DNA of 64,000 nucleotides from Halosolutus gelatinilyticus (GCF_023028105.1 NZ_CP095491.1:2852001-2916000), one strand, 5' to 3'; positions 1 to 64,000 are shown, counted from the first letter of the stretch. Numbers and translations are program-made. The notes: generated by a model not told the origin, from the letters alone.

Positions 1-32
1 CACTTACGCCCGCCTCGGGAATACGGCCGTGT

Positions 33-887
33 ATGGTCCGCGATCAGATCGATCGAATCGGCGTCGTCGGCGCGGGAACGATGGGCAGCGGGATCGCGCA
101 GGTCGCCGCGACCCACGGCTACGACGTCCGGATGCGGGACGTCGAACCCGAGTTCGTCGAGAACGGCTTCGGCAGCATCGAACACAGCCTCGATCGCCTC
201 GCGGGGAAGGACGCCCTTCCGGCGGACCCCGAGACGATCCGCGATCGGATCGAGGGGACGACCGACCTCGACGACCTCGCGGACTGCGATCTCGTCGTCG
301 AGGCCGCCCTCGAAAACATGGACGTCAAACGGGACATCTTCGCGGACCTCGAGTCGGTCTGCGACGATGACGTCCTGCTCGCGACCAACACGAGCACGCT
401 CTCGATCACCTCGATCGCGTCGGTGCTCGATCGGCCCGAGCGCGTCGTTGGCCTCCACTTCATGAATCCGGTTCCGATCATGACGGGCGTCGAGGTCGTC
501 GTCGGGCAGAAGACGACCGACGAGGCCGTCGAACTGGCCCACGAGATCGCCGAGGATCTCGAGAAGACGACCTGGGAGTCCGACGACAAGCCCGGCTTCG
601 TCACGAACCGGATCCTCATGCCCTGGATCAACGAGGGCATCCGAGCCTACGACGAGGGGGTCGCCACGAAGGAGGACATCGACGCGGGCATGGAACTCGG
701 CACGAACGTCCCGATGGGACCGCTGACGCTGGCAGACCACATCGGCCTCGACATCTGCTTGCACGCCTCCGAGACGCTGTACGAGGAACTCGGCGATCGG
801 TACAAGCCCGCCTACCTCCTGAAGCGGAAGGTCGAAGCCGGCGAACTCGGCAAGAAGACCGGGAAGGGATTCTACGAGTACGATTGA
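33..887 (+). CDS. 3-hydroxyacyl-CoA dehydrogenase (NAD-dependent)
   Basis: A 284-residue protein of the short 3-hydroxybutyryl/3-hydroxyacyl-CoA dehydrogenase family, which oxidises 3-hydroxyacyl-CoA to 3-ketoacyl-CoA with NAD in beta-oxidation. The N-terminus carries the dinucleotide-binding motif GAGTMG (residues 13-18); the second domain edge has TNTSTLSIT (about 119-127), the catalytic His lies in LHFMNP (His142), and the C-terminal helical domain starts near 195. Length matches stand-alone family members, so there is no fused enoyl-CoA hydratase domain. An acyl-CoA dehydrogenase lies 2.6 kb downstream on the same strand but not in an operon. Substrate chain length cannot be told from the sequence. 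Confidence 0.93.
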   Translation: MVRDQIDRIGVVGAGTMGSGIAQVAATHGYDVRMRDVEPEFVENGFGSIEHSLDRLAGKDALPADPETIRDRIEGTTDLDDLADCDLVVEAALENMDVKRDIFADLESVCDDDVLLATNTSTLSITSIASVLDRPERVVGLHFMNPVPIMTGVEVVVGQKTTDEAVELAHEIAEDLEKTTWESDDKPGFVTNRILMPWINEGIRAYDEGVATKEDIDAGMELGTNVPMGPLTLADHIGLDICLHASETLYEELGDRYKPAYLLKRKVEAGELGKKTGKGFYEYD

Positions 888-1052
888 GCCGATCGAGTAG
901 CTCACTCCACGGTTTCGGTCGTGGGTATTCTCTGCGATTCGCGTCGCGGAGTCATCGCTCTCGGAGTCGTCGCTCGTCTTCGCGCATTCTCTGTTGAATC
1001 CTGTTCTCAACTGTAGGTAATTATTTACGATCGCGCGACCGATTACGCGCCG

Positions 1053-2231
1053 ATGCGTACGTCCCTTCCCGCCCTAGTTGGCTGCAGTCTCCTCGTCGTC
1101 CTCGCGACCGCCGCCCTCGTCGGCGCGGCTCCCCCGCCCCTCGCCGTCTGCAGCGTCTGCGACGGACTCGACGGGGCGACCGATGGCGGCACGCTCGACA
1201 TTCACGTCGACGAGAACGGGGACTCGGAGTGGATCGCCCGCGTCCCCGTCGATGGCAACGCCGCCGACGCGTACCGGAGCGATCCCGCGGCGCTCGACGC
1301 GGCCGTCGAAGACGGCTGGCGTCGCTACGACACCGTCGGAGACGATCGCGACGACGTCGACGCGTCGATCTCCGAGCGAACCGTCGTCGTTCGGTACGCG
1401 GTCGACGACGTCGCCACGGCGGGCGTGGGCGACGGCTGGGTCTTCGATTACCTCTACGCCGGCGGGACGAACCAGCGGTACGAGCTCGCGGCGGACCGCG
1501 TGACGATTCACCTCCCGGACGGATACCAGGCGGCGAACGAACCGCCGAACGCCGTCGCCGAGGACGGAACGGTGACGTGGATAGCGAGCGACGCCCGCGG
1601 CGGAACCGGCGCTCCCGTCCAGAAGACGTACGTGACCTACGGCCGATCGGACGTCGTCGGAACGCTGGAATCGTGGGGATCGGGCTCGGTCGTCTTCGGG
1701 CCGCTGGTCCTCGAGCACACCGTCCGAGCCGGAATCGCTCCCGTCGCTCTTCTCGGGATCGCGACCGTCGCGGCCTCTACGGCCAGGACCGGTCGACTCT
1801 TGGTTCCGTTGGGTGGACCGGGTCGATCGGCGATCGAGCGCGGCGTCGATCGGCTCGGCGGGACCGTCGGTCGACGGACGCTCGTCGGAATCGCCGCCGG
1901 AACGGCGGGGGCCCTCGGCGGCCTCGGCTGGCTCCTCTCCGGTCCGGCCCTCGCGCTGCTCGCCGCCTCCTTCGGCCTCGCCGCGGCGCTGTTTCTGCCG
2001 CTCGGGTACGCGCTCGAGTGCGGGGAGTCCGCCTGGCAGTTCGGCGCGATAGCGGTGATCGCGCCGCTCGTCCCCGTCGCAGCGTTTTCACCGTACTACG
2101 TCTTCGGATTCGATCCCCTGTTCGCCGGCGTCCTCTTCGTCCCGTGGGGGGTCGGCGCCGGCGCTGTCGGTTATCTCTGTTCGCAGATCGGGCGACAAAC
2201 GGCCGTCGTTCGGCGGGCCGAACCGAACTAG
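1053..2231 (+). CDS. exported, membrane-anchored protein of unknown function with CxxC
   Basis: 392 residues with a signal-like hydrophobic N-terminus (residues 1-25), an extracellular beta-rich acidic domain (about 30-220) and four or five membrane helices at the C-terminus (about 226-243, 275-293, 296-320, 328-348, 356-376). A CxxC pair (Cys33, Cys36) sits just after the signal segment. The layout, an outer domain followed by a membrane bundle, is common in haloarchaeal proteins of unknown function; I recognise no catalytic motif. A TATA-like TTATTTAC at 1021-1028 lies about 25 nt before the ATG and supports this start and a leaderless transcript. It is convergent with the squalene synthase gene, whose stop is 23 nt away. 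Confidence 0.75.
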   Translation: MRTSLPALVGCSLLVVLATAALVGAAPPPLAVCSVCDGLDGATDGGTLDIHVDENGDSEWIARVPVDGNAADAYRSDPAALDAAVEDGWRRYDTVGDDRDDVDASISERTVVVRYAVDDVATAGVGDGWVFDYLYAGGTNQRYELAADRVTIHLPDGYQAANEPPNAVAEDGTVTWIASDARGGTGAPVQKTYVTYGRSDVVGTLESWGSGSVVFGPLVLEHTVRAGIAPVALLGIATVAASTARTGRLLVPLGGPGRSAIERGVDRLGGTVGRRTLVGIAAGTAGALGGLGWLLSGPALALLAASFGLAAALFLPLGYALECGESAWQFGAIAVIAPLVPVAAFSPYYVFGFDPLFAGVLFVPWGVGAGAVGYLCSQIGRQTAVVRRAEPN

Positions 2232-2254
2232 AACTCGAGACGTTTCGGCGTCGA

Positions 2255-3301
2255 TCAATCGTGGAGCGGTTTCTCGGCCATCTCGCTGCGGAGATCGGCG
2301 AGTCGCGATCGCGGGACGCCCTCCTCGAACTGCTGGAGGAGCGCGAACACCTCCGCGCGCGAGACCTTCACGTCGCCCTCGCGGATGACGTCTTCGGGCC
2401 GTTCGCGAAGTTCCCGCATCGTACCGACCGCGAGCAAGTACGGAATCGCCCACGCCGAGAGCCGGTTGCCGTGGGTCTCGGGGACGACTTCGAGGTAGCG
2501 CTGGGCGTCGTCCAGGTACGTCTCCGCCCGCCCGGTGACCCGTCTGATGACGTTCGTGACTCCGCTGTGATTCGAGGCGTCGGTGACGTTCTCGACGGCG
2601 ACGTCCTCCTCTTCGAGCCACTCGGCGGGCAGGTAGACGTTGTTCTCCTCGTGGTAGTCGTTCTCGACGTCCTTGGCGATGTTGACGAGTTGCAACAGCA
2701 ACGCGAACGAGCGGGCGTTCGAGCGCAGCTCGTCGGCGCGCTCCTGAGAGGCGCCGCGGGCCACGAGCCCGGTGATCAGCGTCCCGACGGTGCCGGCGGC
2801 GTACCAGCAGTACTCTTCGAGTTCCTCCAGGGTCTGCAGCCGTAATCCGCCGTGGTCCGCGTACCGATCGGTGAACATCGCCATCCCGTCGACGAGCTCC
2901 CGAACGGGATCGCGCATGATCTCCCGAGGCTCCGCCTCGAGCGATTCGAAGGTCCGCAGGACCTGCGGCGTCTTGGCCACGACCTCCCAGTCGCTGTCTC
3001 GGCTGTCGGGGAGCCACGGCTCGACGGCGTCCATGAACTCGCCGACCGTCAGCTCGTCGTCGGGATCGAGCAGCCGATCGTACGCGGTCAGCAGCTCCGT
3101 CTGCGTCTCCGGCGGGATGTGGCCGGCGTCTTCGATGGTATCCGCGATCCGACAGAGCAGGTAGCCGAGGCAGATGTGCGTCGCCATCGGCTCGTCGAGT
3201 CGATCGATAGTGATCGAAAAAGTCCGCGAAACGCCGTGTACCGCCTCGAAACACCATTCGAGGTCGGCGTCGACTGTTTCTTCGTGCTGGCCCGTGGTCA
3301 T
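2255..3301 (-). CDS. squalene/phytoene synthase family protein
   Basis: 348 residues of the trans-isoprenyl diphosphate synthase (head-to-head) family. Two Asp-rich magnesium-diphosphate sites are visible: DTIED (residues 54-58, inside RIADTIED) and DVENDYHEEN in the second half. The family condenses two C15 or C20 isoprenyl diphosphates to make squalene or phytoene. The N-terminal motif VSRTFSITI and the IADTIED form fit squalene synthase better than phytoene synthase, which would supply squalene and menaquinone-associated membrane lipids; this choice is inference. The gene is transcribed divergently from the acyl-CoA dehydrogenase gene. The ATG at 3301 directly precedes the conserved start of the domain. 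Confidence 0.87.
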   Translation of the reverse strand: MTTGQHEETVDADLEWCFEAVHGVSRTFSITIDRLDEPMATHICLGYLLCRIADTIEDAGHIPPETQTELLTAYDRLLDPDDELTVGEFMDAVEPWLPDSRDSDWEVVAKTPQVLRTFESLEAEPREIMRDPVRELVDGMAMFTDRYADHGGLRLQTLEELEEYCWYAAGTVGTLITGLVARGASQERADELRSNARSFALLLQLVNIAKDVENDYHEENNVYLPAEWLEEEDVAVENVTDASNHSGVTNVIRRVTGRAETYLDDAQRYLEVVPETHGNRLSAWAIPYLLAVGTMRELRERPEDVIREGDVKVSRAEVFALLQQFEEGVPRSRLADLRSEMAEKPLHD

Positions 3302-3497
3302 CTAACGGATGGGTTTTGTTCCCATCCGGGAAAAACACCGTGGTCCCGGCGGGATATTCCGATCGTTGACAAATTTGCCAGCGGGAGACGGCAGACCCCG
3401 CACCTCGCGAGGACGAACATCGCGATCGCGATACACGAGAGTGAACGGGAGACCGATTGGAACAACAGTAAAGAACCGACCGATCGACAGTCGTGGT

Positions 3498-4643
3498 ATG
3501 GACTTCGCGCTCTCAGCCGAACAACGGCAGATCCGGGACATGGTTTCGGAGTTCGTCGACGAGGAGATCGTGCCGATCGCCGGCGAGATCGACCACGACG
3601 ACGAGTTCCCCCGCGACCTCGTGAGCGAGATGGCGGAACTGGGGCTGCTGGGAATGCCCTTCCCCGAGGAGTACGGCGGCGCCGGCTTGGATTACCACTC
3701 CTACGCGATCGGCCTCGAGGAGATCTCCCGCGGCTCCGGCGGGCTGGGAACGATCGTCGCGGCCCACACCTCGCTGGCGGGCAACATGCTCTACGAGTTC
3801 GGCGACGAGGCCCAAAAGGAGGAGTTCCTGACGCCGCTCGCGGAGGGAACTGACATCGGTGCGTTCGCGCTCTCGGAGGCCGGCGCGGGGAGCGACGTGC
3901 CGGCGATGGAGACCACCGCCGAAGAGGAGGGCGACGAGTACGTGATCAACGGCGGGAAGCTCTGGATCTCGAACGGCTCCGTCGCGGACACGATCACCCT
4001 GTTCGCGAAGACGGACCCCGACGCCGGCAATAAGGGCATTTCGTCGTTCGTCGTCCGGCCCGAGGAGGACGACGGCTTCATCGTCGAAGGTACGGAGGAG
4101 AAACTCGGCGACAAGGGGTGTCCGACGGCGGAACTCCGCTTCGACGACCTCCGGATCCCGGAATCGCGCCGGCTCGGCGAGGAGGGCGAGGGCTTCGTCC
4201 ACGCCCTGAAGACCCTGAACGGCGGCCGCATCACGATCGCCGCCCGGAGCGTCGGCATCGCCCGTGCCGCGTTCGACGAGGCCCGCGACTACGCCCGCGA
4301 GCGCGAGCAGTTCGGCCAGCCGATCGGCGAGTTCCAGGCGATCAAGCACAAGCTGGCCGACATGGACACGAAGATCCAGGCCTCCCGGATGCTCATGCAC
4401 AAAGCCGCGGACAAGAAGATTCGCGGCGAGACCTTCATCAAGGACGCCGCCCAGGCCAAACTCTACGCCTCCGAGGTCAGCCGCGAGGTCGCCAACGAGG
4501 GCATCCAGATCCACGGCGGCTACGGCTACACCAAGGACTTCCCCGCCGAACGGTTCTACCGCGACGCCAAGCTCAACGAGATCTACGAGGGGACGAGCGA
4601 AGTGCTCCGGAACACGATCGGCGATCAGGTACTTTCCGAGTAA
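3498..4643 (+). CDS. acyl-CoA dehydrogenase
   Basis: 381 residues, the usual length for the FAD-dependent acyl-CoA dehydrogenase family, which introduces the 2,3 double bond in acyl-CoA and passes electrons to ETF. The N-terminal helical domain (1-120), middle beta domain with the signature ALSEAGAGSD and WISNG, and the C-terminal helical domain are all present. The catalytic base is Glu364 in EIYEGTSEV near the C-terminus, the position typical of short/medium-chain enzymes. I chose ATG 3498 because homologues begin with MDFxLSxEQ; the frame is open further upstream to 3309, but that stretch is Arg-rich and unlike a protein. No ETF genes are in the window. Confidence 0.95.
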   Translation: MDFALSAEQRQIRDMVSEFVDEEIVPIAGEIDHDDEFPRDLVSEMAELGLLGMPFPEEYGGAGLDYHSYAIGLEEISRGSGGLGTIVAAHTSLAGNMLYEFGDEAQKEEFLTPLAEGTDIGAFALSEAGAGSDVPAMETTAEEEGDEYVINGGKLWISNGSVADTITLFAKTDPDAGNKGISSFVVRPEEDDGFIVEGTEEKLGDKGCPTAELRFDDLRIPESRRLGEEGEGFVHALKTLNGGRITIAARSVGIARAAFDEARDYAREREQFGQPIGEFQAIKHKLADMDTKIQASRMLMHKAADKKIRGETFIKDAAQAKLYASEVSREVANEGIQIHGGYGYTKDFPAERFYRDAKLNEIYEGTSEVLRNTIGDQVLSE

Positions 4644-4760
4644 GCCGGATCGACCCGATCGGCGCCACGAGTTACCCGGCTCGATCGAACCGAGCCCGAA
4701 AGACGGGGTTCGTATCCCGGCGATCGTGCCCGTCCGAAGCCCGCAGAGAACGGTGACGGC

Positions 4761-5204
4761 TTACGCCGATCCGCTGTGGCGATGGGAGTCGATCCGTTTC
4801 ACGTCCCGTTCGAGATAGTCCGGAGCGTCCTCGCGGTCGGCGATCTCGGCCGTCGACAACCAGAAGACGTCGACGACTTCGGCGGGCGATCGCGGACGTG
4901 CGGTACTCGACTCGTGTTCGCAGAGGGTCACGATGTTGAGACACCGTGTTCCGTCGTCGGCTTCGAACGTTCTACTCAAGACGTATTCGACGGTGCCGAC
5001 CTCGACGCCGACCTCTTCGCGCAGTTCGCGCCTCGCGGTCGCCTCGATGGTCGCTTCCCCGCCTGGTTCCTGTTCGACTTTTCCGCCCGGGAATCCTAGC
5101 TTCCCGCCGGCGTGGTCCTCTTCGGCGGCGCGTTCGATGAGGAGGTATTCCTCGTCTCGAACGACGGCGCCCTGCACGTTCACTACATACTCGTCCGAGC
5201 CCAT
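4761..5204 (-). CDS. Nudix hydrolase
   Basis: 147-residue Nudix protein. The Nudix box is GGKVE...GGEATIEATARRELREEVGV; the metal-binding REL-R-EE-VG core is intact, but the segment between the first Glu and REL is one residue longer than the canonical 7. Members hydrolyse nucleoside diphosphates linked to another moiety; the MutT-like N-terminus (VVNVQGAVVRDEEYLLIERA) suggests a nucleotide-pool or NDP-sugar substrate, but the exact one is unknown. It is the last of three minus-strand genes after the membrane zincin and PadR genes, with a 66-nt gap to PadR. Confidence 0.9.
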   Translation of the reverse strand: MGSDEYVVNVQGAVVRDEEYLLIERAAEEDHAGGKLGFPGGKVEQEPGGEATIEATARRELREEVGVEVGTVEYVLSRTFEADDGTRCLNIVTLCEHESSTARPRSPAEVVDVFWLSTAEIADREDAPDYLERDVKRIDSHRHSGSA

Positions 5205-5270
5205 TTGCCCGCTGTTCCGATCAGTCGTAGATAAACCTGCTGACCCGAGCCAGTCGTCTCCGACAGGGTG

Positions 5271-5564
5271 TCACTCGGTGTCGCCGTTCGCGTCGAGGCT
5301 CGATCGCATCCACTCGTAGTGTTCTCGCACCCGCCGTTCGCCGGCCTCGGTCAGCGCGTACACGTCGTGGATCCCCTCGGTCCGCTCCTCGACGAATCCC
5401 GCGTCGACCAGCGCCGACAGCGAGCCGTAGAACGACTTCGGTTCGATGTGCTCGTCGTAGTGGGACTCGAGTTGGGATTTCAGCCGCTGGCCCCGCATCT
5501 CGCCGCCGGCCGCGAGCAGAACACACGTGTCGCGTCGTCGACCGCTCTGGAGCCACTTCGCCAT
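5271..5564 (-). CDS. PadR-like winged-helix transcriptional regulator
   Basis: 97 residues beginning MAKWLQSGRRRDTCVLLA, a form typical of small haloarchaeal PadR-family winged-helix proteins. The recognition part is KSFYGSLSALVDAGFVEERTEGIHDVYALTEAG, with the wing ending in the YALTEAG motif; a short C-terminal helix follows. The frame is open for 37 more codons upstream, but that part is low-complexity and overlaps no recognisable domain, so ATG 5564 is preferred. It lies between a Nudix gene and a membrane zincin gene on the same strand and may regulate either. Confidence 0.85.
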   Translation of the reverse strand: MAKWLQSGRRRDTCVLLAAGGEMRGQRLKSQLESHYDEHIEPKSFYGSLSALVDAGFVEERTEGIHDVYALTEAGERRVREHYEWMRSSLDANGDTE

Positions 5565-5656
5565 GCGTTGGCTCGATATCGATCGGGGAATCGCTCGAAC
5601 GTTACGGTCCGCGATCCCCACACTCGGCGACGCGGGTTCGGCCGCGTCGGGATCGG

Positions 5657-6568
5657 TCAACCGAGCGCTCGCCACAGCCGATCGATCGCGACCTGTACGA
5701 GCCCGCCGGCGATCGCGACGGCCGCCAGCAGCCGGGCGCCGAGCGCGAGGTGGACGCTGCCGCCCGGCTGGCGTTCGTGTCGGAAGAGCAGCCAGCCGTC
5801 GCCGGCGAGGACCACGTCTCCGTCGCCGACGGTCAGCGAGTAGAAGACGAGGACGAGCAGTGCACCCGCGATCAGGACGGTCGCGGCGACGACGCCGAGG
5901 ACGAACCTCGAGAGCGCACTCGGCTCCGAGAGCCGTTCGTCGCGGGCTTCGGTCGGTCCGTAGATGCCGAACCCCCGCCCATCACCGTCCGGGAGCGCAG
6001 TGATCCGAACGTCGGCCGGGTACCGACAGAGGACGCCGGCCATCCAGCAGTCGCCGATCGAGCCGGCGACGTTGACGGCGAGCGCGACGACGAGCAGGGT
6101 CGAGGGGACGATCGCCATTGCCAGGACGCCGACGGCTGTGATGCCGACGAGCGGGGCGAGCACCACGACGAGTACCTGATTGCGCGAATAGCTCGCCCCG
6201 TCCGCCGCGGCGTAGGCGTACGGCAGCAGGAAGCGCGAGACCCCGACCCCGTAGGTGCGGGATCCGCCGTACCGGGCCATGAACAGCCCGTGGACGAGTT
6301 CGTGCGGAGCGACGACGAGCACGATCAGCCCCAGCGTGGCGACGAGCCAGCCGATCGCGTCCGGCGGCGCGGTCGCAGGCACGACGATCGGTTCGAACGA
6401 CTCGCCGCGAACCGCGGCCCGGAGGTGTCCGAAGCCGTAGGCGGACGCGAAAAAGGCGACGACCGAGACGACGATCGTCCGGACCGCGATCGCCCGGCTC
6501 ACGCGAACGGTCGCGATCGGCCGGGAGGGCTGTGACGTGTCGGCCGTCGGCGCTGTCACGACCCACAC
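5657..6568 (-). CDS. DUF3267-type membrane zincin metallopeptidase
   Basis: 303 residues with about six membrane helices and a zincin motif HELVH (residues 89-93) at the start of a membrane-embedded segment. This matches the DUF3267 family of putative membrane zinc peptidases. A candidate third ligand is Asp173 in GSIGDCWMAG. The start codon is GTG at 6568; a second in-frame GTG three codons later is also possible. Substrate is unknown; site-2-protease-like roles in regulated membrane proteolysis are inferred from the fold only. It is the first gene of a three-gene minus-strand run (zincin, PadR, Nudix). Confidence 0.82.
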   Translation of the reverse strand: MWVVTAPTADTSQPSRPIATVRVSRAIAVRTIVVSVVAFFASAYGFGHLRAAVRGESFEPIVVPATAPPDAIGWLVATLGLIVLVVAPHELVHGLFMARYGGSRTYGVGVSRFLLPYAYAAADGASYSRNQVLVVVLAPLVGITAVGVLAMAIVPSTLLVVALAVNVAGSIGDCWMAGVLCRYPADVRITALPDGDGRGFGIYGPTEARDERLSEPSALSRFVLGVVAATVLIAGALLVLVFYSLTVGDGDVVLAGDGWLLFRHERQPGGSVHLALGARLLAAVAIAGGLVQVAIDRLWRALG

Positions 6569-6948
6569 TCTCGACGGAGCCGAAAAATGAATGTCGGTGT
6601 CGATTCGTTCGACGTGGGCGCAGGTGCGGAGTCCGCGGTACGGAAACGATTACGAACACCACGGAAGTCCCTGGCGTTGAGCGGAAGCTTGCTTCCGCGA
6701 TGCTCGGGAGAACGCAGCTCTCCCGAGCATCGCAGACGCTCCGCGTCTGCTCAACGGCAGCACCTTTCAGTCCCACCCGTAGCGGTTGACCAGGATGCCA
6801 CCGCGGGTGGGACTGAAAGGTGCTGTCGTGGTGTTTTCGATGCTGACTGACCACCCAAGATAGTACCCAAATCCCCCCGTCGATCGGAATCGGATGACTC
6901 CTAGCCGGAATCGACAGGTTCCCGGTGGTCGGTTCCCGAGTGACACGC
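6569..6948. other. intergenic region carrying a multi-hairpin element
   Basis: No convincing gene. The centre (6655-6835) is filled by nested inverted repeats described as a separate feature. The left edge is the promoter region of the minus-strand zincin gene, and the right edge leads to the small plus-strand gene starting at 6949. Confidence 0.7.
6655..6835. repeat. multi-branched palindromic element (MITE/REP-like)
   Basis: A 181-bp element bounded by a perfect 9-bp inverted repeat AACACCACG (6655-6663) / CGTGGTGTT (6827-6835). Inside is an 8-bp stem (6675-6682 / 6749-6756) closing three perfect hairpins: 6681-6688/6691-6698, 6699-6711/6719-6731 and 6732-6739/6743-6750. It is followed by a perfect 22-bp stem (6758-6779 / 6804-6825) with a 24-nt loop. 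No transposase is present. The form resembles REP/BIME or MITE elements, or a solo end of an IS200/IS605-type element; that assignment is inference. The perfect stems are directly visible. Confidence 0.8.
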
Positions 6949-7248
6949 ATGACCGACGCGGACCACATCGCCGAGGCGAACGGCATTCGGGCCAGCTACG
7001 AGGAGACCGAGACGGAGCGGATCCTCGAATTCCGATCGATCGACGACTCGACGCGCGCGAGCGGGACCGCCGCGATCGCCCAGAACAGAGAGGGCTACGC
7101 GATGTTGAAGGTCCGGTCGACGGCCGACGGCGACGAACTCGAGCGGTACTACGGGTTCGATATGGCGCTCGATCACGCGGGGGAAGTACTCGGCGTCTCG
7201 CCACGCGAGTTGCCGGTTCCAGAGGCGGCCGCGGATATGGGGATGTGA
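6949..7248 (+). CDS. small conserved haloarchaeal protein, unknown function
   Basis: 99 residues starting MTDADHIAEANGIRAS. Acidic, with a mixed alpha/beta composition and no membrane segment, signal peptide or cysteine pair. The composition and codon use are those of a genuine haloarchaeal gene, and the pattern (EETETERILEF, AMLKVRSTADGDELERYYGFDMALDHAGEVLGVSPRELP) looks like a small globular domain. I do not recognise a function. Eight extra upstream codons are open but start within a likely untranslated region, so ATG 6949 is preferred. It is convergent with the zinc-finger gene. Confidence 0.72.
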   Translation: MTDADHIAEANGIRASYEETETERILEFRSIDDSTRASGTAAIAQNREGYAMLKVRSTADGDELERYYGFDMALDHAGEVLGVSPRELPVPEAAADMGM

Positions 7249-7310
7249 CCCGCACGAATCGTTTCGTGCTCGTCGATCGCCGCTGACGGCGCTCGGGTGA
7301 CAACCGCCGT

Positions 7311-7661
7311 TCAGGCGACAAGCGCGTAGACGATGAGAAACAGGAAGTACAGCAGGATGAGCGATCCGAGGACGTACAACCGAAATCGGCGGAGTGCCGC
7401 GGTTTCCTCGCGGGCGGCGCGTTCGAAGGCCGCGCGCTCCCGATCGGAGAGCCGATCGGGGTGTTCGATCCCCTGATGGAGCGATCGCTGGCGCCGCCGT
7501 CGGAACGGCCGACCGCAGTAGGGACAGCGGACCGCCGCTGCTTCGTCCGGCACGGCGGTCGCCGGAATCGAGCGGGTCGTCGCGCCCCGCTGGATGTCGG
7601 TCTCGGGTTCGGATTCGGCGTCGCGAGTCGCCACGATCGCAGGGACGACCTCGACACTCAT
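7311..7661 (-). CDS. C2H2-type zinc-finger protein with C-terminal membrane anchor
   Basis: 116 residues. A disordered acidic N-terminus is followed by one zinc finger, CPYCGRPF...H...H (Cys46, Cys49, His62, His67), a charged helix (SDRERAAFERAAREETAALRR) and one membrane helix at the very C-terminus (about 95-115). Tail-anchored zinc-finger proteins of this size are common in haloarchaea; a role in binding nucleic acid or protein at the membrane is inference. It is divergent from the heme A pathway fusion gene (start to start 132 nt), which suggests shared regulation. The frame is open far upstream, but that part is the antisense of the fusion gene. Confidence 0.78.
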   Translation of the reverse strand: MSVEVVPAIVATRDAESEPETDIQRGATTRSIPATAVPDEAAAVRCPYCGRPFRRRRQRSLHQGIEHPDRLSDRERAAFERAAREETAALRRFRLYVLGSLILLYFLFLIVYALVA

Positions 7662-7793
7662 TGTTCTTCGGCCGACTTCCGCATCCGGTAACCGCCGTAC
7701 TGCGTGCCAGACACTCGCGTAATCGGTCACTACCGACCGGGAAAAAGCGGGAGCCATAAATATCCAGAGTCGAAGGTTCACACGAGAATAGCC

Positions 7794-9230
7794 GTGACAA
7801 CCGAGCCGTTTCCTCGCCCGATCGGCACGCAACGCCGCTTTGCCGCGCTGCTCACAGCGACCGCGGTGGGCGTCTACCTCCTGTTGATCGTCGGCGCGAC
7901 GACGTCGCTGACGAACGCCGCCGCGGCGTGTTCGACGTGGCCGACGTGTCACGCGCCGACCGATCCGTTGAACCAGACCCAACTCGCGATCGCCTGGGGG
8001 CACCGACTCGCCGCGGTCCTCGTCGGCTTCCTGGTCGCGGCGACGGCGATCACCGCAGCGCTCGGTGACGCGACCCGACGCGTTCGGGCGCTCCTGCTCG
8101 TCGGCGCCGTCCTCTACGTCGTCCAGATCGGCGTCGGCGCCGTCACCGCGACGGTCGGCCCCGCGGCGATCGTTCCGGGGCTGCACCTCGCGCTCGGGCT
8201 CGCCATCTTCACGGCGGTCGTGCTCGCGCTCGCCTGGGACCTCGAACTCGCGACGGGCGAGGAAGACGACGCGATCGAACGGCCGAACCCGGAGCCGATC
8301 GACGAACCCGGGGCACCGGTCCCGAAGCGATCGACCCCGTCCGGCGGACTCGAACGCGCCCGGCTCACCGCCTTCGCCTACTTCAAGATGATGAAGCCCC
8401 GCTTGATGTGGCTGCTCTGTCTCGTCGCCGCCGCAGGGATGGCGCTGGCCGCCGGACCGGCGCTCGACCGCCACACGATCGTCGCCACGCTCGGCGGCGG
8501 CGTCCTCGCGATCGGCGCGTCGGGGACGTTCAACCACGTCCTCGAACGCGACGTCGATCGGCGGATGTCGCGGACGGCCGATCGGCCGCTGGCGACCGAT
8601 CTCATCCCGGTGCGCAACGCCCTGCTGTTCGGATTCTTCCTGACGGGCGCCTCGATGGCCGTCTTCCTGACGGTCAACGCCCTCGCGGCCGCGCTCGGGT
8701 TCGCCGCGATCCTGTTCTACAGCGTCGTCTACACGCTCGTGCTCAAACCCAACACGGTTCAGAACACGGTCATCGGCGGCTTCGCGGGCGCGCTGCCGGC
8801 GCTGATCGGCTGGGCCGCCGTCACCAACGAGATCGGCTGGCCGGCGCTCGCGCTCGCGGGCGTCATCTTCCTCTGGACGCCGGCGCACTTCTACAACCTC
8901 GCGCTGGCCTACAAGGACGACTACGCCCGCGGCGGGTTCCCGATGATGCCCGTCGTCCGGGGCGAGACCGAAACCCGGAAACACATCCTCTACTACCTCG
9001 CCGGGACGCTCGGCAGCACGATCGCGCTCGCGTGGATCACCGACCTCGGCGCGCTGTACGCCGCGACGGTCGCCGTCTTCGGCGGAATTTTCCTCTGGGC
9101 GGCGGTTCGGCTCCACTTCGAGCAGACCGAGACCGCCGCGTTCCGATCGTTCCACGCCTCCAACGCCTTCCTCGGCGCGGTGCTGGTCGCGGTGCTCGTG
9201 GACGCACTCGTTCTGGGAAGGCCCTTCTGA
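7794..9230 (+). CDS. ctaB: fused heme A synthase-like / protoheme IX farnesyltransferase
   Basis: 478 residues from a GTG start. The N-terminal part (about 1-150) has four membrane helices and resembles half of CtaA/COX15 (GVYLLLIVGATTSLTNA, GHRLAAVLVGF, GLHLALGLAIF). After an acidic linker, the C-terminal part (about 190-478) is a UbiA-superfamily prenyltransferase with the diphosphate motif NHVLERDVDRRMSRT and the second motif YKDDYARGGFPMMPV. CtaB converts heme B to heme O and CtaA converts heme O to heme A for terminal oxidases, so the fusion joins consecutive steps. The ATG at 7704 is less likely because the preceding 30 codons lie in the promoter region shared with the divergent gene. 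Confidence 0.9.
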   Translation: MTTEPFPRPIGTQRRFAALLTATAVGVYLLLIVGATTSLTNAAAACSTWPTCHAPTDPLNQTQLAIAWGHRLAAVLVGFLVAATAITAALGDATRRVRALLLVGAVLYVVQIGVGAVTATVGPAAIVPGLHLALGLAIFTAVVLALAWDLELATGEEDDAIERPNPEPIDEPGAPVPKRSTPSGGLERARLTAFAYFKMMKPRLMWLLCLVAAAGMALAAGPALDRHTIVATLGGGVLAIGASGTFNHVLERDVDRRMSRTADRPLATDLIPVRNALLFGFFLTGASMAVFLTVNALAAALGFAAILFYSVVYTLVLKPNTVQNTVIGGFAGALPALIGWAAVTNEIGWPALALAGVIFLWTPAHFYNLALAYKDDYARGGFPMMPVVRGETETRKHILYYLAGTLGSTIALAWITDLGALYAATVAVFGGIFLWAAVRLHFEQTETAAFRSFHASNAFLGAVLVAVLVDALVLGRPF

Positions 9231-9349
9231 CGCGGTTCGATAATCGCGAGACGGACCGCCGGCCATCGTCTCCGAGGCCGCGAGTTTCGACCGACGACCT
9301 CGCCGTCCGGGAACGTCAGCGATAACACGCCCCAGCCGCTAGCTCCCTC

Positions 9350-9997
9350 ATGAACCGTCGCTCGTTTCTCGCGCTGACCGGTGCGGGCGCGATCGCCTCG
9401 ATCGCCGGCTGTACGGGATTGTTCGAGGCGTCCCTTCCCGACCAACTCAAAGAGGTCGACCCCGATCCCGACCAGCTTCCGGCCCCGTCGATCGGCGCCG
9501 GGCCCGTCTCGATCGACGCCTACAGCGACTTCGCCTGCCCGCACTGCCACGACTTCGACGCGGACGTCCTCCCCGAACTCGAGGAGCGCATGCTCAACCC
9601 GGACGACGCGACCTATCGCCACCGCGACTTCCCGCTCCCGGTCGACGACGACCGATCGGTCCCGATGGCGAACGCCGGGCGCGCGGTCCAGGCCGAAACG
9701 ATGACGGACGACGATCCCGCAGGGGCGTTCTTCGAGTACAAGCGCGCGGTCGCCGGCGTCGACGACCAAAGCGACGAGGGGCTGGCCGCGCTCGCGGCCG
9801 ACGAGTTCGACGTCGACCGGGATACCGTCGCGGACGCGCTGGCGAACGACACGTACTATCCCGTCATCGCGGCCGACTGGCAGCGCGGCGACGAAAACGG
9901 CGTGAACGAGACGCCGACGGTGCTGGTCGACGGCGAGGCGGTCGAGGATCCGTTCGACGCGGACGCGATCATCGACGCGGTCGAGAACGCGCGGTAA
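9350..9997 (+). CDS. DsbA-family thioredoxin-fold lipoprotein
   Basis: 215 residues with a Tat signal (NRRSFLALTG) and lipobox IAGC (Cys21), so it is probably lipid-anchored outside the cell. The mature part has a thioredoxin fold with CPHC (Cys63-Cys66) and a cis-Pro region ETPTVLVDGE, typical of DsbA/DSBA_2-type thiol oxidoreductases. It is likely a disulfide oxidase or a copper/cytochrome-oxidase assembly factor; its position just after the heme A pathway gene on the same strand (120-nt gap) favours the latter, but that is inference. Confidence 0.9.
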   Translation: MNRRSFLALTGAGAIASIAGCTGLFEASLPDQLKEVDPDPDQLPAPSIGAGPVSIDAYSDFACPHCHDFDADVLPELEERMLNPDDATYRHRDFPLPVDDDRSVPMANAGRAVQAETMTDDDPAGAFFEYKRAVAGVDDQSDEGLAALAADEFDVDRDTVADALANDTYYPVIAADWQRGDENGVNETPTVLVDGEAVEDPFDADAIIDAVENAR

Positions 9998-10010
9998 CTG
10001 AATTCGGGGA

Positions 10011-11009
10011 TCAGTCGTCCGACGACCGGGCCGCGTCGATCCGATCGAACTGCTCGTCCGTGAGGTCGATTTCGACCGCGCCGACGTTCTCCTCGAGTTG
10101 GTCGGGCGATCGCGCGCCGACGATCGGCACGCAGGTGAATCGATCCTGCTCCATCAGCCAGCGCAGGGAGACCTGCGCCGGCGCGGCGTCGACCTCGTCG
10201 GCGACCGACTCGACGGCCTCCAGGACGTCCCAGGCCCGATCGGTCGCGTAGCGATCCTCGAAGACGTCGTTCAGGCTCCCGCGGGAGCCGTCCGGCGCTG
10301 CGACGCCGCCGTCCTCGGTGCGATCGTACTTGCCCGTCAGAAAGCCGCCGGCCAGCGGCGAGTAGGGGCACACGGCGAGGTCCTGGTCGGCGCAGACGTC
10401 GAGGTAGTCCCCGACGGCGTCGTAGTGGGCGGCGTTGACCATCGGCTGGGTGACGTCGAACCGTTCGAGCCCCTCGACGTCGCTGGTCCACAGCGCCTTC
10501 GTGAGCTGCCAGGCGGCCATCGAAGAGGCGCCGAGGTAGTGGACTTTCCCCTCGCGAACGAGGTCGGTGAGCACGGAGAGCGTCTCGCGGATCGGCGTAT
10601 CCTCGTCCCAGCGGTGGATGTAGTAGAGGTCGAGGTAGTCGGTTCCCAACCTGTCGAGGGTGCCCTCGATCTGCGCCCGGATGTGCTTTCGGCCTAACCC
10701 GGAGTCGTTCGGCCCGGGCTCGCCCCACCCGTCGAAGGGGAAGTAGACCTTCGAGGCGATGACGAAGTCCTCGCGGTTCTGGTCTTCGAGCCACTCGCCG
10801 ATCCACTCCTCGCTGGTGCCGTCGGGGTCGCCGTAGACGTTCGCGGTGTCGATGAAGTTGATGCCGTGGTCCCGGCAAGCGTCGAGCAGTTCGTGTGCTT
10901 CTTCGCGATCGGTCTCGACGGTGTCGCCGCTCTCCTTGCCGAAGCGCCAGGTGCCGTAGCAGAGTCGCGATACGGTCGTTCCGGTGTCTCCGAGCGTAGT
11001 ATACTCCAT
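10011..11009 (-). CDS. aldo/keto reductase
   Basis: 332 residues with a complete (beta/alpha)8 aldo/keto reductase pattern. The catalytic tetrad is visible: Asp54 and Tyr59 in FIDTANVYG, Lys87 in IASKVYF and His132 in YYIHRWD. The NADPH-binding end has YSPLAGGFLTGKY and the C-terminal IVGARSPDQLEENVGA. The closest general type is the AKR family of Tas/YajO/KCNAB-like proteins; the substrate is not predictable. It is convergent with the DsbA-like gene, with only 13 nt between stop codons. Confidence 0.93.
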   Translation of the reverse strand: MEYTTLGDTGTTVSRLCYGTWRFGKESGDTVETDREEAHELLDACRDHGINFIDTANVYGDPDGTSEEWIGEWLEDQNREDFVIASKVYFPFDGWGEPGPNDSGLGRKHIRAQIEGTLDRLGTDYLDLYYIHRWDEDTPIRETLSVLTDLVREGKVHYLGASSMAAWQLTKALWTSDVEGLERFDVTQPMVNAAHYDAVGDYLDVCADQDLAVCPYSPLAGGFLTGKYDRTEDGGVAAPDGSRGSLNDVFEDRYATDRAWDVLEAVESVADEVDAAPAQVSLRWLMEQDRFTCVPIVGARSPDQLEENVGAVEIDLTDEQFDRIDAARSSDD

Positions 11010-11070
11010 GGGAGCGGGTTCACGTCCGACCGTGAAAACGGATGGGGAAGCGGCGATCGGGTACTCTCGG

Positions 11071-11349
11071 TCAGTACGTCAGAATTTCGAGACCGTCGAC
11101 TCGCTCGAAGTGATCGACGGTGTTCGTCACTACCGGAACGTCGTGAACGCGGGCCGTGGCGGCGATCATCACGTCGGCATCCTCGATCGGTGCTCCGTCA
11201 CGTCGTAGCGTCGCGTTGATCTCTCCGGCGACCGTCGCGCACTCGCGATCGAACGGCACTTCTCGAAGGTCGCCGAGCAGGTTCTTCACCACCGTTCGCT
11301 CGCGGTCGGTCGACTCGGCGAGATGGATTCCCTCCCAGAGTTCCATCAC
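11071..11349 (-). pseudogene. vapC: 5'-truncated VapC-type PIN-domain toxin
   Basis: The readable 92 codons correspond to the C-terminal two-thirds of a PIN-domain ribonuclease: ELWEGI, then FDRECATVAGEINATLRRDGAPIEDADVMIAATARVHDVPVVTNTVDHFERVDGLEILTY. The N-terminal strand with the first catalytic Asp (usual form xxDTSxLI) is absent, and an in-frame stop lies at 11380-11382. Start candidates are GTG/ATG at 11349/11346, in the middle of the fold. No VapB-type antitoxin gene is adjacent. The protein would lack part of the metal site and is probably inactive. Confidence 0.75.
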
Positions 11350-11449
11350 TGTAGTCGAACTTACCCGTGACCGATTCGGCTACGGCTACGATCACACCTA
11401 CTGTCTCGTGTTTTCGAAACCCGCGACGGAGGGGGCTCCGGATTGACGC

Positions 11450-12406
11450 TCACCGGAACGACGGCAGCACGTCCTCCTCGTAGAAATCCATCGCCGCCTC
11501 CTGCTCGGGGCCGATCTGGTGGACGTAGACGTGATCGAAGCCGGCGTCGATCGCCTCTTGGATGCTGTCGACGTGGGCCTGCGGATCGGAATCGGTGACG
11601 GTGCTTCCCTCCGCGATGTCCGCCTTCTCGACCATCTGCGTCGCCTGTTTGAAGTGCGCCGGGGTCGAGAGCTCCTGGGAGAGTTCGCCCGGCAGCGCGC
11701 CGTTCGGCCAGTTCTCGTAGACGGTCTCGATCGCCTCGTCCTCGGTCTCGGCGACGCAGACGTCAAGTTGCGTGTATTTCGGACCCTCGCCGCCGGCATC
11801 CTCGAAGGTCTCGCGGACGCTCTCTTGCGGGCCCACGGTCCAGAGGCCGTCGCCGTGCTCGGCGGCCCACTCCGCCGTTTGCGGGTTGAACGCGCTCGCG
11901 ATCGTCGTCGGCTGCTCGTCGGGGCAGGTGTAGAGGCGCGCGTTCTCGACCGTGTAGTGCTCGCCGTGGTGGCTCGTCGTCTCGCCGGTCCAGAGCGCGC
12001 GCATGACGTCCATCGCCTCCTCGAGTTTCTCGAGCCGAACGTCGTGTTCCGGCCAGCGCTCGCCCGTGACGTGCTCGTTTAAGTTCTCGCCGGTGCCGAC
12101 GCCGAAGGTGAACCGATCGCCGAACATCACGTCGATCGTCGCCACGGCGTGGGCGACGTTCAGCGGGTGGATGCGCGTCGTCGGGCAGGTGACGCCGACG
12201 CCGACGTCGATCTCGCTCGTTCGCGCCGCGATCGCGCCGAGCGTGGACCAGACGAACGGTGACTCGCCCTGGGCGGAGATCCACGGGTGAAAGTGATCCG
12301 AGATAGAGACGAAGTCGAAGCCGACCTCTTCGGCGTGGCGGGCGTTCTCGACGAGCACGTTCGGTCCGTGTTCCTCGCTCGAAAGGGTGTAACCGAGTTG
12401 GGTCAT
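11450..12406 (-). CDS. F420-dependent LLM-class oxidoreductase
   Basis: 318 residues with the luciferase-like (beta/alpha)8 fold. The start GYTLSSEEHGPNVLVENARHAEEVGFDFVSISDHFHPW and the segment GVGTGENLNEHVTGERWPEHDVRLEKLEEAMDVMRALW are characteristic of the group that includes F420-dependent glucose-6-phosphate dehydrogenase (TIGR03557-like). It should transfer hydride between coenzyme F420 and an organic substrate; the natural substrate is unknown in haloarchaea. Monocistronic, followed by the VapC relic. Confidence 0.9.
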   Translation of the reverse strand: MTQLGYTLSSEEHGPNVLVENARHAEEVGFDFVSISDHFHPWISAQGESPFVWSTLGAIAARTSEIDVGVGVTCPTTRIHPLNVAHAVATIDVMFGDRFTFGVGTGENLNEHVTGERWPEHDVRLEKLEEAMDVMRALWTGETTSHHGEHYTVENARLYTCPDEQPTTIASAFNPQTAEWAAEHGDGLWTVGPQESVRETFEDAGGEGPKYTQLDVCVAETEDEAIETVYENWPNGALPGELSQELSTPAHFKQATQMVEKADIAEGSTVTDSDPQAHVDSIQEAIDAGFDHVYVHQIGPEQEAAMDFYEEDVLPSFR

Positions 12407-12544
12407 AGCGGCCCGCTACCACCGTCGTCCGGGTAACGCTTCAGCCTGCGACGGCAAGAGCGACCGGCGACCTCCGACGGACGACGAAGCGCTTCGGGAA
12501 CCGGAATCGAACCGCTTACCCACCGCCGGCGGATAGCCGCCCGT

Positions 12545-13498
12545 ATGGAAGCCGTAGTCGAGGCGACGGACGTACGGAAAACCTACGGCGAGACGACGGC
12601 ACTGTCGGGAGCGTCGCTCGCGGTGGAGGCGGGCGAGGTGTTCGCGCTGATCGGTCCGAACGGGGCCGGCAAGACGACGCTCGTCCGCGCGCTGACCGGG
12701 ACGACCGAACCCGACTCCGGGACGGTGCGGGTGCTCGGCGAGTCGCCGACGACGGTCGATCGGCGTCGGCTCGGCGTGCTCCCGCAGGATTTTTCGCCGC
12801 CGGATCGGCTCGGCGCCCGCGAGCTGCTCGCGTACTACGCCGGCCTCTACGACGAGGCTCGCGATCCCGACGGCGTTCTCGCAGATGTCGGCCTCGCGGA
12901 CGCTGGAGGGACGTGGTACGAGGACCTCTCGGGCGGCCAGCAACGGCGGGTCTGCGTCGGCGCGACGCTGGTCAACGACCCGGACGTCCTCTTCCTCGAC
13001 GAGCCGACGACCGGCATCGACCCCGCGGGCCGTCGGACCGTCTGGCGGCTGATCGAGGACCTCGCCGCCGGCGGGACGACCGTCGTCCTCACCACGCACG
13101 ACATGGCCGAAGCCGAACGGCTGGCCGATCGGGTCGGCCTGCTCGCCGACGGCGCGATCGTCGCACAGGGAACGCCCGAGTCGCTCGTCCGGGACCACGG
13201 CGGCTCGAACCGCCTGACGATCGAGACCGCGGCCGACCCCGACGCGTTCGCGGACCTCGCGTACCCGATCGACGCGGACGGCCGCGGCGAGGCGGTCGTC
13301 GTCCGGGACGTCGAACCCGCCGAGATCGGGACCGTCGTCGACTACCTCGACGATCAGGGCGTCGAGTACACGGGGCTGGCGTGGGCCGAACCCGACCTCG
13401 AGGACGTCTACCTCGCGCTGGCCGACGACGCGGAACGCGCCCGCACCGATCGGATCGGAGCGCGCGGCGACCTCGCGAAAGCGGGTGAGACGGCGTGA
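12545..13498 (+). CDS. ABC transporter ATP-binding protein
   Basis: 317 residues. Walker A GPNGAGKTT (residues 37-45), Q-loop LPQDFSP, signature LSGGQ (128-132), Walker B VLFLDEPTTGIDP (148-160) and switch His TTHDMAEAE are all present. The C-terminal 100 residues form the extra domain seen in DrrA/NodI-type exporters. It is translationally coupled to the permease (GTG of the next gene overlaps its TGA), so the two form an ABC-2 type exporter of an unknown drug or lipid. Confidence 0.94.
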   Translation: MEAVVEATDVRKTYGETTALSGASLAVEAGEVFALIGPNGAGKTTLVRALTGTTEPDSGTVRVLGESPTTVDRRRLGVLPQDFSPPDRLGARELLAYYAGLYDEARDPDGVLADVGLADAGGTWYEDLSGGQQRRVCVGATLVNDPDVLFLDEPTTGIDPAGRRTVWRLIEDLAAGGTTVVLTTHDMAEAERLADRVGLLADGAIVAQGTPESLVRDHGGSNRLTIETAADPDAFADLAYPIDADGRGEAVVVRDVEPAEIGTVVDYLDDQGVEYTGLAWAEPDLEDVYLALADDAERARTDRIGARGDLAKAGETA

Positions 13499-14268
13499 GC
13501 CGCGTCGGTCGCGTTCGCGCCGAAACCGGCGCCGGCTGGCGATCGTTCGTCCGCCGCCGGACCGCCGTCTTCTTCACGTTCTTCTTCCCGGTGATCCTCA
13601 TCGTCATCTTCGGGGCGCTCGTCCGAACCGATCCCACGGGCGAGGGGTTGTTCACGGAGCCGGCGGCCTACTACGTCCCCGGCTACCTCGCCGTCGTCGT
13701 TCTCTTCACGCCGCTGTCCCGGATGGGCAGCGAGGTGGCGCGCCACCGGGAGGGCAACCGCTTCGAAAAACTCGCGACGACGCCGTTGACGCGAGGGGAA
13801 TGGCTGCTCGCTCAGACGGTCGTCAACGCCGTCATCATCGGGCTGGCGAGCGTGCTCATCCTCGCGTTGGTCGTCTTGCTGACCGGCGCCGAGATCGTCT
13901 TCTCGCCGTGGCTGGTGCCGTACGTCCTCGTCGGCGTCGGCTGCTTCTGCGGCGTCGGCGCCGTGCTCGGCAGCTACACGGGCTCCCAGGACGGCGCGAT
14001 CGCCGCCAGCAACGCGATCGGCCTCCCGCTCCTGTTCCTCTCGGAGACGTTCATCGCCCTCGATCAGCTTCCCGGCTGGTTCGAGCCGCTGGTGAACCTC
14101 TCGCCGCTGACCTACTTCGCGCGCGGCGTCCGGGCCGCGACCTACCCGCAGAGTGGTGCGCCGCCGGTCGCCGGCGTCGATCCCGCGATCGCGAACCTCG
14201 CGATCCTCGCGGTCGTCGCCGTCGTCGCGTTCGCGCTCGGCGCGCGATCGATCCCGCGGACCGATTGA
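13495..14268 (+). CDS. ABC-2 type transporter permease
   Basis: 257 residues with six membrane helices in the ABC-2 arrangement: an N-terminal amphipathic segment and helix (VFFTFFFPVILIVIFGALV), a large outer loop, then five helices and the typical NLSPLTYFARGVRA motif before the last helix. The GTG start at 13495 overlaps the stop of the ATPase gene, which shows a two-gene operon. Substrate is unknown. Confidence 0.92.
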   Translation: MSRVGRVRAETGAGWRSFVRRRTAVFFTFFFPVILIVIFGALVRTDPTGEGLFTEPAAYYVPGYLAVVVLFTPLSRMGSEVARHREGNRFEKLATTPLTRGEWLLAQTVVNAVIIGLASVLILALVVLLTGAEIVFSPWLVPYVLVGVGCFCGVGAVLGSYTGSQDGAIAASNAIGLPLLFLSETFIALDQLPGWFEPLVNLSPLTYFARGVRAATYPQSGAPPVAGVDPAIANLAILAVVAVVAFALGARSIPRTD

Positions 14269-14365
14269 ATTGCAGGACGATACCTCTCACCCGAGTTTTC
14301 CGATCGGTCGTCCGAACCGCGGACTCGCACCACGGTCCCGTCGACCGCGACGTGCTACCGGATCG

Positions 14366-15409
14366 TCACCGAATCTCGATGCCGCCGGTGTCGGCGCCGC
14401 TACCGCTATCAGCGGGGATGCCGGTTCGACCCGCGAGACGGACCGTCTCCCGGGCGTCGCCCGATCGACGACGAACCGTGAGATCGACGGCTTCGCCCGG
14501 CCGTTTCGCCGTGAGCAGATAGCTCGTCAGTTCCTCCGTCGATCGAAGGTCGCGATCGTCGATCCCGACGAGCACGTCGCCGCCGACGGGGACGGCGCGA
14601 CCGCGAACGCGACGGGTCGAGTGACAGCCGCCGAGAACGCCGCTCGCGGGACCCTCGCGGACGTCGACGACGAGGACGCCGCCGGGTTCGTCGAGGCCGT
14701 TCGCTTCGGCGACCGTTGGCGAGACGTCGAGGGTGCTGACGTGGAGCGTCGCGTGGTCGCACCGGCCGCGTTCGATCAGTTCGGGGACGACGCGGGAGAC
14801 GAGGGCCGGCGAGATGGCGAAGCCGATGTTGTCCCCGCTTCGTGCCCGGTTGACGCCGACGACTTCCGGCGCCCCGTCCGCCGTGACGGCCACGAGCGGA
14901 CCGCCGCTGTTGCCTGGGTTGATCGGCGCGTCGGTCTGGACGACGTCGGGAATGGCGAACCCGCCGCCGACCGGCGTCGTCCGTGAGATGCCGCTGACGA
15001 TGCCGGTCGTGATGGTCCCGTCGAGACCCATCGGGTTCCCGAACGCGGCGACCGATCGTCCGGGCTCCGGATTCTCCGAGGCGACCGGCAACGGATCGAC
15101 GTACGACGGGAGCGCCTCGACTTCGACGACGGCGAGGTCGGTGTAGGGATCGGTTCCGACCACGCGGCCGACGCGCCAGTCGCCCTCGCTGAAGCGGAGT
15201 TCGAGCGTCGGATCGGCGACTCGACCGGCGCTTTCGGTCCGGCCGAAGCCCGATACGACGTGGTGGTTGGTGATGACGGCCCCCGATCGATCGTAGACGA
15301 AGCCGGAGCCGGCTCCGCGACCCGATCGATCGCCGTCGACGTAGATCGAGACGACGGCCGGGGCGACGTCGCGGTACAGTTCGGTGAAGTTCGGTTCGCG
15401 TGCGGACAT
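14366..15409 (-). CDS. HtrA/DegP-like trypsin-type serine protease with PDZ domain
   Basis: 347 residues. The chymotrypsin-fold catalytic triad is visible as His50 (NHHVV), Asp91 (TDLAVVEV) and Ser168 (GNSGGPL). A PDZ-like domain follows (about 240-325), containing DVLVGIDDRDLRSTEEL and YLLTAKRPGEAVDLTV. Unlike most DegP/HtrA proteins it has no signal peptide or membrane anchor at this start, and I found no better upstream start, so it may act in the cytoplasm. Role inferred: protein quality control. Transcribed alone, divergent from nothing obvious. Confidence 0.9.
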   Translation of the reverse strand: MSAREPNFTELYRDVAPAVVSIYVDGDRSGRGAGSGFVYDRSGAVITNHHVVSGFGRTESAGRVADPTLELRFSEGDWRVGRVVGTDPYTDLAVVEVEALPSYVDPLPVASENPEPGRSVAAFGNPMGLDGTITTGIVSGISRTTPVGGGFAIPDVVQTDAPINPGNSGGPLVAVTADGAPEVVGVNRARSGDNIGFAISPALVSRVVPELIERGRCDHATLHVSTLDVSPTVAEANGLDEPGGVLVVDVREGPASGVLGGCHSTRRVRGRAVPVGGDVLVGIDDRDLRSTEELTSYLLTAKRPGEAVDLTVRRRSGDARETVRLAGRTGIPADSGSGADTGGIEIR

Positions 15410-15559
15410 CGAAATACTCGGTGCTCGGCGGCTGGTGGCCGTCGATCACCTGAGGTAAGGGAAGGTTGGTAATAAGGTTAGTGGTGCATGGTAACATGGT
15501 TGACGGCCGGCTCCTCGAACGACTGCGAAATCGCGATCCGTAGCATCCTCGAGCGCGAT

Positions 15560-16162
15560 CTATGCGGGAATCGCGATCGTCGGCGTGAACGTGTACTCGA
15601 AGACGTGATTGAGCAGCAGGTACGTGACGACGCCGAGGACGAGGCTGAGAATCCATGACCCAGCGGCGATCCGGCCGATCCGGGCGTGCGACGTTCCGCG
15701 CAGCTCCGCCGGCGTGTGCGTGAGCCCGAGGATCAACGCGTAGAGGACGACCGGCACGGCGACGATCGAGAGGATGATGTGGATCGCCAGCATGATCAGA
15801 TAGGCGTAGTACACGGAATCGGGACCGACGAAGTACTTCTCGCCGCCGCCGCCGACGCGGAGCAGGTAGACGACCAGAAACAGGAGGATGAGTCCGAACG
15901 CTCCGGTCATCGCCAGCCTGTGTTTTTCGATCTTGCCGGTCCGAATCCAGTACCAGCCGGCGATCAGCAGCACCGTCGCCATCGTGTTGATGATGGCGAT
16001 CACGTGTGAGAGAAGGTGTATCTGCGCGTTCGTGAGATCGGGGTAGAACGGAATCTCGAGTACGAACGTTCCGATGACCAGCGCGTACCCGACGACCGTC
16101 AACAGCACCGTCGTCCCGAGCGGTCGGTTGCGAAGTCGCCGTCTCGCGTCCGCAGTTGCCAT
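15560..16162 (-). CDS. DUF420 membrane protein (CtaM-like)
   Basis: 200 residues with five to six membrane helices. The pattern IHLLSHVIAIINTMATVLLIAGWYWIRTGKIEKHRLAMTGAF and VYYAYLIMLAIHIILSIVAVPVVLYAL, with conserved His in several helices, is that of the DUF420 family, whose bacterial member CtaM is needed for a heme-copper oxidase. A role in terminal oxidase maturation is therefore likely and would match the CtaA/CtaB fusion elsewhere in the window, but it stands alone here. Confidence 0.88.
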   Translation of the reverse strand: MATADARRRLRNRPLGTTVLLTVVGYALVIGTFVLEIPFYPDLTNAQIHLLSHVIAIINTMATVLLIAGWYWIRTGKIEKHRLAMTGAFGLILLFLVVYLLRVGGGGEKYFVGPDSVYYAYLIMLAIHIILSIVAVPVVLYALILGLTHTPAELRGTSHARIGRIAAGSWILSLVLGVVTYLLLNHVFEYTFTPTIAIPA

Positions 16163-16307
16163 TGTCGGGGATTAGGGAAGACGCCGTATCTGTCTTCCCC
16201 TTCCGGAACGAGTGCGGGATCGATCCTCGCACGAAATCGAGGCGATCGATCGGCCGGGATCGTTAGTCCGATCCCGGGCGGGGCTTCGATCCGACGGCTC
16301 CTGGACG

Positions 16308-16592
16308 TCACCCCTCCCGGTCCTCGAGACTCACCGATCCATCCCGTTCGACGGTGACCTCGTATCCGCAGTACGCGAACGAGACGGTGCCGCTGGACCG
16401 AGGTCGGCCGTCGGTGCGCCTCGCGAACAGCGCGTCGAGCGCCGCGGGATCGACGACGGTGTGCAACGGTTCGTACTCCGGCGGTCCCAGTTCCTCCGCC
16501 GAAATTCCCTCGACGGCTGCGATCGTTTCGACGACTGACTGACTCGGCGACTGATAAACCGTGGTGTCGATACCGTCACCACCCCCCTCCAT
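16308..16592 (-). CDS. HalOD1 output-domain protein
   Basis: 94 residues made almost entirely of a HalOD1 domain: VVETIAAVEGISAEELGPPEYEPLHTVVDPAALDALF, then a beta hairpin (GTVSFAYCGYEVTVERDGSVSL). HalOD1 is a haloarchaea-specific domain often found with response regulators and thought to be an output or partner module. I chose ATG 16592; a TATA-like CTTTATTC near 16620-16628 lies about 30 nt upstream. The frame is open further upstream but the sequence there is not protein-like. Confidence 0.82.
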   Translation of the reverse strand: MEGGGDGIDTTVYQSPSQSVVETIAAVEGISAEELGPPEYEPLHTVVDPAALDALFARRTDGRPRSSGTVSFAYCGYEVTVERDGSVSLEDREG

Positions 16593-16779
16593 GCTCGGTT
16601 CCACCTTCCGAATCGGGCGGAATAAAGCTATCTGTTTACATCTGACTTCTGATAGTCGATTGGTATCGACTGGGTCGGTATCGATGGGAGAAAAGAGTGA
16701 GGGGGCGTCGGGTTCGGCTCGCACCTCGTTCGTGCGATCGTCCCGATTTCGGAATTGTATCTCCAAAATTATATAATAG

Positions 16780-19554
16780 TCAACGGATATATATCGCGGG
16801 TTTGCCCGGCCGCGCCTTCGCCGCCGACTCGTCGTCTGTCGGGGTTCGAACGGTCGCGTCGGCGTCGAACTCGTCGGCGATGAGCCATCTCGCTCGCTCC
16901 AGGACCGTTCGCTCCCGCTCGGGCGACAGGTGGCGGTCGAGTTCCGCGTAGCCGGCCAGGTCCCCGACGAACGATGCGACGGCCTCGCGATCGACCGCGA
17001 CACCGTCGTCGGCGAGCGCGCGGCCGACGGGGGATTCGTCGGCGTCGGCGCCCCGGTAGTGTTCGACGACCCGGTACTTCCAGGTCGGCGCGACGACCAG
17101 TTCGATCCGTTCGGGATCGTCGATCGCGGCGGTGTCGACGATGTCCCGGACGTCGTCGAGGGTCGTCTCCACGAGGCGGCGCTCGAGACCGTACGCGACG
17201 CCCTCGCGCTCCGGCCAGTCGGCTTCGACGACGAGTCCCTCGCCGCGGAGCTTGTTCCACACCTCCTCGGCCAGGTGCGGCGCCATCGGCGCGATCAGCG
17301 CCGCGAGGGTCAACAGCCCGCGTCGGTAGACCTCGCCGTGTGGCCGACCGTACTCGCGGTACCGTCGCAGCAGCCGCGTGAGGTCCCGGATCTCCGTCGC
17401 CGCTCGGTGAAACCGGAACCGCTCGTACTCGTCGGTGGCCGCGGCGATCGTCCGATCGATCTCGTCGGCCAGGTACTCGTCGCGGGGGCGGCGCTCGACG
17501 CGCGTCTCACCCTCGTCGACGAACGCGGTGGCCATCCGGTAGAGGCTCTGCTGGAGGTCGTAGGCGCCGCGGACGTTGTTCGCGGTCCACTCGAAGTCCT
17601 GTTCGGGGTGGGCGGCCGAGAGGAGGAACAGCCGCGTCGTCTCCGCGCCGTACTCCCGGGGAGCGACGACGTTCCCCTTCGAACTGGACATCTTCTCGCC
17701 GTCGTACAGCACCGTTCCCTGGCTGACCAGTTTCTCGACGGGTTCGCGCCGATCGAGCAGGCCGAGGTCGGCCAGCGCCCGCGTAAAGAAGCGGATGTAC
17801 AGTAGGTGGAGAATCGCGTGCTCCTCGCCGCCGACGTAGACGTCGACGGGGAGCCACTCGTCGGCGCGATCGGCGTCGAACGGCGCGTCGTCGAGATCGG
17901 GGGAGAGAAATCGCAGGTAGTACCACGAGGAGTCGACGAAGGTGTCCATCGTGTCCGTCTCGCGGCGGGCGGGCTCGCCACACTCCGGACAGTCGGTCTC
18001 GCGGAAGGACTCGTGTTCCTCCAGGGGGTTGCCCGTGGTTCGGACGAACTCCGGCAGCTCCACCGGGAGTTCCTCGTCGGGGACGAGGACGCGACCGCAG
18101 TCGTCGCAGTGGACGACCGGAATCGGCGTTCCCCAGTAGCGCTGGCGCGAGATCAACCAGTCTCGCAGGCGGTAGGTGACGTCCACCTCGATCGCACCGA
18201 CGTCGGCGAGCAGTCGATCGCGGGCCGTCTCGCTCTCGAGGCCGTCGTACTCGCCGCTGTTCTCGAGGAGCCCCTCGCCGGTGTAGGCCTCCGCGTCGAC
18301 GTCGACGGGTTCGTCCTCCGGAACGATCACGCGCTCGATCGGCAGGTCGTGCTCGCGAGCGAAGGCGTGGTCGCGATCGTTGTGCGCCGGCACGCCCATG
18401 ACGGCACCGGTGCCGACGTCTTCGAGGACGTAGCCGGCCACGTACACCGGCACTCGATCGCCCGTTAGCGGATGGATCGCCGTCGCGTCGGTTTCGATCC
18501 CCGAGTAGCCCGCCCGATCGGGGCGTCGCTCGCGCGTCCGCTCGACGTACTCGCGGACCGCGTCGTCCGCGTCGGCAAGTTCCCGCGCGAAGGCGTGTCC
18601 CGGCGAGACGGCCAGGTACGTCGCCCCGTAGATCGTGTCGGGGCGGATGCTGAAGACGTCGATCGTGTCCGTCATGGTTCCGTCGTCCGGTTCGCCCGCG
18701 TCGTCGGTCCCGGTCGCGTCGGGTCGATCGATCTCGAACGGGATCCGAGCGCCCTCCTGGCGCCCGATCCAGTTGCGCTGGATCTCGCGGACGCCGTCGG
18801 GCCACTTCTCGAGGTCGTCCAGCCCCTCGTGGAGGTCTTCGGCGTAGTCGGTGATCGTGAAGAACCACTGGTCGAGTTCGCGGCGGCCGACGGGCGTTTC
18901 GCAGCGCCAGCAGACCCGTTCGCCGTCGCGCCTCGCGGCTTCGCCGTTCGTCAGGTCCGAGGACTCGCTGCGCTCGTCCTCGCGGCTCGCGGCGTCGCCG
19001 CTCGCTCGATTCGAGGGGTCACTGCGTTCGCCCTCGCGTTCCTCGACCTGCGCGTCGGCGAGGACGGTCTCGCAGTCCGGACACCAGTTGACCGTCGCCG
19101 CCTCGTACTCCACGAGCCCGGCTTCGTAGAGTCGCTTGAACAGCCACTGGTTCCAGCGGTAGTAGTCGGACTCGCAGGTGGTGATTTCCCGCGACCAGTC
19201 GTAGCCGAAGCCCATCGTCTCGAGCTCCTCGCGCATCCGGCGGATACAGGCTTGCGTCCACGATTCGGGATCGCTCGCCCGTTCGTACGCGGCGTTCTCC
19301 GCGGGGAGTCCGAACGCGTCCCAGCCCATCGGGTGGAGGACGTCGTCGCCGCACATCCGTCGATAGCGGGCGTAGGCGTCGGTGATCGCGTAGTTCCGGA
19401 CGTGCCCCATGTGGAGCGTCCCGGAGGTGTAGGGAAACATCCCGAGGACGTAGGTCGGATCGTCGGCGTCCTCGTCGACCGCGTAGACGTCGTCGCGCTC
19501 CCAGACGTACTGCCAGAACTCCCGCACTTGTGCGTGATCGTAGTGGCTCGTCAT
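16780..19554 (-). CDS. leuS: leucyl-tRNA synthetase, bacterial type
   Basis: 924 residues, class I synthetase of the bacterial LeuRS form. HMGH (residues 48-51) is the HIGH motif and KMSSSKGN (621-628) the KMSKS motif; WDAFGLPAENAA, the editing domain and DTMDTFVDSSWYYLRFLSPD are conserved. The zinc ribbon has CPDC (158-161) and CWRC (215-218). Between these knuckles lies a hydrophilic insert (about 172-213) made of two copies of an 18-residue repeat starting ERS, absent from bacterial enzymes. It charges tRNA-Leu in the cytoplasm. Haloarchaea are known to carry bacterial-type LeuRS, sometimes two copies; I cannot tell which copy this is. Confidence 0.95.
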   Translation of the reverse strand: MTSHYDHAQVREFWQYVWERDDVYAVDEDADDPTYVLGMFPYTSGTLHMGHVRNYAITDAYARYRRMCGDDVLHPMGWDAFGLPAENAAYERASDPESWTQACIRRMREELETMGFGYDWSREITTCESDYYRWNQWLFKRLYEAGLVEYEAATVNWCPDCETVLADAQVEEREGERSDPSNRASGDAASREDERSESSDLTNGEAARRDGERVCWRCETPVGRRELDQWFFTITDYAEDLHEGLDDLEKWPDGVREIQRNWIGRQEGARIPFEIDRPDATGTDDAGEPDDGTMTDTIDVFSIRPDTIYGATYLAVSPGHAFARELADADDAVREYVERTRERRPDRAGYSGIETDATAIHPLTGDRVPVYVAGYVLEDVGTGAVMGVPAHNDRDHAFAREHDLPIERVIVPEDEPVDVDAEAYTGEGLLENSGEYDGLESETARDRLLADVGAIEVDVTYRLRDWLISRQRYWGTPIPVVHCDDCGRVLVPDEELPVELPEFVRTTGNPLEEHESFRETDCPECGEPARRETDTMDTFVDSSWYYLRFLSPDLDDAPFDADRADEWLPVDVYVGGEEHAILHLLYIRFFTRALADLGLLDRREPVEKLVSQGTVLYDGEKMSSSKGNVVAPREYGAETTRLFLLSAAHPEQDFEWTANNVRGAYDLQQSLYRMATAFVDEGETRVERRPRDEYLADEIDRTIAAATDEYERFRFHRAATEIRDLTRLLRRYREYGRPHGEVYRRGLLTLAALIAPMAPHLAEEVWNKLRGEGLVVEADWPEREGVAYGLERRLVETTLDDVRDIVDTAAIDDPERIELVVAPTWKYRVVEHYRGADADESPVGRALADDGVAVDREAVASFVGDLAGYAELDRHLSPERERTVLERARWLIADEFDADATVRTPTDDESAAKARPGKPAIYIR

Positions 19555-19757
19555 TCTCGGGGAAGTCGTTGTCGCGTAGTGGGTGCGCCGGCTATATCAC
19601 TGTTCGGCCGCCCGATCGCGCCGGTCTCGGCTGATCCGATTACCGGGAAGGGATCGGGGCAACGGCGATTCGAGCGCCGTCGAACGGAGGCGATTCCGCG
19701 CTGCCGTCTGGGTCAGTAACAGTCCTCGCCGCGAGACTCCGCCCGCACGCTGGCGCC

Positions 19758-20168
19758 TCACTCGTCGGACTCGAACTCGAGGGCGACCCCGTTGATGCAG
19801 TATCGCTTCCCGGTCGGTTCGGGCCCGTCGTCGAACACGTGCCCGAGGTGCCCCTCGCAGTTGCTGCAGACGACTTCCGTTCTGACCATCCCGTGGCTGC
19901 GATCGGGCCTGGTCTCGACTGCGTCGTCGTCCGTCGGGTCCCAGAAACTGGGCCACCCCGATCCCGATTCGTACTTCTCGTCGCTCGTGAACAGCGCCTG
20001 GCCGCAGGCGGCACACCGGAACACGCCGTCCTCCTTGACGTCCAGCAGGTCCGAGGAAAACCGCGGTTCGGTCCCGCACTGTCGCAGGATCTGATACTCG
20101 TCGCCCGAGAGCCGGTCCTTCCAGTCGTCGTCGGACTGCACTCGCTCCTCGTCGAGTCGATCGGTCAT
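19758..20168 (-). CDS. msrB: peptide-methionine (R)-S-oxide reductase
   Basis: 136 residues, full-length MsrB. Two zinc-binding CxxC pairs are present (Cys52/Cys55 in CAACG and Cys101/Cys104 in CSNC), the substrate motif GSGWPSFWDP, HLGHVFDDGP, and the catalytic Cys in KRYCIN (Cys124). It reduces methionine-R-sulfoxide in proteins. I chose ATG 20168, as homologues begin close to this point. Immediately upstream is a broken HxlR-type regulator on the same strand that may once have controlled it. Confidence 0.94.
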   Translation of the reverse strand: MTDRLDEERVQSDDDWKDRLSGDEYQILRQCGTEPRFSSDLLDVKEDGVFRCAACGQALFTSDEKYESGSGWPSFWDPTDDDAVETRPDRSHGMVRTEVVCSNCEGHLGHVFDDGPEPTGKRYCINGVALEFESDE

Positions 20169-20284
20169 GCCCCGCAGTAGGGTTCGCAGCCATTTGAGTG
20201 TCGCCCCACCGGCGGTGTTCGGTCGCGGCTCCGGTGCGGTCGCACCGATCGGCGGTGGCGAATCGAACGGTTCCGTGAGGCGTT

Positions 20285-20622
20285 CGTTACACCCCACGCG
20301 GCCATCTCGAGGATGATCGGTGCGAGCGATTCGCCGAGGTCGGTCAGCGAGTACTCCGCAACCGGTATCTCGCTGACGATCGCCCCGTCGACCAGACGCT
20401 TCTCTTCCGGATCCTCCGAGACGTCCGAGTGCGCCTCGCTCGAGATACCGTCCACGTCGGTCTTGAGAGCGTTGAACCCGAGCGGTCCGTTGTCGAGCAG
20501 TCGATGAACGATCGCGGCGTGCCACATCTTCCCGATCAGCGTCGCGGTGAGCGTGGTCGGACACTACTCTTCGCCTTCATACCGGATTTCCAGTTCGCGT
20601 CCCCGTCCGGCAGATCGCTCAT
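20285..20622 (-). pseudogene. frameshifted HxlR-type transcriptional regulator
   Basis: A degraded HxlR-family gene upstream of msrB. One frame starts MSDLPDGDANWKSGM at 20622; the family pattern then resumes in another frame as CPTTLTATLIGKMWHAAIVH, RLLDNGPLGFNALKTDVDGISS and EYSLTDLGESLAPIILEMAAWGV. A TAG directly precedes CPTT in that frame. The usual core after GISS (xxLSDSLEDLEEKxLV) is damaged to EAHSDVSEDPEEKRLV, and the end runs out of frame after AAWGV. These several independent changes argue for real decay, not one sequencing error. Confidence 0.72.
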
Positions 20623-21044
20623 ACGAACCGGCTCGCCGTCCGGACCAATATGGTCACGTATCGTACTACAGTTATGCACGGTTACTAGTTGAACGGCCCC
20701 TCTCGACTGGCACGACGGCACGTTCGGGGTCCTCGGTGTGGCGCCTGGTACCTGCAGCGTCGGTGACGACGCGCTGGCTCCGGGTTCGGTCCGACCTCGC
20801 GTTCCTTTCGCGTATCGTTTCGACGAGTGAAACGGTTTTATCGACCGTATAGTGAACCGCCGAACCACGAAACGATCAACGTAATGAACCACTCGCATCC
20901 ACGCGCTGCAAGGAGCACCGCTGTCGGACCACCGCGGTGGCCCGTTTCGACCGATCGACGCGCGATCGGTCGAAATCGGCTCTCCGGAGGGCGAATCGGA
21001 CGGCGAGCGAGCGGTCGACCGAACACCCTGCGTCGGTGGTAACG
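20623..21044. other. intergenic region upstream of the carboxypeptidase-regulatory-like gene
   Basis: No gene recognised. It contains the old promoter area of the HxlR relic, and one bipartite promoter motif at 20836-20855 oriented towards the plus-strand gene at 21045. The rest looks like untranslated leader or decayed sequence. Confidence 0.55.
20836..20855 (+). promoter_or_regulatory. bipartite promoter motif, copy 1
   Basis: Left box TTTTATC, 5-nt spacer GACCG, right box TATAGTGA. The right box ends 189 nt before the ATG at 21045, so a long leader is implied. Confidence 0.5.
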
Positions 21045-22055
21045 ATGCGACGGAGCGCCACCGAGCAGCGTTCGAAGACGCGATCGATACAGACGAGCGT
21101 CCAAATCTTGCTCACCATCAGCGGCGTCGTGTTCCTGGTCGCCGGGTTGACGCTCGCCGCGGGCGTCGTCTCCGTCGGCGGTACCCTCGGCCCGATCACC
21201 GACCACTGGGGCGGGTCGGACTCGGGGGACGGAGCCGGGTCGGGGAACGACGACGGGGCGGATACAACTGGAGACGATTCGGGCGACGACGGTGCGGACG
21301 GTTCCGGCGGAGACAATAGCGACGGGACGGGACAAAACGGCGGAGACGGGACTGCCGACGACGGTGACGGGAATGGGACCGGCGGTGACGGGAACGAAAC
21401 CGATGCCGGAACCGGCGGTGGCGGGAACGAAACTGACGACGGGACCAGCGGTGACGGCGAAGACGGAAGTAACAACGCCAACGAATCCGACGGGAACGAA
21501 ACGCACGCGCTGACGGTGTTCGTCGAGGACGACGACGGCAACCCGATCGAGGGTGCGGCCGTCGAGGTCGATTCGCAGTCGGGATCGACCAACAACGAAG
21601 AGACCGGCCCGCGCGGCGAGGCCGCGTTCGACCTGGAAGACGGGGAGTACGCGATCAACGCGAGCGCGGACGGGTACGAAGCGGCGAACGCGACGACCGA
21701 GATCGACGGCGCGAACGAGACGGTCACCCTGACGCTCTCCGCCACCGACGACGGCGGCGACGATGGTGATGATAACGACGCTGGTAACGGCGCTTCGCCC
21801 TCCACGCTGACCGTACTCGTCGAGGGCGACAACGGTGAGCCGATCAAGAACGCCACTGTCGAAGTCAAAGAGGACGCTAGATTCTTCCCGTCGAGCGAGG
21901 AGAAAGACGTCGACAACGACGGCAAAGCCGAGTTCAAACTGGAGGACGGCAAGTACACCGTGACGGCGTCCGCGGACGGCTACGAAGAAACGGTCAAATC
22001 CGTCGAAGTCGACGGCGACGACGAGGTTATCCTCCTGACCCTCGACCAGAACTAG
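21045..22055 (+). CDS. membrane-anchored protein with two carboxypeptidase-regulatory-like domains
   Basis: 336 residues. One N-terminal membrane helix (about 17-40) anchors an outer part. Residues about 55-150 are a Gly/Asp/Asn/Thr-rich disordered linker, followed by two tandem beta-sandwich repeats of the carboxypeptidase-regulatory/PEGA type: LTVFVEDDDGNPIEGAAVEV...ASADGYE and LTVLVEGDNGEPIKNATVEV...ASADGYE. Such domains are surface-adhesive or structural; the linker has many possible N-glycosylation sites (NxT/S). It opens the surface-polysaccharide island. I chose ATG 21045, as the upstream open frame is Arg/Ser-rich. A hairpin plus T-run terminator follows the stop. Confidence 0.82.
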   Translation: MRRSATEQRSKTRSIQTSVQILLTISGVVFLVAGLTLAAGVVSVGGTLGPITDHWGGSDSGDGAGSGNDDGADTTGDDSGDDGADGSGGDNSDGTGQNGGDGTADDGDGNGTGGDGNETDAGTGGGGNETDDGTSGDGEDGSNNANESDGNETHALTVFVEDDDGNPIEGAAVEVDSQSGSTNNEETGPRGEAAFDLEDGEYAINASADGYEAANATTEIDGANETVTLTLSATDDGGDDGDDNDAGNGASPSTLTVLVEGDNGEPIKNATVEVKEDARFFPSSEEKDVDNDGKAEFKLEDGKYTVTASADGYEETVKSVEVDGDDEVILLTLDQN

Positions 22056-22056
22056 T

Positions 22057-22079
22057 AGAGCAGTCCGGGCGGCTCTTTT
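22057..22079 (+). terminator. hairpin plus T-run terminator
   Basis: AGAGC (22057-22061) pairs with GCTCT (22072-22076) and is followed by TTTT, two bases after the stop of the preceding gene. This is a plausible transcription end for that gene. Confidence 0.5.
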
Positions 22080-23024
22080 CGCGCAGGGTAGTACAAGATC
22101 CGATCGCAATCGGCTCGCTGCTCCGTACCTGGTTTTTCGCCTTCAGGCTCGTCGCCCGAACGTCGATCGCGGGGCGACAAAGCCACTCGACGCGATCGGC
22201 AGCGGCGGACGCCGATTCGATCGGGGCCGACGAGGCGACGGGGAACGAATCGCCGCTCGGAATCCCCGCTCAACCGGGGCGACCTCCGATCGACTGGCCG
22301 CGGTTTCGGAGCGGTTTTCGTTTTGCGCGTCGCGCTCGGCCGCCGTCGCGCTCGTCGATCGAATCGCGTCGACAACGGCCCGGACGGCGTTCGAGTGCGA
22401 TGTTCGTTCTCCGTCGATCCACGGCTCGAGCGGCGGTTCGGGTCGCTCGGCGATCGACGATCTGTTATGCCGACGACCGCTGACAACCCGTTTTGTCGAA
22501 TAGCAACCGCGGACGATCGGTTTCGCCGAAGATAGACCGCTTCCGGTTCGCGTTCGACGGTCGCCACCGGCAAACATGAGCCGATCGGACGTGGCGTTCG
22601 ATCGCGGCCGCGCGATCCGGCGAGACGTCGACGACGTCAGTCGGCGCCAGGGGACGCGACCGCGATGCCAGCGAGCGCGCGGACGGGACGCGACGTCAGT
22701 GCCGAGCGCGTTCGCGTTTCCGGACCGTCCACACTAGTTGCGTTCGGGTGCTCGGAGTCGAGAGACCGGCTCGTCGGCTTCCCGTCGAAGGAGCGCCGCG
22801 GCGCCCGTCGACTGCCGCCGATCGAGCGATCGGTCACGAGACGCTCGATCGGTTTCGAGCGGGCGAGAGCTACGAGGATCGCTCTCGGGCGGGGATTGGA
22901 CGGCGGACGGCCGGTCGGTTCGCCAGAGCGAGATCGCGATCGAGACGACGCGGAAGGCTACCGAAAACGGGCGCGTCGCTGTTGAACACGGCGTCGAAAA
23001 ATCGTCAGCGTCGGTGCGATCGGC
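22080..23024. other. long non-coding stretch
   Basis: About 950 bases without a credible gene. All open frames are Arg/Ser/Pro-rich readings with no domain pattern. The sequence is dense in CGATCG and related words. I see no stem-loops, TIRs or transposase relics clear enough to name; it is probably decayed coding sequence or spacer at the edge of the island. Confidence 0.6.
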
Positions 23025-24833
23025 TCACTCGACCGTCACGCTCTTCGCGAGGTTGCGCGGCTTGTCGATCGGTCGATCGAGGAGTTTCGCCGCGTGATAG
23101 GAGAGCAACTGGAGCTGGACGTTCGCGAGCAGTCCCGCCCAGACGGGATGCGTGTCGGGGACCGAGAGGTGTGCGTCGGCGACGTCGACCAGCGGGTGGT
23201 CCTCCGGGCCGACGGCGACGATCGGCGCGCCGCGGGACTGGGCCTCGATCGCGTTCGTCTTCGTCTTTTCGTCGTCGCCGCCGGTGTAGACCGCGAACAC
23301 GGGCGACTCCTCGGTCACGAGGGCGAGCGGGCCGTGTTTGAGCTCGCCGGAGGCGAACCCTTCTGCGTGCTCGTAGGTGATCTCCTTGAACTTCAACGCG
23401 CCCTCGAGGGCCACCGAGTGGCCGAACCCGTTGCCGATGAAGAAGTACGACTCGCTGTCGAAGTACTCGCGGGCGAGCGCCTCCGCGTCGGTCGTCTCCA
23501 GGACGGTTTCGACGTGCCGGGGGAGATCCGCGAGCGCGTCGAACATGGCCTCGCGGTCCGCCGCGGGCGTCGCGTCCGGGATGTCGGCGGCGATGCGCTG
23601 GGTGAGCAGCGCGAGCGTGACCGCCTGCGAGGAGTAGGTCTTCGTTGCCGCGACGCCGACCTCCGGCCCGGCCCGGATGTAGATCGCGTCGTCCGCTTCT
23701 CGCGCGGCGGTCGAGCCGACCACGTTGGTGACGGCGAGCGATCGCGCACCGCGGCTCGTCGCTTCTCGGACCGCATCGAGCGTATCCGCCGTTTCGCCGC
23801 TCTGGGTGACCGCGACGACGAGCGTGTTCTCGTCGACCGGGCCGGACGTCACGTCGTACTCGCTCGCGCGGAGGACTTCCGTCCGGACGCCGGCCGTCCG
23901 GAGTAGCTGCCCGCCGTACATCGCCGCGTGATAGGAGGTGCCGCAGGCGACGAACTGGACGGTGTCGACGTCCGCGAACGCCCCGTCCGACAGGTCCTCG
24001 AACGCGGCGTCGCCGTCGTCGATCCGACCCTCGATCGCGTTCGAGAGGGCCGTCGGCTGGGTGTGGATCTCCTTGAGCATGTAGTGGTCGTACTCGCCCT
24101 TTCCTGCGTCTTCGGGGTCCCAGTCGACGGTGTCGACCGGACGCTCGACCGGGTTCCCCGCCAGGTCGGTGATCCGGTAGGCGTCCGGATCGAGGACGAC
24201 GAGGTCGCCGTCCTCGAGGTAGATCACGTCCTCGGTGTGATCGAGGAACGCCGGGACGTCGCTGGCGAGGAACCACTCCTCGTCGTCCAGTCCGAGGACG
24301 AGCGGCGATCCCTTTCGCGCCGCGTAGACCCGCTCTTCGCCGTCGACGATCGCGGCGATCGCGTAGCTGCCCTCGAGCGTCTCGACGGCTCGGCGGACGG
24401 CCGCCTCGGTGTCGCCGATCGTTTCTCGGTACTCGGCGATCAGGTGCGGGATGACCTCCGTGTCGGTGTCGCTTTCGAACTCGTGGCCCTTCGCCTGGAG
24501 GTCGGCCCTGAGTTCGTCGTAGTTGTCGATGACGCCGTTGTGGACGACCGCGACGTTACGCGCCATGTCCGTGTGCGGGTGGGCGTTCTCGTCGGTGGGA
24601 GGGCCGTGGGTACTCCAGCGGGTGTGGCCGATGCCCATGTTCCCGTGGGGCCGCGAGTCGAGCGTCGATTTGAGGTCGGCCACTTCGCCGGAACACTTGT
24701 GGACCTTGACGCCCGAGCCGTTCTGGACGGCGATGCCCGCCGAGTCGTAGCCGCGGTACTCGAGGTTTTCGAGCCCCGAGAGCAGCGTGTCCGCCGCTTC
24801 TCCCTGTCCGATGCGCGCGATTATCCCGCACAT
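23025..24833 (-). CDS. glmS: glutamine-fructose-6-phosphate aminotransferase (isomerizing)
   Basis: 602 residues. The start MCGII places the N-terminal nucleophile Cys2 correctly, so ATG 24833 is used instead of the ATG six codons upstream. The class II glutamine amidotransferase domain (1-220) has GHTRWSTHG, and two SIS sugar-isomerase domains follow, with ACGTSYHAA and SQSGET for sugar phosphate binding and the conserved C-terminal KPRNLAKSVTVE. It makes glucosamine-6-phosphate, the entry to UDP-GlcNAc and hence to amino-sugar-containing surface glycans. It stands beside the nucleotide-sugar dehydrogenase gene and has its own copy of the island promoter motif. Confidence 0.96.
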   Translation of the reverse strand: MCGIIARIGQGEAADTLLSGLENLEYRGYDSAGIAVQNGSGVKVHKCSGEVADLKSTLDSRPHGNMGIGHTRWSTHGPPTDENAHPHTDMARNVAVVHNGVIDNYDELRADLQAKGHEFESDTDTEVIPHLIAEYRETIGDTEAAVRRAVETLEGSYAIAAIVDGEERVYAARKGSPLVLGLDDEEWFLASDVPAFLDHTEDVIYLEDGDLVVLDPDAYRITDLAGNPVERPVDTVDWDPEDAGKGEYDHYMLKEIHTQPTALSNAIEGRIDDGDAAFEDLSDGAFADVDTVQFVACGTSYHAAMYGGQLLRTAGVRTEVLRASEYDVTSGPVDENTLVVAVTQSGETADTLDAVREATSRGARSLAVTNVVGSTAAREADDAIYIRAGPEVGVAATKTYSSQAVTLALLTQRIAADIPDATPAADREAMFDALADLPRHVETVLETTDAEALAREYFDSESYFFIGNGFGHSVALEGALKFKEITYEHAEGFASGELKHGPLALVTEESPVFAVYTGGDDEKTKTNAIEAQSRGAPIVAVGPEDHPLVDVADAHLSVPDTHPVWAGLLANVQLQLLSYHAAKLLDRPIDKPRNLAKSVTVE

Positions 24834-25055
24834 CAGCCGCTCACCTCCCATCGGACGGCGGTGATCGGTCCCGTCGCGTCACCGACGGGACGGCCCGCGA
24901 CGAACATCGCCGCGGCCGTGACGGTCGATTCAAGTCGGTTCGAGACCGCTGCCCGAAGTGCAGTGCTGTTCCGTGTCATTGGTATCACCGACCCGCGTCG
25001 GTCGTCCACGACTGGACGGGCGGGTCTCTACGCCCACCGATGCCGACAGCGTCCA

Positions 25056-25075
25056 TTACTATACGACCGGTAAGA
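25056..25075 (-). promoter_or_regulatory. bipartite promoter motif, copy 2
   Basis: On the minus strand: TCTTACC, spacer GGTCG, TATAGTAA. It points to glmS, with 222 nt between the right box and the start codon, which implies a long leader or an additional nearer promoter. Confidence 0.55.
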
Positions 25076-25261
25076 CGGTCGCTATCGGCTGAATAAAGTC
25101 GAGTTCGGTTTCACGTCGCGCAATCGCGCTCGTTCGCCGCTCAACCCGGACCGTCGCGGTCCGGAAGAGGCGACGCCCCGGACGCCGCGGAACCGGCGGT
25201 CGCGAGACAACGACGGCGCAGCGGTGACGGCCGCGATCGGCGAGGGTCGCGGTCGATTGAG

Positions 25262-25453
25262 GTGGCGTCCGCCGCTCGTCGTCCGCCGTATTCGTATGAC
25301 AACTGGACCTCTCTGCTTCGCGAATTCGACGGTGATATGATCGAGATGCAGTACGGGGCCGGGACGAAAATCGATTCCTGGACGTTGCGAGAACTGATGC
25401 GCGGCTATTTCGGTACCGATCGAGAAGCGACAGAAGGGAGGAGACGTTGGTAG
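25262..25453 (+). CDS. possible small protein, unknown
   Basis: 63 codons. The middle part (DNWTSLLREFDGDMIEMQYGAGTKIDSWTLRELMRGYFGTDRE) has a normal amino-acid balance, unlike the Arg/Ser-rich spurious frames around it. The first and last ten residues are Arg-rich. No domain, no clear promoter. It could be a fragment of a decayed gene. Confidence 0.25.
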   Translation: MASAARRPPYSYDNWTSLLREFDGDMIEMQYGAGTKIDSWTLRELMRGYFGTDREATEGRRRW

Positions 25454-25518
25454 CGCGTCCGCCTTCTCCGGAGGGTGTCCGGAGGGGAAGGGTGTGTGAC
25501 AACCGGCTCGGCTCGCGC

Positions 25519-26190
25519 TCAGGGAAGCGGGTTTTCGACGTCGTCCGACCGGTCTTCGTCCGACGATCCGTCGCGCAAGATGATGACGTTCTCGCGGCCG
25601 ACCGATCGTTTCTCGATCGTGCCGTCCGCGCTCATCTGCGAGCAGATCCGACTCACTTTCGACTTCGACCACCCGGTTTCGTCCGCAATCTGGTGCTGAC
25701 GAATGCGTCCCTGATTCGCGACGAGCAGGCGGACTACCCTCCCTTCGTCGCTCAGGAGTTCGGGTGGGGTCTCGGGTGAGAGATAGTGTTCGTACGCCCG
25801 GTGGTCGTGGGTGCGTGACCGTTCCGTTTCGTCCGTTGTGTTTGATTCGTCCGATTCGTCCGATTCGTTCGCGTCGGTCGTCGGCGACCGGAGCGGTGCG
25901 ATTCCGGCGCCGCGTTCCGACAACGCTTCAGCCACTCGAAGCCCGACGAGCCAGCTGATTAGTAGGAACAGCACCGCGATCAGGGCCGTCTCCCAGATCG
26001 ACGACGCGCGAAGCAGTTGCAGCCAGGACAACGGGCCCCCGGGTCGATCGTCGATCGCCGGGAAAATCGCCCTCGCCGTGATCGCGTGCGCGCCGTGATC
26101 GGCGATCGCAGCCGGAGCCGTCTCGATCGAGCGGGTGCTACGAACCGCCTCCAACGGGATTCCGACTCCGATCTGGGAAGTGGACGCCAT
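25519..26190 (-). CDS. membrane-anchored winged-helix regulator
   Basis: 223 residues. An outer N-terminal segment (1-65), one membrane helix (about 68-88), an acidic Ser/Asp/Glu-rich linker (105-130) and a cytoplasmic winged-helix domain (about 145-205: LLSDEGRVVRLLVANQGRIRQHQIADETGWSKSKVSRICSQM...IEKRSVGRENVIIL). This is a membrane-tethered transcription factor of the MarR/IclR-like fold (DUF7343 type in my reading). It is divergent from the nucleotide-sugar dehydrogenase gene and has its own copy of the island promoter motif. A GTTTAG-N7-CTAAAC palindrome lies between the two genes, so it is a prime candidate regulator of the island and of itself (inference). Confidence 0.82.
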   Translation of the reverse strand: MASTSQIGVGIPLEAVRSTRSIETAPAAIADHGAHAITARAIFPAIDDRPGGPLSWLQLLRASSIWETALIAVLFLLISWLVGLRVAEALSERGAGIAPLRSPTTDANESDESDESNTTDETERSRTHDHRAYEHYLSPETPPELLSDEGRVVRLLVANQGRIRQHQIADETGWSKSKVSRICSQMSADGTIEKRSVGRENVIILRDGSSDEDRSDDVENPLP

Positions 26191-26278
26191 GGGTTATCGC
26201 GGTGTGCTTACGGTCGACGTGCGATCTCGGTGGTCGTCGCGGGCGCCGACCGCACTGGACCTTGGGGGAAGAACCCCT

Positions 26279-26298
26279 TCATTATAGGTTCGTATAGT
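26279..26298 (-). promoter_or_regulatory. bipartite promoter motif, copy 3
   Basis: On the minus strand: ACTATAC, spacer GAACC, TATAATGA. The right box ends 88 nt before the start of the membrane-anchored regulator gene (26190). The left box is the most divergent of the set. Confidence 0.5.
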
Positions 26299-26301
26299 GG
26301 T

Positions 26302-26320
26302 GTTTAGCACCTTTCTAAAC
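26302..26320. promoter_or_regulatory. operator-like palindrome GTTTAG-N7-CTAAAC
   Basis: Perfect 6-bp inverted repeat with a 7-bp centre, directly abutting motif copy 3 on its upstream side. The 19-bp size and central gap fit a dimeric winged-helix protein site. The half-site resembles the left box (GTTTAAC) of the island promoter motif. Confidence 0.5.
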
Positions 26321-26411
26321 GTCGGAACCGCCGGTTTTCGCCTTCCCGGTCGTTTTGGCCGCCGACGGCGCCCACAGAAGGGGGATTCTCGCCCGTGTCG
26401 CTGCTGCAATC

Positions 26412-26431
26412 GTTTATCCGCGGTATAGTAA
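26412..26431 (+). promoter_or_regulatory. bipartite promoter motif, copy 4
   Basis: GTTTATC, spacer CGCGG, TATAGTAA, followed by ACGG; one of the best copies. The right box ends 116 nt before the ATG at 26548, so the transcript has a leader containing a GC-rich hairpin. Confidence 0.6.
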
Positions 26432-26547
26432 ACGGCCCACGTCGGGTTGGACGCTGTTGAGGCACGCCCGCTGATCGCGGGCGCACCAATTCCGAACGGC
26501 CACCGTCGCACGATCGCGTGTGACGCTCCATCAGACAACGTCAACCT

Positions 26548-27948
26548 ATGACCACGACACTCAGCGACACGGAAACGCGAGCGGACGAGCGAGCGAACGA
26601 CGAGCGCGACGAGGGGGTGTCCCGCTCGGAGATCTCTTACGAGCACGCCGCCGAGTCGTCCGCGCGCGAAGCGACGATCTGCGTCGTCGGCCTGGGCTAC
26701 GTCGGCCTCCCGCTCGCCGTCGGGTTCGCGCAGTCGGACTACCGCGTGATCGGGTACGACGTCGACGAGTCGACGGTCGAACGGCTGCAGGCGGGATTCG
26801 ACACGACGGGTGACCTCTCGAACGAAGCGGTTCGAAACGACGACATCTCCTACACCACGGACGCGAGCGAGATCGCCGACGCGGATTACGTCATCGTCGC
26901 CGTGCCGACGCCGATCGACGACGCCGATCGGCCGGACCTGAGCTACGTTGAGAGCGCCGCGACGACCGTCGGATCGAAGATGAAGCCGGGAACGACTGTC
27001 GTTCTCGAGTCGACCGTCTACCCGGGAACGACTCGAGAAGCCCTCGTCCCGGCGCTCGAAGCGGCCTCCGAGCTCACCGCCGGCGAGGATTTCTTCGTCG
27101 GCTACTCGCCGGAGCGGGCCACGCCGGGCGATCCCGACCACGGCCTGGCGGACGTCGTTAAAGTCGTCAGCGCGCAGAACGAGACGGTGCTCGACGACGT
27201 GGCGACGCTGTACGAGTCGATCGTTGACGCGGGCGTTCACCGCGCCCCGTCGATCGAAGTCGCCGAAGCGTGCAAGGTCGTCGAGAACACCCAGCGCGAC
27301 GTCAACATCGCGTTCGTCAACGAGCTGTCGATGGCGCTCGAACGGATGGGCGTCGACGCGGAGGCGGTCCTCGAAGCGGCGGGTACGAAGTGGAACTTCC
27401 ACGACTACCGTCCGGGACTGGTCGGCGGGCACTGCATCCCGGTCGATCCGTACTTCTTCGCGTACCGATCGGCCCGCGACGGGTACGAACCCGAACTCGT
27501 GCGCACGAGCCGGCAGGTCAATGAGTCGGTCCCGGACCACGTCGCGAAGCTGACGATCAAGGCCCTCAACGAGTGCAACAAGACCCTGCGCGAGAGTCGC
27601 GTGCTGGTCATGGGGCTGGCGTACAAGCCGGGCGTCGGCGACATCCGCAGTTCGAAGGTCTCGAACGTCGTCGACTCGCTTCAGGAGTACGACGTCGACG
27701 TCGAGGGCTTCGACCCGTTCGCGGACGACGAGGCGGTTCGGGACGCGTTCGATCTCGACGTCCAGGAGACCCTCACCTTCGAAGGCGTCGACGCGATCCT
27801 GCTCGCGACGCCGCACGATGAGTTCGAACAGCTCGATCTCGAGGCCGTGACCGCCGAGCTCGAAGCCGATCCCGCGCTGGTCGACGTGACCGGCGCCCTC
27901 GACGAAGCGGCGGCCGTCGAGGCTGGATTCGTCTACCGGAGGTTGTGA
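26548..27948 (+). CDS. nucleotide-sugar (UDP-HexNAc-type) 6-dehydrogenase
   Basis: 466 residues of the UDP-glucose/GDP-mannose dehydrogenase family. An acidic 40-residue extension precedes the NAD-binding motif GLGYVG (48-53). The catalytic Cys is Cys296 in GGHCIPVDPYF, and ENTQRDVNIAFVNELSMAL plus EAAGTKWNFHDYRPG are features of the TviB/WbpO branch, which oxidises UDP-GlcNAc or UDP-GalNAc to the uronic acid. It would supply an acidic N-acetylhexosaminuronic sugar for a surface glycan, downstream of GlmS. It heads a four-gene plus-strand unit with the DUF354, GT4 and GT-C-like genes. Confidence 0.92.
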   Translation: MTTTLSDTETRADERANDERDEGVSRSEISYEHAAESSAREATICVVGLGYVGLPLAVGFAQSDYRVIGYDVDESTVERLQAGFDTTGDLSNEAVRNDDISYTTDASEIADADYVIVAVPTPIDDADRPDLSYVESAATTVGSKMKPGTTVVLESTVYPGTTREALVPALEAASELTAGEDFFVGYSPERATPGDPDHGLADVVKVVSAQNETVLDDVATLYESIVDAGVHRAPSIEVAEACKVVENTQRDVNIAFVNELSMALERMGVDAEAVLEAAGTKWNFHDYRPGLVGGHCIPVDPYFFAYRSARDGYEPELVRTSRQVNESVPDHVAKLTIKALNECNKTLRESRVLVMGLAYKPGVGDIRSSKVSNVVDSLQEYDVDVEGFDPFADDEAVRDAFDLDVQETLTFEGVDAILLATPHDEFEQLDLEAVTAELEADPALVDVTGALDEAAAVEAGFVYRRL

Positions 27949-27999
27949 ACAGATGCCACACCGGCGTCCCTGCGCTCCTCGCGCGGAGGTGGATCGACG

Positions 28000-29070
28000 A
28001 TGCGAGCCGTGATAACGATCCAGCACCCCGGCCACGTCCACTTCTTCCGGCATCCGATCGCGGAACTCGAGGCGCGGGGCCACGAGATCCACGTCTTCGC
28101 CCGCGAGAACGACGTGGCGATCGACCTCCTCGAGGCGTACGACATCGACCACGAGGTGTTGGCCGGCGAATCGGGCGGATTGCTCTCGCTCGCGGCCGTC
28201 CAGGCGACCTACGAGACGCGGCTACTACGACGGGCGCGGCGGATCGATCCCGACGTCATCGCGGCCATCGGCGGCGTCGCCGCCGCCCACGTCGCGTCCG
28301 CGTTGCGCACGACGAGCGTCGTCTTCTACGACACGGAACACGCGACGCTGATCACCAGGCTCGGCTATCCGTTCGCGGACGTGATCTGCACGCCGTCGTG
28401 CTACCGCGACGAGATCGGACCGAAACAGGTGACGTACCCGGGCTACCACGAACTGGCCTACCTGCACCCCGATCGGTTCGAGCCGGACTCGTCCGTTCGC
28501 GAGTCCGTCGGCCTCGAACCTGGCGAGCGGTTCGCCGTCGTTCGCCTCAGCAGCTGGGAGGCGTCCCACGACGTCGGTCACGGCGGGTTCGACGATCCGC
28601 GCGAGGTCGTCGAACGGCTCGAAGAGGCGGGTCTCGAGGTCCTGCTCGCCGCGGAGGGGGAGCCGCCGGCCGACCTCGAATCGTACCAGTTCGCGACCTC
28701 GCCGGACCGGATGCACGACCTGCTGGCCTGCGCCGACGTCGTGTTGAGCGAGGGGGCGACGACCGCGGCGGAAGCCGCCGTGCTCGGCACGCCGGCGGTG
28801 TACGTGAACGCGCTCTCGCTGGGATACACGGCCGACATCGAGGAGTACGGCCTCCTGTTCGGCTACCACGGCGAGTCGCGCCACATCCGCGGGCTCGAAC
28901 AGGCGGTGGCGATCGCCGAACAGGACGACGCGCCGTGGGAGCGCCTCCGCGATCGATTGCTCGCCGATCGGATCGACGTGACCGAGTTCGTCGTCCGACA
29001 GATCGAAAAGCACGCGCGGGCGTCCGCGTCGAACCGATCGACGGCGGCGGCCAACGCGTCCCACTCATGA
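28000..29070 (+). CDS. DUF354 family protein (GT-B fold, glycan biosynthesis)
   Basis: 356 residues starting MRAVITIQHPGHVHFFRHPIAELEARGHEIHVFARE, the hallmark N-terminus of DUF354. The second half has CADVVLSEGATTAAEAAVLGTPAVYVNA, a nucleotide-sugar binding pattern like that of UDP-GlcNAc 2-epimerase and MurG. The family has a GT-B fold; members are found in archaeal surface-glycan clusters but their reaction is not established. It starts 51 nt after the dehydrogenase stop, and its TGA overlaps the ATG of the GT4 gene, so it belongs to this operon. Confidence 0.87.
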   Translation: MRAVITIQHPGHVHFFRHPIAELEARGHEIHVFARENDVAIDLLEAYDIDHEVLAGESGGLLSLAAVQATYETRLLRRARRIDPDVIAAIGGVAAAHVASALRTTSVVFYDTEHATLITRLGYPFADVICTPSCYRDEIGPKQVTYPGYHELAYLHPDRFEPDSSVRESVGLEPGERFAVVRLSSWEASHDVGHGGFDDPREVVERLEEAGLEVLLAAEGEPPADLESYQFATSPDRMHDLLACADVVLSEGATTAAEAAVLGTPAVYVNALSLGYTADIEEYGLLFGYHGESRHIRGLEQAVAIAEQDDAPWERLRDRLLADRIDVTEFVVRQIEKHARASASNRSTAAANASHS

Positions 29071-30029
29071 ACGTCCTCCAGCTGGTCACCTCGCCGCGGC
29101 CGTTCTTCGACCAGCAGATTTCGGCGCTCGAGGATCGCGGCGTCGACTGTACGGTCCTCCCCGTACCCGGAGAGTACAGCGGCGACTCCTCTCGGTCGCC
29201 GACGGACTACGTGCGGTACTATCCTGAGATCCTCTCGGCGGTTCGTTCGACCGAGTACGACCTCGTCCACGCGAACTACGGGCTCGTCGCGCCGTTCGCG
29301 CTCGCGCAGCCGACCCGGCCGGTAGTGCTGACCCTGTGGGGGACGGACCTGATGAGCCAGCGGGGGTGGCTCCGGTCGCTCAGCCGCTACGGCGCCCGTC
29401 GGGCGGACGCCGCGGTCGTTCCGAGTCGAACCTTATCGCGCGAACTCGAGACCGACCATGAAGTGATCCCGTTCGGCGTCGACACCGACCTGTTCAGGCC
29501 GATCGCGCGGGCCGAAGCCCGCGAGCGCGTCGGCTGGGAGACCGACCGCCCGATCGCGCTGTTTCCCTACGACCGGACCCGATCGGTCAAGGACTTTCCG
29601 CGGGCGCGCCGCCTCGTCGAGCGGGCCGACGCCGACCTCGAGCTACGGACGGTCTCCGGCGTCGACCACGAGGAGATCCCCTACTACATGAACGCCAGCG
29701 ACGTCCTGCTGGTCACCTCGAGGCGGGAGAGCGGCCCGATGGTCGTCAAGGAGGCCGCCGCGTGCAACCTGCCGATCGTCTCGACCGACGTCGGCTTCGT
29801 CCGCGAAACGATCGACGGCGCGACGAACTGCGTCGTCAGCGACGACGACCGCGACCTGATCGACGGCCTCGAACGAGTCGTCGCCGACGGGGACCGATCC
29901 GACGCTCGCGAAGCGCTCGACGGGATCGGTCGCGAGTCGCTGGCCGACGACCTCCTCGGCGTGTATCGCCGGATCCTCGATCGGTCCGAGGGACGGCCCA
30001 GTCCAAGGGAGGTGAGCCATGAAATATAG
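29067..30029 (+). CDS. GT4-family glycosyltransferase
   Basis: 320 residues, GT-B fold. The ATG at 29067 overlaps the stop of the DUF354 gene. Seen: the N-terminal LVTSPRPFFDQQISALEDRG, VLTLWGTDLM, AVVPSRTLSRELE, VIPFGVDTDLFRP, and the retaining-enzyme E-x7-E motif ESGPMVVKE with PIVSTDVGFVRETI. It transfers a sugar from an NDP donor to a lipid- or glycan-linked acceptor at the cytoplasmic face; specificity unknown. It overlaps the following membrane-protein gene by 11 nt. Confidence 0.92.
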   Translation: MNVLQLVTSPRPFFDQQISALEDRGVDCTVLPVPGEYSGDSSRSPTDYVRYYPEILSAVRSTEYDLVHANYGLVAPFALAQPTRPVVLTLWGTDLMSQRGWLRSLSRYGARRADAAVVPSRTLSRELETDHEVIPFGVDTDLFRPIARAEARERVGWETDRPIALFPYDRTRSVKDFPRARRLVERADADLELRTVSGVDHEEIPYYMNASDVLLVTSRRESGPMVVKEAAACNLPIVSTDVGFVRETIDGATNCVVSDDDRDLIDGLERVVADGDRSDAREALDGIGRESLADDLLGVYRRILDRSEGRPSPREVSHEI

Positions 30030-31998
30030 ATCGCTCTCCGAACTCCGGCCGCTGCGCCTCGACACGGTGGCGGCGATCGGCGGCCTCCTGATCGCGCTGA
30101 TGCTGTTGCCGCTGCGGCTGCTGGCGTCGCAGATCTACCTCAACACCGTCCCGGTCGTCCTCGGCACCGCGTGCGCGTTGTACCTCCTCTCGCTCTACCA
30201 GGAGGACGACGCGCGGGCGTTCCCGACGCTACCGTCGTCGGTGTCGATGGCGCTCCCGGGCGTCGTCCTGACCGGGCTGGCGGGGCTCGTCGCCCTGACG
30301 GTACTCCAGGGGGCGCGAACGGACCTCTTCTTCGCGCTGGCGAGCGTCGTCGGTACGCTCGTGGTCGCGCAGATCGTCTTCACGAGCGATCGCGACTATC
30401 ACAACGCGCTGGTGTTGCTCCAGATCGTCCTGTTCGCGCTCGTCTTCCGGTTCACCGCTCTGTACGCGACGCCTGGATACGTCGGAATCGACGTCTGGAC
30501 GCACACGGAACTGATAGAGGGGATCCTCTCGGAGCGATCGCTCGGCGCGATCTCGGACGACAAGCACTACGCGTCGCCGTTCTACCATCTGCTGGTCGCG
30601 GCATCGGCGCTGCTGTACGACGTTCCGGTGCGGACCGCGCTGTTCCTCTCGATCGGCCTCGCGATGCCGCTGTCGATCCTGCTGGTCTACGCCGGCACGA
30701 ACCTGCTCGTCTCGGAGCGGTGGGCGACGCTCGCGGCCGCGTTCTACGCGTTCGCAAGCCACGTCGTGATGTGGGGGATCCACCTCATCCCCACGAGCCT
30801 CGGGCTGGTGTTCTTCCTCGGGTTGGTGTACGCGCTGATCCGGGTAATGCGGATCGAGTACACGATCCGGGACTTCTCGGTGTTGCTCCTGTTGAGCGTC
30901 GCCGTGATCCTCACCCACCAGGTGTCGACGTTCATCACGCTCGTGTTGTTGCTGGCGGCGTTCATCGCTCAGGTGGTGTTCGTCGTCGGCCCGCTCGGGC
31001 TGACGCGGCTCGACGCGAACGTCTTCCGGGCGAAGAAGCCGGTCAACCTCGTCGGGCTCGTCGTCTTCAACGTCGGGCTGACGATCTTCGTCTGGTCGCT
31101 GACGCCCTACCGGAAGAACTCGTTTCTGGAGACGGTCCTGAGCTTCTTCGCCCAGACCGTCAAGGAGAGCGCCGGCTTCCTCAACATCGCAAGCGGGTCG
31201 GGCGACCCCGCCGAGGCGGGCGGCCCCGACGGCCCGCCCACACTGCTCGAACAGCTCGTTCCCTACGTGGACAACCTCGGGTTTCTGTTATTGCTCGGCG
31301 CCACGTTCGTGGGTTGCCTGTACATCGTCCACCGTCGACGCGCCGAGCAGTCGGTGTTCACGCTCATGCTGGCCGCGGCGTTCATGCTGGTGTTCGTCAT
31401 GGGCTTCCCGATGTTCGGGATCCACACGTTCATCCCGACGCGCTGGTTCGCGTTCCTCTACGCGCCGATGGCGATCCTCGGCGCGATCGGACTGCGAACG
31501 CTCAGCGGAACGCTCACGCCGAAGCTCGTCGTCTCCGTGCTGCTGTTGTTCGTGCTGGTGTATCCGGGAGCGATGGTGCTCGCCGCCGAGAGCAACATCG
31601 ACAACCCCGTCTTCGACGATCAGCACGAACGGCTGGCCTACGACGAGTCGGAACTCGCGGCGGCCCGATCGATCGCCGAGTTGACCGGCTCGCCGGACGG
31701 CAGCGAGATCCGTCCCGATCAGCGACTGTACACCGATCACCCGTACCAGACGCTGCTCGATCGAACGGGCGCGTATCCGTCGACGACGACGGCGACAGTA
31801 CCGGAAAACGGGAGTGCCACGCACAATTATACGGTCTACCGGACGACCCAGTCGTCCGACGCGATCTACTTCGACGACGAGAATGGGTACGGCCGGATCG
31901 AACAGATCTCGCGAGAGCGGCTGTGCCGGCCGGGGCAGGCGACAGTCTACACGAACGGCGACGTGACGATGTGCACGCCGTCGCCGGCGTCCGGCTAA
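30019..31998 (+). CDS. polytopic GT-C-like membrane protein (glycan assembly)
   Basis: 659 residues with a dozen or more membrane helices in the first 520 residues and a C-terminal outer domain. After helix 4 a conserved-looking acidic loop GIDVWTHTELIEGIL precedes YASPFYHLLVA, the position of the catalytic loop in GT-C enzymes such as ArnT/PMT types. This suggests transfer of a sugar from a polyprenyl-phosphate donor at the outer face, or polymerase-like activity. Sequence identity to a named family is not something I can assert. It overlaps the GT4 gene and ends the operon. Confidence 0.75.
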   Translation: MKYRSLSELRPLRLDTVAAIGGLLIALMLLPLRLLASQIYLNTVPVVLGTACALYLLSLYQEDDARAFPTLPSSVSMALPGVVLTGLAGLVALTVLQGARTDLFFALASVVGTLVVAQIVFTSDRDYHNALVLLQIVLFALVFRFTALYATPGYVGIDVWTHTELIEGILSERSLGAISDDKHYASPFYHLLVAASALLYDVPVRTALFLSIGLAMPLSILLVYAGTNLLVSERWATLAAAFYAFASHVVMWGIHLIPTSLGLVFFLGLVYALIRVMRIEYTIRDFSVLLLLSVAVILTHQVSTFITLVLLLAAFIAQVVFVVGPLGLTRLDANVFRAKKPVNLVGLVVFNVGLTIFVWSLTPYRKNSFLETVLSFFAQTVKESAGFLNIASGSGDPAEAGGPDGPPTLLEQLVPYVDNLGFLLLLGATFVGCLYIVHRRRAEQSVFTLMLAAAFMLVFVMGFPMFGIHTFIPTRWFAFLYAPMAILGAIGLRTLSGTLTPKLVVSVLLLFVLVYPGAMVLAAESNIDNPVFDDQHERLAYDESELAAARSIAELTGSPDGSEIRPDQRLYTDHPYQTLLDRTGAYPSTTTATVPENGSATHNYTVYRTTQSSDAIYFDDENGYGRIEQISRERLCRPGQATVYTNGDVTMCTPSPASG

Positions 31999-32685
31999 CG
32001 TCGGATGCTCTTTCTCCGGGCGCTACCGACGCGAGCACCGCGGATCGTCGGTAGCGATCGCGTCGGAACCGACTCCCGCGAGCCGTCGTCGACGGCCGAT
32101 CGTCGAGTCGGATAGAAGGCGTTTCGATCGCCCGGTCAGGGAAGGACAGGTGCCCCACGTCGCCACGCGCTCGCGTCCCGTTCGAAGCAACTGTGCGGCG
32201 TCTGAGGCAGGTTCCGGCCGGGGATCCCTTGCTCCATCGTGTGATTTCGAAAAGCGTCTCAGCGGAGATCCTCGACGGCTTTTGATCTGACGAATCGATC
32301 GTCACTCTCGGACTCGCGCGGGATGGCTCGCCGGCGGTCGTCGCGACCTGCCAGCGAACGACCCGCGGGCGACGATCGCCGTCTCGAACGGGTCATCGAC
32401 GAGATGCGAACGAGATGCGGCGACGGACGCCCCGTCGGACCGTGATCGCCCCATCAACGGTGGCGAGCGCCGCGAGAGCGAGTAACGGAACGACGGACAG
32501 TCGATCGAGTGCAGTCACCGGTGGCGACCCCAAGTCAGAGAAAACGAGTCATCGACGACGTGGGGAGGTTGCGGACCGAGGACGACAGCGTCCGCCTCGA
32601 CGGCCGTAGTGGGCCGTCACAGCACCACGTTCGTACGCGGCGAGCGCAGGAGATGCGCGAACGCGAGGTTCTCTCACGGCCGCAG
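31999..32685. other. intergenic region, no intact gene
   Basis: About 690 bases. A 33-codon minus-strand frame at 32136-32237 (MEQGIPGRNLPQTPHSCF...) has a protein-like start but is too short to assign and may be part of a dispersed repeat. The remaining frames are Arg/Ser-rich noise. No bipartite motif copy occurs here. Confidence 0.5.
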
Positions 32686-33675
32686 CTACTCGACCACGAT
32701 CGGGAGGTGAACGGCGCGGTACGCGTTTTCGGTGCTGGGTTCGGCCGGCGGTTCGTCCTCGTAGAGGAGCAGGGTCAGCCGGAGGTCCTCGCCCTCCATC
32801 GTCGGCGTGATTTCGAGCGTCTGCCGGTGCGTCTCGCCGTCGGGCACGGTCGCCGACTGCCGGTCCAGTTCGTTCGCCTCGTGAACGGTCACGTTATCCC
32901 CCTCGTAGCTCACCCGTTCGAGCAAGACCACGGTCGTGTACGTCCGCTCCTTGTGTTCCCGGTTCGTGATCGTCGCCTCCAGTTCTTGCGTCTCACCGGC
33001 GCTGTACGTCGAGTTGTAGATCGTCTCGACATCCCCGGTGACCTCCTCCGTGTTTATCGAGAACTCGGTGAATCCGTCGTGCTGTGGCGGGTTGGCGACT
33101 GCGAAGCCGCCGCTCACGGCCAGCAGAACCAACCCGATCGCGATCGCCGCGTTGTACGGCCGCCGATTCGTCCGATCGTATGCCGTCGCTCGGCTCCGGG
33201 TGAAAAACGGTGACACTGATGAAAGCGTCGGCGCGAATCGGCGGGCTGGCGGACACCGATGGCGAGAACCGATCGCGACGAGCGCGAGCGCGATCGTGAG
33301 AATCGCAAGTCCGGGGAGCACCGTTTCGACCGCTATACCCCTGGGGGTCACGGTCGCGAAAAGGGTGATCGCCGGAACGAGGGTAAGACTGAAGACGACT
33401 GACAGGACGAGTCGCTCGATCAGCGGTGGACCGCCGCTCACCAGCAGGGGGTTTCCGAGCCCGGTTTTCTCTTCGTCGAAGGACTGGTAATCGTCGTTCG
33501 GTTCGTCCGGGAAGAGGGCCGAGACGAGCGCGTACCCGGGGAAAAAGAGGACGAGCGGGAGTACCAGCAGGATCCGTCCGACCCCTCCGATACCGGTAAA
33601 CACGCCAAGCGTGATGGCGCCCGTGACCGCGATGACGATCGCCTGATCGAGAAACCACCAGTTGGAATCGCTCAT
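32686..33675 (-). CDS. DUF1616 family membrane protein
   Basis: 329 residues. Four to five membrane helices (about 8-28, 33-53, 85-107, 113-133, 175-195) surround FFPGYALVSALFPD, the motif typical of DUF1616, and a C-terminal outer beta domain (200-329) includes YNSTYSAGETQELEATITNREH. DUF1616 proteins are recurrent in archaeal surface-glycan and sorting-enzyme loci; function is not known. A bipartite motif copy sits 27 nt upstream of the ATG, which fixes the start and points to a leaderless transcript. Confidence 0.87.
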   Translation of the reverse strand: MSDSNWWFLDQAIVIAVTGAITLGVFTGIGGVGRILLVLPLVLFFPGYALVSALFPDEPNDDYQSFDEEKTGLGNPLLVSGGPPLIERLVLSVVFSLTLVPAITLFATVTPRGIAVETVLPGLAILTIALALVAIGSRHRCPPARRFAPTLSSVSPFFTRSRATAYDRTNRRPYNAAIAIGLVLLAVSGGFAVANPPQHDGFTEFSINTEEVTGDVETIYNSTYSAGETQELEATITNREHKERTYTTVVLLERVSYEGDNVTVHEANELDRQSATVPDGETHRQTLEITPTMEGEDLRLTLLLYEDEPPAEPSTENAYRAVHLPIVVE

Positions 33676-34053
33676 TTGTACGCACTCGTGGCTGACAGCG
33701 GTTTATTATCGCCCGAGTAAGCCCCGTCTGACGGGGGTCGTTCGGTGTCCGTCCGCCGCCAAATTATCACAATTTCGATACCGATTCTGCTTAAGACGCT
33801 TTCGGAAGTTCTGAACGATTGCACCGAGCGGAACGAACGCGAAACGTCGACATGGATTCCCCCCTGAATCGGGGAAATAAATTTGATCAAGTATTTCTGA
33901 ACATCCCGATATATGGATTTTCACGCCCTATACTGCTGTTTTAAAAGTAACAAAAACGTTCACGGTGCCGGTAAATTCGGCTAAAATAAATCGATCAGAA
34001 ATGCACGGTTTCAACACTTTATTACTGGCCTATGGATAGAGAAGACTGAGGCG
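33676..34053. other. AT-rich divergent intergenic region
   Basis: 378 bases, visibly the most AT-rich non-coding stretch of the window (for example around 33880-34020). It contains motif copy 5 for the DUF1616 gene and, at the right end, TTTATTAC (34017-34024), a TATA-like element about 30 nt upstream of the ATG at 34054. No coding sequence is apparent. Confidence 0.6.
33703..33722 (-). promoter_or_regulatory. bipartite promoter motif, copy 5
   Basis: On the minus strand: GCTTACT, spacer CGGGC, GATAATAA. The right box ends 27 nt before the DUF1616 ATG, at the normal TATA position for a leaderless transcript. Confidence 0.65.
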
Positions 34054-34644
34054 ATGAAAGCGATACATATCAGCTCTGAGGAACATTGCGAGCATGGTAT
34101 GGACGACGAACCCGTCCGTTCTTCCGAGGAGCCCGACGTTTCGAAAGACGAAATCTTCCATCTCTTGCAAAATGAACGGCGTCGGATGGTCCTCCAGTAT
34201 CTTCGCGGAACGGACGGGCCTGTACGCATGCGCGACGTCGCAGAGCAGGTCGCGGCGTGGGAACACGATACGACCGTTGAAGAGCTCACGTCGAAACAAC
34301 GCCAGCGCGTCTACATCCCGCTGTACCAGTCCCACCTCTCGAAGCTCGACGAGGCGGGCGTGATCGACTATCAGCAGGATCGCGGCATCGTCGAGCGGAA
34401 GCCGCTCGCCGATCAGATCGACAAATACCTCGAATTGGAACCGGAGGCCGACTCGGCGGACGAAACGAGCGCAGACGACGGAGCCTGGGGCGATTACTAC
34501 ATCGGTGCGACGGTCGTCGGCTACGCGGTGTTGATCGGCGCAGTGATGGAGCTCCCGTTCGTTTCCCTCGTTTCGGGTATCGGCCTGAGCGCGCTGATCC
34601 TGTTCCTCTTTACGGTACTGACCATCAGCTGGAACATCAACTGA
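34054..34644 (+). CDS. membrane-anchored winged-helix protein (DUF7344 type)
   Basis: 196 residues. The winged-helix domain (about 28-125: DEIFHLLQNERRRMVLQYLRGTDGPVRMRDVAEQVAAWEHDTTVEELTSKQRQRVYIPLYQSHLSKLDEAGVIDYQQDRGIVE) is the DUF7344 type common in haloarchaea. It is followed by an acidic linker and two C-terminal membrane helices (about 148-168 and 171-192). It is a putative membrane-linked transcription regulator. ATG 34054 follows TGAGGCG, a possible ribosome site; ATG 34099 is an alternative. It faces a second gene of the same architecture across 27 nt. Confidence 0.82.
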   Translation: MKAIHISSEEHCEHGMDDEPVRSSEEPDVSKDEIFHLLQNERRRMVLQYLRGTDGPVRMRDVAEQVAAWEHDTTVEELTSKQRQRVYIPLYQSHLSKLDEAGVIDYQQDRGIVERKPLADQIDKYLELEPEADSADETSADDGAWGDYYIGATVVGYAVLIGAVMELPFVSLVSGIGLSALILFLFTVLTISWNIN

Positions 34645-34671
34645 TGGGCAGCCACAACGACTAGCTGTATT

Positions 34672-35214
34672 CTACGTACACGGGACGAACCAGACGGCGA
34701 CCGTAGTGACGAGCGTGACAGTCAGCGCGGTCAGAACCGACGCCGAAACGATCGCGAGAAGCAGAATCAGGAAGCCGGCCGCGAGCACGCCGAGGACGGT
34801 CGGAGAGATGCCAGATCTGCGTCCGCCCGATCGGGGCCGCGCCCGTTCGACGAGTCCCTGCGTTTGGTCGAACTCGATCTCACCCGCCGCCTCGAGCGCC
34901 GGGAGTCGGTCCCGGTACAACCGCTCGTGAACGTCGGCCCACGTGTCGATCGGCGGGTGAGCGGGTTCGATCAACTGGTCGGTGATCTCGTCGACGGTCG
35001 CGGGCGTCGACATCTCGTCTAGATCGACCAGAAGCGCGGCATTCGAGTCCGGGACGTACTGCTCCGCGTCACCGCCGTCCTCGGTATCGGCCGTCGAGAG
35101 ACCGTTCCGCGAGGGATAATAGATCGTAATCCCCGACGTAGTGTCGGCGTCTTCGGGACGTTCCCCCTCGGAAACGTCCGAGGACGAACTGAACCAGGAC
35201 GGCGTCAGACGCAT
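34672..35214 (-). CDS. second membrane-anchored winged-helix protein, divergent DUF7344-like
   Basis: 180 residues. After a 60-residue hydrophilic start, the region LLVDLDEMSTPATVDEITDQLIEPAHPPIDTWADVHERLYRDRLPALEAAGEIEFDQTQGLVE aligns in pattern with the winged-helix core of the neighbouring convergent gene, and two membrane helices close the protein (about 133-175). The two genes are probably diverged paralogues. A strong TATA-like TATATACC near 35240 lies about 25-30 nt upstream of the ATG. Function as a regulator is inferred. Confidence 0.72.
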   Translation of the reverse strand: MRLTPSWFSSSSDVSEGERPEDADTTSGITIYYPSRNGLSTADTEDGGDAEQYVPDSNAALLVDLDEMSTPATVDEITDQLIEPAHPPIDTWADVHERLYRDRLPALEAAGEIEFDQTQGLVERARPRSGGRRSGISPTVLGVLAAGFLILLLAIVSASVLTALTVTLVTTVAVWFVPCT

Positions 35215-35353
35215 ATTCCACGCTAAAATTCCTTGGTATATAAGTATTCTCTCGGTTTACCGTACTACGAACGATATAAACGGTCGTTAGAGCGGTCAGG
35301 GACCGAAATTTGAGGTGCCGAAAAACATCACAATCTGGATAGAGCCCGTCGGA

Positions 35354-37045
35354 TCACGCTTTCGGAAGTTGCGGCGGCTGCAACCAGGGGAGCGATCGTT
35401 CCCGCGTCTGCAAACAGCGACCCGCCCACCGCTGGAGGTCGATGAGCCGGAGCTTGTGCCTGGCCGGCAGGTCGTGGACGTGCTCGGCGTCAGCCAGCAG
35501 GCGCCGATCGAAGTCGTGTCGATCGAAGAGCGTCTCGCGGTTCGGCCACGGCGGCTCGAACGACGAAAGGAAGGGAGTTTTCCGCCGAACGAACCCTTCG
35601 ATTTCGTTGAGCAGCACGGTGTCGTGCGGTCGATCGGGCGGCCGGTATCGCAGAATATCGCCGTCGATCGACTCGCACGCCCGGAGGAAGGTGTCGGTCG
35701 TTCGGTGTTCGGGCGGCGTTCGAAGGTGCCAGTCGATCAACTCGCGGTCCGTCGCCAGAAATGACGTCAGAAAGTGATCGGCGAGGTGGTTGTGGAAGGG
35801 GACCGACGGCTGGTTGGCGATGCCACAACACGTGAGTGCGTTCTGTACGCGGTCCGCCCGCCACCGCCTGGATTCGAACTCGTCGGCGATCGCGTCCCTG
35901 ACGAACGCTTCCGGATCGACGTCGTACGGGAGTCGATCGGCGAGTTCGAGACTCGCCTCGCGGCTGTAGCCGAACTTATCGAGGAGCGTCTCGATCGGAT
36001 CCGGGTCGGGATCCAGGCGGCCGAGCGGAACCCGTTTGCCCGCGACGTCGACGGTGTCCTGTGCGGTGAAGTGACCCCGGAAGAAGGTGTCACAGAGGAG
36101 TCCGTGATACATCACGTCGACGTTCATCGACGCCGTGTATCCGGCGTGGTGGATGTGCAGCGACTCCTTGATTCCGTGGGAGTAGCGGACCTTCGATTCG
36201 TCGGGCAGGAGATACCGTTCGTCCGGCGGAAAGGCCGTGTGGCCCGCACCGTACTGGGCGGCCAGGCGCTTCGCGCCGCGCACTTCCTGCGCCGTCGGCG
36301 CGCCCACGGTGTACCCTCGTTCGACATCGAGCTGCGAGAGGATGATTCGCGAATCGTACCCCGCCGAAAGGAGGACGCCCTTTCGCCCGGGCAACGACGC
36401 CCGCTTGCGGAGGGCCCGTTCGAGCCGATCGGCGAGTTCGGCCACGTAGTCGAACTCCTCGGGACGGTAGCGGAACCGATCGAGCCGATCGATCGACGCT
36501 CGCGCGAGCCGACTGTCGATCGGGAGTCGACGGAGTTCTTCGACGGTCGTCTTCTCGCCGAGTGTGACGCCCAGGTGCAGAAACTCGAGGATCCCGTCCC
36601 GATGGAGCGTCGGTTCCGCGATCGTCTTGCCGACCGCGGCGGGATCGGTCCCGAAGACGCGGGGCCCGGAGTCGTCGGTGTAGTAACACTCCCGGGATCG
36701 GACCGGGTCCGTGACGACGACGGCGCCGTCGCTCGTCTCGCGATCGAGCACGATCAGGTACGAACCGTTGAGCGCCGATAGCGCGTCGAGCCCCTCGGTC
36801 TCGTATCGGTCGAAGAGCCAGCGGGCGACGTTCGATACGTCGCCTGGGGCGTACGCTTCGCCCCAGACGACGCAGTAGCCGTCGTCGCCGGTGTACCGAG
36901 CGCTCCAGCCGGGCGTTCCGAGATCGCTGTCCCTGATGCCGACCGTCGCGGTCGGTCCGTCGAGTACCGCGTCGAACTCGTCGCTGGATCTGAACCGCTC
37001 GAACGTCTCGCTGTCGCCGAATACGCCGAAGAGTTCCCTGTGCAT
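35354..37045 (-). CDS. asparagine-synthase-like protein without the amidotransferase Cys
   Basis: 563 residues with the two-domain plan of asparagine synthase B: an N-terminal Ntn-like domain (1-190) and a C-terminal PP-loop ATP pyrophosphatase domain with LLSAGYDSRIIL (SAGYDS, 227-232, a variant of SGGxDS). The protein starts MHRELFG, so the Cys2 nucleophile needed to release ammonia from glutamine is missing. It may use free ammonia, another amine, or make an amide or lactam on a sugar or lipid carrier, as proposed for homologues in polysaccharide clusters. Upstream lies motif copy 6. Convergent with the winged-helix gene. Confidence 0.83.
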   Translation of the reverse strand: MHRELFGVFGDSETFERFRSSDEFDAVLDGPTATVGIRDSDLGTPGWSARYTGDDGYCVVWGEAYAPGDVSNVARWLFDRYETEGLDALSALNGSYLIVLDRETSDGAVVVTDPVRSRECYYTDDSGPRVFGTDPAAVGKTIAEPTLHRDGILEFLHLGVTLGEKTTVEELRRLPIDSRLARASIDRLDRFRYRPEEFDYVAELADRLERALRKRASLPGRKGVLLSAGYDSRIILSQLDVERGYTVGAPTAQEVRGAKRLAAQYGAGHTAFPPDERYLLPDESKVRYSHGIKESLHIHHAGYTASMNVDVMYHGLLCDTFFRGHFTAQDTVDVAGKRVPLGRLDPDPDPIETLLDKFGYSREASLELADRLPYDVDPEAFVRDAIADEFESRRWRADRVQNALTCCGIANQPSVPFHNHLADHFLTSFLATDRELIDWHLRTPPEHRTTDTFLRACESIDGDILRYRPPDRPHDTVLLNEIEGFVRRKTPFLSSFEPPWPNRETLFDRHDFDRRLLADAEHVHDLPARHKLRLIDLQRWAGRCLQTRERSLPWLQPPQLPKA

Positions 37046-37154
37046 CGTAACCGATCACCTCCGTAACGCAGCGGACGCGTCCGATCGCACCGCGTCGAAC
37101 CGCCGTCTCGCTCGCGTACGCTTCACTGGACTACCCATCCGAAGGTCGCCACCA

Positions 37155-37174
37155 TTACTATAGGATCGTTAAGC
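37155..37174 (-). promoter_or_regulatory. bipartite promoter motif, copy 6
   Basis: On the minus strand: GCTTAAC, spacer GATCC, TATAGTAA. It points to the asparagine-synthase-like gene, 109 nt before its ATG. Confidence 0.58.
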
Positions 37175-37230
37175 CCCGAACGGGGCCGCAGACGGCGGTT
37201 CTCTCGACCCGCGGAGTCGCGCCGTTCCGA

Positions 37231-37250
37231 GCCTATCGGACCCATAATAA
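37231..37250 (+). promoter_or_regulatory. bipartite promoter motif, copy 7
   Basis: GCCTATC, spacer GGACC, CATAATAA. The right box ends 30 nt before the ATG of the NodB-like lipoprotein gene at 37281. With copy 6 it forms a back-to-back pair. Confidence 0.6.
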
Positions 37251-37280
37251 TGGGGTCGCTGTCGGTAGCTTCGGCCGCCA

Positions 37281-38621
37281 ATGCCACAGCATCGAACGAC
37301 CCGACGACGGATTCTCGCACTGTCCGGCGCGGCCGGCATCGCCGCCACCGCGGGTTGTGCCGATCGGCTCCGGTCGTCGTCGGACAGCCCCGACAACGAA
37401 TCCACTGACGAACCGTCGACCGGTTCGGACGACGAGGGCGGCGGGAACGACGACCCGGCGCTCGCCGACGGCGTTCCGCCGCTCGAAACCGAGTACAATA
37501 GCCGGGAACGGTTCCGACAGCCCGGCGAGTCATTCGACGACTTCGCGGATCTCGACGCTTGGGAGGCCGTACAGGGGACCGCTGAGGGAGACCAGAACGT
37601 CGTCTTTGATGGCGAGCAGAGCCTCAAACTGACGGCGGCGGAGGGCGAGAAGGCGATCGTCCGGCGGAGCGTCGAGGGCGAGGACCTCACGGGGACCGAC
37701 CTGTCGTTCGCGGTCCGAACGACGACGCCGCGGAACCTGACGATCAACCTGCGAATCGTCGACCAGTTCGGGAGCGAACGCATTCACTCGCTTCGGGAGA
37801 TCACGTACCGCGCGCCCGACGTCGGCTGGTTCCGATCGAGTCCGGGCGTCTTCGAGCAGAGCGAGTACGAACCCGCGATGGACCACCTCGACTTCCTCGA
37901 GATCCAGATCCTCCACTCCATGCCGGAGGCGGAGGTGTGGATCGACGACCTGCGGACGCACAAGCGCCCGGACAACGGGTACGTCGTCCTGAGCTGGGAC
38001 GACGGATTCCGCGACTACTACGAGACGGCCGCGCCGCTCCACGACGAGTACGGCTTCCGATCGGTTCAGGCGCCGGTTCCCCGGTGGACGGAACAGGGTC
38101 GAGACGGAATCATGACGGTCTCGGAACTGCTCGAGCGACAGGACGCGGGCGACCAGATCGTCGTCCACGGGACCCACGACCCGATTCACGAGTACGACGA
38201 GTCGGCCATCGAGAAGCGACTTCGCCAGGACAAACAGTGGTTCATCGACAACGACTTCGAGGGGGCGAGCTACATCGTCTACCCGCACAATAGCTTCAAC
38301 AAGACGAGCCTCAAGCACAAGACGACGTACCACTACTGCGGCGGCTTCAACCAGGCCGGCAACGTCAACACGACGAACGTCCACGGCTTCGATCCGCTGG
38401 TGCTCCCGCGGACGATCGGCCACGACCTCGACATCGCGAAACGCTGCGTCGACCTCGCGGCGGCACACAACCAGTGTACGGTGTTGAACTTCCACGCGTT
38501 CGACGCGAACAACACGATGCCGGAAGGCGACTACGAGGCGCTGCTCAAATACATCGACGGCGCCGACGTCGAGGTGATCGGCCTCGACGATCTCTGGGAA
38601 CTGCGCACGAGCGGCCACTGA
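37281..38621 (+). CDS. exported NodB-like polysaccharide deacetylase lipoprotein
   Basis: 446 residues. Tat signal with lipobox (TRRRILALSG...ATAGC, Cys26), an acidic Ser/Asp linker, a beta-sandwich domain (about 75-230; SFDDFADLDAWEAVQGTAEG...IDDLRTH) like a carbohydrate-binding module, then a NodB-type domain (about 236-446). Catalytic-site features are visible: SWDDGFRDYY (metal and base Asp pair), HGTHDPIHEYD, and a late LNFHAFD. It probably removes acetyl groups from an extracellular N-acetylated glycan, which fits the HexNAc-based pathway of the island. A second, degenerate paralogue lies at 47217. Confidence 0.85.
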   Translation: MPQHRTTRRRILALSGAAGIAATAGCADRLRSSSDSPDNESTDEPSTGSDDEGGGNDDPALADGVPPLETEYNSRERFRQPGESFDDFADLDAWEAVQGTAEGDQNVVFDGEQSLKLTAAEGEKAIVRRSVEGEDLTGTDLSFAVRTTTPRNLTINLRIVDQFGSERIHSLREITYRAPDVGWFRSSPGVFEQSEYEPAMDHLDFLEIQILHSMPEAEVWIDDLRTHKRPDNGYVVLSWDDGFRDYYETAAPLHDEYGFRSVQAPVPRWTEQGRDGIMTVSELLERQDAGDQIVVHGTHDPIHEYDESAIEKRLRQDKQWFIDNDFEGASYIVYPHNSFNKTSLKHKTTYHYCGGFNQAGNVNTTNVHGFDPLVLPRTIGHDLDIAKRCVDLAAAHNQCTVLNFHAFDANNTMPEGDYEALLKYIDGADVEVIGLDDLWELRTSGH

Positions 38622-38805
38622 TTTCCCGATCTCGCGATCGATCCTTCTCGGGCGCTCCGGGGGCGTAACCCCGTCGAATCCGCCACGGGTCGGACTGGCA
38701 GTAGCGATCCGCACCGGTCGAGCAGGAAGTCGCATATCGTGCTCGATAGCCGTCAAACGCCGCGTGCTGGATACGGAGGATGTACAGCGGAACGGTACGT
38801 TCGAA

Positions 38806-40923
38806 CTATTCGGTAGCGTCCGGTGTCGGGAGCGACACCGAAAACGTCGCTCCCTCACCCAGCTCCGAATCGACCTGAATCTCGCCGCCGTGGCGCTCGG
38901 CGATTCGCTTACAGAGCGCGAGTCCGATGCCCGTGCCGGCGTGTTCGTCCTGCGTGTGGAGCCGCTGGAACACCTCGAAAATGCGATCCTGGTCCTCGGG
39001 ATCGATGCCGATCCCCTCGTCGCTGATCGACAGGACCCGCTCGCCGTCGGTCCGCGTCGCCGAAACGCGTACGCGCGGGGGCTCGTCGCCGCTGTACTCG
39101 ATCGCGTTCTCGAGCAGGTTCTGAAACAGCTGGCGGAGCTGACTGGCGTCACCCCTGACATCCGGAAGGTCCTCGGTCGTAATCTCGGCGTCGTGTTCCT
39201 CGATCCGGAACTGGAGGTCGGCCAGCACGGCTTCGAGGACGGCGTTTAGGTCCACGCGTTCGAACGGGTCGCCCCGCGTTTCGATGCGGGAGTACTCGAG
39301 GAGGCCGTCGATCATCTCGCGCATCCGATCGGCGCCGTCGGCGGCGAACTCGATGAACTCCTCGCCGGCCTCGTCGAGCTCGTCGGCGTATCGGTCCTCG
39401 ATGATCCGGAGGTAACTCGACACCATGCGCAACGGCTCCTGGAGGTCGTGAGAGGCCGCGTACGCGAACTGTTCGAGGCGCTCGTTCGACTCCTTGAGCT
39501 TGTGCTCGTACGTCTTCCGTTCGGTGATGTCGCGAACCACGCCGACCATCCGCGTCGGACCGTCGTCATCCCGAACGGGGTAGCCGGGGGCTTCGATCCA
39601 CCGCACCTCCTCGCCTCGAACGAAGCGAATCTCTTCGTACTTCGGCTCGCCGGTTTCGAGGGAGTTCTCGATACCTCGTCGCACCATCTGTCTGTCCTCC
39701 GGGTGGATCTCCTCGACGAAATCTTCCAGCGTTCCGATCTCGGTCCCGTATAGCGACTTCGCCGAGGGATAGAACGAAGCCTCGTCGTCCTCGACGTTCC
39801 AGTCCCAGACGACCGCGTCGGTGGCGTTGAGGGCGAACTCCATTCGATCCCGGATGCGGTGGAGCTCTCGCTCGCGCTTTTTCCGCTCGGTTACGTCTTG
39901 GATCGCTCCGCGGAGCGAGACGACGTCTCCATCCGCGACGTCGGGATCGCCCTTGACGCGGAGCCAGCGAACGTCGTCGTCGGCCGTCCTGCACCGAACC
40001 TCTACGTCGAAGGCGGTGCCGGAGGCGAGCGCGTCTTCGATGGCGCTCTCGACGACCGGTCGGTCGTCCTCGTGGTAGACGTCGAGGGCGTCGTCCAGCG
40101 ACGGTTCCTCGTCGTAGGGCGCCTCCAGGATCTCGAAGAGGTTCGCGGTCCAGAACACCTCGAGCGTGTCCGGGTCGATCTCCCAGCCGCCGACGTCCGC
40201 AACGCGTTCCGTCTTTTCGAGGAGGTCGTGCGCCCGTTCGAGTTCCCGTTCGCGCTTCTTCCGGTCGGTTATATCCCGGAAGTACACGGAGAGGCCGGAC
40301 TCCGACGGATAGATTCGAACTTTCGCCCAGATCCCCAGCGGGTTCGAGTACCGCTCGAAACTCGCCGGTTCCTGGGCGGCCAACGCCGTCTCGAACGGTT
40401 CGAAAATCGGATCGGATTCGTCGACATCGAACACCTCCCAGGGTTTCCGCCCGAGTAGCTTCTGTGCCGACTCGCCGAAGTGCGCCTCGGCACGCTCGTT
40501 TACGTACTCGAACTGGAACTCGTCGTCCAGGGCATAGAACCCGTCGTCGACCCGATCGAAGACGTCGTCGAGCTCCCGTTCGAGTCGCTCAACCCGTTTC
40601 TCCAGTTGCTGCTCGTACTCGCGGCGCTCGGTCGCGTCGCGGATGACGTTGGTCTGCGATTCGTTCGGCCGCGGGGTATCCGATAGGTGCCCGTCGGGCT
40701 TCCACCACACCCGGCTCGAATCGTCTATCAGTTTGGTTTGGATCTCTCCCCGTTCGGCGAGGTCCTCCAGACAACGGCGCGCGGTTCGGCGAGGGCACTC
40801 CAGCGCCTCGGCGACTTCCGCGGTAGAGAGCGGCGTCGACGGCCGGTCCGATCGGCCGAAGACCCCCCGGAGATCATCGTTCGTGACGTCCGACGTCGGT
40901 CCAGGGGATCCCATTGCCTCCAA
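38806..40923 (-). CDS. PAS-domain sensor histidine kinase with N-terminal HTH
   Basis: 705 residues. The first 75 residues look like a winged helix (LSTAEVAEALECPRRTARRCLEDLAERGEIQTK), followed by three or four PAS/PAC units (each ending in FRDITDRKKRE, IQDVTERKKRE and VRDITERKTYE), a HisKA dimerisation helix with the phospho-acceptor His in AASHDLQEPLRM (near 490), and a HATPase domain with NLLENAIEYS, SDEGIGID and GTGIGLALCKRI. No membrane helix, so it senses a cytoplasmic signal. No response regulator is adjacent; the nearest is at 49796. Its promoter lacks the island motif. Confidence 0.93.
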   Translation of the reverse strand: MEAMGSPGPTSDVTNDDLRGVFGRSDRPSTPLSTAEVAEALECPRRTARRCLEDLAERGEIQTKLIDDSSRVWWKPDGHLSDTPRPNESQTNVIRDATERREYEQQLEKRVERLERELDDVFDRVDDGFYALDDEFQFEYVNERAEAHFGESAQKLLGRKPWEVFDVDESDPIFEPFETALAAQEPASFERYSNPLGIWAKVRIYPSESGLSVYFRDITDRKKRERELERAHDLLEKTERVADVGGWEIDPDTLEVFWTANLFEILEAPYDEEPSLDDALDVYHEDDRPVVESAIEDALASGTAFDVEVRCRTADDDVRWLRVKGDPDVADGDVVSLRGAIQDVTERKKRERELHRIRDRMEFALNATDAVVWDWNVEDDEASFYPSAKSLYGTEIGTLEDFVEEIHPEDRQMVRRGIENSLETGEPKYEEIRFVRGEEVRWIEAPGYPVRDDDGPTRMVGVVRDITERKTYEHKLKESNERLEQFAYAASHDLQEPLRMVSSYLRIIEDRYADELDEAGEEFIEFAADGADRMREMIDGLLEYSRIETRGDPFERVDLNAVLEAVLADLQFRIEEHDAEITTEDLPDVRGDASQLRQLFQNLLENAIEYSGDEPPRVRVSATRTDGERVLSISDEGIGIDPEDQDRIFEVFQRLHTQDEHAGTGIGLALCKRIAERHGGEIQVDSELGEGATFSVSLPTPDATE

Positions 40924-41118
40924 ATATCGCCGTGGCCCTATAAGCGCTTGGCGGTCGCGATAGCGTTCTCGCGAGATCGCTCCCGCTCGGGCCGATATCG
41001 GCGCTACGCGGTCGGTACGTGGTTGAGGACGTCCCGCGTCGAACCCGTTCGACGCGGTCGTTCGAACCGATCTCCTTCGACGGACGTCCCGGTGAGAACC
41101 GGCGGAGCGAACGGCGGT

Positions 41119-42138
41119 CTACCACGGGAACAGCGGCGGAAGGTGAGACGCCACCGCCGACGCCGTCAGTTCGTCGCCATCCTCACCGTAGGTCATCGCC
41201 GGGAAGGGCCCGACCGAGGTGGCGTGGTCGACGTACCGTTCGTATCCCGACCTCGTGTGCGGGGAGAACGGCGATCGGAGATCCTGCTCCTCCAGCACCC
41301 ACTGACCGAACCGCTCGTTTGCGTTCTCGTTCGCCCGCCACTCGCCGCCCGAGAGCCTGCTGCCCTCCTCGAACGCGGTCTCGTCGCGCTTTCGTTCGTC
41401 GACGTAGAGATAGTGTTTGGGGTACGGGCTCGCGTCCCAGACGCGGGCGAGGGTCGTCCCGTCGGCCATCGCCGCGAGCTCGAGGAACGTGTACATCGTC
41501 GGCGGCTGGACGATGAATGCGGGCACCGCTTCCGCGTCCATCCCCGTCACCTCCAGAAACTCTACGGGGCCGAGTTCGTAGAACTTCTCGCGCATGATCT
41601 CGATGTACGTGTCGCTCCCGCCGAAGAGGACAGCGGCACGCACGCCCTCGACGCCCTCGACCTTCTCGCGCACGGCATCGCTCTCGAACCGCTTGTTCTC
41701 CACGTCGGCTCGGAGCTTGGTCTCGCCGCCGAACCAGTCGAGGTCGTCGCGCTCGATGATGTCCGTGACGACGTTCTCCTCCCCGTCTTCCCCCTCGACG
41801 CCGACGTACGATGGCTTCTCGTTCGCGTTCGTTCCGAGGGTGATGCTCGAGTCTACGACGTTCCGACCGTCGGGCGTGGCGAAAGAAAGTTCGATCCGGT
41901 TCGCGAGGCGGTACTGTCGAAGCCCTTCGTCGTACTCCGGGAGGTGCTTTCGAATCTCCCGGATCGTCTCCAAGTCGTCGGGGAGGTCGGTTACAGCGTC
42001 GGCGACGAACCACGCGTCGAGGCACTTGCCGCCGTAGTCGGGCATCGCGCTGTCCAGGGCGTCGCCGCCCGCCGCGCTGTTCTCGCTGTGGCCCGGAAGC
42101 AGCGTGACAGTCGTCGCCGACGTCGCGCGCTCGACCAT
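41119..42138 (-). CDS. unknown protein, coupled to an exported protein gene
   Basis: 339 residues from the ATG at 42138, which overlaps the TGA of the upstream gene (TGATG), so the two are translationally coupled; a start 9 nt further up is also open. The protein is acidic, without signal peptide or membrane helix. Notable stretches are CLDAWFVADAVTDLPDDLETIREIRKHLPEY, DGRNVVDSSITLGTNANEKPSYVGVEGEDG and AVLFGGSDTYIEIMREKFYELGPVEFLEVTGMDAEAVPAFI. I do not recognise a family. Its partner is Tat-exported while this protein appears cytoplasmic, which is odd for a pair. Confidence 0.7.
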   Translation of the reverse strand: MVERATSATTVTLLPGHSENSAAGGDALDSAMPDYGGKCLDAWFVADAVTDLPDDLETIREIRKHLPEYDEGLRQYRLANRIELSFATPDGRNVVDSSITLGTNANEKPSYVGVEGEDGEENVVTDIIERDDLDWFGGETKLRADVENKRFESDAVREKVEGVEGVRAAVLFGGSDTYIEIMREKFYELGPVEFLEVTGMDAEAVPAFIVQPPTMYTFLELAAMADGTTLARVWDASPYPKHYLYVDERKRDETAFEEGSRLSGGEWRANENANERFGQWVLEEQDLRSPFSPHTRSGYERYVDHATSVGPFPAMTYGEDGDELTASAVASHLPPLFPW

Positions 42139-43055
42139 CAGGACCACCCGCCGCCGAACTCGATCTCGGCGTCCGCAACCGTAAGCAGGAATCGGTCCGC
42201 GGCGAGGGTCTCGAACCGGTACGGCTCGGTCGCGCCGTCGGCGAAGACGAACGCGCCCGCCTCTCCGCCGTCGAACTCCTCGGCCACCTCGGTCCGGACG
42301 TACGCACCGTGGTCGAACTGGAGGTCCCGCATCGTCGCCGCGAGGCGGGCGCTCCCCACGGGATCGATCGAGGCGGTCGCGCGGACGGCGTCGAAGACGA
42401 CGCCGCCGCGGTACGCGAACGGTTCGGCCGACGAACCGGCATCGCCGCCAGCATCCGCGTCCGGATCGCGATCGGCCGGGTACCAGCCGATCTCGAGGCG
42501 GGAAACCGCGCCGAGGAGGTCGGTTTCGAGGTCGCTCGTGTCCCAGTAGATGCGCCCCGGCGTGGCCTGCGGAACCGTTATCGGGTCGGACTCGACGATC
42601 GGTTCCTGCGCCGACCAGTCCTCGAGTATGTCCGTCGGACGATGGAGTCGGAATCGGAAGGCGACGGGGGCGTCGCTCCCGTCGATCGGGCCCGGGACGA
42701 CGTCGGCGACGAAGTACGGGTGGGTCGACAGGTCGAGATCGAGGTCGATGACCGGCCGCGAAATCGTCGGCGACGGATCGCCGTCGACGGCGACCTGGAG
42801 GGCGTACTCGCCTTCGGTGACGGCCACCGGACGGTCGTCTCGGGCGACCCTCGACAACGCGGCGTCGCCGTCGGCTCGCCAGTTGTCGAGCGTCGATTCG
42901 AAGGTGCCGAGCGGACGGACGTCGATCGAGTCGCTAGCGGTCGCGGCGGTCGCGCGTTTCGGCGCGATCGCCCCGAACGCGGCGGCGCCGGTTCCAGCAA
43001 CTGCCGACAACACGTCGCGACGCGACGTCCAGGGCGACCTCTCTTTTTCGGGCAT
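42138..43055 (-). CDS. Tat-exported beta-rich protein, unknown function
   Basis: 305 residues. A Tat signal (SRRDVLSAVAGTGAAAFGAI, about 11-35) is followed by a mature domain rich in beta strands: FESTLDNWRADGDAALSRV, EYALQVAVDGDPSPTISRPVIDLDLDLSTHPYFVADVVPG, GRIYWDTSDLE. This pattern (weighted difference followed by a strand-rich jelly roll) resembles the carbohydrate-binding-type domain found in the NodB-like proteins of this island, so it may bind or carry a glycan; that is inference. Motif copy 9 lies 18 nt upstream of the ATG. Confidence 0.7.
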   Translation of the reverse strand: MPEKERSPWTSRRDVLSAVAGTGAAAFGAIAPKRATAATASDSIDVRPLGTFESTLDNWRADGDAALSRVARDDRPVAVTEGEYALQVAVDGDPSPTISRPVIDLDLDLSTHPYFVADVVPGPIDGSDAPVAFRFRLHRPTDILEDWSAQEPIVESDPITVPQATPGRIYWDTSDLETDLLGAVSRLEIGWYPADRDPDADAGGDAGSSAEPFAYRGGVVFDAVRATASIDPVGSARLAATMRDLQFDHGAYVRTEVAEEFDGGEAGAFVFADGATEPYRFETLAADRFLLTVADAEIEFGGGWS

Positions 43056-43073
43056 CTCACGAACAGGTGAACG

Positions 43074-43093
43074 TCACTATCGTATCAGTGTAC
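43074..43093 (-). promoter_or_regulatory. bipartite promoter motif, copy 9
   Basis: On the minus strand: GTACACT, spacer GATAC, GATAGTGA. The right box ends 18 nt before the ATG at 43055. The left box is one of the weaker ones. Confidence 0.45.
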
Positions 43094-43220
43094 TCATCGA
43101 GCGTTTCGAACGCCCGTTTTACGCGACGGCGTAATCCGAGCGCGCTCCGAAGCCGGACCGCAAGTTCGGCGCTCCGTCGACGCGATCGGGACCCGGAAAC
43201 TCGATAGAAGAGCCGCCTCG

Positions 43221-44462
43221 TCAGCGGGTCGAGAGCGTGATCTCCGCGGTATCCGTCAGCTCCGCATCGTCGGTGACGCGCAGCACGACCGTGTGGTCGC
43301 CGGACGCGCCGATCGTCACCTCGATCGTCTTTCCGGTCTCGTCGAACGAGCCGTCACCGTCGACGTCCCACTCGTAAGCGACGATCTCGCCGTCGGGAGC
43401 GCACGAGCACGAGGCGTCGAGCGTGACGGTCTGTCCCCGTTCGAGCGCGCGCTCGTCGGCGCCTTCCGGGACCGTTTTGAGCTTCGCGACCGGCGGTTCG
43501 CGGTTCGGCGCGTCGCCGGCGTCTCCATCGCCGCCCTCGGTGGGCTCGTCGCCGTCCGGGCCATCGTCCGCGGATTCGTCCGGTTTTTCGTTCTCCGGCT
43601 CCTCGTCGACGGGTTCGTCGGGGACGTGGCCGTTATCCTGGTCGTCGAGCATGAGGTCGTCCTTGAGGAGACGCTCGACGATCGCCGAGTGCCACTGCAC
43701 GCGGGTTTCGAGGTCGATGTCGGTGGAAAGGGTCTCCGCGAGAAACGCGTCCGCACCGAGATCGCGGGCGGCCTTGTGGACGAGCAGTCCCATCGGGTCG
43801 GTGTCGGGATGGGAGAACGGGCCGGTCTGGAACGCCAGGTCGGGATCGTCCACGTAGTTGCGGGTGACGTATTCGGCGGCGTTCGCTGCGTCGGCGGCCG
43901 CGTCGCCGTCGGAGTGGAAGATCGCCTGTCCGACGCCGTCGACCGGATCGCCCGCGTAGATCCCCGTCGACTCGTGGAGGTCGATGAGGACGTCGGGATC
44001 GTAGTCGGCGACGACGTTCCAGATGGCGCGTGCGAGTTCCGTCTCGGGCTCGCTTCCTTCGGTGAACTGCCGGTTGAGATCGACGCCGTCGTCGTCGGTC
44101 CGGGTTCGGCGCTCGATCGCGACGGCGTTCGCCTCGGGGATCGTGACCAGGGTCCCGGCCTTGATCGTCCAGTTGGCGATCTGGTCGGCCGCGGTGTAGC
44201 CCGCGACTTCGTTGCCGTGCACGCCGCCGACCACGACCGCCGTCGGGCCGTCTGTCGGCGCCTCGGCCACGTATACCGTCGTCTCTTCGTCCGTACCGGT
44301 CCTGATCGTGAACGAGTCGCGAACGACGTCTCCGGTGTCGGCCGATTTGCCATCCGTCTCGTCGCCAGACTGGTCGTCGGCCATCGCAACGCCTGCGCTC
44401 GCGAGCGCACAGCCGGTTGCGGCGGTCAGTACAGATCGTCGTGAGAGCAACTCTCGCTCCAT
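43221..44462 (-). CDS. exported zinc aspartoacylase/M14-like enzyme with PKD domain
   Basis: 413 residues. A Tat-like signal (SRRSVLTAATGCALASAGVAMA, about 8-28) leads to a succinylglutamate desuccinylase/aspartoacylase-type catalytic domain (50-270): zinc ligands His82 and Glu85 in VHGNEVAGY, Arg in VDLNRQF, third ligand His in LIDLHESTGIY, and a general-base Glu in FLAETLS. A Glu/Asp-rich linker follows, then a PKD domain (about 335-413: ASCSCAPDGEIVAYEWDVDGDGSFDETG). It would hydrolyse an amide or peptide bond outside the cell, perhaps in surface glycopeptide turnover. Motif copy 8 lies 29 nt upstream. Confidence 0.85.
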   Translation of the reverse strand: MERELLSRRSVLTAATGCALASAGVAMADDQSGDETDGKSADTGDVVRDSFTIRTGTDEETTVYVAEAPTDGPTAVVVGGVHGNEVAGYTAADQIANWTIKAGTLVTIPEANAVAIERRTRTDDDGVDLNRQFTEGSEPETELARAIWNVVADYDPDVLIDLHESTGIYAGDPVDGVGQAIFHSDGDAAADAANAAEYVTRNYVDDPDLAFQTGPFSHPDTDPMGLLVHKAARDLGADAFLAETLSTDIDLETRVQWHSAIVERLLKDDLMLDDQDNGHVPDEPVDEEPENEKPDESADDGPDGDEPTEGGDGDAGDAPNREPPVAKLKTVPEGADERALERGQTVTLDASCSCAPDGEIVAYEWDVDGDGSFDETGKTIEVTIGASGDHTVVLRVTDDAELTDTAEITLSTR

Positions 44463-44491
44463 GTGATCGCCGCGTTGGAAGACCGCCTGCT

Positions 44492-44511
44492 TTACTATCT
44501 TGACTGTAATG
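44492..44511 (-). promoter_or_regulatory. bipartite promoter motif, copy 8
   Basis: On the minus strand: CATTACA, spacer GTCAA, GATAGTAA. The right box ends 29 nt before the ATG at 44462, at the TATA position. Confidence 0.55.
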
Positions 44512-44752
44512 GCAGAACGAACGCCCTTTCGCTTCCGAAACGATCGAGAGGCCGGTACGGTGGCCTATCGATCCCGTTTCGAAACGATCGTCGTACCGAC
44601 ACGACGGTCGACCGATCCGTCTTCGAAACAGTGCGTTCGACAGACACTTCGATCCGAACGGACGGTTTCGGTTCGACAACGGTTGCAGCGAGTACAGGTC
44701 GGATGCGGTGGTGAGGGCCGGTCTCGGCGGTGAACGGGACCCGTTACACAGG

Positions 44753-45946
44753 TTAGCAGACGCCGCGTCGCTCGTAGAACCGCCGCACGCGATCGTCCGC
44801 CAACAGCGGCCCGTGAACCTGGACGGACTTCATGCCGGGATAGCTGTTCGCCTCGATGATCGTGAACTCGCCATCCTCGCCGGTAACGATGACGTCCCAG
44901 CCGACGTAGGGAACGAACGAGCACACGTCCGCGATCTCGAGCAGTCGGTCCCGAATCCGGCTCCAGCCCGGAACTCGTTCCCCCTCGATCTGCGTGCCGG
45001 TGTCCGGATGCGCCGAGTGCCACTCGACCTCACCGTCGACGGGCGGTCGGGCGCCGGCGCTGAGTGCACCCGTCTCGCGATCGATCGCCGCGGAGAGGCC
45101 GCCCTGCGTGAAGTTATCCAGCGGTTCGGACTCGGCGGTTCCCATCCGGTGAATCGCCGCCGCGACGAACGGTTCGCCCGCTTCGTCGTCGTACATCGTG
45201 ATCACGCGAAGCGTGTTCGGCGTGGTCGGGTAGAACCCCGCCGAAAACGAGCCCTGTTCGACGAACTCGCAGACGAGGTACTCGTCGAGGTCCGCGACCA
45301 GCGATCTGAACGCGGTCTCCGGGTAGCGGTCGCCGTTGACCAGGAACCCGTCGTCGGTCCGTTCGCACAGGAGAACGTTGTTTCCGCCGCCGCCGCGGAC
45401 CCACTTGAGGACCAGCGCTCCTTCGTCGTCGAGACGTTCGACGACCCGCTGGGCCGCGTTACGAGTCGCTGACGCGGCGGACGGTCCGCGATCGCCGTCG
45501 GCCGATCCGGCGACCGTCTCGGAATCGGCACCGTTCGACGCGGGGACGGCGCGACCCCCGTCGGTCAGTTCGCGACCCGCCGTCGGCGACTCCGGCGCCG
45601 TCGACGGGCCGTCGACCGGGTGGATGGCCCCGTCGCGGAGCATGCCGTACACCGCCATGCGGTAGTCGTCGAACGGCCCCATCACGCGGTGAAAGAGGAG
45701 TTTGTTCGACAGGGCGACCGACCACGTTCCGTTGATCCCCCGCGTTCCGACGTACCGCTGGTAGTCGGTCAGGTAGTCCTCGTACGTCGACTCCGTGAGG
45801 TCGTAGACGGCGTCGGACGGGCTGACGAACCCGCGCCGCCACAGCCAGAGGCGGCGGCGGAGCGATCGGGCGCCGTCGGACTCGAACTCGGTCGACGCGA
45901 GTCCCTGCAGTCCCTTGGCCGTGCGGTAGAGTTCTCGGACGTTCAC
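44753..45946 (-). CDS. ATP-grasp protein, sugar-transfer-associated type
   Basis: 397 residues of the ATP-grasp fold variant found with glycan biosynthesis genes. Seen: the N-terminal SNKLLFHRVM, LVLKWVRGGGGNNVLLCER (nucleotide-binding loop), YLVCEFVEQG, TLRVITMYDDEAGEPFVAAAIHRMGT and the metal site FTIIEANSYPGMKSVQVHGPLL near the end. ATP-grasp enzymes join a carboxylate to an amine, so this may attach an amino acid or similar group to a uronic-acid sugar. A hydrophilic insert of about 50 residues (114-167), rich in Ala/Ser/Asp, is unusual. Motif copy 10 lies 26 nt upstream of the ATG. Confidence 0.85.
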   Translation of the reverse strand: MNVRELYRTAKGLQGLASTEFESDGARSLRRRLWLWRRGFVSPSDAVYDLTESTYEDYLTDYQRYVGTRGINGTWSVALSNKLLFHRVMGPFDDYRMAVYGMLRDGAIHPVDGPSTAPESPTAGRELTDGGRAVPASNGADSETVAGSADGDRGPSAASATRNAAQRVVERLDDEGALVLKWVRGGGGNNVLLCERTDDGFLVNGDRYPETAFRSLVADLDEYLVCEFVEQGSFSAGFYPTTPNTLRVITMYDDEAGEPFVAAAIHRMGTAESEPLDNFTQGGLSAAIDRETGALSAGARPPVDGEVEWHSAHPDTGTQIEGERVPGWSRIRDRLLEIADVCSFVPYVGWDVIVTGEDGEFTIIEANSYPGMKSVQVHGPLLADDRVRRFYERRGVC

Positions 45947-45972
45947 GGTCGTCCCTGCCGGAGCGCCGGTGT

Positions 45973-45992
45973 TAGTTATCGATCCGTCAAGA
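45973..45992 (-). promoter_or_regulatory. bipartite promoter motif, copy 10
   Basis: On the minus strand: TCTTGAC, spacer GGATC, GATAACTA. The right box ends 26 nt before the ATG of the ATP-grasp gene. Confidence 0.5.
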
Positions 45993-46064
45993 CCGTTTCA
46001 GGACCGTTTCAGATGTGAATACGTCGCGAGCCACGTCTCCCCACGCCCGTCCCGACGCGCCCGA

Positions 46065-47042
46065 TCACGATCGCCCGAGCGCGGATCGGCCGAGGAGTAC
46101 TGAGACGGCGAGAACGCCGATCGTCGCGACGATCGGCAGCGGGCGACGGCGAATGCCCGTCCCGGTGGTCCAGCAGAGGCCGGGGACGTGCCGCGGCGAC
46201 ACGGACGCCTTCCGGAGGTGCCACGCGCCCCGGAGGAGTCGACCCTCGGCGGCGTACCGCTTCGCGAGGAGGAGTTCGTGTGCCGATCGAATCTCGTACC
46301 CCATCGCCTCGAAGCGTTCGACCTCGTCCTCGTACGCCGAGAGGTACTGGCGGCTCGCGCTTTCGATCACGGCCGCCGGCGGATGTCCGGTCTCCTCGCG
46401 GCTGACGAGCGCCTCGTCGACGTAGGCGAGCTTGCCGTGTTCGAGCACGCGCAGACAGAATTCCGGATCCTGGAACCGATCGAGCGTCTCGTCGAAGCCG
46501 CCGGCCTCCGCCGCGACGCTCGTCCGGACGAGCAGCGTCGACCCGGCGCCCGGCTGAACGTTGTCCGCGAGGATCTCGCCGATCAGTTCCTCGTCGCCTT
46601 CCCGCGTGGGCGTGTCGTCTCCGCGGGCGAGCAGGGTGGCGGCGGTTCCCCGGATCGCACCGGTCGTCCCCGAGAGGTCGTACGCCGTGTCGCAGTAGAC
46701 GCCGACCCACTCGTCCGATCGATTCTCGAGGACCGCAAGTTGCCGCTCGAGTTTCTCCGGGTGCCACTCGTCGTCCGAGTCGAGGAAGGCGACGTACTCC
46801 CCGCGGGCGCGTTCGATTCCCGTGTTTCGGGCGACGTTCGCACCCCGGTTGGTCGCGTGGACGACGGGCCGAACCCGCGGATCGTCGTACTCCGACAGCA
46901 CCGACGGTGTGTCGTCGGTCGAGCCGTCGTCGACGACGATCACCTCGAGGTCGTCGATCGTCTGGTCGAGCGCGCTGTCGATCGCGCGAGAAAGCGTTGC
47001 CGCTCTGTTGTACGTCGGGATAACGACGCTGACGCGAGTCAT
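46065..47042 (-). CDS. GT2-family glycosyltransferase
   Basis: 325 residues, GT-A fold. The N-terminus VVIPTYNRAATLSRAIDSALDQTIDDLEVIVVDDGSTDDT and the metal-binding DxD region AFLDSDDEWHPEKL are classical. A single hydrophobic helix near the C-terminus (about 298-318) may tether it to the membrane. It adds a sugar from an NDP donor on the cytoplasmic side. Motif copy 11 lies 27 nt upstream. It precedes the ATP-grasp gene on the same strand, but each has its own promoter motif. Confidence 0.93.
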   Translation of the reverse strand: MTRVSVVIPTYNRAATLSRAIDSALDQTIDDLEVIVVDDGSTDDTPSVLSEYDDPRVRPVVHATNRGANVARNTGIERARGEYVAFLDSDDEWHPEKLERQLAVLENRSDEWVGVYCDTAYDLSGTTGAIRGTAATLLARGDDTPTREGDEELIGEILADNVQPGAGSTLLVRTSVAAEAGGFDETLDRFQDPEFCLRVLEHGKLAYVDEALVSREETGHPPAAVIESASRQYLSAYEDEVERFEAMGYEIRSAHELLLAKRYAAEGRLLRGAWHLRKASVSPRHVPGLCWTTGTGIRRRPLPIVATIGVLAVSVLLGRSALGRS

Positions 47043-47069
47043 TTCTCGGTGCTACCGGCTCGCACGGGA

Positions 47070-47089
47070 TTATTATCGAGTGGGTAAAC
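47070..47089 (-). promoter_or_regulatory. bipartite promoter motif, copy 11
   Basis: On the minus strand: GTTTACC, spacer CACTC, GATAATAA. The right box ends 27 nt before the ATG of the GT2 gene; one of the best matches. Confidence 0.65.
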
Positions 47090-47169
47090 GACGGTTTTCG
47101 GGCGCCATCGCCGACCGCAGCGAGGCGAATCGATCGGCTCACCCTGTCGCTCCGAGCGGGACGACGAGC

Positions 47170-47189
47170 GTCTAACAGCTGTATAAGAA
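47170..47189 (+). promoter_or_regulatory. bipartite promoter motif, copy 12
   Basis: GTCTAAC, spacer AGCTG, TATAAGAA. The right box ends 27 nt before the ATG at 47217. With copy 11 it forms a back-to-back divergent pair. Confidence 0.62.
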
Positions 47190-47216
47190 AGAGCGAACGG
47201 TTCGTCGCCCCCATCG

Positions 47217-48506
47217 ATGACGAACCGAAACCGACGATCGTTCGTGACCGCGGTAGCGGCGACCGGAACGCTCGGCCTCGCCGGGTGCCTGTCGAGCGTT
47301 CGCGAGTGGTCCGGTATGGACGACGATCCGACGCCGTCTCAGCCGGATTCGGACGACGGGAACGACGGCGGCGACGGGAACGACGGCGGCGACGGGGGCG
47401 ACGTGCCGGGCCTTCCCGGCGAGGCGATCGACTCCTTCGAGGCCCTGGACGACTGGGTGTCGATGATCGACGCCGGACAGTTCGAAGCCACGACAGACGA
47501 CCCGTACGCCGGCTCGCAGTCCGCTCGGCTCACCGCGCCCGAGGAGTCGGAGTACGCGGGCGTCTACCAGACGTACACCGACGGGATCGACCTGCGCAAG
47601 AAGAACCTCTCGCTGGCTGTCAGCTACACCGGACGCGAGCAGCTGCACCTCAGACTCGAACTATTCGCGCCGAACTCGCGCAACGTCCACACGCTGAGTC
47701 GAACGCTCACCGGACCGACGGATCGGTGGGTCCGGGTCGACTTCGGCACCGACGACATCGAGACCCAGCCCGACCTCTCCGACGTGCGAGAGATCCGACT
47801 GAGCGCCCGCCGTCGGGGCGATCCGACCGGCTCGATCGACTGTCGGGTCGACGATCTCCGGGCCGTCGATCGGCCCGAGACGGGAGCGGTGCTGTTGTTG
47901 TTCGACGGAACGCTTGAGAGTCACCACGCTCGCGCGTTCGAGCACATGCAGGAATACGGCTTTGCGGGCGTCGAGGCCGTCATCCCCGAGGCCGTCGGCG
48001 AGGGTGGCCGGCTCACGATCGACAAACTCGGCGACCTGAACGACGCCGGCTGGGACCTGGCGGCCCGCCCGCGAACGGGGTCGCAGTTCATCCACGAGTT
48101 TTCCCCAGAGCAACAGGAGGGAATGATCAGACGGACGAAAGCGTACCTCGAGAACCGCGGCTTCGCCGACGGCGCACGCCACTTCGTCACGCCACGGAAC
48201 GTACTCGGATCGAATACCCTCGACCTCGTCAGGGAGTACCACGAGCAGGCGTTCCGGTACGGCGGCGCCCCGAACGGGCTCCCGCTCACCGACCCGCACA
48301 ACCTGGGGTTCTTCTCGGGCGCCGCCGGCGAGACGACCAAGCGGTACGTCGACCACGCCGCCGCGTACGGGCAGCTCGCGGTGTTGCATTTCGAACACAT
48401 CGGCGACAGCGGCCTGTCCGAGCGCGCGTTCGAGGACCTGCTCGCGTACATCGATGCGCAGGACGTGAACGTCGTCACCGCGTCGGACCTGCTGGAGGAG
48501 AACTGA
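47217..48506 (+). CDS. exported NodB-like lipoprotein with lost catalytic residues
   Basis: 429 residues. Tat signal plus lipobox (NRRSFVTAVAA...LAGC), an acidic Gly/Asp linker, a beta-sandwich domain (about 75-220: SFEALDDWVSMIDAGQFEATTDDPYAGSQSARL) and a domain matching the NodB-like part of the protein at 37281 in order and length. The catalytic positions differ: SWDDG is replaced by LLFDGTLES and HGTHD by ARPRTGSQ. It is therefore probably a non-enzymatic glycan-binding paralogue. Its TGA overlaps the ATG of the GT2 gene, so they are co-translated. Confidence 0.8.
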   Translation: MTNRNRRSFVTAVAATGTLGLAGCLSSVREWSGMDDDPTPSQPDSDDGNDGGDGNDGGDGGDVPGLPGEAIDSFEALDDWVSMIDAGQFEATTDDPYAGSQSARLTAPEESEYAGVYQTYTDGIDLRKKNLSLAVSYTGREQLHLRLELFAPNSRNVHTLSRTLTGPTDRWVRVDFGTDDIETQPDLSDVREIRLSARRRGDPTGSIDCRVDDLRAVDRPETGAVLLLFDGTLESHHARAFEHMQEYGFAGVEAVIPEAVGEGGRLTIDKLGDLNDAGWDLAARPRTGSQFIHEFSPEQQEGMIRRTKAYLENRGFADGARHFVTPRNVLGSNTLDLVREYHEQAFRYGGAPNGLPLTDPHNLGFFSGAAGETTKRYVDHAAAYGQLAVLHFEHIGDSGLSERAFEDLLAYIDAQDVNVVTASDLLEEN

Positions 48507-49564
48507 TGTACCGCGGTGCGACTGTCGGCGTCGTGATCCCCGCCTACGACGAGGAGGGGTTCGTCGGCGACGTGATCCGGGAGATGCCCGACTACGTCGA
48601 TCGGATCTACGCGATCGATGACCAGTCGACGGACGGCACGTGGGACGAGATCCTCGCGGCCGCTCGCGAAGACGCGAGCGATCGGCCGACGGACGATCGC
48701 GAGGACGCCGGACGACTCATAGCCGACGGCGGGACGTCCGCCCTCGCGTCCCGAGCGAGCGTCCGCGACCCGATCGGACGGGTCGTCCCGATCCAACACC
48801 GCGAGAACCGCGGCGCCGGCGGCGCGATCAAGACCGGCTACCTCGCGGCGCTCGCGGACGCCGTCGACGCGACGGTGACCGTCGACGCCGACGGGCAGAT
48901 GGACCTCTCCCAGATGCCGCGGCTGCTCGATCCGATCGTCGAGGGCGAGGCCGACTACGCGAAGGGGAACCGGCTCCTGCTCCGGGAGTACCGGGCGGAG
49001 ATGCCCCGGTTCCGGTTCGTCGGCAACGCGATGCTGACGTTCCTGACGAAAGTCGCCGCCGGCTACTGGAAGACGATGGATCCGCAAAACGGGTACACGG
49101 CGATCTCCTGCGACGCGCTCGAAGCGATCGAGGTCGAGGCCCTTTACGAGTACTACGGCTACTGCAACGACCTACTGGTGAAGCTAAACGTCAGCGGAAT
49201 GCGCGTCGCCGACGTGGCGATGCCGGCCGTCTACGGCGAGGAGGAGTCGAGCATCGCGTACTCGCAGTACGTCCCGAAGGTCTCGTCGATGCTGCTGCGC
49301 AACTTCCTCTGGCGGCTGACGACGAAACACCTCGTGCTCGACTTCCACCCGCTCGCACTGTTTTACATCCTCGGCGCCGCGACGGCCGCGATCGGCGCGA
49401 TCGGCGCGGCCGCCGCCGCGGCCGCGACGCTCTCGGGTATCGGGGGGTCGATCGTCGACGGCTCGATGAGCGTCCTGCTGGTCCTCGGCGGCGTCACGCT
49501 GCTCCTGTTCGCGATGGTGTTCGACATGGCCGAGAGCGAACACCTCGAGACGCAGGTCCAGTAG
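48506..49564 (+). CDS. GT2 polyprenyl-phosphate glycosyltransferase (DPM/DPG synthase-like)
   Basis: 352 residues. The GT-A domain (1-240) shows VVIPAYDEEGFVGDVI, DDQSTDGTWDEI, HRENRGAGGAIKTGYLAAL and the metal motif DATVTVDADGQMDLSQMP, as in dolichyl-phosphate mannose/glucose synthases. An insert between DDQSTDGT and NRGAG (about 50-100) is Arg/Asp-rich and longer than usual. Two membrane helices end the protein (about 285-310, 320-345). It would make a polyprenyl-phosphate sugar used by the GT-C-like enzymes outside. ATG 48506 overlaps the stop of the preceding gene (TGATG). Confidence 0.91.
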   Translation: MYRGATVGVVIPAYDEEGFVGDVIREMPDYVDRIYAIDDQSTDGTWDEILAAAREDASDRPTDDREDAGRLIADGGTSALASRASVRDPIGRVVPIQHRENRGAGGAIKTGYLAALADAVDATVTVDADGQMDLSQMPRLLDPIVEGEADYAKGNRLLLREYRAEMPRFRFVGNAMLTFLTKVAAGYWKTMDPQNGYTAISCDALEAIEVEALYEYYGYCNDLLVKLNVSGMRVADVAMPAVYGEEESSIAYSQYVPKVSSMLLRNFLWRLTTKHLVLDFHPLALFYILGAATAAIGAIGAAAAAAATLSGIGGSIVDGSMSVLLVLGGVTLLLFAMVFDMAESEHLETQVQ

Positions 49565-49730
49565 CGATGAGGCGGGCGCGCCGCCAGTCTTCGATTCTTC
49601 GAGCGAGTTCCGCCGTCGATCGTCCGACAGCCATGCGGCCGGAACGCCGAGAACGCGATCGTGTTACCGTGATATTTGGTAGTGAGGTTATCTCCGTTGC
49701 CCGCGTACGTGCCACATGCTCGCCGAACAG

Positions 49731-49747
49731 GGAGGGTGTCACCCTCC
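49731..49747. repeat. short perfect hairpin
   Basis: GGAGGGTG (49731-49738) and CACCCTCC (49740-49747) form an 8-bp stem with a single-base centre, between the GT2 gene and the response regulator. No T-run follows, so it may be a weak terminator or a protein site. Confidence 0.35.
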
Positions 49748-49795
49748 GATCGAGATCGCCGTCGCTCCGCTCGCCACCGCAGCAAGGTGTCCCGA

Positions 49796-50212
49796 ATGAC
49801 TGGCGCGACGGCAGATCCTCGTACCGGGCGGAGAACGGTCCGCATTCTCCACGTCGATGACGACCCGAACTTCGCCGCCTTGACCGCGGTGTTTCTCGAA
49901 CGGAAGAACGATCGGTTCACCGTGAAGACGGCCCGTAGCGCCAGCGAGGGATTCGAGCAAATCGTGGGCGGAGACTTCGACTGCGTCGTTTCGGACTACG
50001 AGATGCCCGGGCGGAACGGCCTCGAGTTTCTGCAGGCCGTCCGCGAGGAGAATCCCGATCTCCCCTTCATCCTCTTCACTGGGAAAGGAAGCGAAGCGGT
50101 GGCCAGCGACGCCGCCGCTCGCGGTGTCACCGACTACTTCCGGAAGGGAGTCGGGACGGAACAGTACGACGCGATCGCCGAGCGCATCGACACCGTCGTC
50201 GCCATTCGATAG
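49796..50212 (+). CDS. single-domain response regulator
   Basis: 138 residues, a receiver domain only. Acidic pocket and phospho-acceptor are visible: ILHVDDDPNFAAL, CVVSDYEMPGRNGLEFL (phospho-Asp in SDYEMP), LFTGKGSE (Thr and Lys switch) and DYFRKG. It has no output domain, so it relays a phosphate or signals through a partner such as a HalOD1 protein. The histidine kinase at 38806 is a possible partner (inference). ATG 49796 was chosen because the upstream frame is Arg-rich. Confidence 0.9.
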   Translation: MTGATADPRTGRRTVRILHVDDDPNFAALTAVFLERKNDRFTVKTARSASEGFEQIVGGDFDCVVSDYEMPGRNGLEFLQAVREENPDLPFILFTGKGSEAVASDAAARGVTDYFRKGVGTEQYDAIAERIDTVVAIR

Positions 50213-50314
50213 GGCGGATACCGGAGAGAGATCCGCCGGGAAGACGACACGTATTCGGCGCGCCGATTCGAGGACGATCGCTTCGCCGACGGACGTCCTC
50301 GTTCCACCCGGTCG

Positions 50315-51952
50315 TCAGGGCGGGATATACTGGAGGTCGGGACTCAGGATGCCGAGAGCGAGGCCGGAGACGAGCAGGGACAGTCCCGCGAGAGCCAGCA
50401 GGCTCTGTAACCAGTTCCGTCCCGGCGCGTCGGCCCCCACACCTTCGACGCGTTGCTGGATCGCCCCCGCCTTCGTCCCGATCGGATCCGGGAACGAGGC
50501 CAGGACCTCGAACGGTTCGGCCGGATCCAGCGCGCCCGTCAGCAGCGCGAAGACGAGGAAGATCGCGAACCCGCTCGGCGGGACGAGGCCGAGCGCGAGC
50601 CAGGGGTTCGCGACGGCCGCCGAGAGGGCGACGATCGGCACGGCCGCGAGAACGGTCGTCAGCGCGACCCGACCGAGACGGGCGTCCGCGAGCGGGTCGA
50701 ACCCGACGCGGCGGGCGCTCCAGCAGTGGAAGACGAACATCGTGCCGTAACCGACGCTGGTCGCGACGGCGGCGCCGTGCATTCCGTACCGGGGGATGAG
50801 CACCGCGTTGAGCACGACGTTGATCAGCGCTGCGCTTCCGGTCGCCGCGATCGGGTACCGGAGCGTACCGTTACCCTGCGAGACTGCCAGGATCGGTCGA
50901 GCGAGCGCGAATCCGAGCGCTCCGGGGAGCAACAACAGGAGCGGTTCGATCGCCGGGATGGCCTCCTCGCCGAAGTAGATCGGCACGGCGGCGTCCGCGA
51001 GCGCCCCGAGCCCGACCGCCATGACGGCCGTCAGCAGGAACGTAAAGCGGGTCGCCCTGGACGCGAGTTCGGAGATCTTCCGGCGGCGGTTTTGGGACCA
51101 CAGCTCCGACGTCGAGTGGACGAACACCGTCTGGATCGCCAGCGGGACGAACCAGAGGAACTCGGCCAGCGTGAGCGCCGCCTTGTAGTTCCCCACGGCC
51201 GCGCTCTCCCTGAACCGCTGGAGCATCACGATGTCGATGTGGTAGAGCGACATCAGCAGGAACACGAGCGCGATGTTCAACGAGTTGAACGTGAGCATCT
51301 GCCGTCGGGGGAACCGCTCCGGCGGTCGGCGGAACACGCAGGACAGCGACACCCGGCGATGCACGAGCGCCAGCCCGGCGACGGTGACGAGCAGACTCGC
51401 GACGAGGTGACCCGCGAGCACTCCCATCACGCCAACGCCGAGCGACGCCAGCGGGATCGCGATCGCGACGAAGCCGACCTTGTCGAGGATCTTCAGCGGT
51501 TCCGAGTACCGCTCGAGACCGAATCCCATCAGCGTCTTCCTGGCGTAGTCGCGAAACTGCGCCGTGATCACGAGCGCGGCCAAGACGTAGAAGTAGATCG
51601 TCACGTCGGCCCCGAACGCGCGAGCGACGAGCCCGGACCAGGTCGCAAGCACCAGCACGAGCGCGCCGGCGATCGCGAGGAGGACCGCCAGTCGGAAGTA
51701 GAAGCCGACGACGTGATCGCTCCAGTTGGCGACGCCACGATCCTCCGCCAGGAACTTGCGGACGCCGTCGGTGATGCCGGAACTGACGAAGATCATGTAG
51801 ATGGCGAACACCGACAAGAGGAACGCGTACCGGCCGAACTCCGATGCGCCGAGAAATCGGTAGAGCAGCGGCGTCGAGAGCGTGGTCAGCGCAAGGACGA
51901 CTATCTTCGCACTGACGACCGAGACGACGCCGCTCGCAATGCTCCTGTTCAT
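50315..51952 (-). CDS. Wzx-like polysaccharide flippase
   Basis: 545 residues with about 14 membrane helices of the MOP superfamily. The N-terminal VVSAKIVVLALTTLSTPLLYRFLGASEFGRYAFLLSVFAIY is typical of oligosaccharide flippases, and NVVLNAVLIPRYGMHGAAVATSVGYG is the conserved late motif. It moves polyprenyl-linked glycan units across the membrane, so the island assembles its glycan on a lipid carrier inside and exports it. It lies alone, with motif copy 13 upstream; no Wzy-like polymerase is obvious in the window. Confidence 0.92.
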   Translation of the reverse strand: MNRSIASGVVSVVSAKIVVLALTTLSTPLLYRFLGASEFGRYAFLLSVFAIYMIFVSSGITDGVRKFLAEDRGVANWSDHVVGFYFRLAVLLAIAGALVLVLATWSGLVARAFGADVTIYFYVLAALVITAQFRDYARKTLMGFGLERYSEPLKILDKVGFVAIAIPLASLGVGVMGVLAGHLVASLLVTVAGLALVHRRVSLSCVFRRPPERFPRRQMLTFNSLNIALVFLLMSLYHIDIVMLQRFRESAAVGNYKAALTLAEFLWFVPLAIQTVFVHSTSELWSQNRRRKISELASRATRFTFLLTAVMAVGLGALADAAVPIYFGEEAIPAIEPLLLLLPGALGFALARPILAVSQGNGTLRYPIAATGSAALINVVLNAVLIPRYGMHGAAVATSVGYGTMFVFHCWSARRVGFDPLADARLGRVALTTVLAAVPIVALSAAVANPWLALGLVPPSGFAIFLVFALLTGALDPAEPFEVLASFPDPIGTKAGAIQQRVEGVGADAPGRNWLQSLLALAGLSLLVSGLALGILSPDLQYIPP

Positions 51953-52055
51953 TGTACCCGTGGGCGTTCGAGTCCGCGGTCGGCAGCTCCCAGCGCCGAC
52001 GATCGTTCAGCGTCCGACGAACTCACAGTACGCGGACGGTGCCGCCGTCGGGGCG

Positions 52056-52075
52056 TTATTATACGGCTGTTAAAC
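52056..52075 (-). promoter_or_regulatory. bipartite promoter motif, copy 13
   Basis: On the minus strand: GTTTAAC, spacer AGCCG, TATAATAA, the consensus form. It points to the flippase gene, 103 nt before its ATG. Confidence 0.65.
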
Positions 52076-52158
52076 GACAGCCGCCGCGGATCCGCGGCGG
52101 GGAGGACCGATCGAACGGTCAGCGGGGATCGGATGCGACTGTGGTGCCAGTGGTCAAA

Positions 52159-53802
52159 CTACGAGTACGAGTTATCCCAGGTGGTAACGCCGTTCGCGCC
52201 CAGATCGCGGATCCCGTCGGCGAGGCGGTTCTTCTTGAACGACGGATTCCGCGAGGAGGAGTAGAGGCAGACGGCCGAGTGACCTCCCGCCGATTCGAGG
52301 TCCGAGTCGCGGACGAGCGCGTCGGTTCCGATGTCGACGTACGGGTACTGGCTGGCGCGGAGCTCGCTCCGGTAGATCGTCACGTCCGATGCCGTGTTGA
52401 CGACGGCGTTCCGGTCTACGCCGTCGCGCCCGTACTGCGTGACGTCGACGTGACTGAAGCGGCAGTTGTTCCGTTCGCACCGGATTCCGTCGCGGAAGCC
52501 GCCGCCGTCGCCCGCTCGCCCCGTGACCGTGAGGTGTTCGGCGACGATCTGCTCGGTTCGATCGCTCGCCCGGATCCACAGGGGGTAGCCGCCCGCGGTC
52601 TCGTGCGTGATCTCCGTGTCGACGATCGCCGTCTTTCCGCACTTGGGAGAGAGAACGATGCCGTGGTTCACGTCCGAACCGCGCATTCGAATCGTCGTGT
52701 TCTCGATCCGGGCGCTCTCGCAGGTGTTCATCACCGAGACCGCGTGGCTGGTCGGTTTCGGCGAGGTGATATCGATCGCCGCCCCGTATATTTCGATGTT
52801 GCGCCCGTTCTCGATTCGAATCCCGCGCTGGGATCGATCGTTCGGCCGCGTGTCGTCGATTTCGATGGTCGGCCACCGAATCTCGCTGCCATGCCCGCCC
52901 ACGCGTATGTTCGCCCCGTTGCTGTTCTTGTAAAGCCCACCGCTGACGACGATCTCCCCGTCGCCGCCGGCCGCGTAGAGACCGTTGTTCGGAAACGCGC
53001 CGAGCCAGCAGCGTCTGAATTCGAGCGTCCCCTGGTTCTGGTTGGCCTCGATCCCGATCGGGCCGCGCCAGCGATCGGCGTTCGGCGTGTTCTCGGCCCA
53101 CTCGCCGCCGTCTGGGGCCCGGAACCGTTCGACGATACCCCAGCCGTCGGGGTCGGTGACGTTGAACAGCCCCGGCCCCCACGTGCCGCTGTCGTGCTGG
53201 CCGTGGACGGTGACGTCGCGCACCTCGAGTCGATCGGAGACGTAGGCCTCGATCGTCCGGATTCCCGTATCGGGTGCCGTCTGATCGACGTCGAATCCCT
53301 CGAACCGGAGTCGGCGGCCGGGCCGGTACGATACGCCGAGTCGGAACAGCCGGTACTGCGGGCCGTCGAACGCGTGGTAGTCGGCTGGCACCAGGGTCGC
53401 GTTCTCGCCGACGAATCCGACGTTTTCGAACCCGGTAAACCGGAACTGCTCGTCCATGAAGTACTCCCCCTCGGGAAACACGAACAGCGTGTCGTCGGCC
53501 CGGAGATCCTCGAGTACGGGCGTTATCGACTCTCTACCGGTGTCGTCCGCGCCGGCGTCGACGACGTCGACGACGGACCCGTACTCGTCGTAGTAGCGGT
53601 CGTACGGGTCGGACGCGTTGGTAGTACCTGTCAAACCGATTCCGGCCGCCCCGGCGACCGTGAGTCCCTGGAGAAACGTCCGTCTCGATCGAGACGAGGC
53701 GATCGATTCGTCGAGAGCGGATCGACCGGCCCCGCGATCGGTCGACCCAGAATGACAAGAATCCCCCCGATTCGAACGTCGCAAATCGCTTCGTTCCGAC
53801 AT
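52159..53802 (-). CDS. Tat-exported right-handed beta-helix protein
   Basis: 547 residues. A long N-region precedes a Tat signal (SRRTFLQGLTVAGAAGIGL, about 39-60). The mature part consists of repeated beta-helix coils (for example IENTTIRMRGSDVNHGIVL, IVDTEITHETAGGYPLWI, IYRSELRASQYPYVDI), a fold used by polysaccharide lyases, epimerases and surface binding proteins. Catalytic residues are not identifiable, so lyase activity is only one option. Many potential N-glycosylation sites are present. It lies in the island, after the flippase on the same strand but with its own start region. Confidence 0.82.
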   Translation of the reverse strand: MSERSDLRRSNRGDSCHSGSTDRGAGRSALDESIASSRSRRTFLQGLTVAGAAGIGLTGTTNASDPYDRYYDEYGSVVDVVDAGADDTGRESITPVLEDLRADDTLFVFPEGEYFMDEQFRFTGFENVGFVGENATLVPADYHAFDGPQYRLFRLGVSYRPGRRLRFEGFDVDQTAPDTGIRTIEAYVSDRLEVRDVTVHGQHDSGTWGPGLFNVTDPDGWGIVERFRAPDGGEWAENTPNADRWRGPIGIEANQNQGTLEFRRCWLGAFPNNGLYAAGGDGEIVVSGGLYKNSNGANIRVGGHGSEIRWPTIEIDDTRPNDRSQRGIRIENGRNIEIYGAAIDITSPKPTSHAVSVMNTCESARIENTTIRMRGSDVNHGIVLSPKCGKTAIVDTEITHETAGGYPLWIRASDRTEQIVAEHLTVTGRAGDGGGFRDGIRCERNNCRFSHVDVTQYGRDGVDRNAVVNTASDVTIYRSELRASQYPYVDIGTDALVRDSDLESAGGHSAVCLYSSSRNPSFKKNRLADGIRDLGANGVTTWDNSYS

Positions 53803-54058
53803 TGATAGTCACTGTTCTTTGAGTAATGAAGGGGTTCAGTAACTAGGGGTTCGGATAGCAAGCTTTTAAGTTCGCCGTCCGGTTCGGCAACCGGCGGTTT
53901 CCTGGTGGATCCGCGTCCTGCAACGTTTTCGTCCGCAGCAACCGACGCGGTCCGGATGGACGATCGACGACCGGTGCCGCCGGAAACCGCGAGTACCGCC
54001 GGGGAAACGCATTCTCGCGCCGAACCGCCCGCGACGGGGTTCGAACCTGCCGAGCGCA
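53803..54058. other. intergenic region
   Basis: 256 bases between the beta-helix gene and the Bat-type gene. AACTTAAAAG near 53860-53870 could be the promoter of the beta-helix gene; a weak resemblance to the bipartite motif was not counted. No gene recognised. Confidence 0.45.
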
Positions 54059-54721
54059 TTAGCTGTAGTGGTCCGGCGAGTGGCCGTTTTCGATCGTCGC
54101 GGCGATCAGCTCCGAGACGGCCCGTCGAAGGTGCTGGGAGACCGCCGAATCGGAGATGTCGAGCCGTTCGGCGAGTTCGTCCTGTGTGATCGTCCGAGGA
54201 ACGTCGTAGTAGCCGGCCGCGTACGCCATCGTGAGGACCTCTCTCTGTCGATCGGTCAGGAAGTAGGTCTCGTCGTCGGAAACCGTGGAGTCGTACAGTT
54301 GCGCGATGCGAAACGAGACGCCGCGGTCGCGACACCGCGATCGAAACGCGGTCAGCGCGTCTCTATCCGGAAGGTACACGCGGACGGTCCACCTCCCCTG
54401 TCCGCCCGTGATCGAAAAGGCGAACAGGCCGTCCGCCGCGCACCGATCGGGAACGATCTCGAGGTCAGTCTCGACCGCGAATCGGTAGATCGCCCGGTGT
54501 TCGAACGTGGCGATGCGGGTCGGTTCCGAGACGGTGGGATCGGCGTCCATCGCGTCCTCGAGGCGTGCGAACTCGTCGCCGAACGCCGAGACGAACTGCA
54601 GGCGCCGATCGTTCCCCCGCGTCCCGTACTCGTACGTGAGCGTCGTCCCGGGATGGCGCTCCATCGTCGGAACCAGCGGAAGGTCGTCGTGGACGAGGTG
54701 GACTTCTGCGATAAATCCCAT
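54059..54721 (-). CDS. Bat-type HTH-10 transcriptional regulator
   Basis: 220 residues from ATG 54721. The N-terminal domain (GFIAEVHLVHDDLPLVPTMERHPGTTLTYEYG...) is the GAF/BAT-like sensor seen in bacterio-opsin-activator homologues, and the C-terminal HTH-10 domain has LTDRQREVLTMAYAAGYYDVPRTITQDELAERLDISDSAVSQHLRRAVSELI. I prefer this ATG to the one at 54760, because the TATA-like TATAAATA (54760-54767) would overlap a start there. It is a one-component sensor-regulator; the motif copy in its own promoter suggests it is part of the island regulon. Confidence 0.88.
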   Translation of the reverse strand: MGFIAEVHLVHDDLPLVPTMERHPGTTLTYEYGTRGNDRRLQFVSAFGDEFARLEDAMDADPTVSEPTRIATFEHRAIYRFAVETDLEIVPDRCAADGLFAFSITGGQGRWTVRVYLPDRDALTAFRSRCRDRGVSFRIAQLYDSTVSDDETYFLTDRQREVLTMAYAAGYYDVPRTITQDELAERLDISDSAVSQHLRRAVSELIAATIENGHSPDHYS

Positions 54722-54759
54722 CGAGCTGTCGGTGTGGGACCGCTCCGAGCGGCGGCCCA

Positions 54760-54779
54760 TATTTATACAGCGAGTAACG
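54760..54779 (-). promoter_or_regulatory. bipartite promoter motif, copy 14
   Basis: On the minus strand: CGTTACT, spacer CGCTG, TATAAATA. The right box ends 38 nt before the chosen ATG of the Bat-type gene. Confidence 0.55.
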
Positions 54780-54845
54780 ACGGTTGCACCGCACGAACCG
54801 CCGGCCGGCGACTCGCTGCGCGCCGTCGTGCGTCGGATCGTCGGC

Positions 54846-56534
54846 TCACTGCATGTAGCCGAGATCGGCCAATCGTTCGGTCACGCCCTCGCCCGCCTCG
54901 GGTCGTTCGTCGCCGTCCTGATCGTACGCCGGGTAGGACGTCGATCCGACGGAGTCGACGACGGGGACGACGCTGCCGTCCATGCGATCGCTGTAGGGGA
55001 CGCCCATCGCGGCCATGATCGTCGGTGCGACGTCGAAGATGTGGGTCCGATCGATCGCGGCGTCCTCGTCGATCCCCTCGCCCGTCGCGACGAAGACCCC
55101 GTCGAGCTTGTGATTCCAGGGTTCGGCCGGCCCGAAGTAGTCGCCGTCGCTTGGGCCGACCTGCTCCGTAAGGGCGTGATCGAAGTCCTTCGGGATCGTG
55201 ACGATGTCGACGGTGTGATCGCTCCGATCGCCGTGGAAATACCGCTCTCTCGGCGCGACCGTCTCGAAGAACGGCTCGCCGTCGGGCGTTTCGACCCCCT
55301 GCAGCGCCCTGATCAGCTCCTCTCGCAGTTGCTCGTACTCGTCGGGCGGGACGACGCCGTCGGGGTCTCGGCCCTGGAGGTTGATCCGAACGCCGAGTTC
55401 GGTGCGGGCGCGGACGTACGCCTTCGATCGTTCGAAATCGACCTGCTCGTTCGCCGTCCGCGAGACGCCGCCGGGGGCGTACGCCCTCGCGACGTCGGCC
55501 AGGCCGACTCGTTCGAGGGCGGTCCTGATTCGGCTCGCGGTCACGCCGAACTGGGCGGCGACGGACGCCGCGCGGGCGACCGTTCCCGGCTCCCAGGTGT
55601 CGCACTCCTCGCCCTCGCGGAGCCGTCGGCGCATCGGCGTCCACGACGGCATCCCCTTGCCGCCGATGGTCGTCTCGAGGTAGCCCTCATCGCGGAGGAA
55701 CTCGTTGATCCGGAACTCGTACCCCTCGTACGGGCCCATTCCGTGGTCGCTCACGAGGAAGACGCGGTCCGGATCGCACGCCTCCAGGATCGCGGCGATC
55801 TGGTCGTCGGTCTCCTCGTAGACCAGTTCGACCGCGCCTTCGTCGCCGTCGAACTCGTGGAAGACGGTGTCCGTCTTCTGGAACTGGACGAACCCGAAGT
55901 CGGGATCGAACTCGCCGACGAGGTAGCGAAACGCCTCGCCGCGCATCCGGATCAGGCGCCGATACTCCGCGAGTTTCTCGGCGTCGGACAGCGAGTCGTC
56001 GTCGCGGGTGTATCTCGGGTAGACGCGGTAGTCGCCGATCGCGTCGCGAACCTCGTCGAGAAGGCCTTCGGGGTGGCAAAGCGGGTCCTCGGGGCCGAGG
56101 AAGCCGGGGATCACCGCGCCGTCGAACTCGTCTGGCGGGTGAGTCACGGGTGCGTTGACCACGACGCTCGAACGATCGTGCCGGTCCAGCAGCGTCCACA
56201 GCGGGTGTTCGTGGACGTCCTCGTTGCTCGTCACGTGCCAGTCGTAGCCGTCGTAGCCGACGAAACCGATCGCGCCGTGTTTCCCGGGGTTGACGCCGGT
56301 GTAGATCGACGGCCAGGCGCTGGGCGTCCACGGCGGAATCTGCGATTCGAGCGGTGCGGTGACGCCCTCGGAGCAGAGTCGCTCGATGGTCGGTATTCGA
56401 TCGGCCTCGAACAGTCGCTCGAAGACCGGCAGGCAGCCGGCGTCGATCCCGATGAGAAGCGTCTCCACGCTGGTCGTTTCGTTCGCGGTACTCCTCGTCG
56501 GTGCGTCGTCGTCTCGATGGAACGTCCGGGTCAT
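54846..56534 (-). CDS. type I phosphodiesterase/nucleotide-pyrophosphatase-like metalloenzyme
   Basis: 562 residues of the alkaline-phosphatase-fold superfamily. The first metal site is in LLIGIDAGCLPVFERLF, the nucleophile region is PPWTPSAWPSIYTGVNPGKHGAIGF, and the second metal motif is LVSDHGMGPYEGYEFRINEFLRDEGYLE; late ligands lie in DRTHIFDVAPTIMAAMGVP. No signal peptide is visible, so it acts in the cytoplasm at this start. Homologues of this shape recur in archaeal and bacterial polysaccharide loci and may transfer or hydrolyse phospho-groups on glycans. Motif copy 15 lies upstream. Confidence 0.88.
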   Translation of the reverse strand: MTRTFHRDDDAPTRSTANETTSVETLLIGIDAGCLPVFERLFEADRIPTIERLCSEGVTAPLESQIPPWTPSAWPSIYTGVNPGKHGAIGFVGYDGYDWHVTSNEDVHEHPLWTLLDRHDRSSVVVNAPVTHPPDEFDGAVIPGFLGPEDPLCHPEGLLDEVRDAIGDYRVYPRYTRDDDSLSDAEKLAEYRRLIRMRGEAFRYLVGEFDPDFGFVQFQKTDTVFHEFDGDEGAVELVYEETDDQIAAILEACDPDRVFLVSDHGMGPYEGYEFRINEFLRDEGYLETTIGGKGMPSWTPMRRRLREGEECDTWEPGTVARAASVAAQFGVTASRIRTALERVGLADVARAYAPGGVSRTANEQVDFERSKAYVRARTELGVRINLQGRDPDGVVPPDEYEQLREELIRALQGVETPDGEPFFETVAPRERYFHGDRSDHTVDIVTIPKDFDHALTEQVGPSDGDYFGPAEPWNHKLDGVFVATGEGIDEDAAIDRTHIFDVAPTIMAAMGVPYSDRMDGSVVPVVDSVGSTSYPAYDQDGDERPEAGEGVTERLADLGYMQ

Positions 56535-56652
56535 CGGTGCAGTAGGTCTCGTTCGTGGCTAGGGGTTCCGATCGACCGCTTCCGAGACGTCCTCGGCGGT
56601 CTCGTTCGGTCTAACACGGTACTCTATCTTCCCGCGAGGGAGCCGATAGACT

Positions 56653-56672
56653 TCATTATCGTTCCGTTAAAC
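56653..56672 (-). promoter_or_regulatory. bipartite promoter motif, copy 15
   Basis: On the minus strand: GTTTAAC, spacer GGAAC, GATAATGA. It points to the phosphodiesterase-like gene, 118 nt before its ATG, and is the right-most clear copy. Confidence 0.6.
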
Positions 56673-56815
56673 CCGCGAAGAAGGCGCATCGAGGCGACCG
56701 AGTTCGCGTCACCGGGACTGTTCTCTCGCGTTCGTTTCGGAGGACCGTCGTCCCGCCTCCGATCAAACCGGCACCGGACATCGCGACCCGCGCGTCGCGC
56801 CGTGGACTCGCGGTA

Positions 56816-57943
56816 TTAGTCGTCACTCTCGGCGGCGTTCGTCGCCTCGCCGCTCTCCGCCGCCTGCGACCTGTTCCCGGCTTTCGCCTTGCTGTCCACG
56901 CTGACGCCTTCCCAGTCGTGATCCGCGTGGTACCCTTCGCGCTCCTGGGCGCTCGGTGCGACGCGGATGAACTCGGCCTTCCGGCGGGCGTCGGCGATCG
57001 TGTGCCCGCCGCAGTAGGAGAGCCCGGACTGGATGCCGGCGCAGAACTCGTCGACGACCTCGGCGACCGGGCCCTTGTAGGGCGTCAGCGCCTCGACGCC
57101 CTCGTCGGCGCGGACGTCGGTCTCCTTGTCGTCGCGCTTCTCGGCGGCGGTCGTGGTCGCCATCCCTCGGGAGCGCTTGTACCGGGTGCCGTCGACCTCG
57201 ACGACCGCGCCGGGTGCTTCCTCGGTGCCGGCGAAGAGACTCCCGAGCATCACGGTGTCCGCCCCGGCCATCAGCGCCTTCACCGCGTCTCCGGACGTCC
57301 GAATACCCCCGTCCGCGCAGATCGTGACGTCCAGGCCCTCGGCCGCCGTCGTGCAATCGTCGACGGCGGTCAGTTGCGGAACGCCGGCGCCGGCGACCTT
57401 CCGGGTCGTACAGTGCGATCCCGGGCCGATTCCGATCTTCACGCAGTCGGCGCCGGCCGCCGCGAGATCCTCGACGCCCGCCGGCGTGGCGACGTTGCCG
57501 GCGACGAGATCCGTCTCCGGGAATTCCTGGTGGAGGGTTGCGACGGCGTCGATCGTCCGTTCGAGGTGGCCGTGGGCCACGTCGACCACGAGCGCGTCGA
57601 CGCCCGCCTCGACGAGGGCCCCGCTCCGATCGACGTAATCCTCGTTGATCCCGACCGCGGCGCCCACTCGCTCACCGGCGGCGATCACTTCCTCGATCTG
57701 TTCGGCCTGTTCCCCCGGCGTGAGAAATCGGTGCAGCACGCCGATTCCCCCGGCACGCGAGAGTTCGATCGCGAGTTCCGCCTCGGTGACGGTGTCCATG
57801 GCCGCGGAAACGAGCGGCGCGTCCAGGTCGACGTTCGGCGTGAGCGCCGTCGAGAGGTCCACGTCGCTGCGGCTATCGACCGGCGATCGCTTCGGGAGTA
57901 GAAGCACGTCACCGTAGCTCAACCCCGTGCGTAAATCGTTCAT
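56816..57943 (-). CDS. IMP dehydrogenase/GMP reductase family protein without CBS domains
   Basis: 375 residues, a (beta/alpha)8 barrel of the IMPDH/GMPR family. The N-terminal LSYGDVLLLPKRSPVDSRSDVDLSTALTPNVDLDAPLVSAAMDTVTE, the catalytic loop GIGPGSHCTTRKVAGAGVPQ (Cys near 178) and the NAD/IMP loop CADGGIRTSGDAVKALMAGADTVMLGSLFAG are intact; a flap with TPYKGPVAEVVDEFCAGIQSGLSYCGG follows. The CBS pair normally inserted in IMPDH is missing, as in GMP reductases and some archaeal IMPDH-like proteins. Either IMP to XMP or GMP to IMP is possible. A hydrophilic tail of about 30 residues ends it. Confidence 0.9.
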   Translation of the reverse strand: MNDLRTGLSYGDVLLLPKRSPVDSRSDVDLSTALTPNVDLDAPLVSAAMDTVTEAELAIELSRAGGIGVLHRFLTPGEQAEQIEEVIAAGERVGAAVGINEDYVDRSGALVEAGVDALVVDVAHGHLERTIDAVATLHQEFPETDLVAGNVATPAGVEDLAAAGADCVKIGIGPGSHCTTRKVAGAGVPQLTAVDDCTTAAEGLDVTICADGGIRTSGDAVKALMAGADTVMLGSLFAGTEEAPGAVVEVDGTRYKRSRGMATTTAAEKRDDKETDVRADEGVEALTPYKGPVAEVVDEFCAGIQSGLSYCGGHTIADARRKAEFIRVAPSAQEREGYHADHDWEGVSVDSKAKAGNRSQAAESGEATNAAESDD

Positions 57944-58055
57944 GACCCCTTCCTACTCACGAGCCCCGCCCTATAAGGATCTCGGCTTGCGAGCGGCGCG
58001 AATCGACGGGGCGATCGGCGGCCGGGAACTCCGCGGGAATCGAGGCCGACGGCCG

Positions 58056-58316
58056 TCACGCGGGTTCGATCCGCCCGAGCGCGTCGTCGCGCGTGAAAGC
58101 CTCCTCCTCGTCGCATTCGATCGCGACGAGCTCGCCGGCGACGGGCGCCGGCACGTCGACGCTGACCTTCTCGATCTGGATCTCGCAGACGGGTTCGCCG
58201 GCCTCGACGCGCCGACCCTCCCTCGCGAACCAGTTGACGACGACGGCCTCCGTCTCCTCGACGTCCTCGGGCCAGACGTCGGCCGCCTCGATGGCGATCC
58301 GATCGGGTTCGGTCAT
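58056..58316 (-). CDS. free-standing lipoyl-domain protein
   Basis: 86 residues, a single biotinyl/lipoyl domain: WFAREGRRVEAGEPVCEIQIEKVSVDVPAPVAGELVAIECDEEEAF. The modified Lys is in IEKVSVD. It starts next to the stop of the E1 beta gene (22 nt) and thus probably serves as the swinging arm of this 2-oxoacid dehydrogenase. The usual E2 acyltransferase catalytic domain is absent from it and from the neighbourhood. Confidence 0.9.
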   Translation of the reverse strand: MTEPDRIAIEAADVWPEDVEETEAVVVNWFAREGRRVEAGEPVCEIQIEKVSVDVPAPVAGELVAIECDEEEAFTRDDALGRIEPA

Positions 58317-58338
58317 CGGTGATCGTCCCCGACCATCG

Positions 58339-59364
58339 TTACGAGCAGACCGATCGGACCGCCGCTTCGATATCGTCGACGTTCGGAACGACCTCGTCCT
58401 CCATCGGCCGGGCGTACGGGATCGGAACGTCCGGAACGGCGACCCGCTCGACCGCTTCGAGCTCGGCGAGGCGTTCTTCGGCGACGGTCGCGACGATCTC
58501 GCCCGTTACCCCGAACGACAGGTAATCCTCGTCGACGACGACGAGTCGGCCGGTCTTGCCGATCGACTCCAGGATCGTCTCCGTATCGAGGGGGACGAGC
58601 GACCGGAGGTCGATCACCTCGACGTCGATCCCGTCCTCGGCGAGCGTCTCGGCCGCCTCGAACGCCCGGTGGACGTGGAGGCCGAGCGTGACGACGGTGA
58701 CGTCCGCACCCTCGCGTTTGACGTCGGCGCTGCCGAACGGGATCACGTACGGCTCCTCCGGCACGGCCGTTTTCGGCCCGTCGGGGGCGGGCATCCAGCC
58801 GATCCCCATCAGGCGCTTGTGGAACAGGTAGACGACCGGATCGTCGTCGCGGATAGCGTTGTGCATCAGTCCCTTCGCGTCGTAGGCGGTCGACGGAACG
58901 ACGACCTTCATCCCCGGGAGGTGGGCGAAGGTGCCGTACAGCGTCTGGGAGTGCTGGGCGGCGTCGTTGTACGTGCCGCCGACGGCCGCCGTCAGCACCA
59001 TCGGCACGGCGACGCTCCCGCCGCTCATGTACGCGGTCTTCGCCATCACGTTGTAGATCTGGTCCATCGCGACGCCGAAGAAGTCGACGAACATGAGTTC
59101 GGCGATCGGGCGCATCCCCCGCTGGGCGGCGCCGACCGCCGCCCCGAGGTACGCGGTTTCGCTGATCGGCACGTCCATAACCCGATCGCGGCCGAACTCC
59201 TCGAGTAACCCCTCGGTGCTGTCGAAGATGCCGCCGTAGTCGGCGACGTCTTCGCCCATGTAGAAGACCTCGTCGTTCTCGCGCATCTCGTGACCGATCG
59301 CCTCGACCATCGCGCGGCTCATCGTCAGGTCTCGCTCGATCGCTTGCGGTTCCTGTTGTGCCAT
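58339..59364 (-). CDS. 2-oxoacid dehydrogenase E1 component, beta subunit
   Basis: 341 residues starting MAQQEPQAIERDLTMSRAMVEAIGHEM. The E1 beta fold of pyruvate/acetoin/branched-chain dehydrogenases is clear: VFYMGEDVADYGGIFDSTEGLLEEFG, DVPISETAYLGAAVGAAQRGMRPIAELMFVDFFGVAMDQI and, in the C-terminal domain, DVTVVTLGLHVHRAFEAAETLAEDGIDVEVIDLRSLVPLD. It pairs with the alpha subunit to bind thiamine diphosphate at the interface. Its ATG overlaps the alpha-subunit TGA by one base. The frame is open upstream, but that part is antisense-like noise over the alpha gene. Confidence 0.94.
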   Translation of the reverse strand: MAQQEPQAIERDLTMSRAMVEAIGHEMRENDEVFYMGEDVADYGGIFDSTEGLLEEFGRDRVMDVPISETAYLGAAVGAAQRGMRPIAELMFVDFFGVAMDQIYNVMAKTAYMSGGSVAVPMVLTAAVGGTYNDAAQHSQTLYGTFAHLPGMKVVVPSTAYDAKGLMHNAIRDDDPVVYLFHKRLMGIGWMPAPDGPKTAVPEEPYVIPFGSADVKREGADVTVVTLGLHVHRAFEAAETLAEDGIDVEVIDLRSLVPLDTETILESIGKTGRLVVVDEDYLSFGVTGEIVATVAEERLAELEAVERVAVPDVPIPYARPMEDEVVPNVDDIEAAVRSVCS

Positions 59365-60410
59365 CAGTCGCCACCTCCGGGTTCCGCGAGTTCGTGAGTC
59401 GGTTCGTCGGTCGTCGCGCCGGACGGCGGATTCACGAAGACGTCCTCGTACGCGTCCTCGGGATCGGGTTCCGGCTGCTCTTTGGCCCACGCGATCGCCT
59501 CGTCGACGCGATCGCGAGCGGGCTCGCGGATCTCGTCGAGGTCGCCGTCGTCGACTCCCGCGGCCCGCAGCTCTTCGGCGAGCCGTTCGATCGAATCCCG
59601 GCCCTGTGCCGCTTCCTTGTCTTCGTCCGGCCGGTACGTTTCGGGGTCGCCCATGAAGTGGCCCATCCGGCGGTGAACCTGAACCTCCAGCAGCGTCGGC
59701 CCGTTGCCCGCCCGGGCGCGACCGATCGCCTCTTCGGCGGCGTCGTACACGGCCGTGGCGTCGTCGTAGTCGACGCGAACTCCCGGCATATCGAACCCGC
59801 CGGCGCGCTGGGACCCGTCTTCGACGTCGCTGACGCGCTCTTTCGGCATGCTGATCGCCCAGTCGTTGTCCTCGACGACGAAGACGACCGGCAGTTTCTG
59901 CACGGCCGCCAGGTTGAGCGACTCGAGAAAGGCGCCCTGGCTGATCGCTCCCTCGCCGAGGTACGCCGCCGCCACGCCGTCCTCGTTTCGTTTCTTCGCC
60001 GCGAGACCCGCTCCGACTGCGGGCGGACACCCCTCCGCGATGATGCCGCTGCAGGCGAAGTTCACGTCCGGATCGTAGAGGTGCATGTGCCCACCTTTCC
60101 CGCCGCTGAGGCCGGGTTTGCGGCCGAAAATTTCGGCCGTCATTCGGTTTAGGTCGACCCCCTTCGCGATCGCGACGTGGTGGGGCCGGTGCGGTGCCGT
60201 CACCGCGTCGTCGTCGCGCAGGTGCTGACAGACGCCGACGGCGGCCGCCTCCTGTCCCGCCGCGAGGTGGAGTTCGCCGGGGATCGGTCCCGCCGAGATG
60301 TCGAACGCCGGTTGTTTCCCCTCCAGATACTCCTCCTGGAGGCGCTCCTCGTAGTACCGCGCCGTGACCATGTCCTCGAACATGGCTTGTAATTCGGTAA
60401 CAGCCACCAT
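59364..60410 (-). CDS. 2-oxoacid dehydrogenase E1 component, alpha subunit
   Basis: 348 residues, thiamine-diphosphate-dependent. Seen: the alpha signature FEDMVTARYYEERLQEEYLEGK, PHRPHHVAIAKGVD, GRKPGLSGGKGGHMHLYDPDVNF and the ThDP/Mg motif LGEGAISQGAFLESLNLAAVQKLPVVFVVEDN, then the phosphorylation-loop-like ISMPKERVSDVEDGSQRAGGFDMPGV. The GGHMH and ISAGPIPGELHLAAGQEAA features point to the acetoin/branched-chain-type subfamily more than pyruvate. First gene of the operon E1 alpha, E1 beta, lipoyl protein. Confidence 0.94.
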   Translation of the reverse strand: MVAVTELQAMFEDMVTARYYEERLQEEYLEGKQPAFDISAGPIPGELHLAAGQEAAAVGVCQHLRDDDAVTAPHRPHHVAIAKGVDLNRMTAEIFGRKPGLSGGKGGHMHLYDPDVNFACSGIIAEGCPPAVGAGLAAKKRNEDGVAAAYLGEGAISQGAFLESLNLAAVQKLPVVFVVEDNDWAISMPKERVSDVEDGSQRAGGFDMPGVRVDYDDATAVYDAAEEAIGRARAGNGPTLLEVQVHRRMGHFMGDPETYRPDEDKEAAQGRDSIERLAEELRAAGVDDGDLDEIREPARDRVDEAIAWAKEQPEPDPEDAYEDVFVNPPSGATTDEPTHELAEPGGGD

Positions 60411-60447
60411 GGAATTCCTCGGGGTTCTACACCAGCCTCCTACTTGA

Positions 60448-60633
60448 GCGTATCCGGGGGTCGCAGGGGCGCAGAATCGGATTTTTGTTGCCGACGTTCG
60501 GCGGTATTACGGGGCGTATACGTCTCTACTGGATCTACAGGGCGGAGGTATCGCCGAACTCGAGGAGCGATTACCCGAAGCGGGGCTTTCCGATTTCTTC
60601 GATCAACGCACGGCGAATCGACCACCACTTTGA
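60448..60633 (+). pseudogene. C-terminal fragment of an unidentified gene
   Basis: A 61-codon frame between two stops with no usable start codon encodes NRIFVADVRRYYGAYTSL, LDLQGGGIAELEERL and PEAGLSDFFDQRTANRPPL. The residue balance is that of a real haloarchaeal protein, while the other frames there are Arg/Ser-rich. It looks like the tail of a deleted gene. I do not recognise the family. Confidence 0.4.
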
Positions 60634-60679
60634 GGTAGCTCTCTAGTGTGCATACTCGCGGCCGTAGGAGTCCTCCACC

Positions 60680-62014
60680 ATGTCCATCTGCTCGCTCACC
60701 AAGATTCGGTCCCGATGGCTCGCCGTCCTCGGTTTGACCGTTGCCGTCCTGTTCGGCGGCGGACTCGTCGCGTACTTCCTGACCGCGTGGCCGATGATCG
60801 CGACCGACGCGGCGTTCTTCCAGCACGTGGGTTGGTACATCATCGAAGGCGGCGTTCCGTACGTCGACGTTTGGGACGTGAATCCGCCCATTCCGTTCGC
60901 GATCACGGCCGTCCTCGCCCTCCTCTCAGGCGGCGATATGCTCGTCCTTCACGGCCTCAGCGTGCTGCTCACGGAACTCGTCGCCGCCGCGAGCGTCCTG
61001 CTCGTCGGATGGGTGGCGTACCGCGTGACCGAGGACGACGCGGCGGCGGTCTCCGCCGGGCTGACGATGTTCGTCGTCCCGGAGCTCTTCGCCCTCCCGC
61101 TGCTGGGCGTCCGGGCGCAGTTCTATTCGCTGTTTTTCGGCGTCCTCGCACTTGCGCTCGCCCTGTCCGATCGGCCGTTTCTCGCCGGGGTCGCCGCGGC
61201 GCTGAGCGCCGGTTCGTGGCAGTCGGGGACCGCTTTCGCACCGCTGGTCGTCGGAATTGCGTACCAGCGAAACGGTGGGAAGGATGCGCTCTCGGCGATC
61301 GCGGGAGCCGCCGTCGTGACCGGAGCCGTCGTCCTCGCGTTCGCGCTTGCGGGTGCGCTCGTTCCCATGGTCGTACAGACGGTGGTCGCGCCGCTGGTCG
61401 CCGGGTCGTCGTATACGCTGGCCCAGCGCATCTACTTGATACTGATCGTGTTCGGCTACGGGGCGGTGCTGCTCCCGGTAGCGCTCTACGGCTGGGCCCG
61501 CGCCGCCCGCGACTTCCGGACGCACTGGTGGCTGCCCGCGGGCGGGGCGATATTCGCCTTTCAGGTGCTGATTATCGACATGGACGGCTCGACGGACGCG
61601 CTCCTGTGGGTCACGTTCGTCGCGCTCGGCGTGGCCGTCGCCGTGAAGCGGATGCCCTCGCGGCGGTCGGACGCGACGAACTCCCGCGAGCGCGACGCGC
61701 GCCGTGCGCGCCGCTACCGGTGGATCGCCGTCGTCGTCGTCGCGTTGATCGTCGTCTCGGGATTCGGCTGGAACGTCGGCTCCCCGCCCCCGAAATCGAC
61801 GCTCGAGGCGATGGAGCAAGAGGCCGATCCTGGCGAACCCACGCCGATAACGGTGACGCGGGATGACGCGGACGTCCCGTCGATTCGAACCATCTACTGG
61901 GAGAAGAGAACGCCCGAGACCTGTCACTACCGGCTGAGCTGGAACGAACTGCGGTGGATCTCGAGGACCGACAGCCGACTGGACGCTCGCGAATGCGGCG
62001 GATGGCTGAACTGA
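60680..62014 (+). CDS. polytopic GT-C/GT39-like membrane protein
   Basis: 444 residues with about ten membrane helices. The first outer loop carries ATDAAFFQHVGWYIIEGGVPYVDVWDVNPPIPFAITAVL, the loop pattern of PMT/ArnT-like polyprenyl-phosphate-sugar glycosyltransferases (acidic residue, PY-D-WD-PP). The last part is a short outer domain with two Cys (ETCHYRLSW, DARECGGW). It may glycosylate an outer acceptor using the polyprenyl-phosphate sugar made by the DPM-like enzyme of the island. Arg/Ser-rich RRSDATNSRERDARRARR forms a cytoplasmic loop. ATG 60680 lies in a CACCATGTCC context; an ATG 34 nt upstream is out of frame. Confidence 0.8.
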   Translation: MSICSLTKIRSRWLAVLGLTVAVLFGGGLVAYFLTAWPMIATDAAFFQHVGWYIIEGGVPYVDVWDVNPPIPFAITAVLALLSGGDMLVLHGLSVLLTELVAAASVLLVGWVAYRVTEDDAAAVSAGLTMFVVPELFALPLLGVRAQFYSLFFGVLALALALSDRPFLAGVAAALSAGSWQSGTAFAPLVVGIAYQRNGGKDALSAIAGAAVVTGAVVLAFALAGALVPMVVQTVVAPLVAGSSYTLAQRIYLILIVFGYGAVLLPVALYGWARAARDFRTHWWLPAGGAIFAFQVLIIDMDGSTDALLWVTFVALGVAVAVKRMPSRRSDATNSRERDARRARRYRWIAVVVVALIVVSGFGWNVGSPPPKSTLEAMEQEADPGEPTPITVTRDDADVPSIRTIYWEKRTPETCHYRLSWNELRWISRTDSRLDARECGGWLN

Positions 62015-62366
62015 ATTGATCGTGAGCGGTCGTTCGGCGTCTCGATCGCACTCGCCTCGCGAACGATCGACTCGACATCGCTACCGCCGTTCCGGTCATC
62101 GGTTCGCCAACCGGACGCAACGGTGACCGTCGTTCGACGATCCGCGAGCCACGCACCCCCTCGGGAATTTCCTTTCGGTGCGGATCGGGAATTCCACGCT
62201 GGGAGGCCGAAGCGACGGCGAGCGGGGCACTCCATCAGGTTCCGAAGTCACAGGTCACGTCATACCTCGTGCCGATCGCAGGGTCGCGGGGTACGCGATC
62301 GTTGTAATGGGTACACAATTGTAGGGTAACTCATACAGCGATTTTCGAGAAGGAAGACGTAGATCT
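62015..62366. other. intergenic region, nothing recognised
   Basis: About 350 bases. No credible gene, repeat or clear promoter apart from a weakly AT-rich stretch (62305-62345) before the small membrane-protein gene. Confidence 0.5.
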
Positions 62367-62705
62367 ATGGCTACTGTCGAGACGATCCTTTCGTCGATTT
62401 TCAGCAACGTTGCAGAACTCCACTCGGGCCAGCTCGGATTGCTTTCAGGCGTTCTCGTCGGCCTTCTCTATTGGCACGGTTACTCCCGCTCGTCGCTTGC
62501 CCTCCTCAGCGTCCTCTATCTGCTGGCGCTCGGCATCGTGACCGCTCCCGCGAGGGGGCTTCTGGTCGTTCAATCCCAACCGTGGTACTTCTGCTCGTTC
62601 CTGATCATCAGCTCGCTCGGTGCGATCAGCGCCCGTGTCGTTTTGACCCGTGTGTCGCATTCGAACCAGCCTCGATTGTCGGAGATTGGACAGCAGGATT
62701 ACTGA
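62367..62705 (+). CDS. small membrane protein, unknown
   Basis: 112 residues with three hydrophobic helices (about 22-38, 42-60, 72-92) and a polar C-terminal tail. The AGLL-like helices with GLLSGVLVGLLYWHGYSRSSLALLSVLYLLALGIVTAP look like a two- or three-helix bundle common in haloarchaeal small membrane proteins. No recognised family or operon partner. Confidence 0.65.
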   Translation: MATVETILSSIFSNVAELHSGQLGLLSGVLVGLLYWHGYSRSSLALLSVLYLLALGIVTAPARGLLVVQSQPWYFCSFLIISSLGAISARVVLTRVSHSNQPRLSEIGQQDY

Positions 62706-62956
62706 TCCAATTGGTCTTGGGAAGCGCGGACGTCGGTCCGAGCGGATTCGAACCGGCGAGGATACACGTTACTCACGACGTTGTTCGCAGCAGGATAGTT
62801 CCGGACGAACTGCCTCCCTGAGAGCAGTCGGCTCGATACGATCGCGCACCCAGTACGCACTCCGACCGCCGTTCGAGCAGTGGTAGCGCCCAAAGTTCGA
62901 TCGCGCACCCGTGTCAGACCACTCACAATAAAATCACTAATACGGCCGTTCGAACT

Positions 62957-63226
62957 GTGCACAACCGTTGTGTGATAACGTCTGCCAAGAACGGCTACCA
63001 ACTCGTTCGTGAGCTGGTCACGAAGGATCTGTATCCCGCGATCGATCGCCTCGGCATCGAAACGGCGATCCGCGTCGTGACGCCCGCCTCCGTTTCGGCC
63101 GCCGAAGAGGCGGTCCGCGAGGCGCTCGCAAAGGGGGTCGAAGTACTGGCAGAAGTGGACATCCAGGCTATCAACCACCAGTACAACCTCGACGCTCCCG
63201 AATTCAGTTCACCTCGCTTCCACTGA
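62957..63226 (+). CDS. small protein of unknown function, GTG start
   Basis: 89 residues from a GTG at 62957. A TATA-like ACAATAAAAT at 62925-62934 lies about 25-30 nt upstream, which supports a leaderless start here. The protein SAKNGYQLVRELVTKDLYPAIDRLGIETAIRVVTPASVSAAEEAVREALAKGVEVLAEVDIQAI is a plausible small alpha/beta domain. I do not recognise it; a truncated C-terminal piece of a longer protein is possible. Confidence 0.55.
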   Translation: MHNRCVITSAKNGYQLVRELVTKDLYPAIDRLGIETAIRVVTPASVSAAEEAVREALAKGVEVLAEVDIQAINHQYNLDAPEFSSPRFH

Positions 63227-63437
63227 TAGTATCCAGGATGGCCCGCGGTGTCATCGCAAGTTTGGTGGCTGGTCTGGCTGCAGCGAGGGTGCTGGGCTGA
63301 TCGGTCGGCGTCCTCGACGGCTGATGGTGACGCCGCTGGAACTCCACCTCGAGCATCACTTCGCTGGCAGGTCCTCCCGCCGACTAAAGATCTTTGGGAG
63401 ACCGGCTATAACGGCACCCGATCAACCAGCACAACCA

Positions 63438-64000
63438 ATGAGCCGCCAGACGGATAACGAGCCGATTACCGGGCGAATTCAGGGAAGTTCCGTGGACGAA
63501 ACCGCCCTACTACGACCGGATGACGCCCAGTTGCTCCGTGCGCTACTGGGTGCCTCGCCCGTCGCCGCCGTCGCGGTCACCGACGCCGGGTCCATCGCTT
63601 TTGCCAACGCGGCAGTCTCGGACGTTCTCGGCTATCAGCCGAGCGACGTCGTCGGCGAATCGCTCGCGGCGTTCGTCGTCGACGAACACAGATCGCGGGT
63701 CCGACCCGTCGACGGCTGCTGGATAGACGACCGCGAGCAGATCGAACTGAACGTCCGGCACGAGGAGGGCCGCGACGTTTCGATCAGCATCGACGTCTGC
63801 GAGTTCGAACTGGACGGTCAACGGTTCTTTGCGGGATACCTTCGCGAGAACACGGCCGCCGGCGAGTACGAGCGGGCGATCAACCGCTACGAGGCGATCG
63901 CCGAGATGGCCGGTGACGGGGTCTACCAGCTGGATCCCGACAGTCGCTTCGAGATGGTAAGCGACACCTTCGTCGAAATGACCGGATACTCGCGCGACGA
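63438..64000 (+). CDS. PAS-domain sensor protein (probably histidine kinase), 3' end beyond the window
   Basis: 187 complete codons are readable from ATG 63438 (MSRQTDNEPITGRIQGSS) to the window edge. The first PAS domain covers about 33-140 (LLGASPVAAVAVTDAGSIAFANAAVSDVLGYQPSDVVGESLAAFVVDEHRSR...FFAGYLREN), and a second PAS begins at about 150 (YEAIAEMAGDGVYQLDPDSRFEMVSDTFVEMTGYSRD). The kinase or other output domain would lie beyond the edge. A TATA-like CTATAAC about 32 nt upstream supports this start. Confidence 0.85.
   Translation, partial: MSRQTDNEPITGRIQGSSVDETALLRPDDAQLLRALLGASPVAAVAVTDAGSIAFANAAVSDVLGYQPSDVVGESLAAFVVDEHRSRVRPVDGCWIDDREQIELNVRHEEGRDVSISIDVCEFELDGQRFFAGYLRENTAAGEYERAINRYEAIAEMAGDGVYQLDPDSRFEMVSDTFVEMTGYSRD

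Follow-up and report, generated by a model that had tools for sequence, protein, structure and literature searches.

Does the short bipartite sequence repeated ahead of the genes of a haloarchaeal glycan island form a promoter class of its own, and which protein would read it? The window, i.e., the whole stretch of DNA analyzed (64,000 nucleotides; G000 C1:2852001-2916000), belongs to a genome of 4.76 Mb and carries a glycan island of 36 kb (<1% of the genome). According to Pfam, the island encodes a UDP-sugar dehydrogenase, GlmS, glycosyltransferases, a flippase, deacetylase-like, ATP-grasp, and DUF1616 proteins, a phosphodiesterase, and regulators; three of the latter are winged-helix or HTH candidates (HTH_10, DUF7344, and DUF7343).

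Motif sites in the island and in the host genome

The original prediction listed 15 copies of a left box and a right box 5 nt apart. Reading of both strands confirmed motif-like sequences at 15 of 15 coordinates, with agreement at 10–15 of 15 consensus positions; four were perfect, and 11 lay on the minus strand. Sites from relatives gave a refined consensus, GYTTANC-N5-BATARTRAW. Two matrices were used for scoring: matrix 1 was built from 221 nonredundant sites, and a solid window site was defined by at least 20 bits; matrix 2 was built from 83 sites of other haloarchaeal families only and is independent of the host genome and its family. Ten window sites were solid with matrix 1, and with matrix 2 nine reached at least 18 bits and the tenth 15 bits. 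The motif and its fixed gap are therefore real, but the number of solid copies is 10 rather than 15. In the spacing test of the window island, nine pairs of boxes were found at spacing 5 and 0–1 at other spacings.

Four solid sites are located 27–30 nt before a start codon (scores are given for matrices 1 and 2, respectively). These are 33703..33722 (minus strand, 26.7 and 24.9 bits), which is of the leaderless type and lies 27 nt ahead of the DUF1616 gene 32686-33675; 37231..37250 (plus, 23.9 and 24.3 bits), 30 nt ahead of a polysaccharide deacetylase-like gene (37281-38621); 47070..47089 (minus, exact, 31.3 and 29.7 bits), 27 nt ahead of a GT2 gene (46065-47042); and 47170..47189 (plus, 22.4 and 19.6 bits), 27 nt ahead of a secreted deacetylase-like gene (47217-48506). 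The remaining six are 103–204 nt from the gene. Site 20836..20855 (plus, 20.4 and 15.0 bits) precedes the gene of a CarboxypepD_reg/Big_1 surface protein (21045-22055), 25056..25075 (minus, 22.8 and 21.4 bits) is 204 nt ahead of glmS (23025-24851), and 26412..26431 (plus, 28.4 and 23.4 bits) is 116 nt ahead of the UDP-sugar dehydrogenase gene (26548-27948). Site 37155..37174 (minus, exact, 30.2 and 28.2 bits) lies 109 nt ahead of an asparagine-synthase-like gene (35354-37045), 52056..52075 (minus, exact to the originally predicted pattern, 30.2 and 29.2 bits) 103 nt ahead of the flippase gene (50315-51952), and 56653..56672 (minus, exact, 28.3 and 24.6 bits) 118 nt ahead of a phosphodiesterase-like gene (54846-56534). 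The original prediction had placed eight right boxes at 18–38 nt and seven at 88–222 nt.

Two listed sites were weak: 44492..44511 (minus, 10.4 and 12.0 bits), 29 nt ahead of an AspA/PKD gene (43221-44462), and 54760..54779 (minus, 11.5 bits with matrix 2 only), ahead of the HTH_10 gene. The minus-strand copies at 43074 and 45973 were supported by neither matrix. At 26279 (minus) there is a good right box without a left box at spacing 5, and this site belongs to another arrangement described below.

With matrix 2, no control sequence contained a site of 14 bits or more; the controls were the flanks of the window, 60 kb from other parts of the genome, the island in reverse, and ten shuffles. 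When the whole genome was searched with the originally predicted pattern, the island contained every one of the 4 exact matches and 3 of the 4 with one mismatch; matches with two mismatches were at background level (40 in total vs. 34 for the reversed pattern). With the refined consensus and up to one mismatch, 9 of 12 genome matches were in the island. Judging by these scans and by the out-of-sample matrix, the arrangement does not occur at random genes at equal frequency, and its concentration in the island is far beyond chance. The originally noted lack of sites at the flanking housekeeping genes was borne out, the flanks being motif-free in both the spacing test and the matrix 2 scan. Off-island genome sites with one mismatch (290510, 974469, and 3582815) had no coherent function and are probably due to chance.

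Conservation and target genes in relatives

The exact motif was present in 79 of 125 family genomes, with only a handful of control matches, and was also detected outside the family, where its copies likewise cluster in islands of this type. Among relatives, the N5 spacer drifts while both boxes are kept. Sites of the 52056 and 56653 types recur in many genomes of the host's family, and the 33703-type site adjoins the DUF7344 gene in nearly all relatives. For a further spacing test, 77 loci were picked by DUF7344 alone, so that the motif played no part in the choice. Spacing 5 was strict in these loci, with 158 left and right pairs vs. a mean of approximately 7 at 30 other spacings; paralogue loci from the same genera (L200, L204, and L205) had 0–1 pairs. 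Six genomes with DUF7344 but without an exact motif, exceptions at first sight (G003, G050, G078, G088, G120, and G122), contain near-exact sites. Exact sites in G004, G005, and G007, which have no island orthologues, were single and probably unrelated.

Genes downstream of 154 nonredundant sites elsewhere, which remain partly non-independent after thinning of the site sets by flank similarity, encoded GT2 (20), flippase (15), asparagine-synthase-like (12), phosphodiesterase (12), UDP-sugar dehydrogenase (10), DUF1616 (8), and GlmS (7) proteins, as well as, judged by eye, GlmM-, nucleotidyltransferase-, aminotransferase-, and acyltransferase-like proteins. Several exact off-island sites of relatives were found 25–32 nt ahead of genes of secreted polysaccharide-deacetylase-like proteins, two of which align to the product of window gene 47217 with 31–37% identity; two match Polysacc_deac_1. 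The occurrence of unlinked sites at genes of the same function favors a trans-acting regulator over a locus-bound repeat, and this factor is likely to be encoded within the island. Since the motif stands ahead of most island gene starts, both here and in relatives, the whole coat is probably one switched unit. The predicted dedicated regulon of the glycan island is supported. The idea that the motif also governs several regulators was not supported: in the window this part is reduced to the DUF7343 gene, with its other arrangement, and the weak site at the HTH_10 gene. Among the genes downstream of the 154 sites, regulators are rare (5). Such a cis-regulatory code, common to the Natrinema/Natrialba family, Haloferax, Halobacterium, and others, would provide a list of target genes.

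Inferred promoter anatomy

Among 251 nonredundant sites, 2 were within coding sequence, and 217 faced a gene on the same strand. Start codons, taken from the calls of a simple codon-usage caller, had a peak 25–28 nt after the right box and a second hump at 90–130 nt. Conserved positions that had not been used for selection were W/M at 36–37 and Y/R at 46–47, numbered from the left-box start, which places probable -10 and initiator signals, the latter 26–27 nt beyond the right box. This conservation persisted in the 84 leadered sites, which lack a nearby start codon. Shine-Dalgarno-like sequences were too weak a signal to be used (22 of 84 leadered sites vs. 11 of 82 in the other class). The W/M and Y/R pattern is the haloarchaeal -10 and initiator signature, and transcription is therefore expected to start at about position 47, with the right box at approximately -34 to -26 and the left box at approximately -46 to -40.

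In 698 ordinary genes of the same loci, an A-rich BRE was located at -35..-32 and TATA at -29..-26 relative to ATG, in agreement with published haloarchaeal promoters (PMC4983044). Taken together with the expected start, these positions indicate that the right box replaces BRE plus TATA, which upholds its predicted TATA position. The position of the left box, upstream of that of BRE, likewise speaks for a separate element read by a specific factor, as had been proposed. We consider it highly likely from these conservation patterns that the motif has a promoter function and represents a dedicated promoter class for one surface-polysaccharide regulon. The standard haloarchaeal basal promoter consists of BRE CGAAA, TATA TTWT, and WW at -10 (PMC4983044). 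The motif promoters resemble it in the -10 position, the initiator distance, and leaderless use; unlike it, they have BATARTRAW over the BRE and TATA positions, with no A-rich BRE at -35..-32 or TATA near -29..-26, and an extra specific box upstream. Standard BRE/TATA models would score this core promoter class poorly.

Palindromic arrangement at the DUF7343 gene

The 77-locus spacing test had secondary peaks at 15 and 27, and these pointed to the promoter preceding the DUF7343 gene (25519..26190, minus strand; PF24034, 2.5e-26). Here, two left half-sites make up a palindrome, GYTTA-N9-TAARC, with 15–16 nt between its edge and a right box. In the window, the palindrome is located upstream of the gene at 26302..26320 (GTTTAGAAAGGTGCTAAAC, read on the minus strand), and the right box TATAATGA at 26279..26286 (minus) is 15 nt from it and 88 nt ahead of the gene. 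Compared with an ordinary left box, the near half-site is displaced outward by one helical turn.

The N9 palindrome was represented in island loci by 48 nonredundant copies, none of them in coding sequence, and its spacing was specific, with 85 occurrences (strand-doubled) vs. 0–8 at other spacings except N12. The N12 peak was dismissed as independent evidence because it reflects the ordinary motif, in which the TAA comes from the TATA part. The composite GYTTA-N9-TAARC-N15-BATARTRA, searched with up to one mismatch in the 125 family genomes, gave 70 matches in 66 genomes, and 67 of the 70 preceded, in the same orientation, the DUF7343 gene of the island; elsewhere there were only three isolated one-mismatch matches. 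The composite is conserved in 66 of the 77 family genomes possessing DUF7343. The bare palindrome occurs in just three places in the host genome. Outside the host's family, it is not always found at DUF7343, which counts against the explanation proposed below.

Candidate regulators and mode of action

The presence of a palindrome of the left half-site at the DUF7343 gene leads us to propose that DUF7343 binds as a dimer and regulates its own gene. In the sequence, a single hydrophobic helix, recognized by eye, is followed by a putative MarR-like winged helix at the C-terminus; the PF24034 score is strong, and MarR_2, at 26.8 bits, falls just short of its cut-off of 27.0. DUF7343 and DUF7344 both appear to be membrane-anchored. 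Sequence search found no solved-structure relatives of either DUF7343 or DUF7344. Among 125 genomes, DUF7343 and the motif were both present in 73, the regulator alone in 4, the motif alone in 6, and neither in 42. The palindrome is the best discriminator between the candidate regulators that we found, and it favors DUF7343, although it falls short of proof. DUF7343 is, by a modest preponderance of the sequence evidence, the predicted binder of the left half-sites. The best overall explanation, a motif-defined promoter class with DUF7343 as the switch over the coat island, appears somewhat better than even.

According to this explanation, the right box BATARTRAW would stand in for the normal BRE plus TATA, and transcription would start 26–27 nt past it, giving either leaderless messages or leaders of approximately 75–180 nt. 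The left box GYTTANC, one helical turn before the core promoter, would be bound by a sequence-specific regulator; this is most likely an activator easing TBP/TFB onto a poor BRE. DUF7343, probably membrane-anchored, may bind the half-sites, control its own gene, and switch the island, coupling the state of the membrane or envelope to coat synthesis. A membrane-tethered winged helix, DUF7343 or perhaps DUF7343 paired with DUF7344, may also read the half-site in two layouts, single and 5 nt from the core at coat genes and palindromic at its own gene; we put this at slightly below an even chance. If true, it would be an order-wide archaeal switch by which the envelope would signal directly to the genes for its own sugar coat.

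Activation rather than repression is the simplest reading and a fairly probable one. MarR-like proteins are often repressors, and one dimer could cover the left and right boxes together, so that the left box would be an operator and the island would be silent until the repressor leaves. Such repression seems rather unlikely, as the palindrome in the DUF7343 promoter is shifted a further helical turn from the core and the left box has the location, upstream of BRE, that is typical of the sites of known haloarchaeal activators (PMC4390858).

The island DUF7344 protein (34096..34644, plus strand, start uncertain; PF24035, 2.3e-20) is a doubtful alternative as the binder, alone or with DUF7343. 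Its sequence and AlphaFold model suggest an N-terminal winged helix (pLDDT >90 over most of residues 20–110) and two C-terminal membrane helices; the model had winged-helix matches in PDB, none at E <0.001. DUF7344 shows the best co-occurrence with the motif (both in 76 genomes, regulator only in 6, motif only in 3, neither in 40), slightly better than that of DUF7343 and counting against the latter, and motif–regulator co-occurrence partly reflects linkage within one island. It also adjoins the near-universal 33703-type site, and in island G099, where DUF7343 was not found nearby, DUF7344 is present together with the motif, which again counts against DUF7343. In other families, a distance of approximately 2 kb usually separates the genes of the two proteins, which adjoin the motif cluster. 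Against DUF7344, no left-box palindrome was seen in the window at its own promoter, and its paralogues are numerous: with 42 PF24035 matches in the host genome, the fold alone says little about a left-box site.

We regard regulation by the island HTH_10/BAT protein (54059..54760, minus strand, Pfam) or by the histidine kinase/response regulator as very improbable. Two of the sites with the highest conservation flank the HTH_10 gene, which is present in most motif genomes, but its island orthologue is absent from motif-bearing G086, G087, G090-G092, G008, and G099, and the candidate was dismissed on this distribution; the response regulator (138 aa) has no DNA-binding domain by Pfam. A dedicated TFB paralogue for which the left box would be an atypical BRE, the other part of the original prediction, is the least probable: haloarchaea have several TFBs (PMC4390858) and the core box is unusual, but Pfam found no TFB gene among the island genes scanned, the left box lies N5 away from the TATA position, upstream of the normal BRE contacted by TFB, and its half-site is also used as a distant palindrome.

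Relation to known archaeal systems

A search of one literature library found no description of the motif and no paper mentioning DUF7343 or DUF7344. The Haloarcula hispanica cluster HAH_1661-1667 for an acidic exopolysaccharide is a similar set of haloarchaeal coat genes, encoding a glycosyltransferase, a polysaccharide-biosynthesis protein, and a sulfatase; it differs in that no regulator or promoter element was described, and the regulatory networks were called unknown (PMC5467301). For the study of exopolysaccharide and surface-glycan control in archaea, the island supplies two uncharacterized candidate regulators.

By analogy, the motif may work like the known activator-dependent promoters of archaea (GvpE, ArnR); its core box is unusual, and the regulator family would be a previously undescribed one. 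In haloarchaeal gas vesicle promoters, the GvpE activator element adjoins BRE (PMC4390858). The proposed system would share with GvpE/UAS an island-encoded activator and an element at the regulator's own gene (PMC4390858). In both cases, a specific element lies directly upstream of the BRE position at a fixed distance from TATA; if DUF7343 is the regulator, the element would also be common to co-functional genes and the regulator gene. GvpE resembles a leucine-zipper protein, and its 20-nt element consists of two 8-nt parts separated by 4 nt (PMC4390858), whereas here a 7-nt half-site keeps a fixed distance to an unusual core box and is palindromic only at the proposed regulator gene. Sequence, length, and targets (gvp genes) differ, which places the motif outside the GvpE regulon.

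ArnR and ArnR1 of Sulfolobus acidocaldarius are membrane-bound one-component HTH activators of surface structures (PMC6396743). DUF7344 has the same layout of an N-terminal HTH and two C-terminal membrane helices, which we present as an analogy of layout only. ArnR belongs to another phylum, and its targets are the archaellum and pili, with boxes TCGAC-N5-GTCGA (PMC6396743).

Motif sites beyond the intact island

In one relative (genome G122), the surface-polysaccharide island was divided into two pieces approximately 200 kb apart (C1:290-310 kb and C1:490-510 kb). Motif-like sites were retained in both pieces, which is a further argument for action in trans. Exact copies of the motif (left box GYTTANC, N5, right box BATARTRAW) were also detected outside the islands of relatives, 26-32 nt upstream of secreted polysaccharide-deacetylase-like genes (loci L031, L044, L093, and L099).

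GYTTA-N9-TAARC palindromes, composed of two left half-sites, were not confined to the promoter of the DUF7343 gene. In relatives, they were also present approximately 270-330 nt upstream of beta-helix protein genes and glmS, with no right box nearby (L109:1548, L122:11431, L123:5189, L134:16437, L182:11358, L185:16388, L194:11288, and L197:17835).

DUF7344 as a rival candidate regulator

DUF7344 (PF24035) is a large paralogue family of haloarchaea: the Halosolutus gelatinilyticus genome has 42 matches, and its relatives have as many as 59. Among 14 control genomes, only Haloferax volcanii had matches. No literature on this family was found. The DUF7344 gene of the island (34096-34644, plus strand, with an uncertain start) lies tail to tail with a second, degenerate DUF7344-like gene (34672-35214, minus strand), the product of which has two C-terminal membrane helices, and this adjacency is kept in relatives. 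The stretch preceding the DUF7344 gene (33750-34050) has an AT content that is unusually high for the H. gelatinilyticus genome, lacks the two-box motif, and may contain further control elements.
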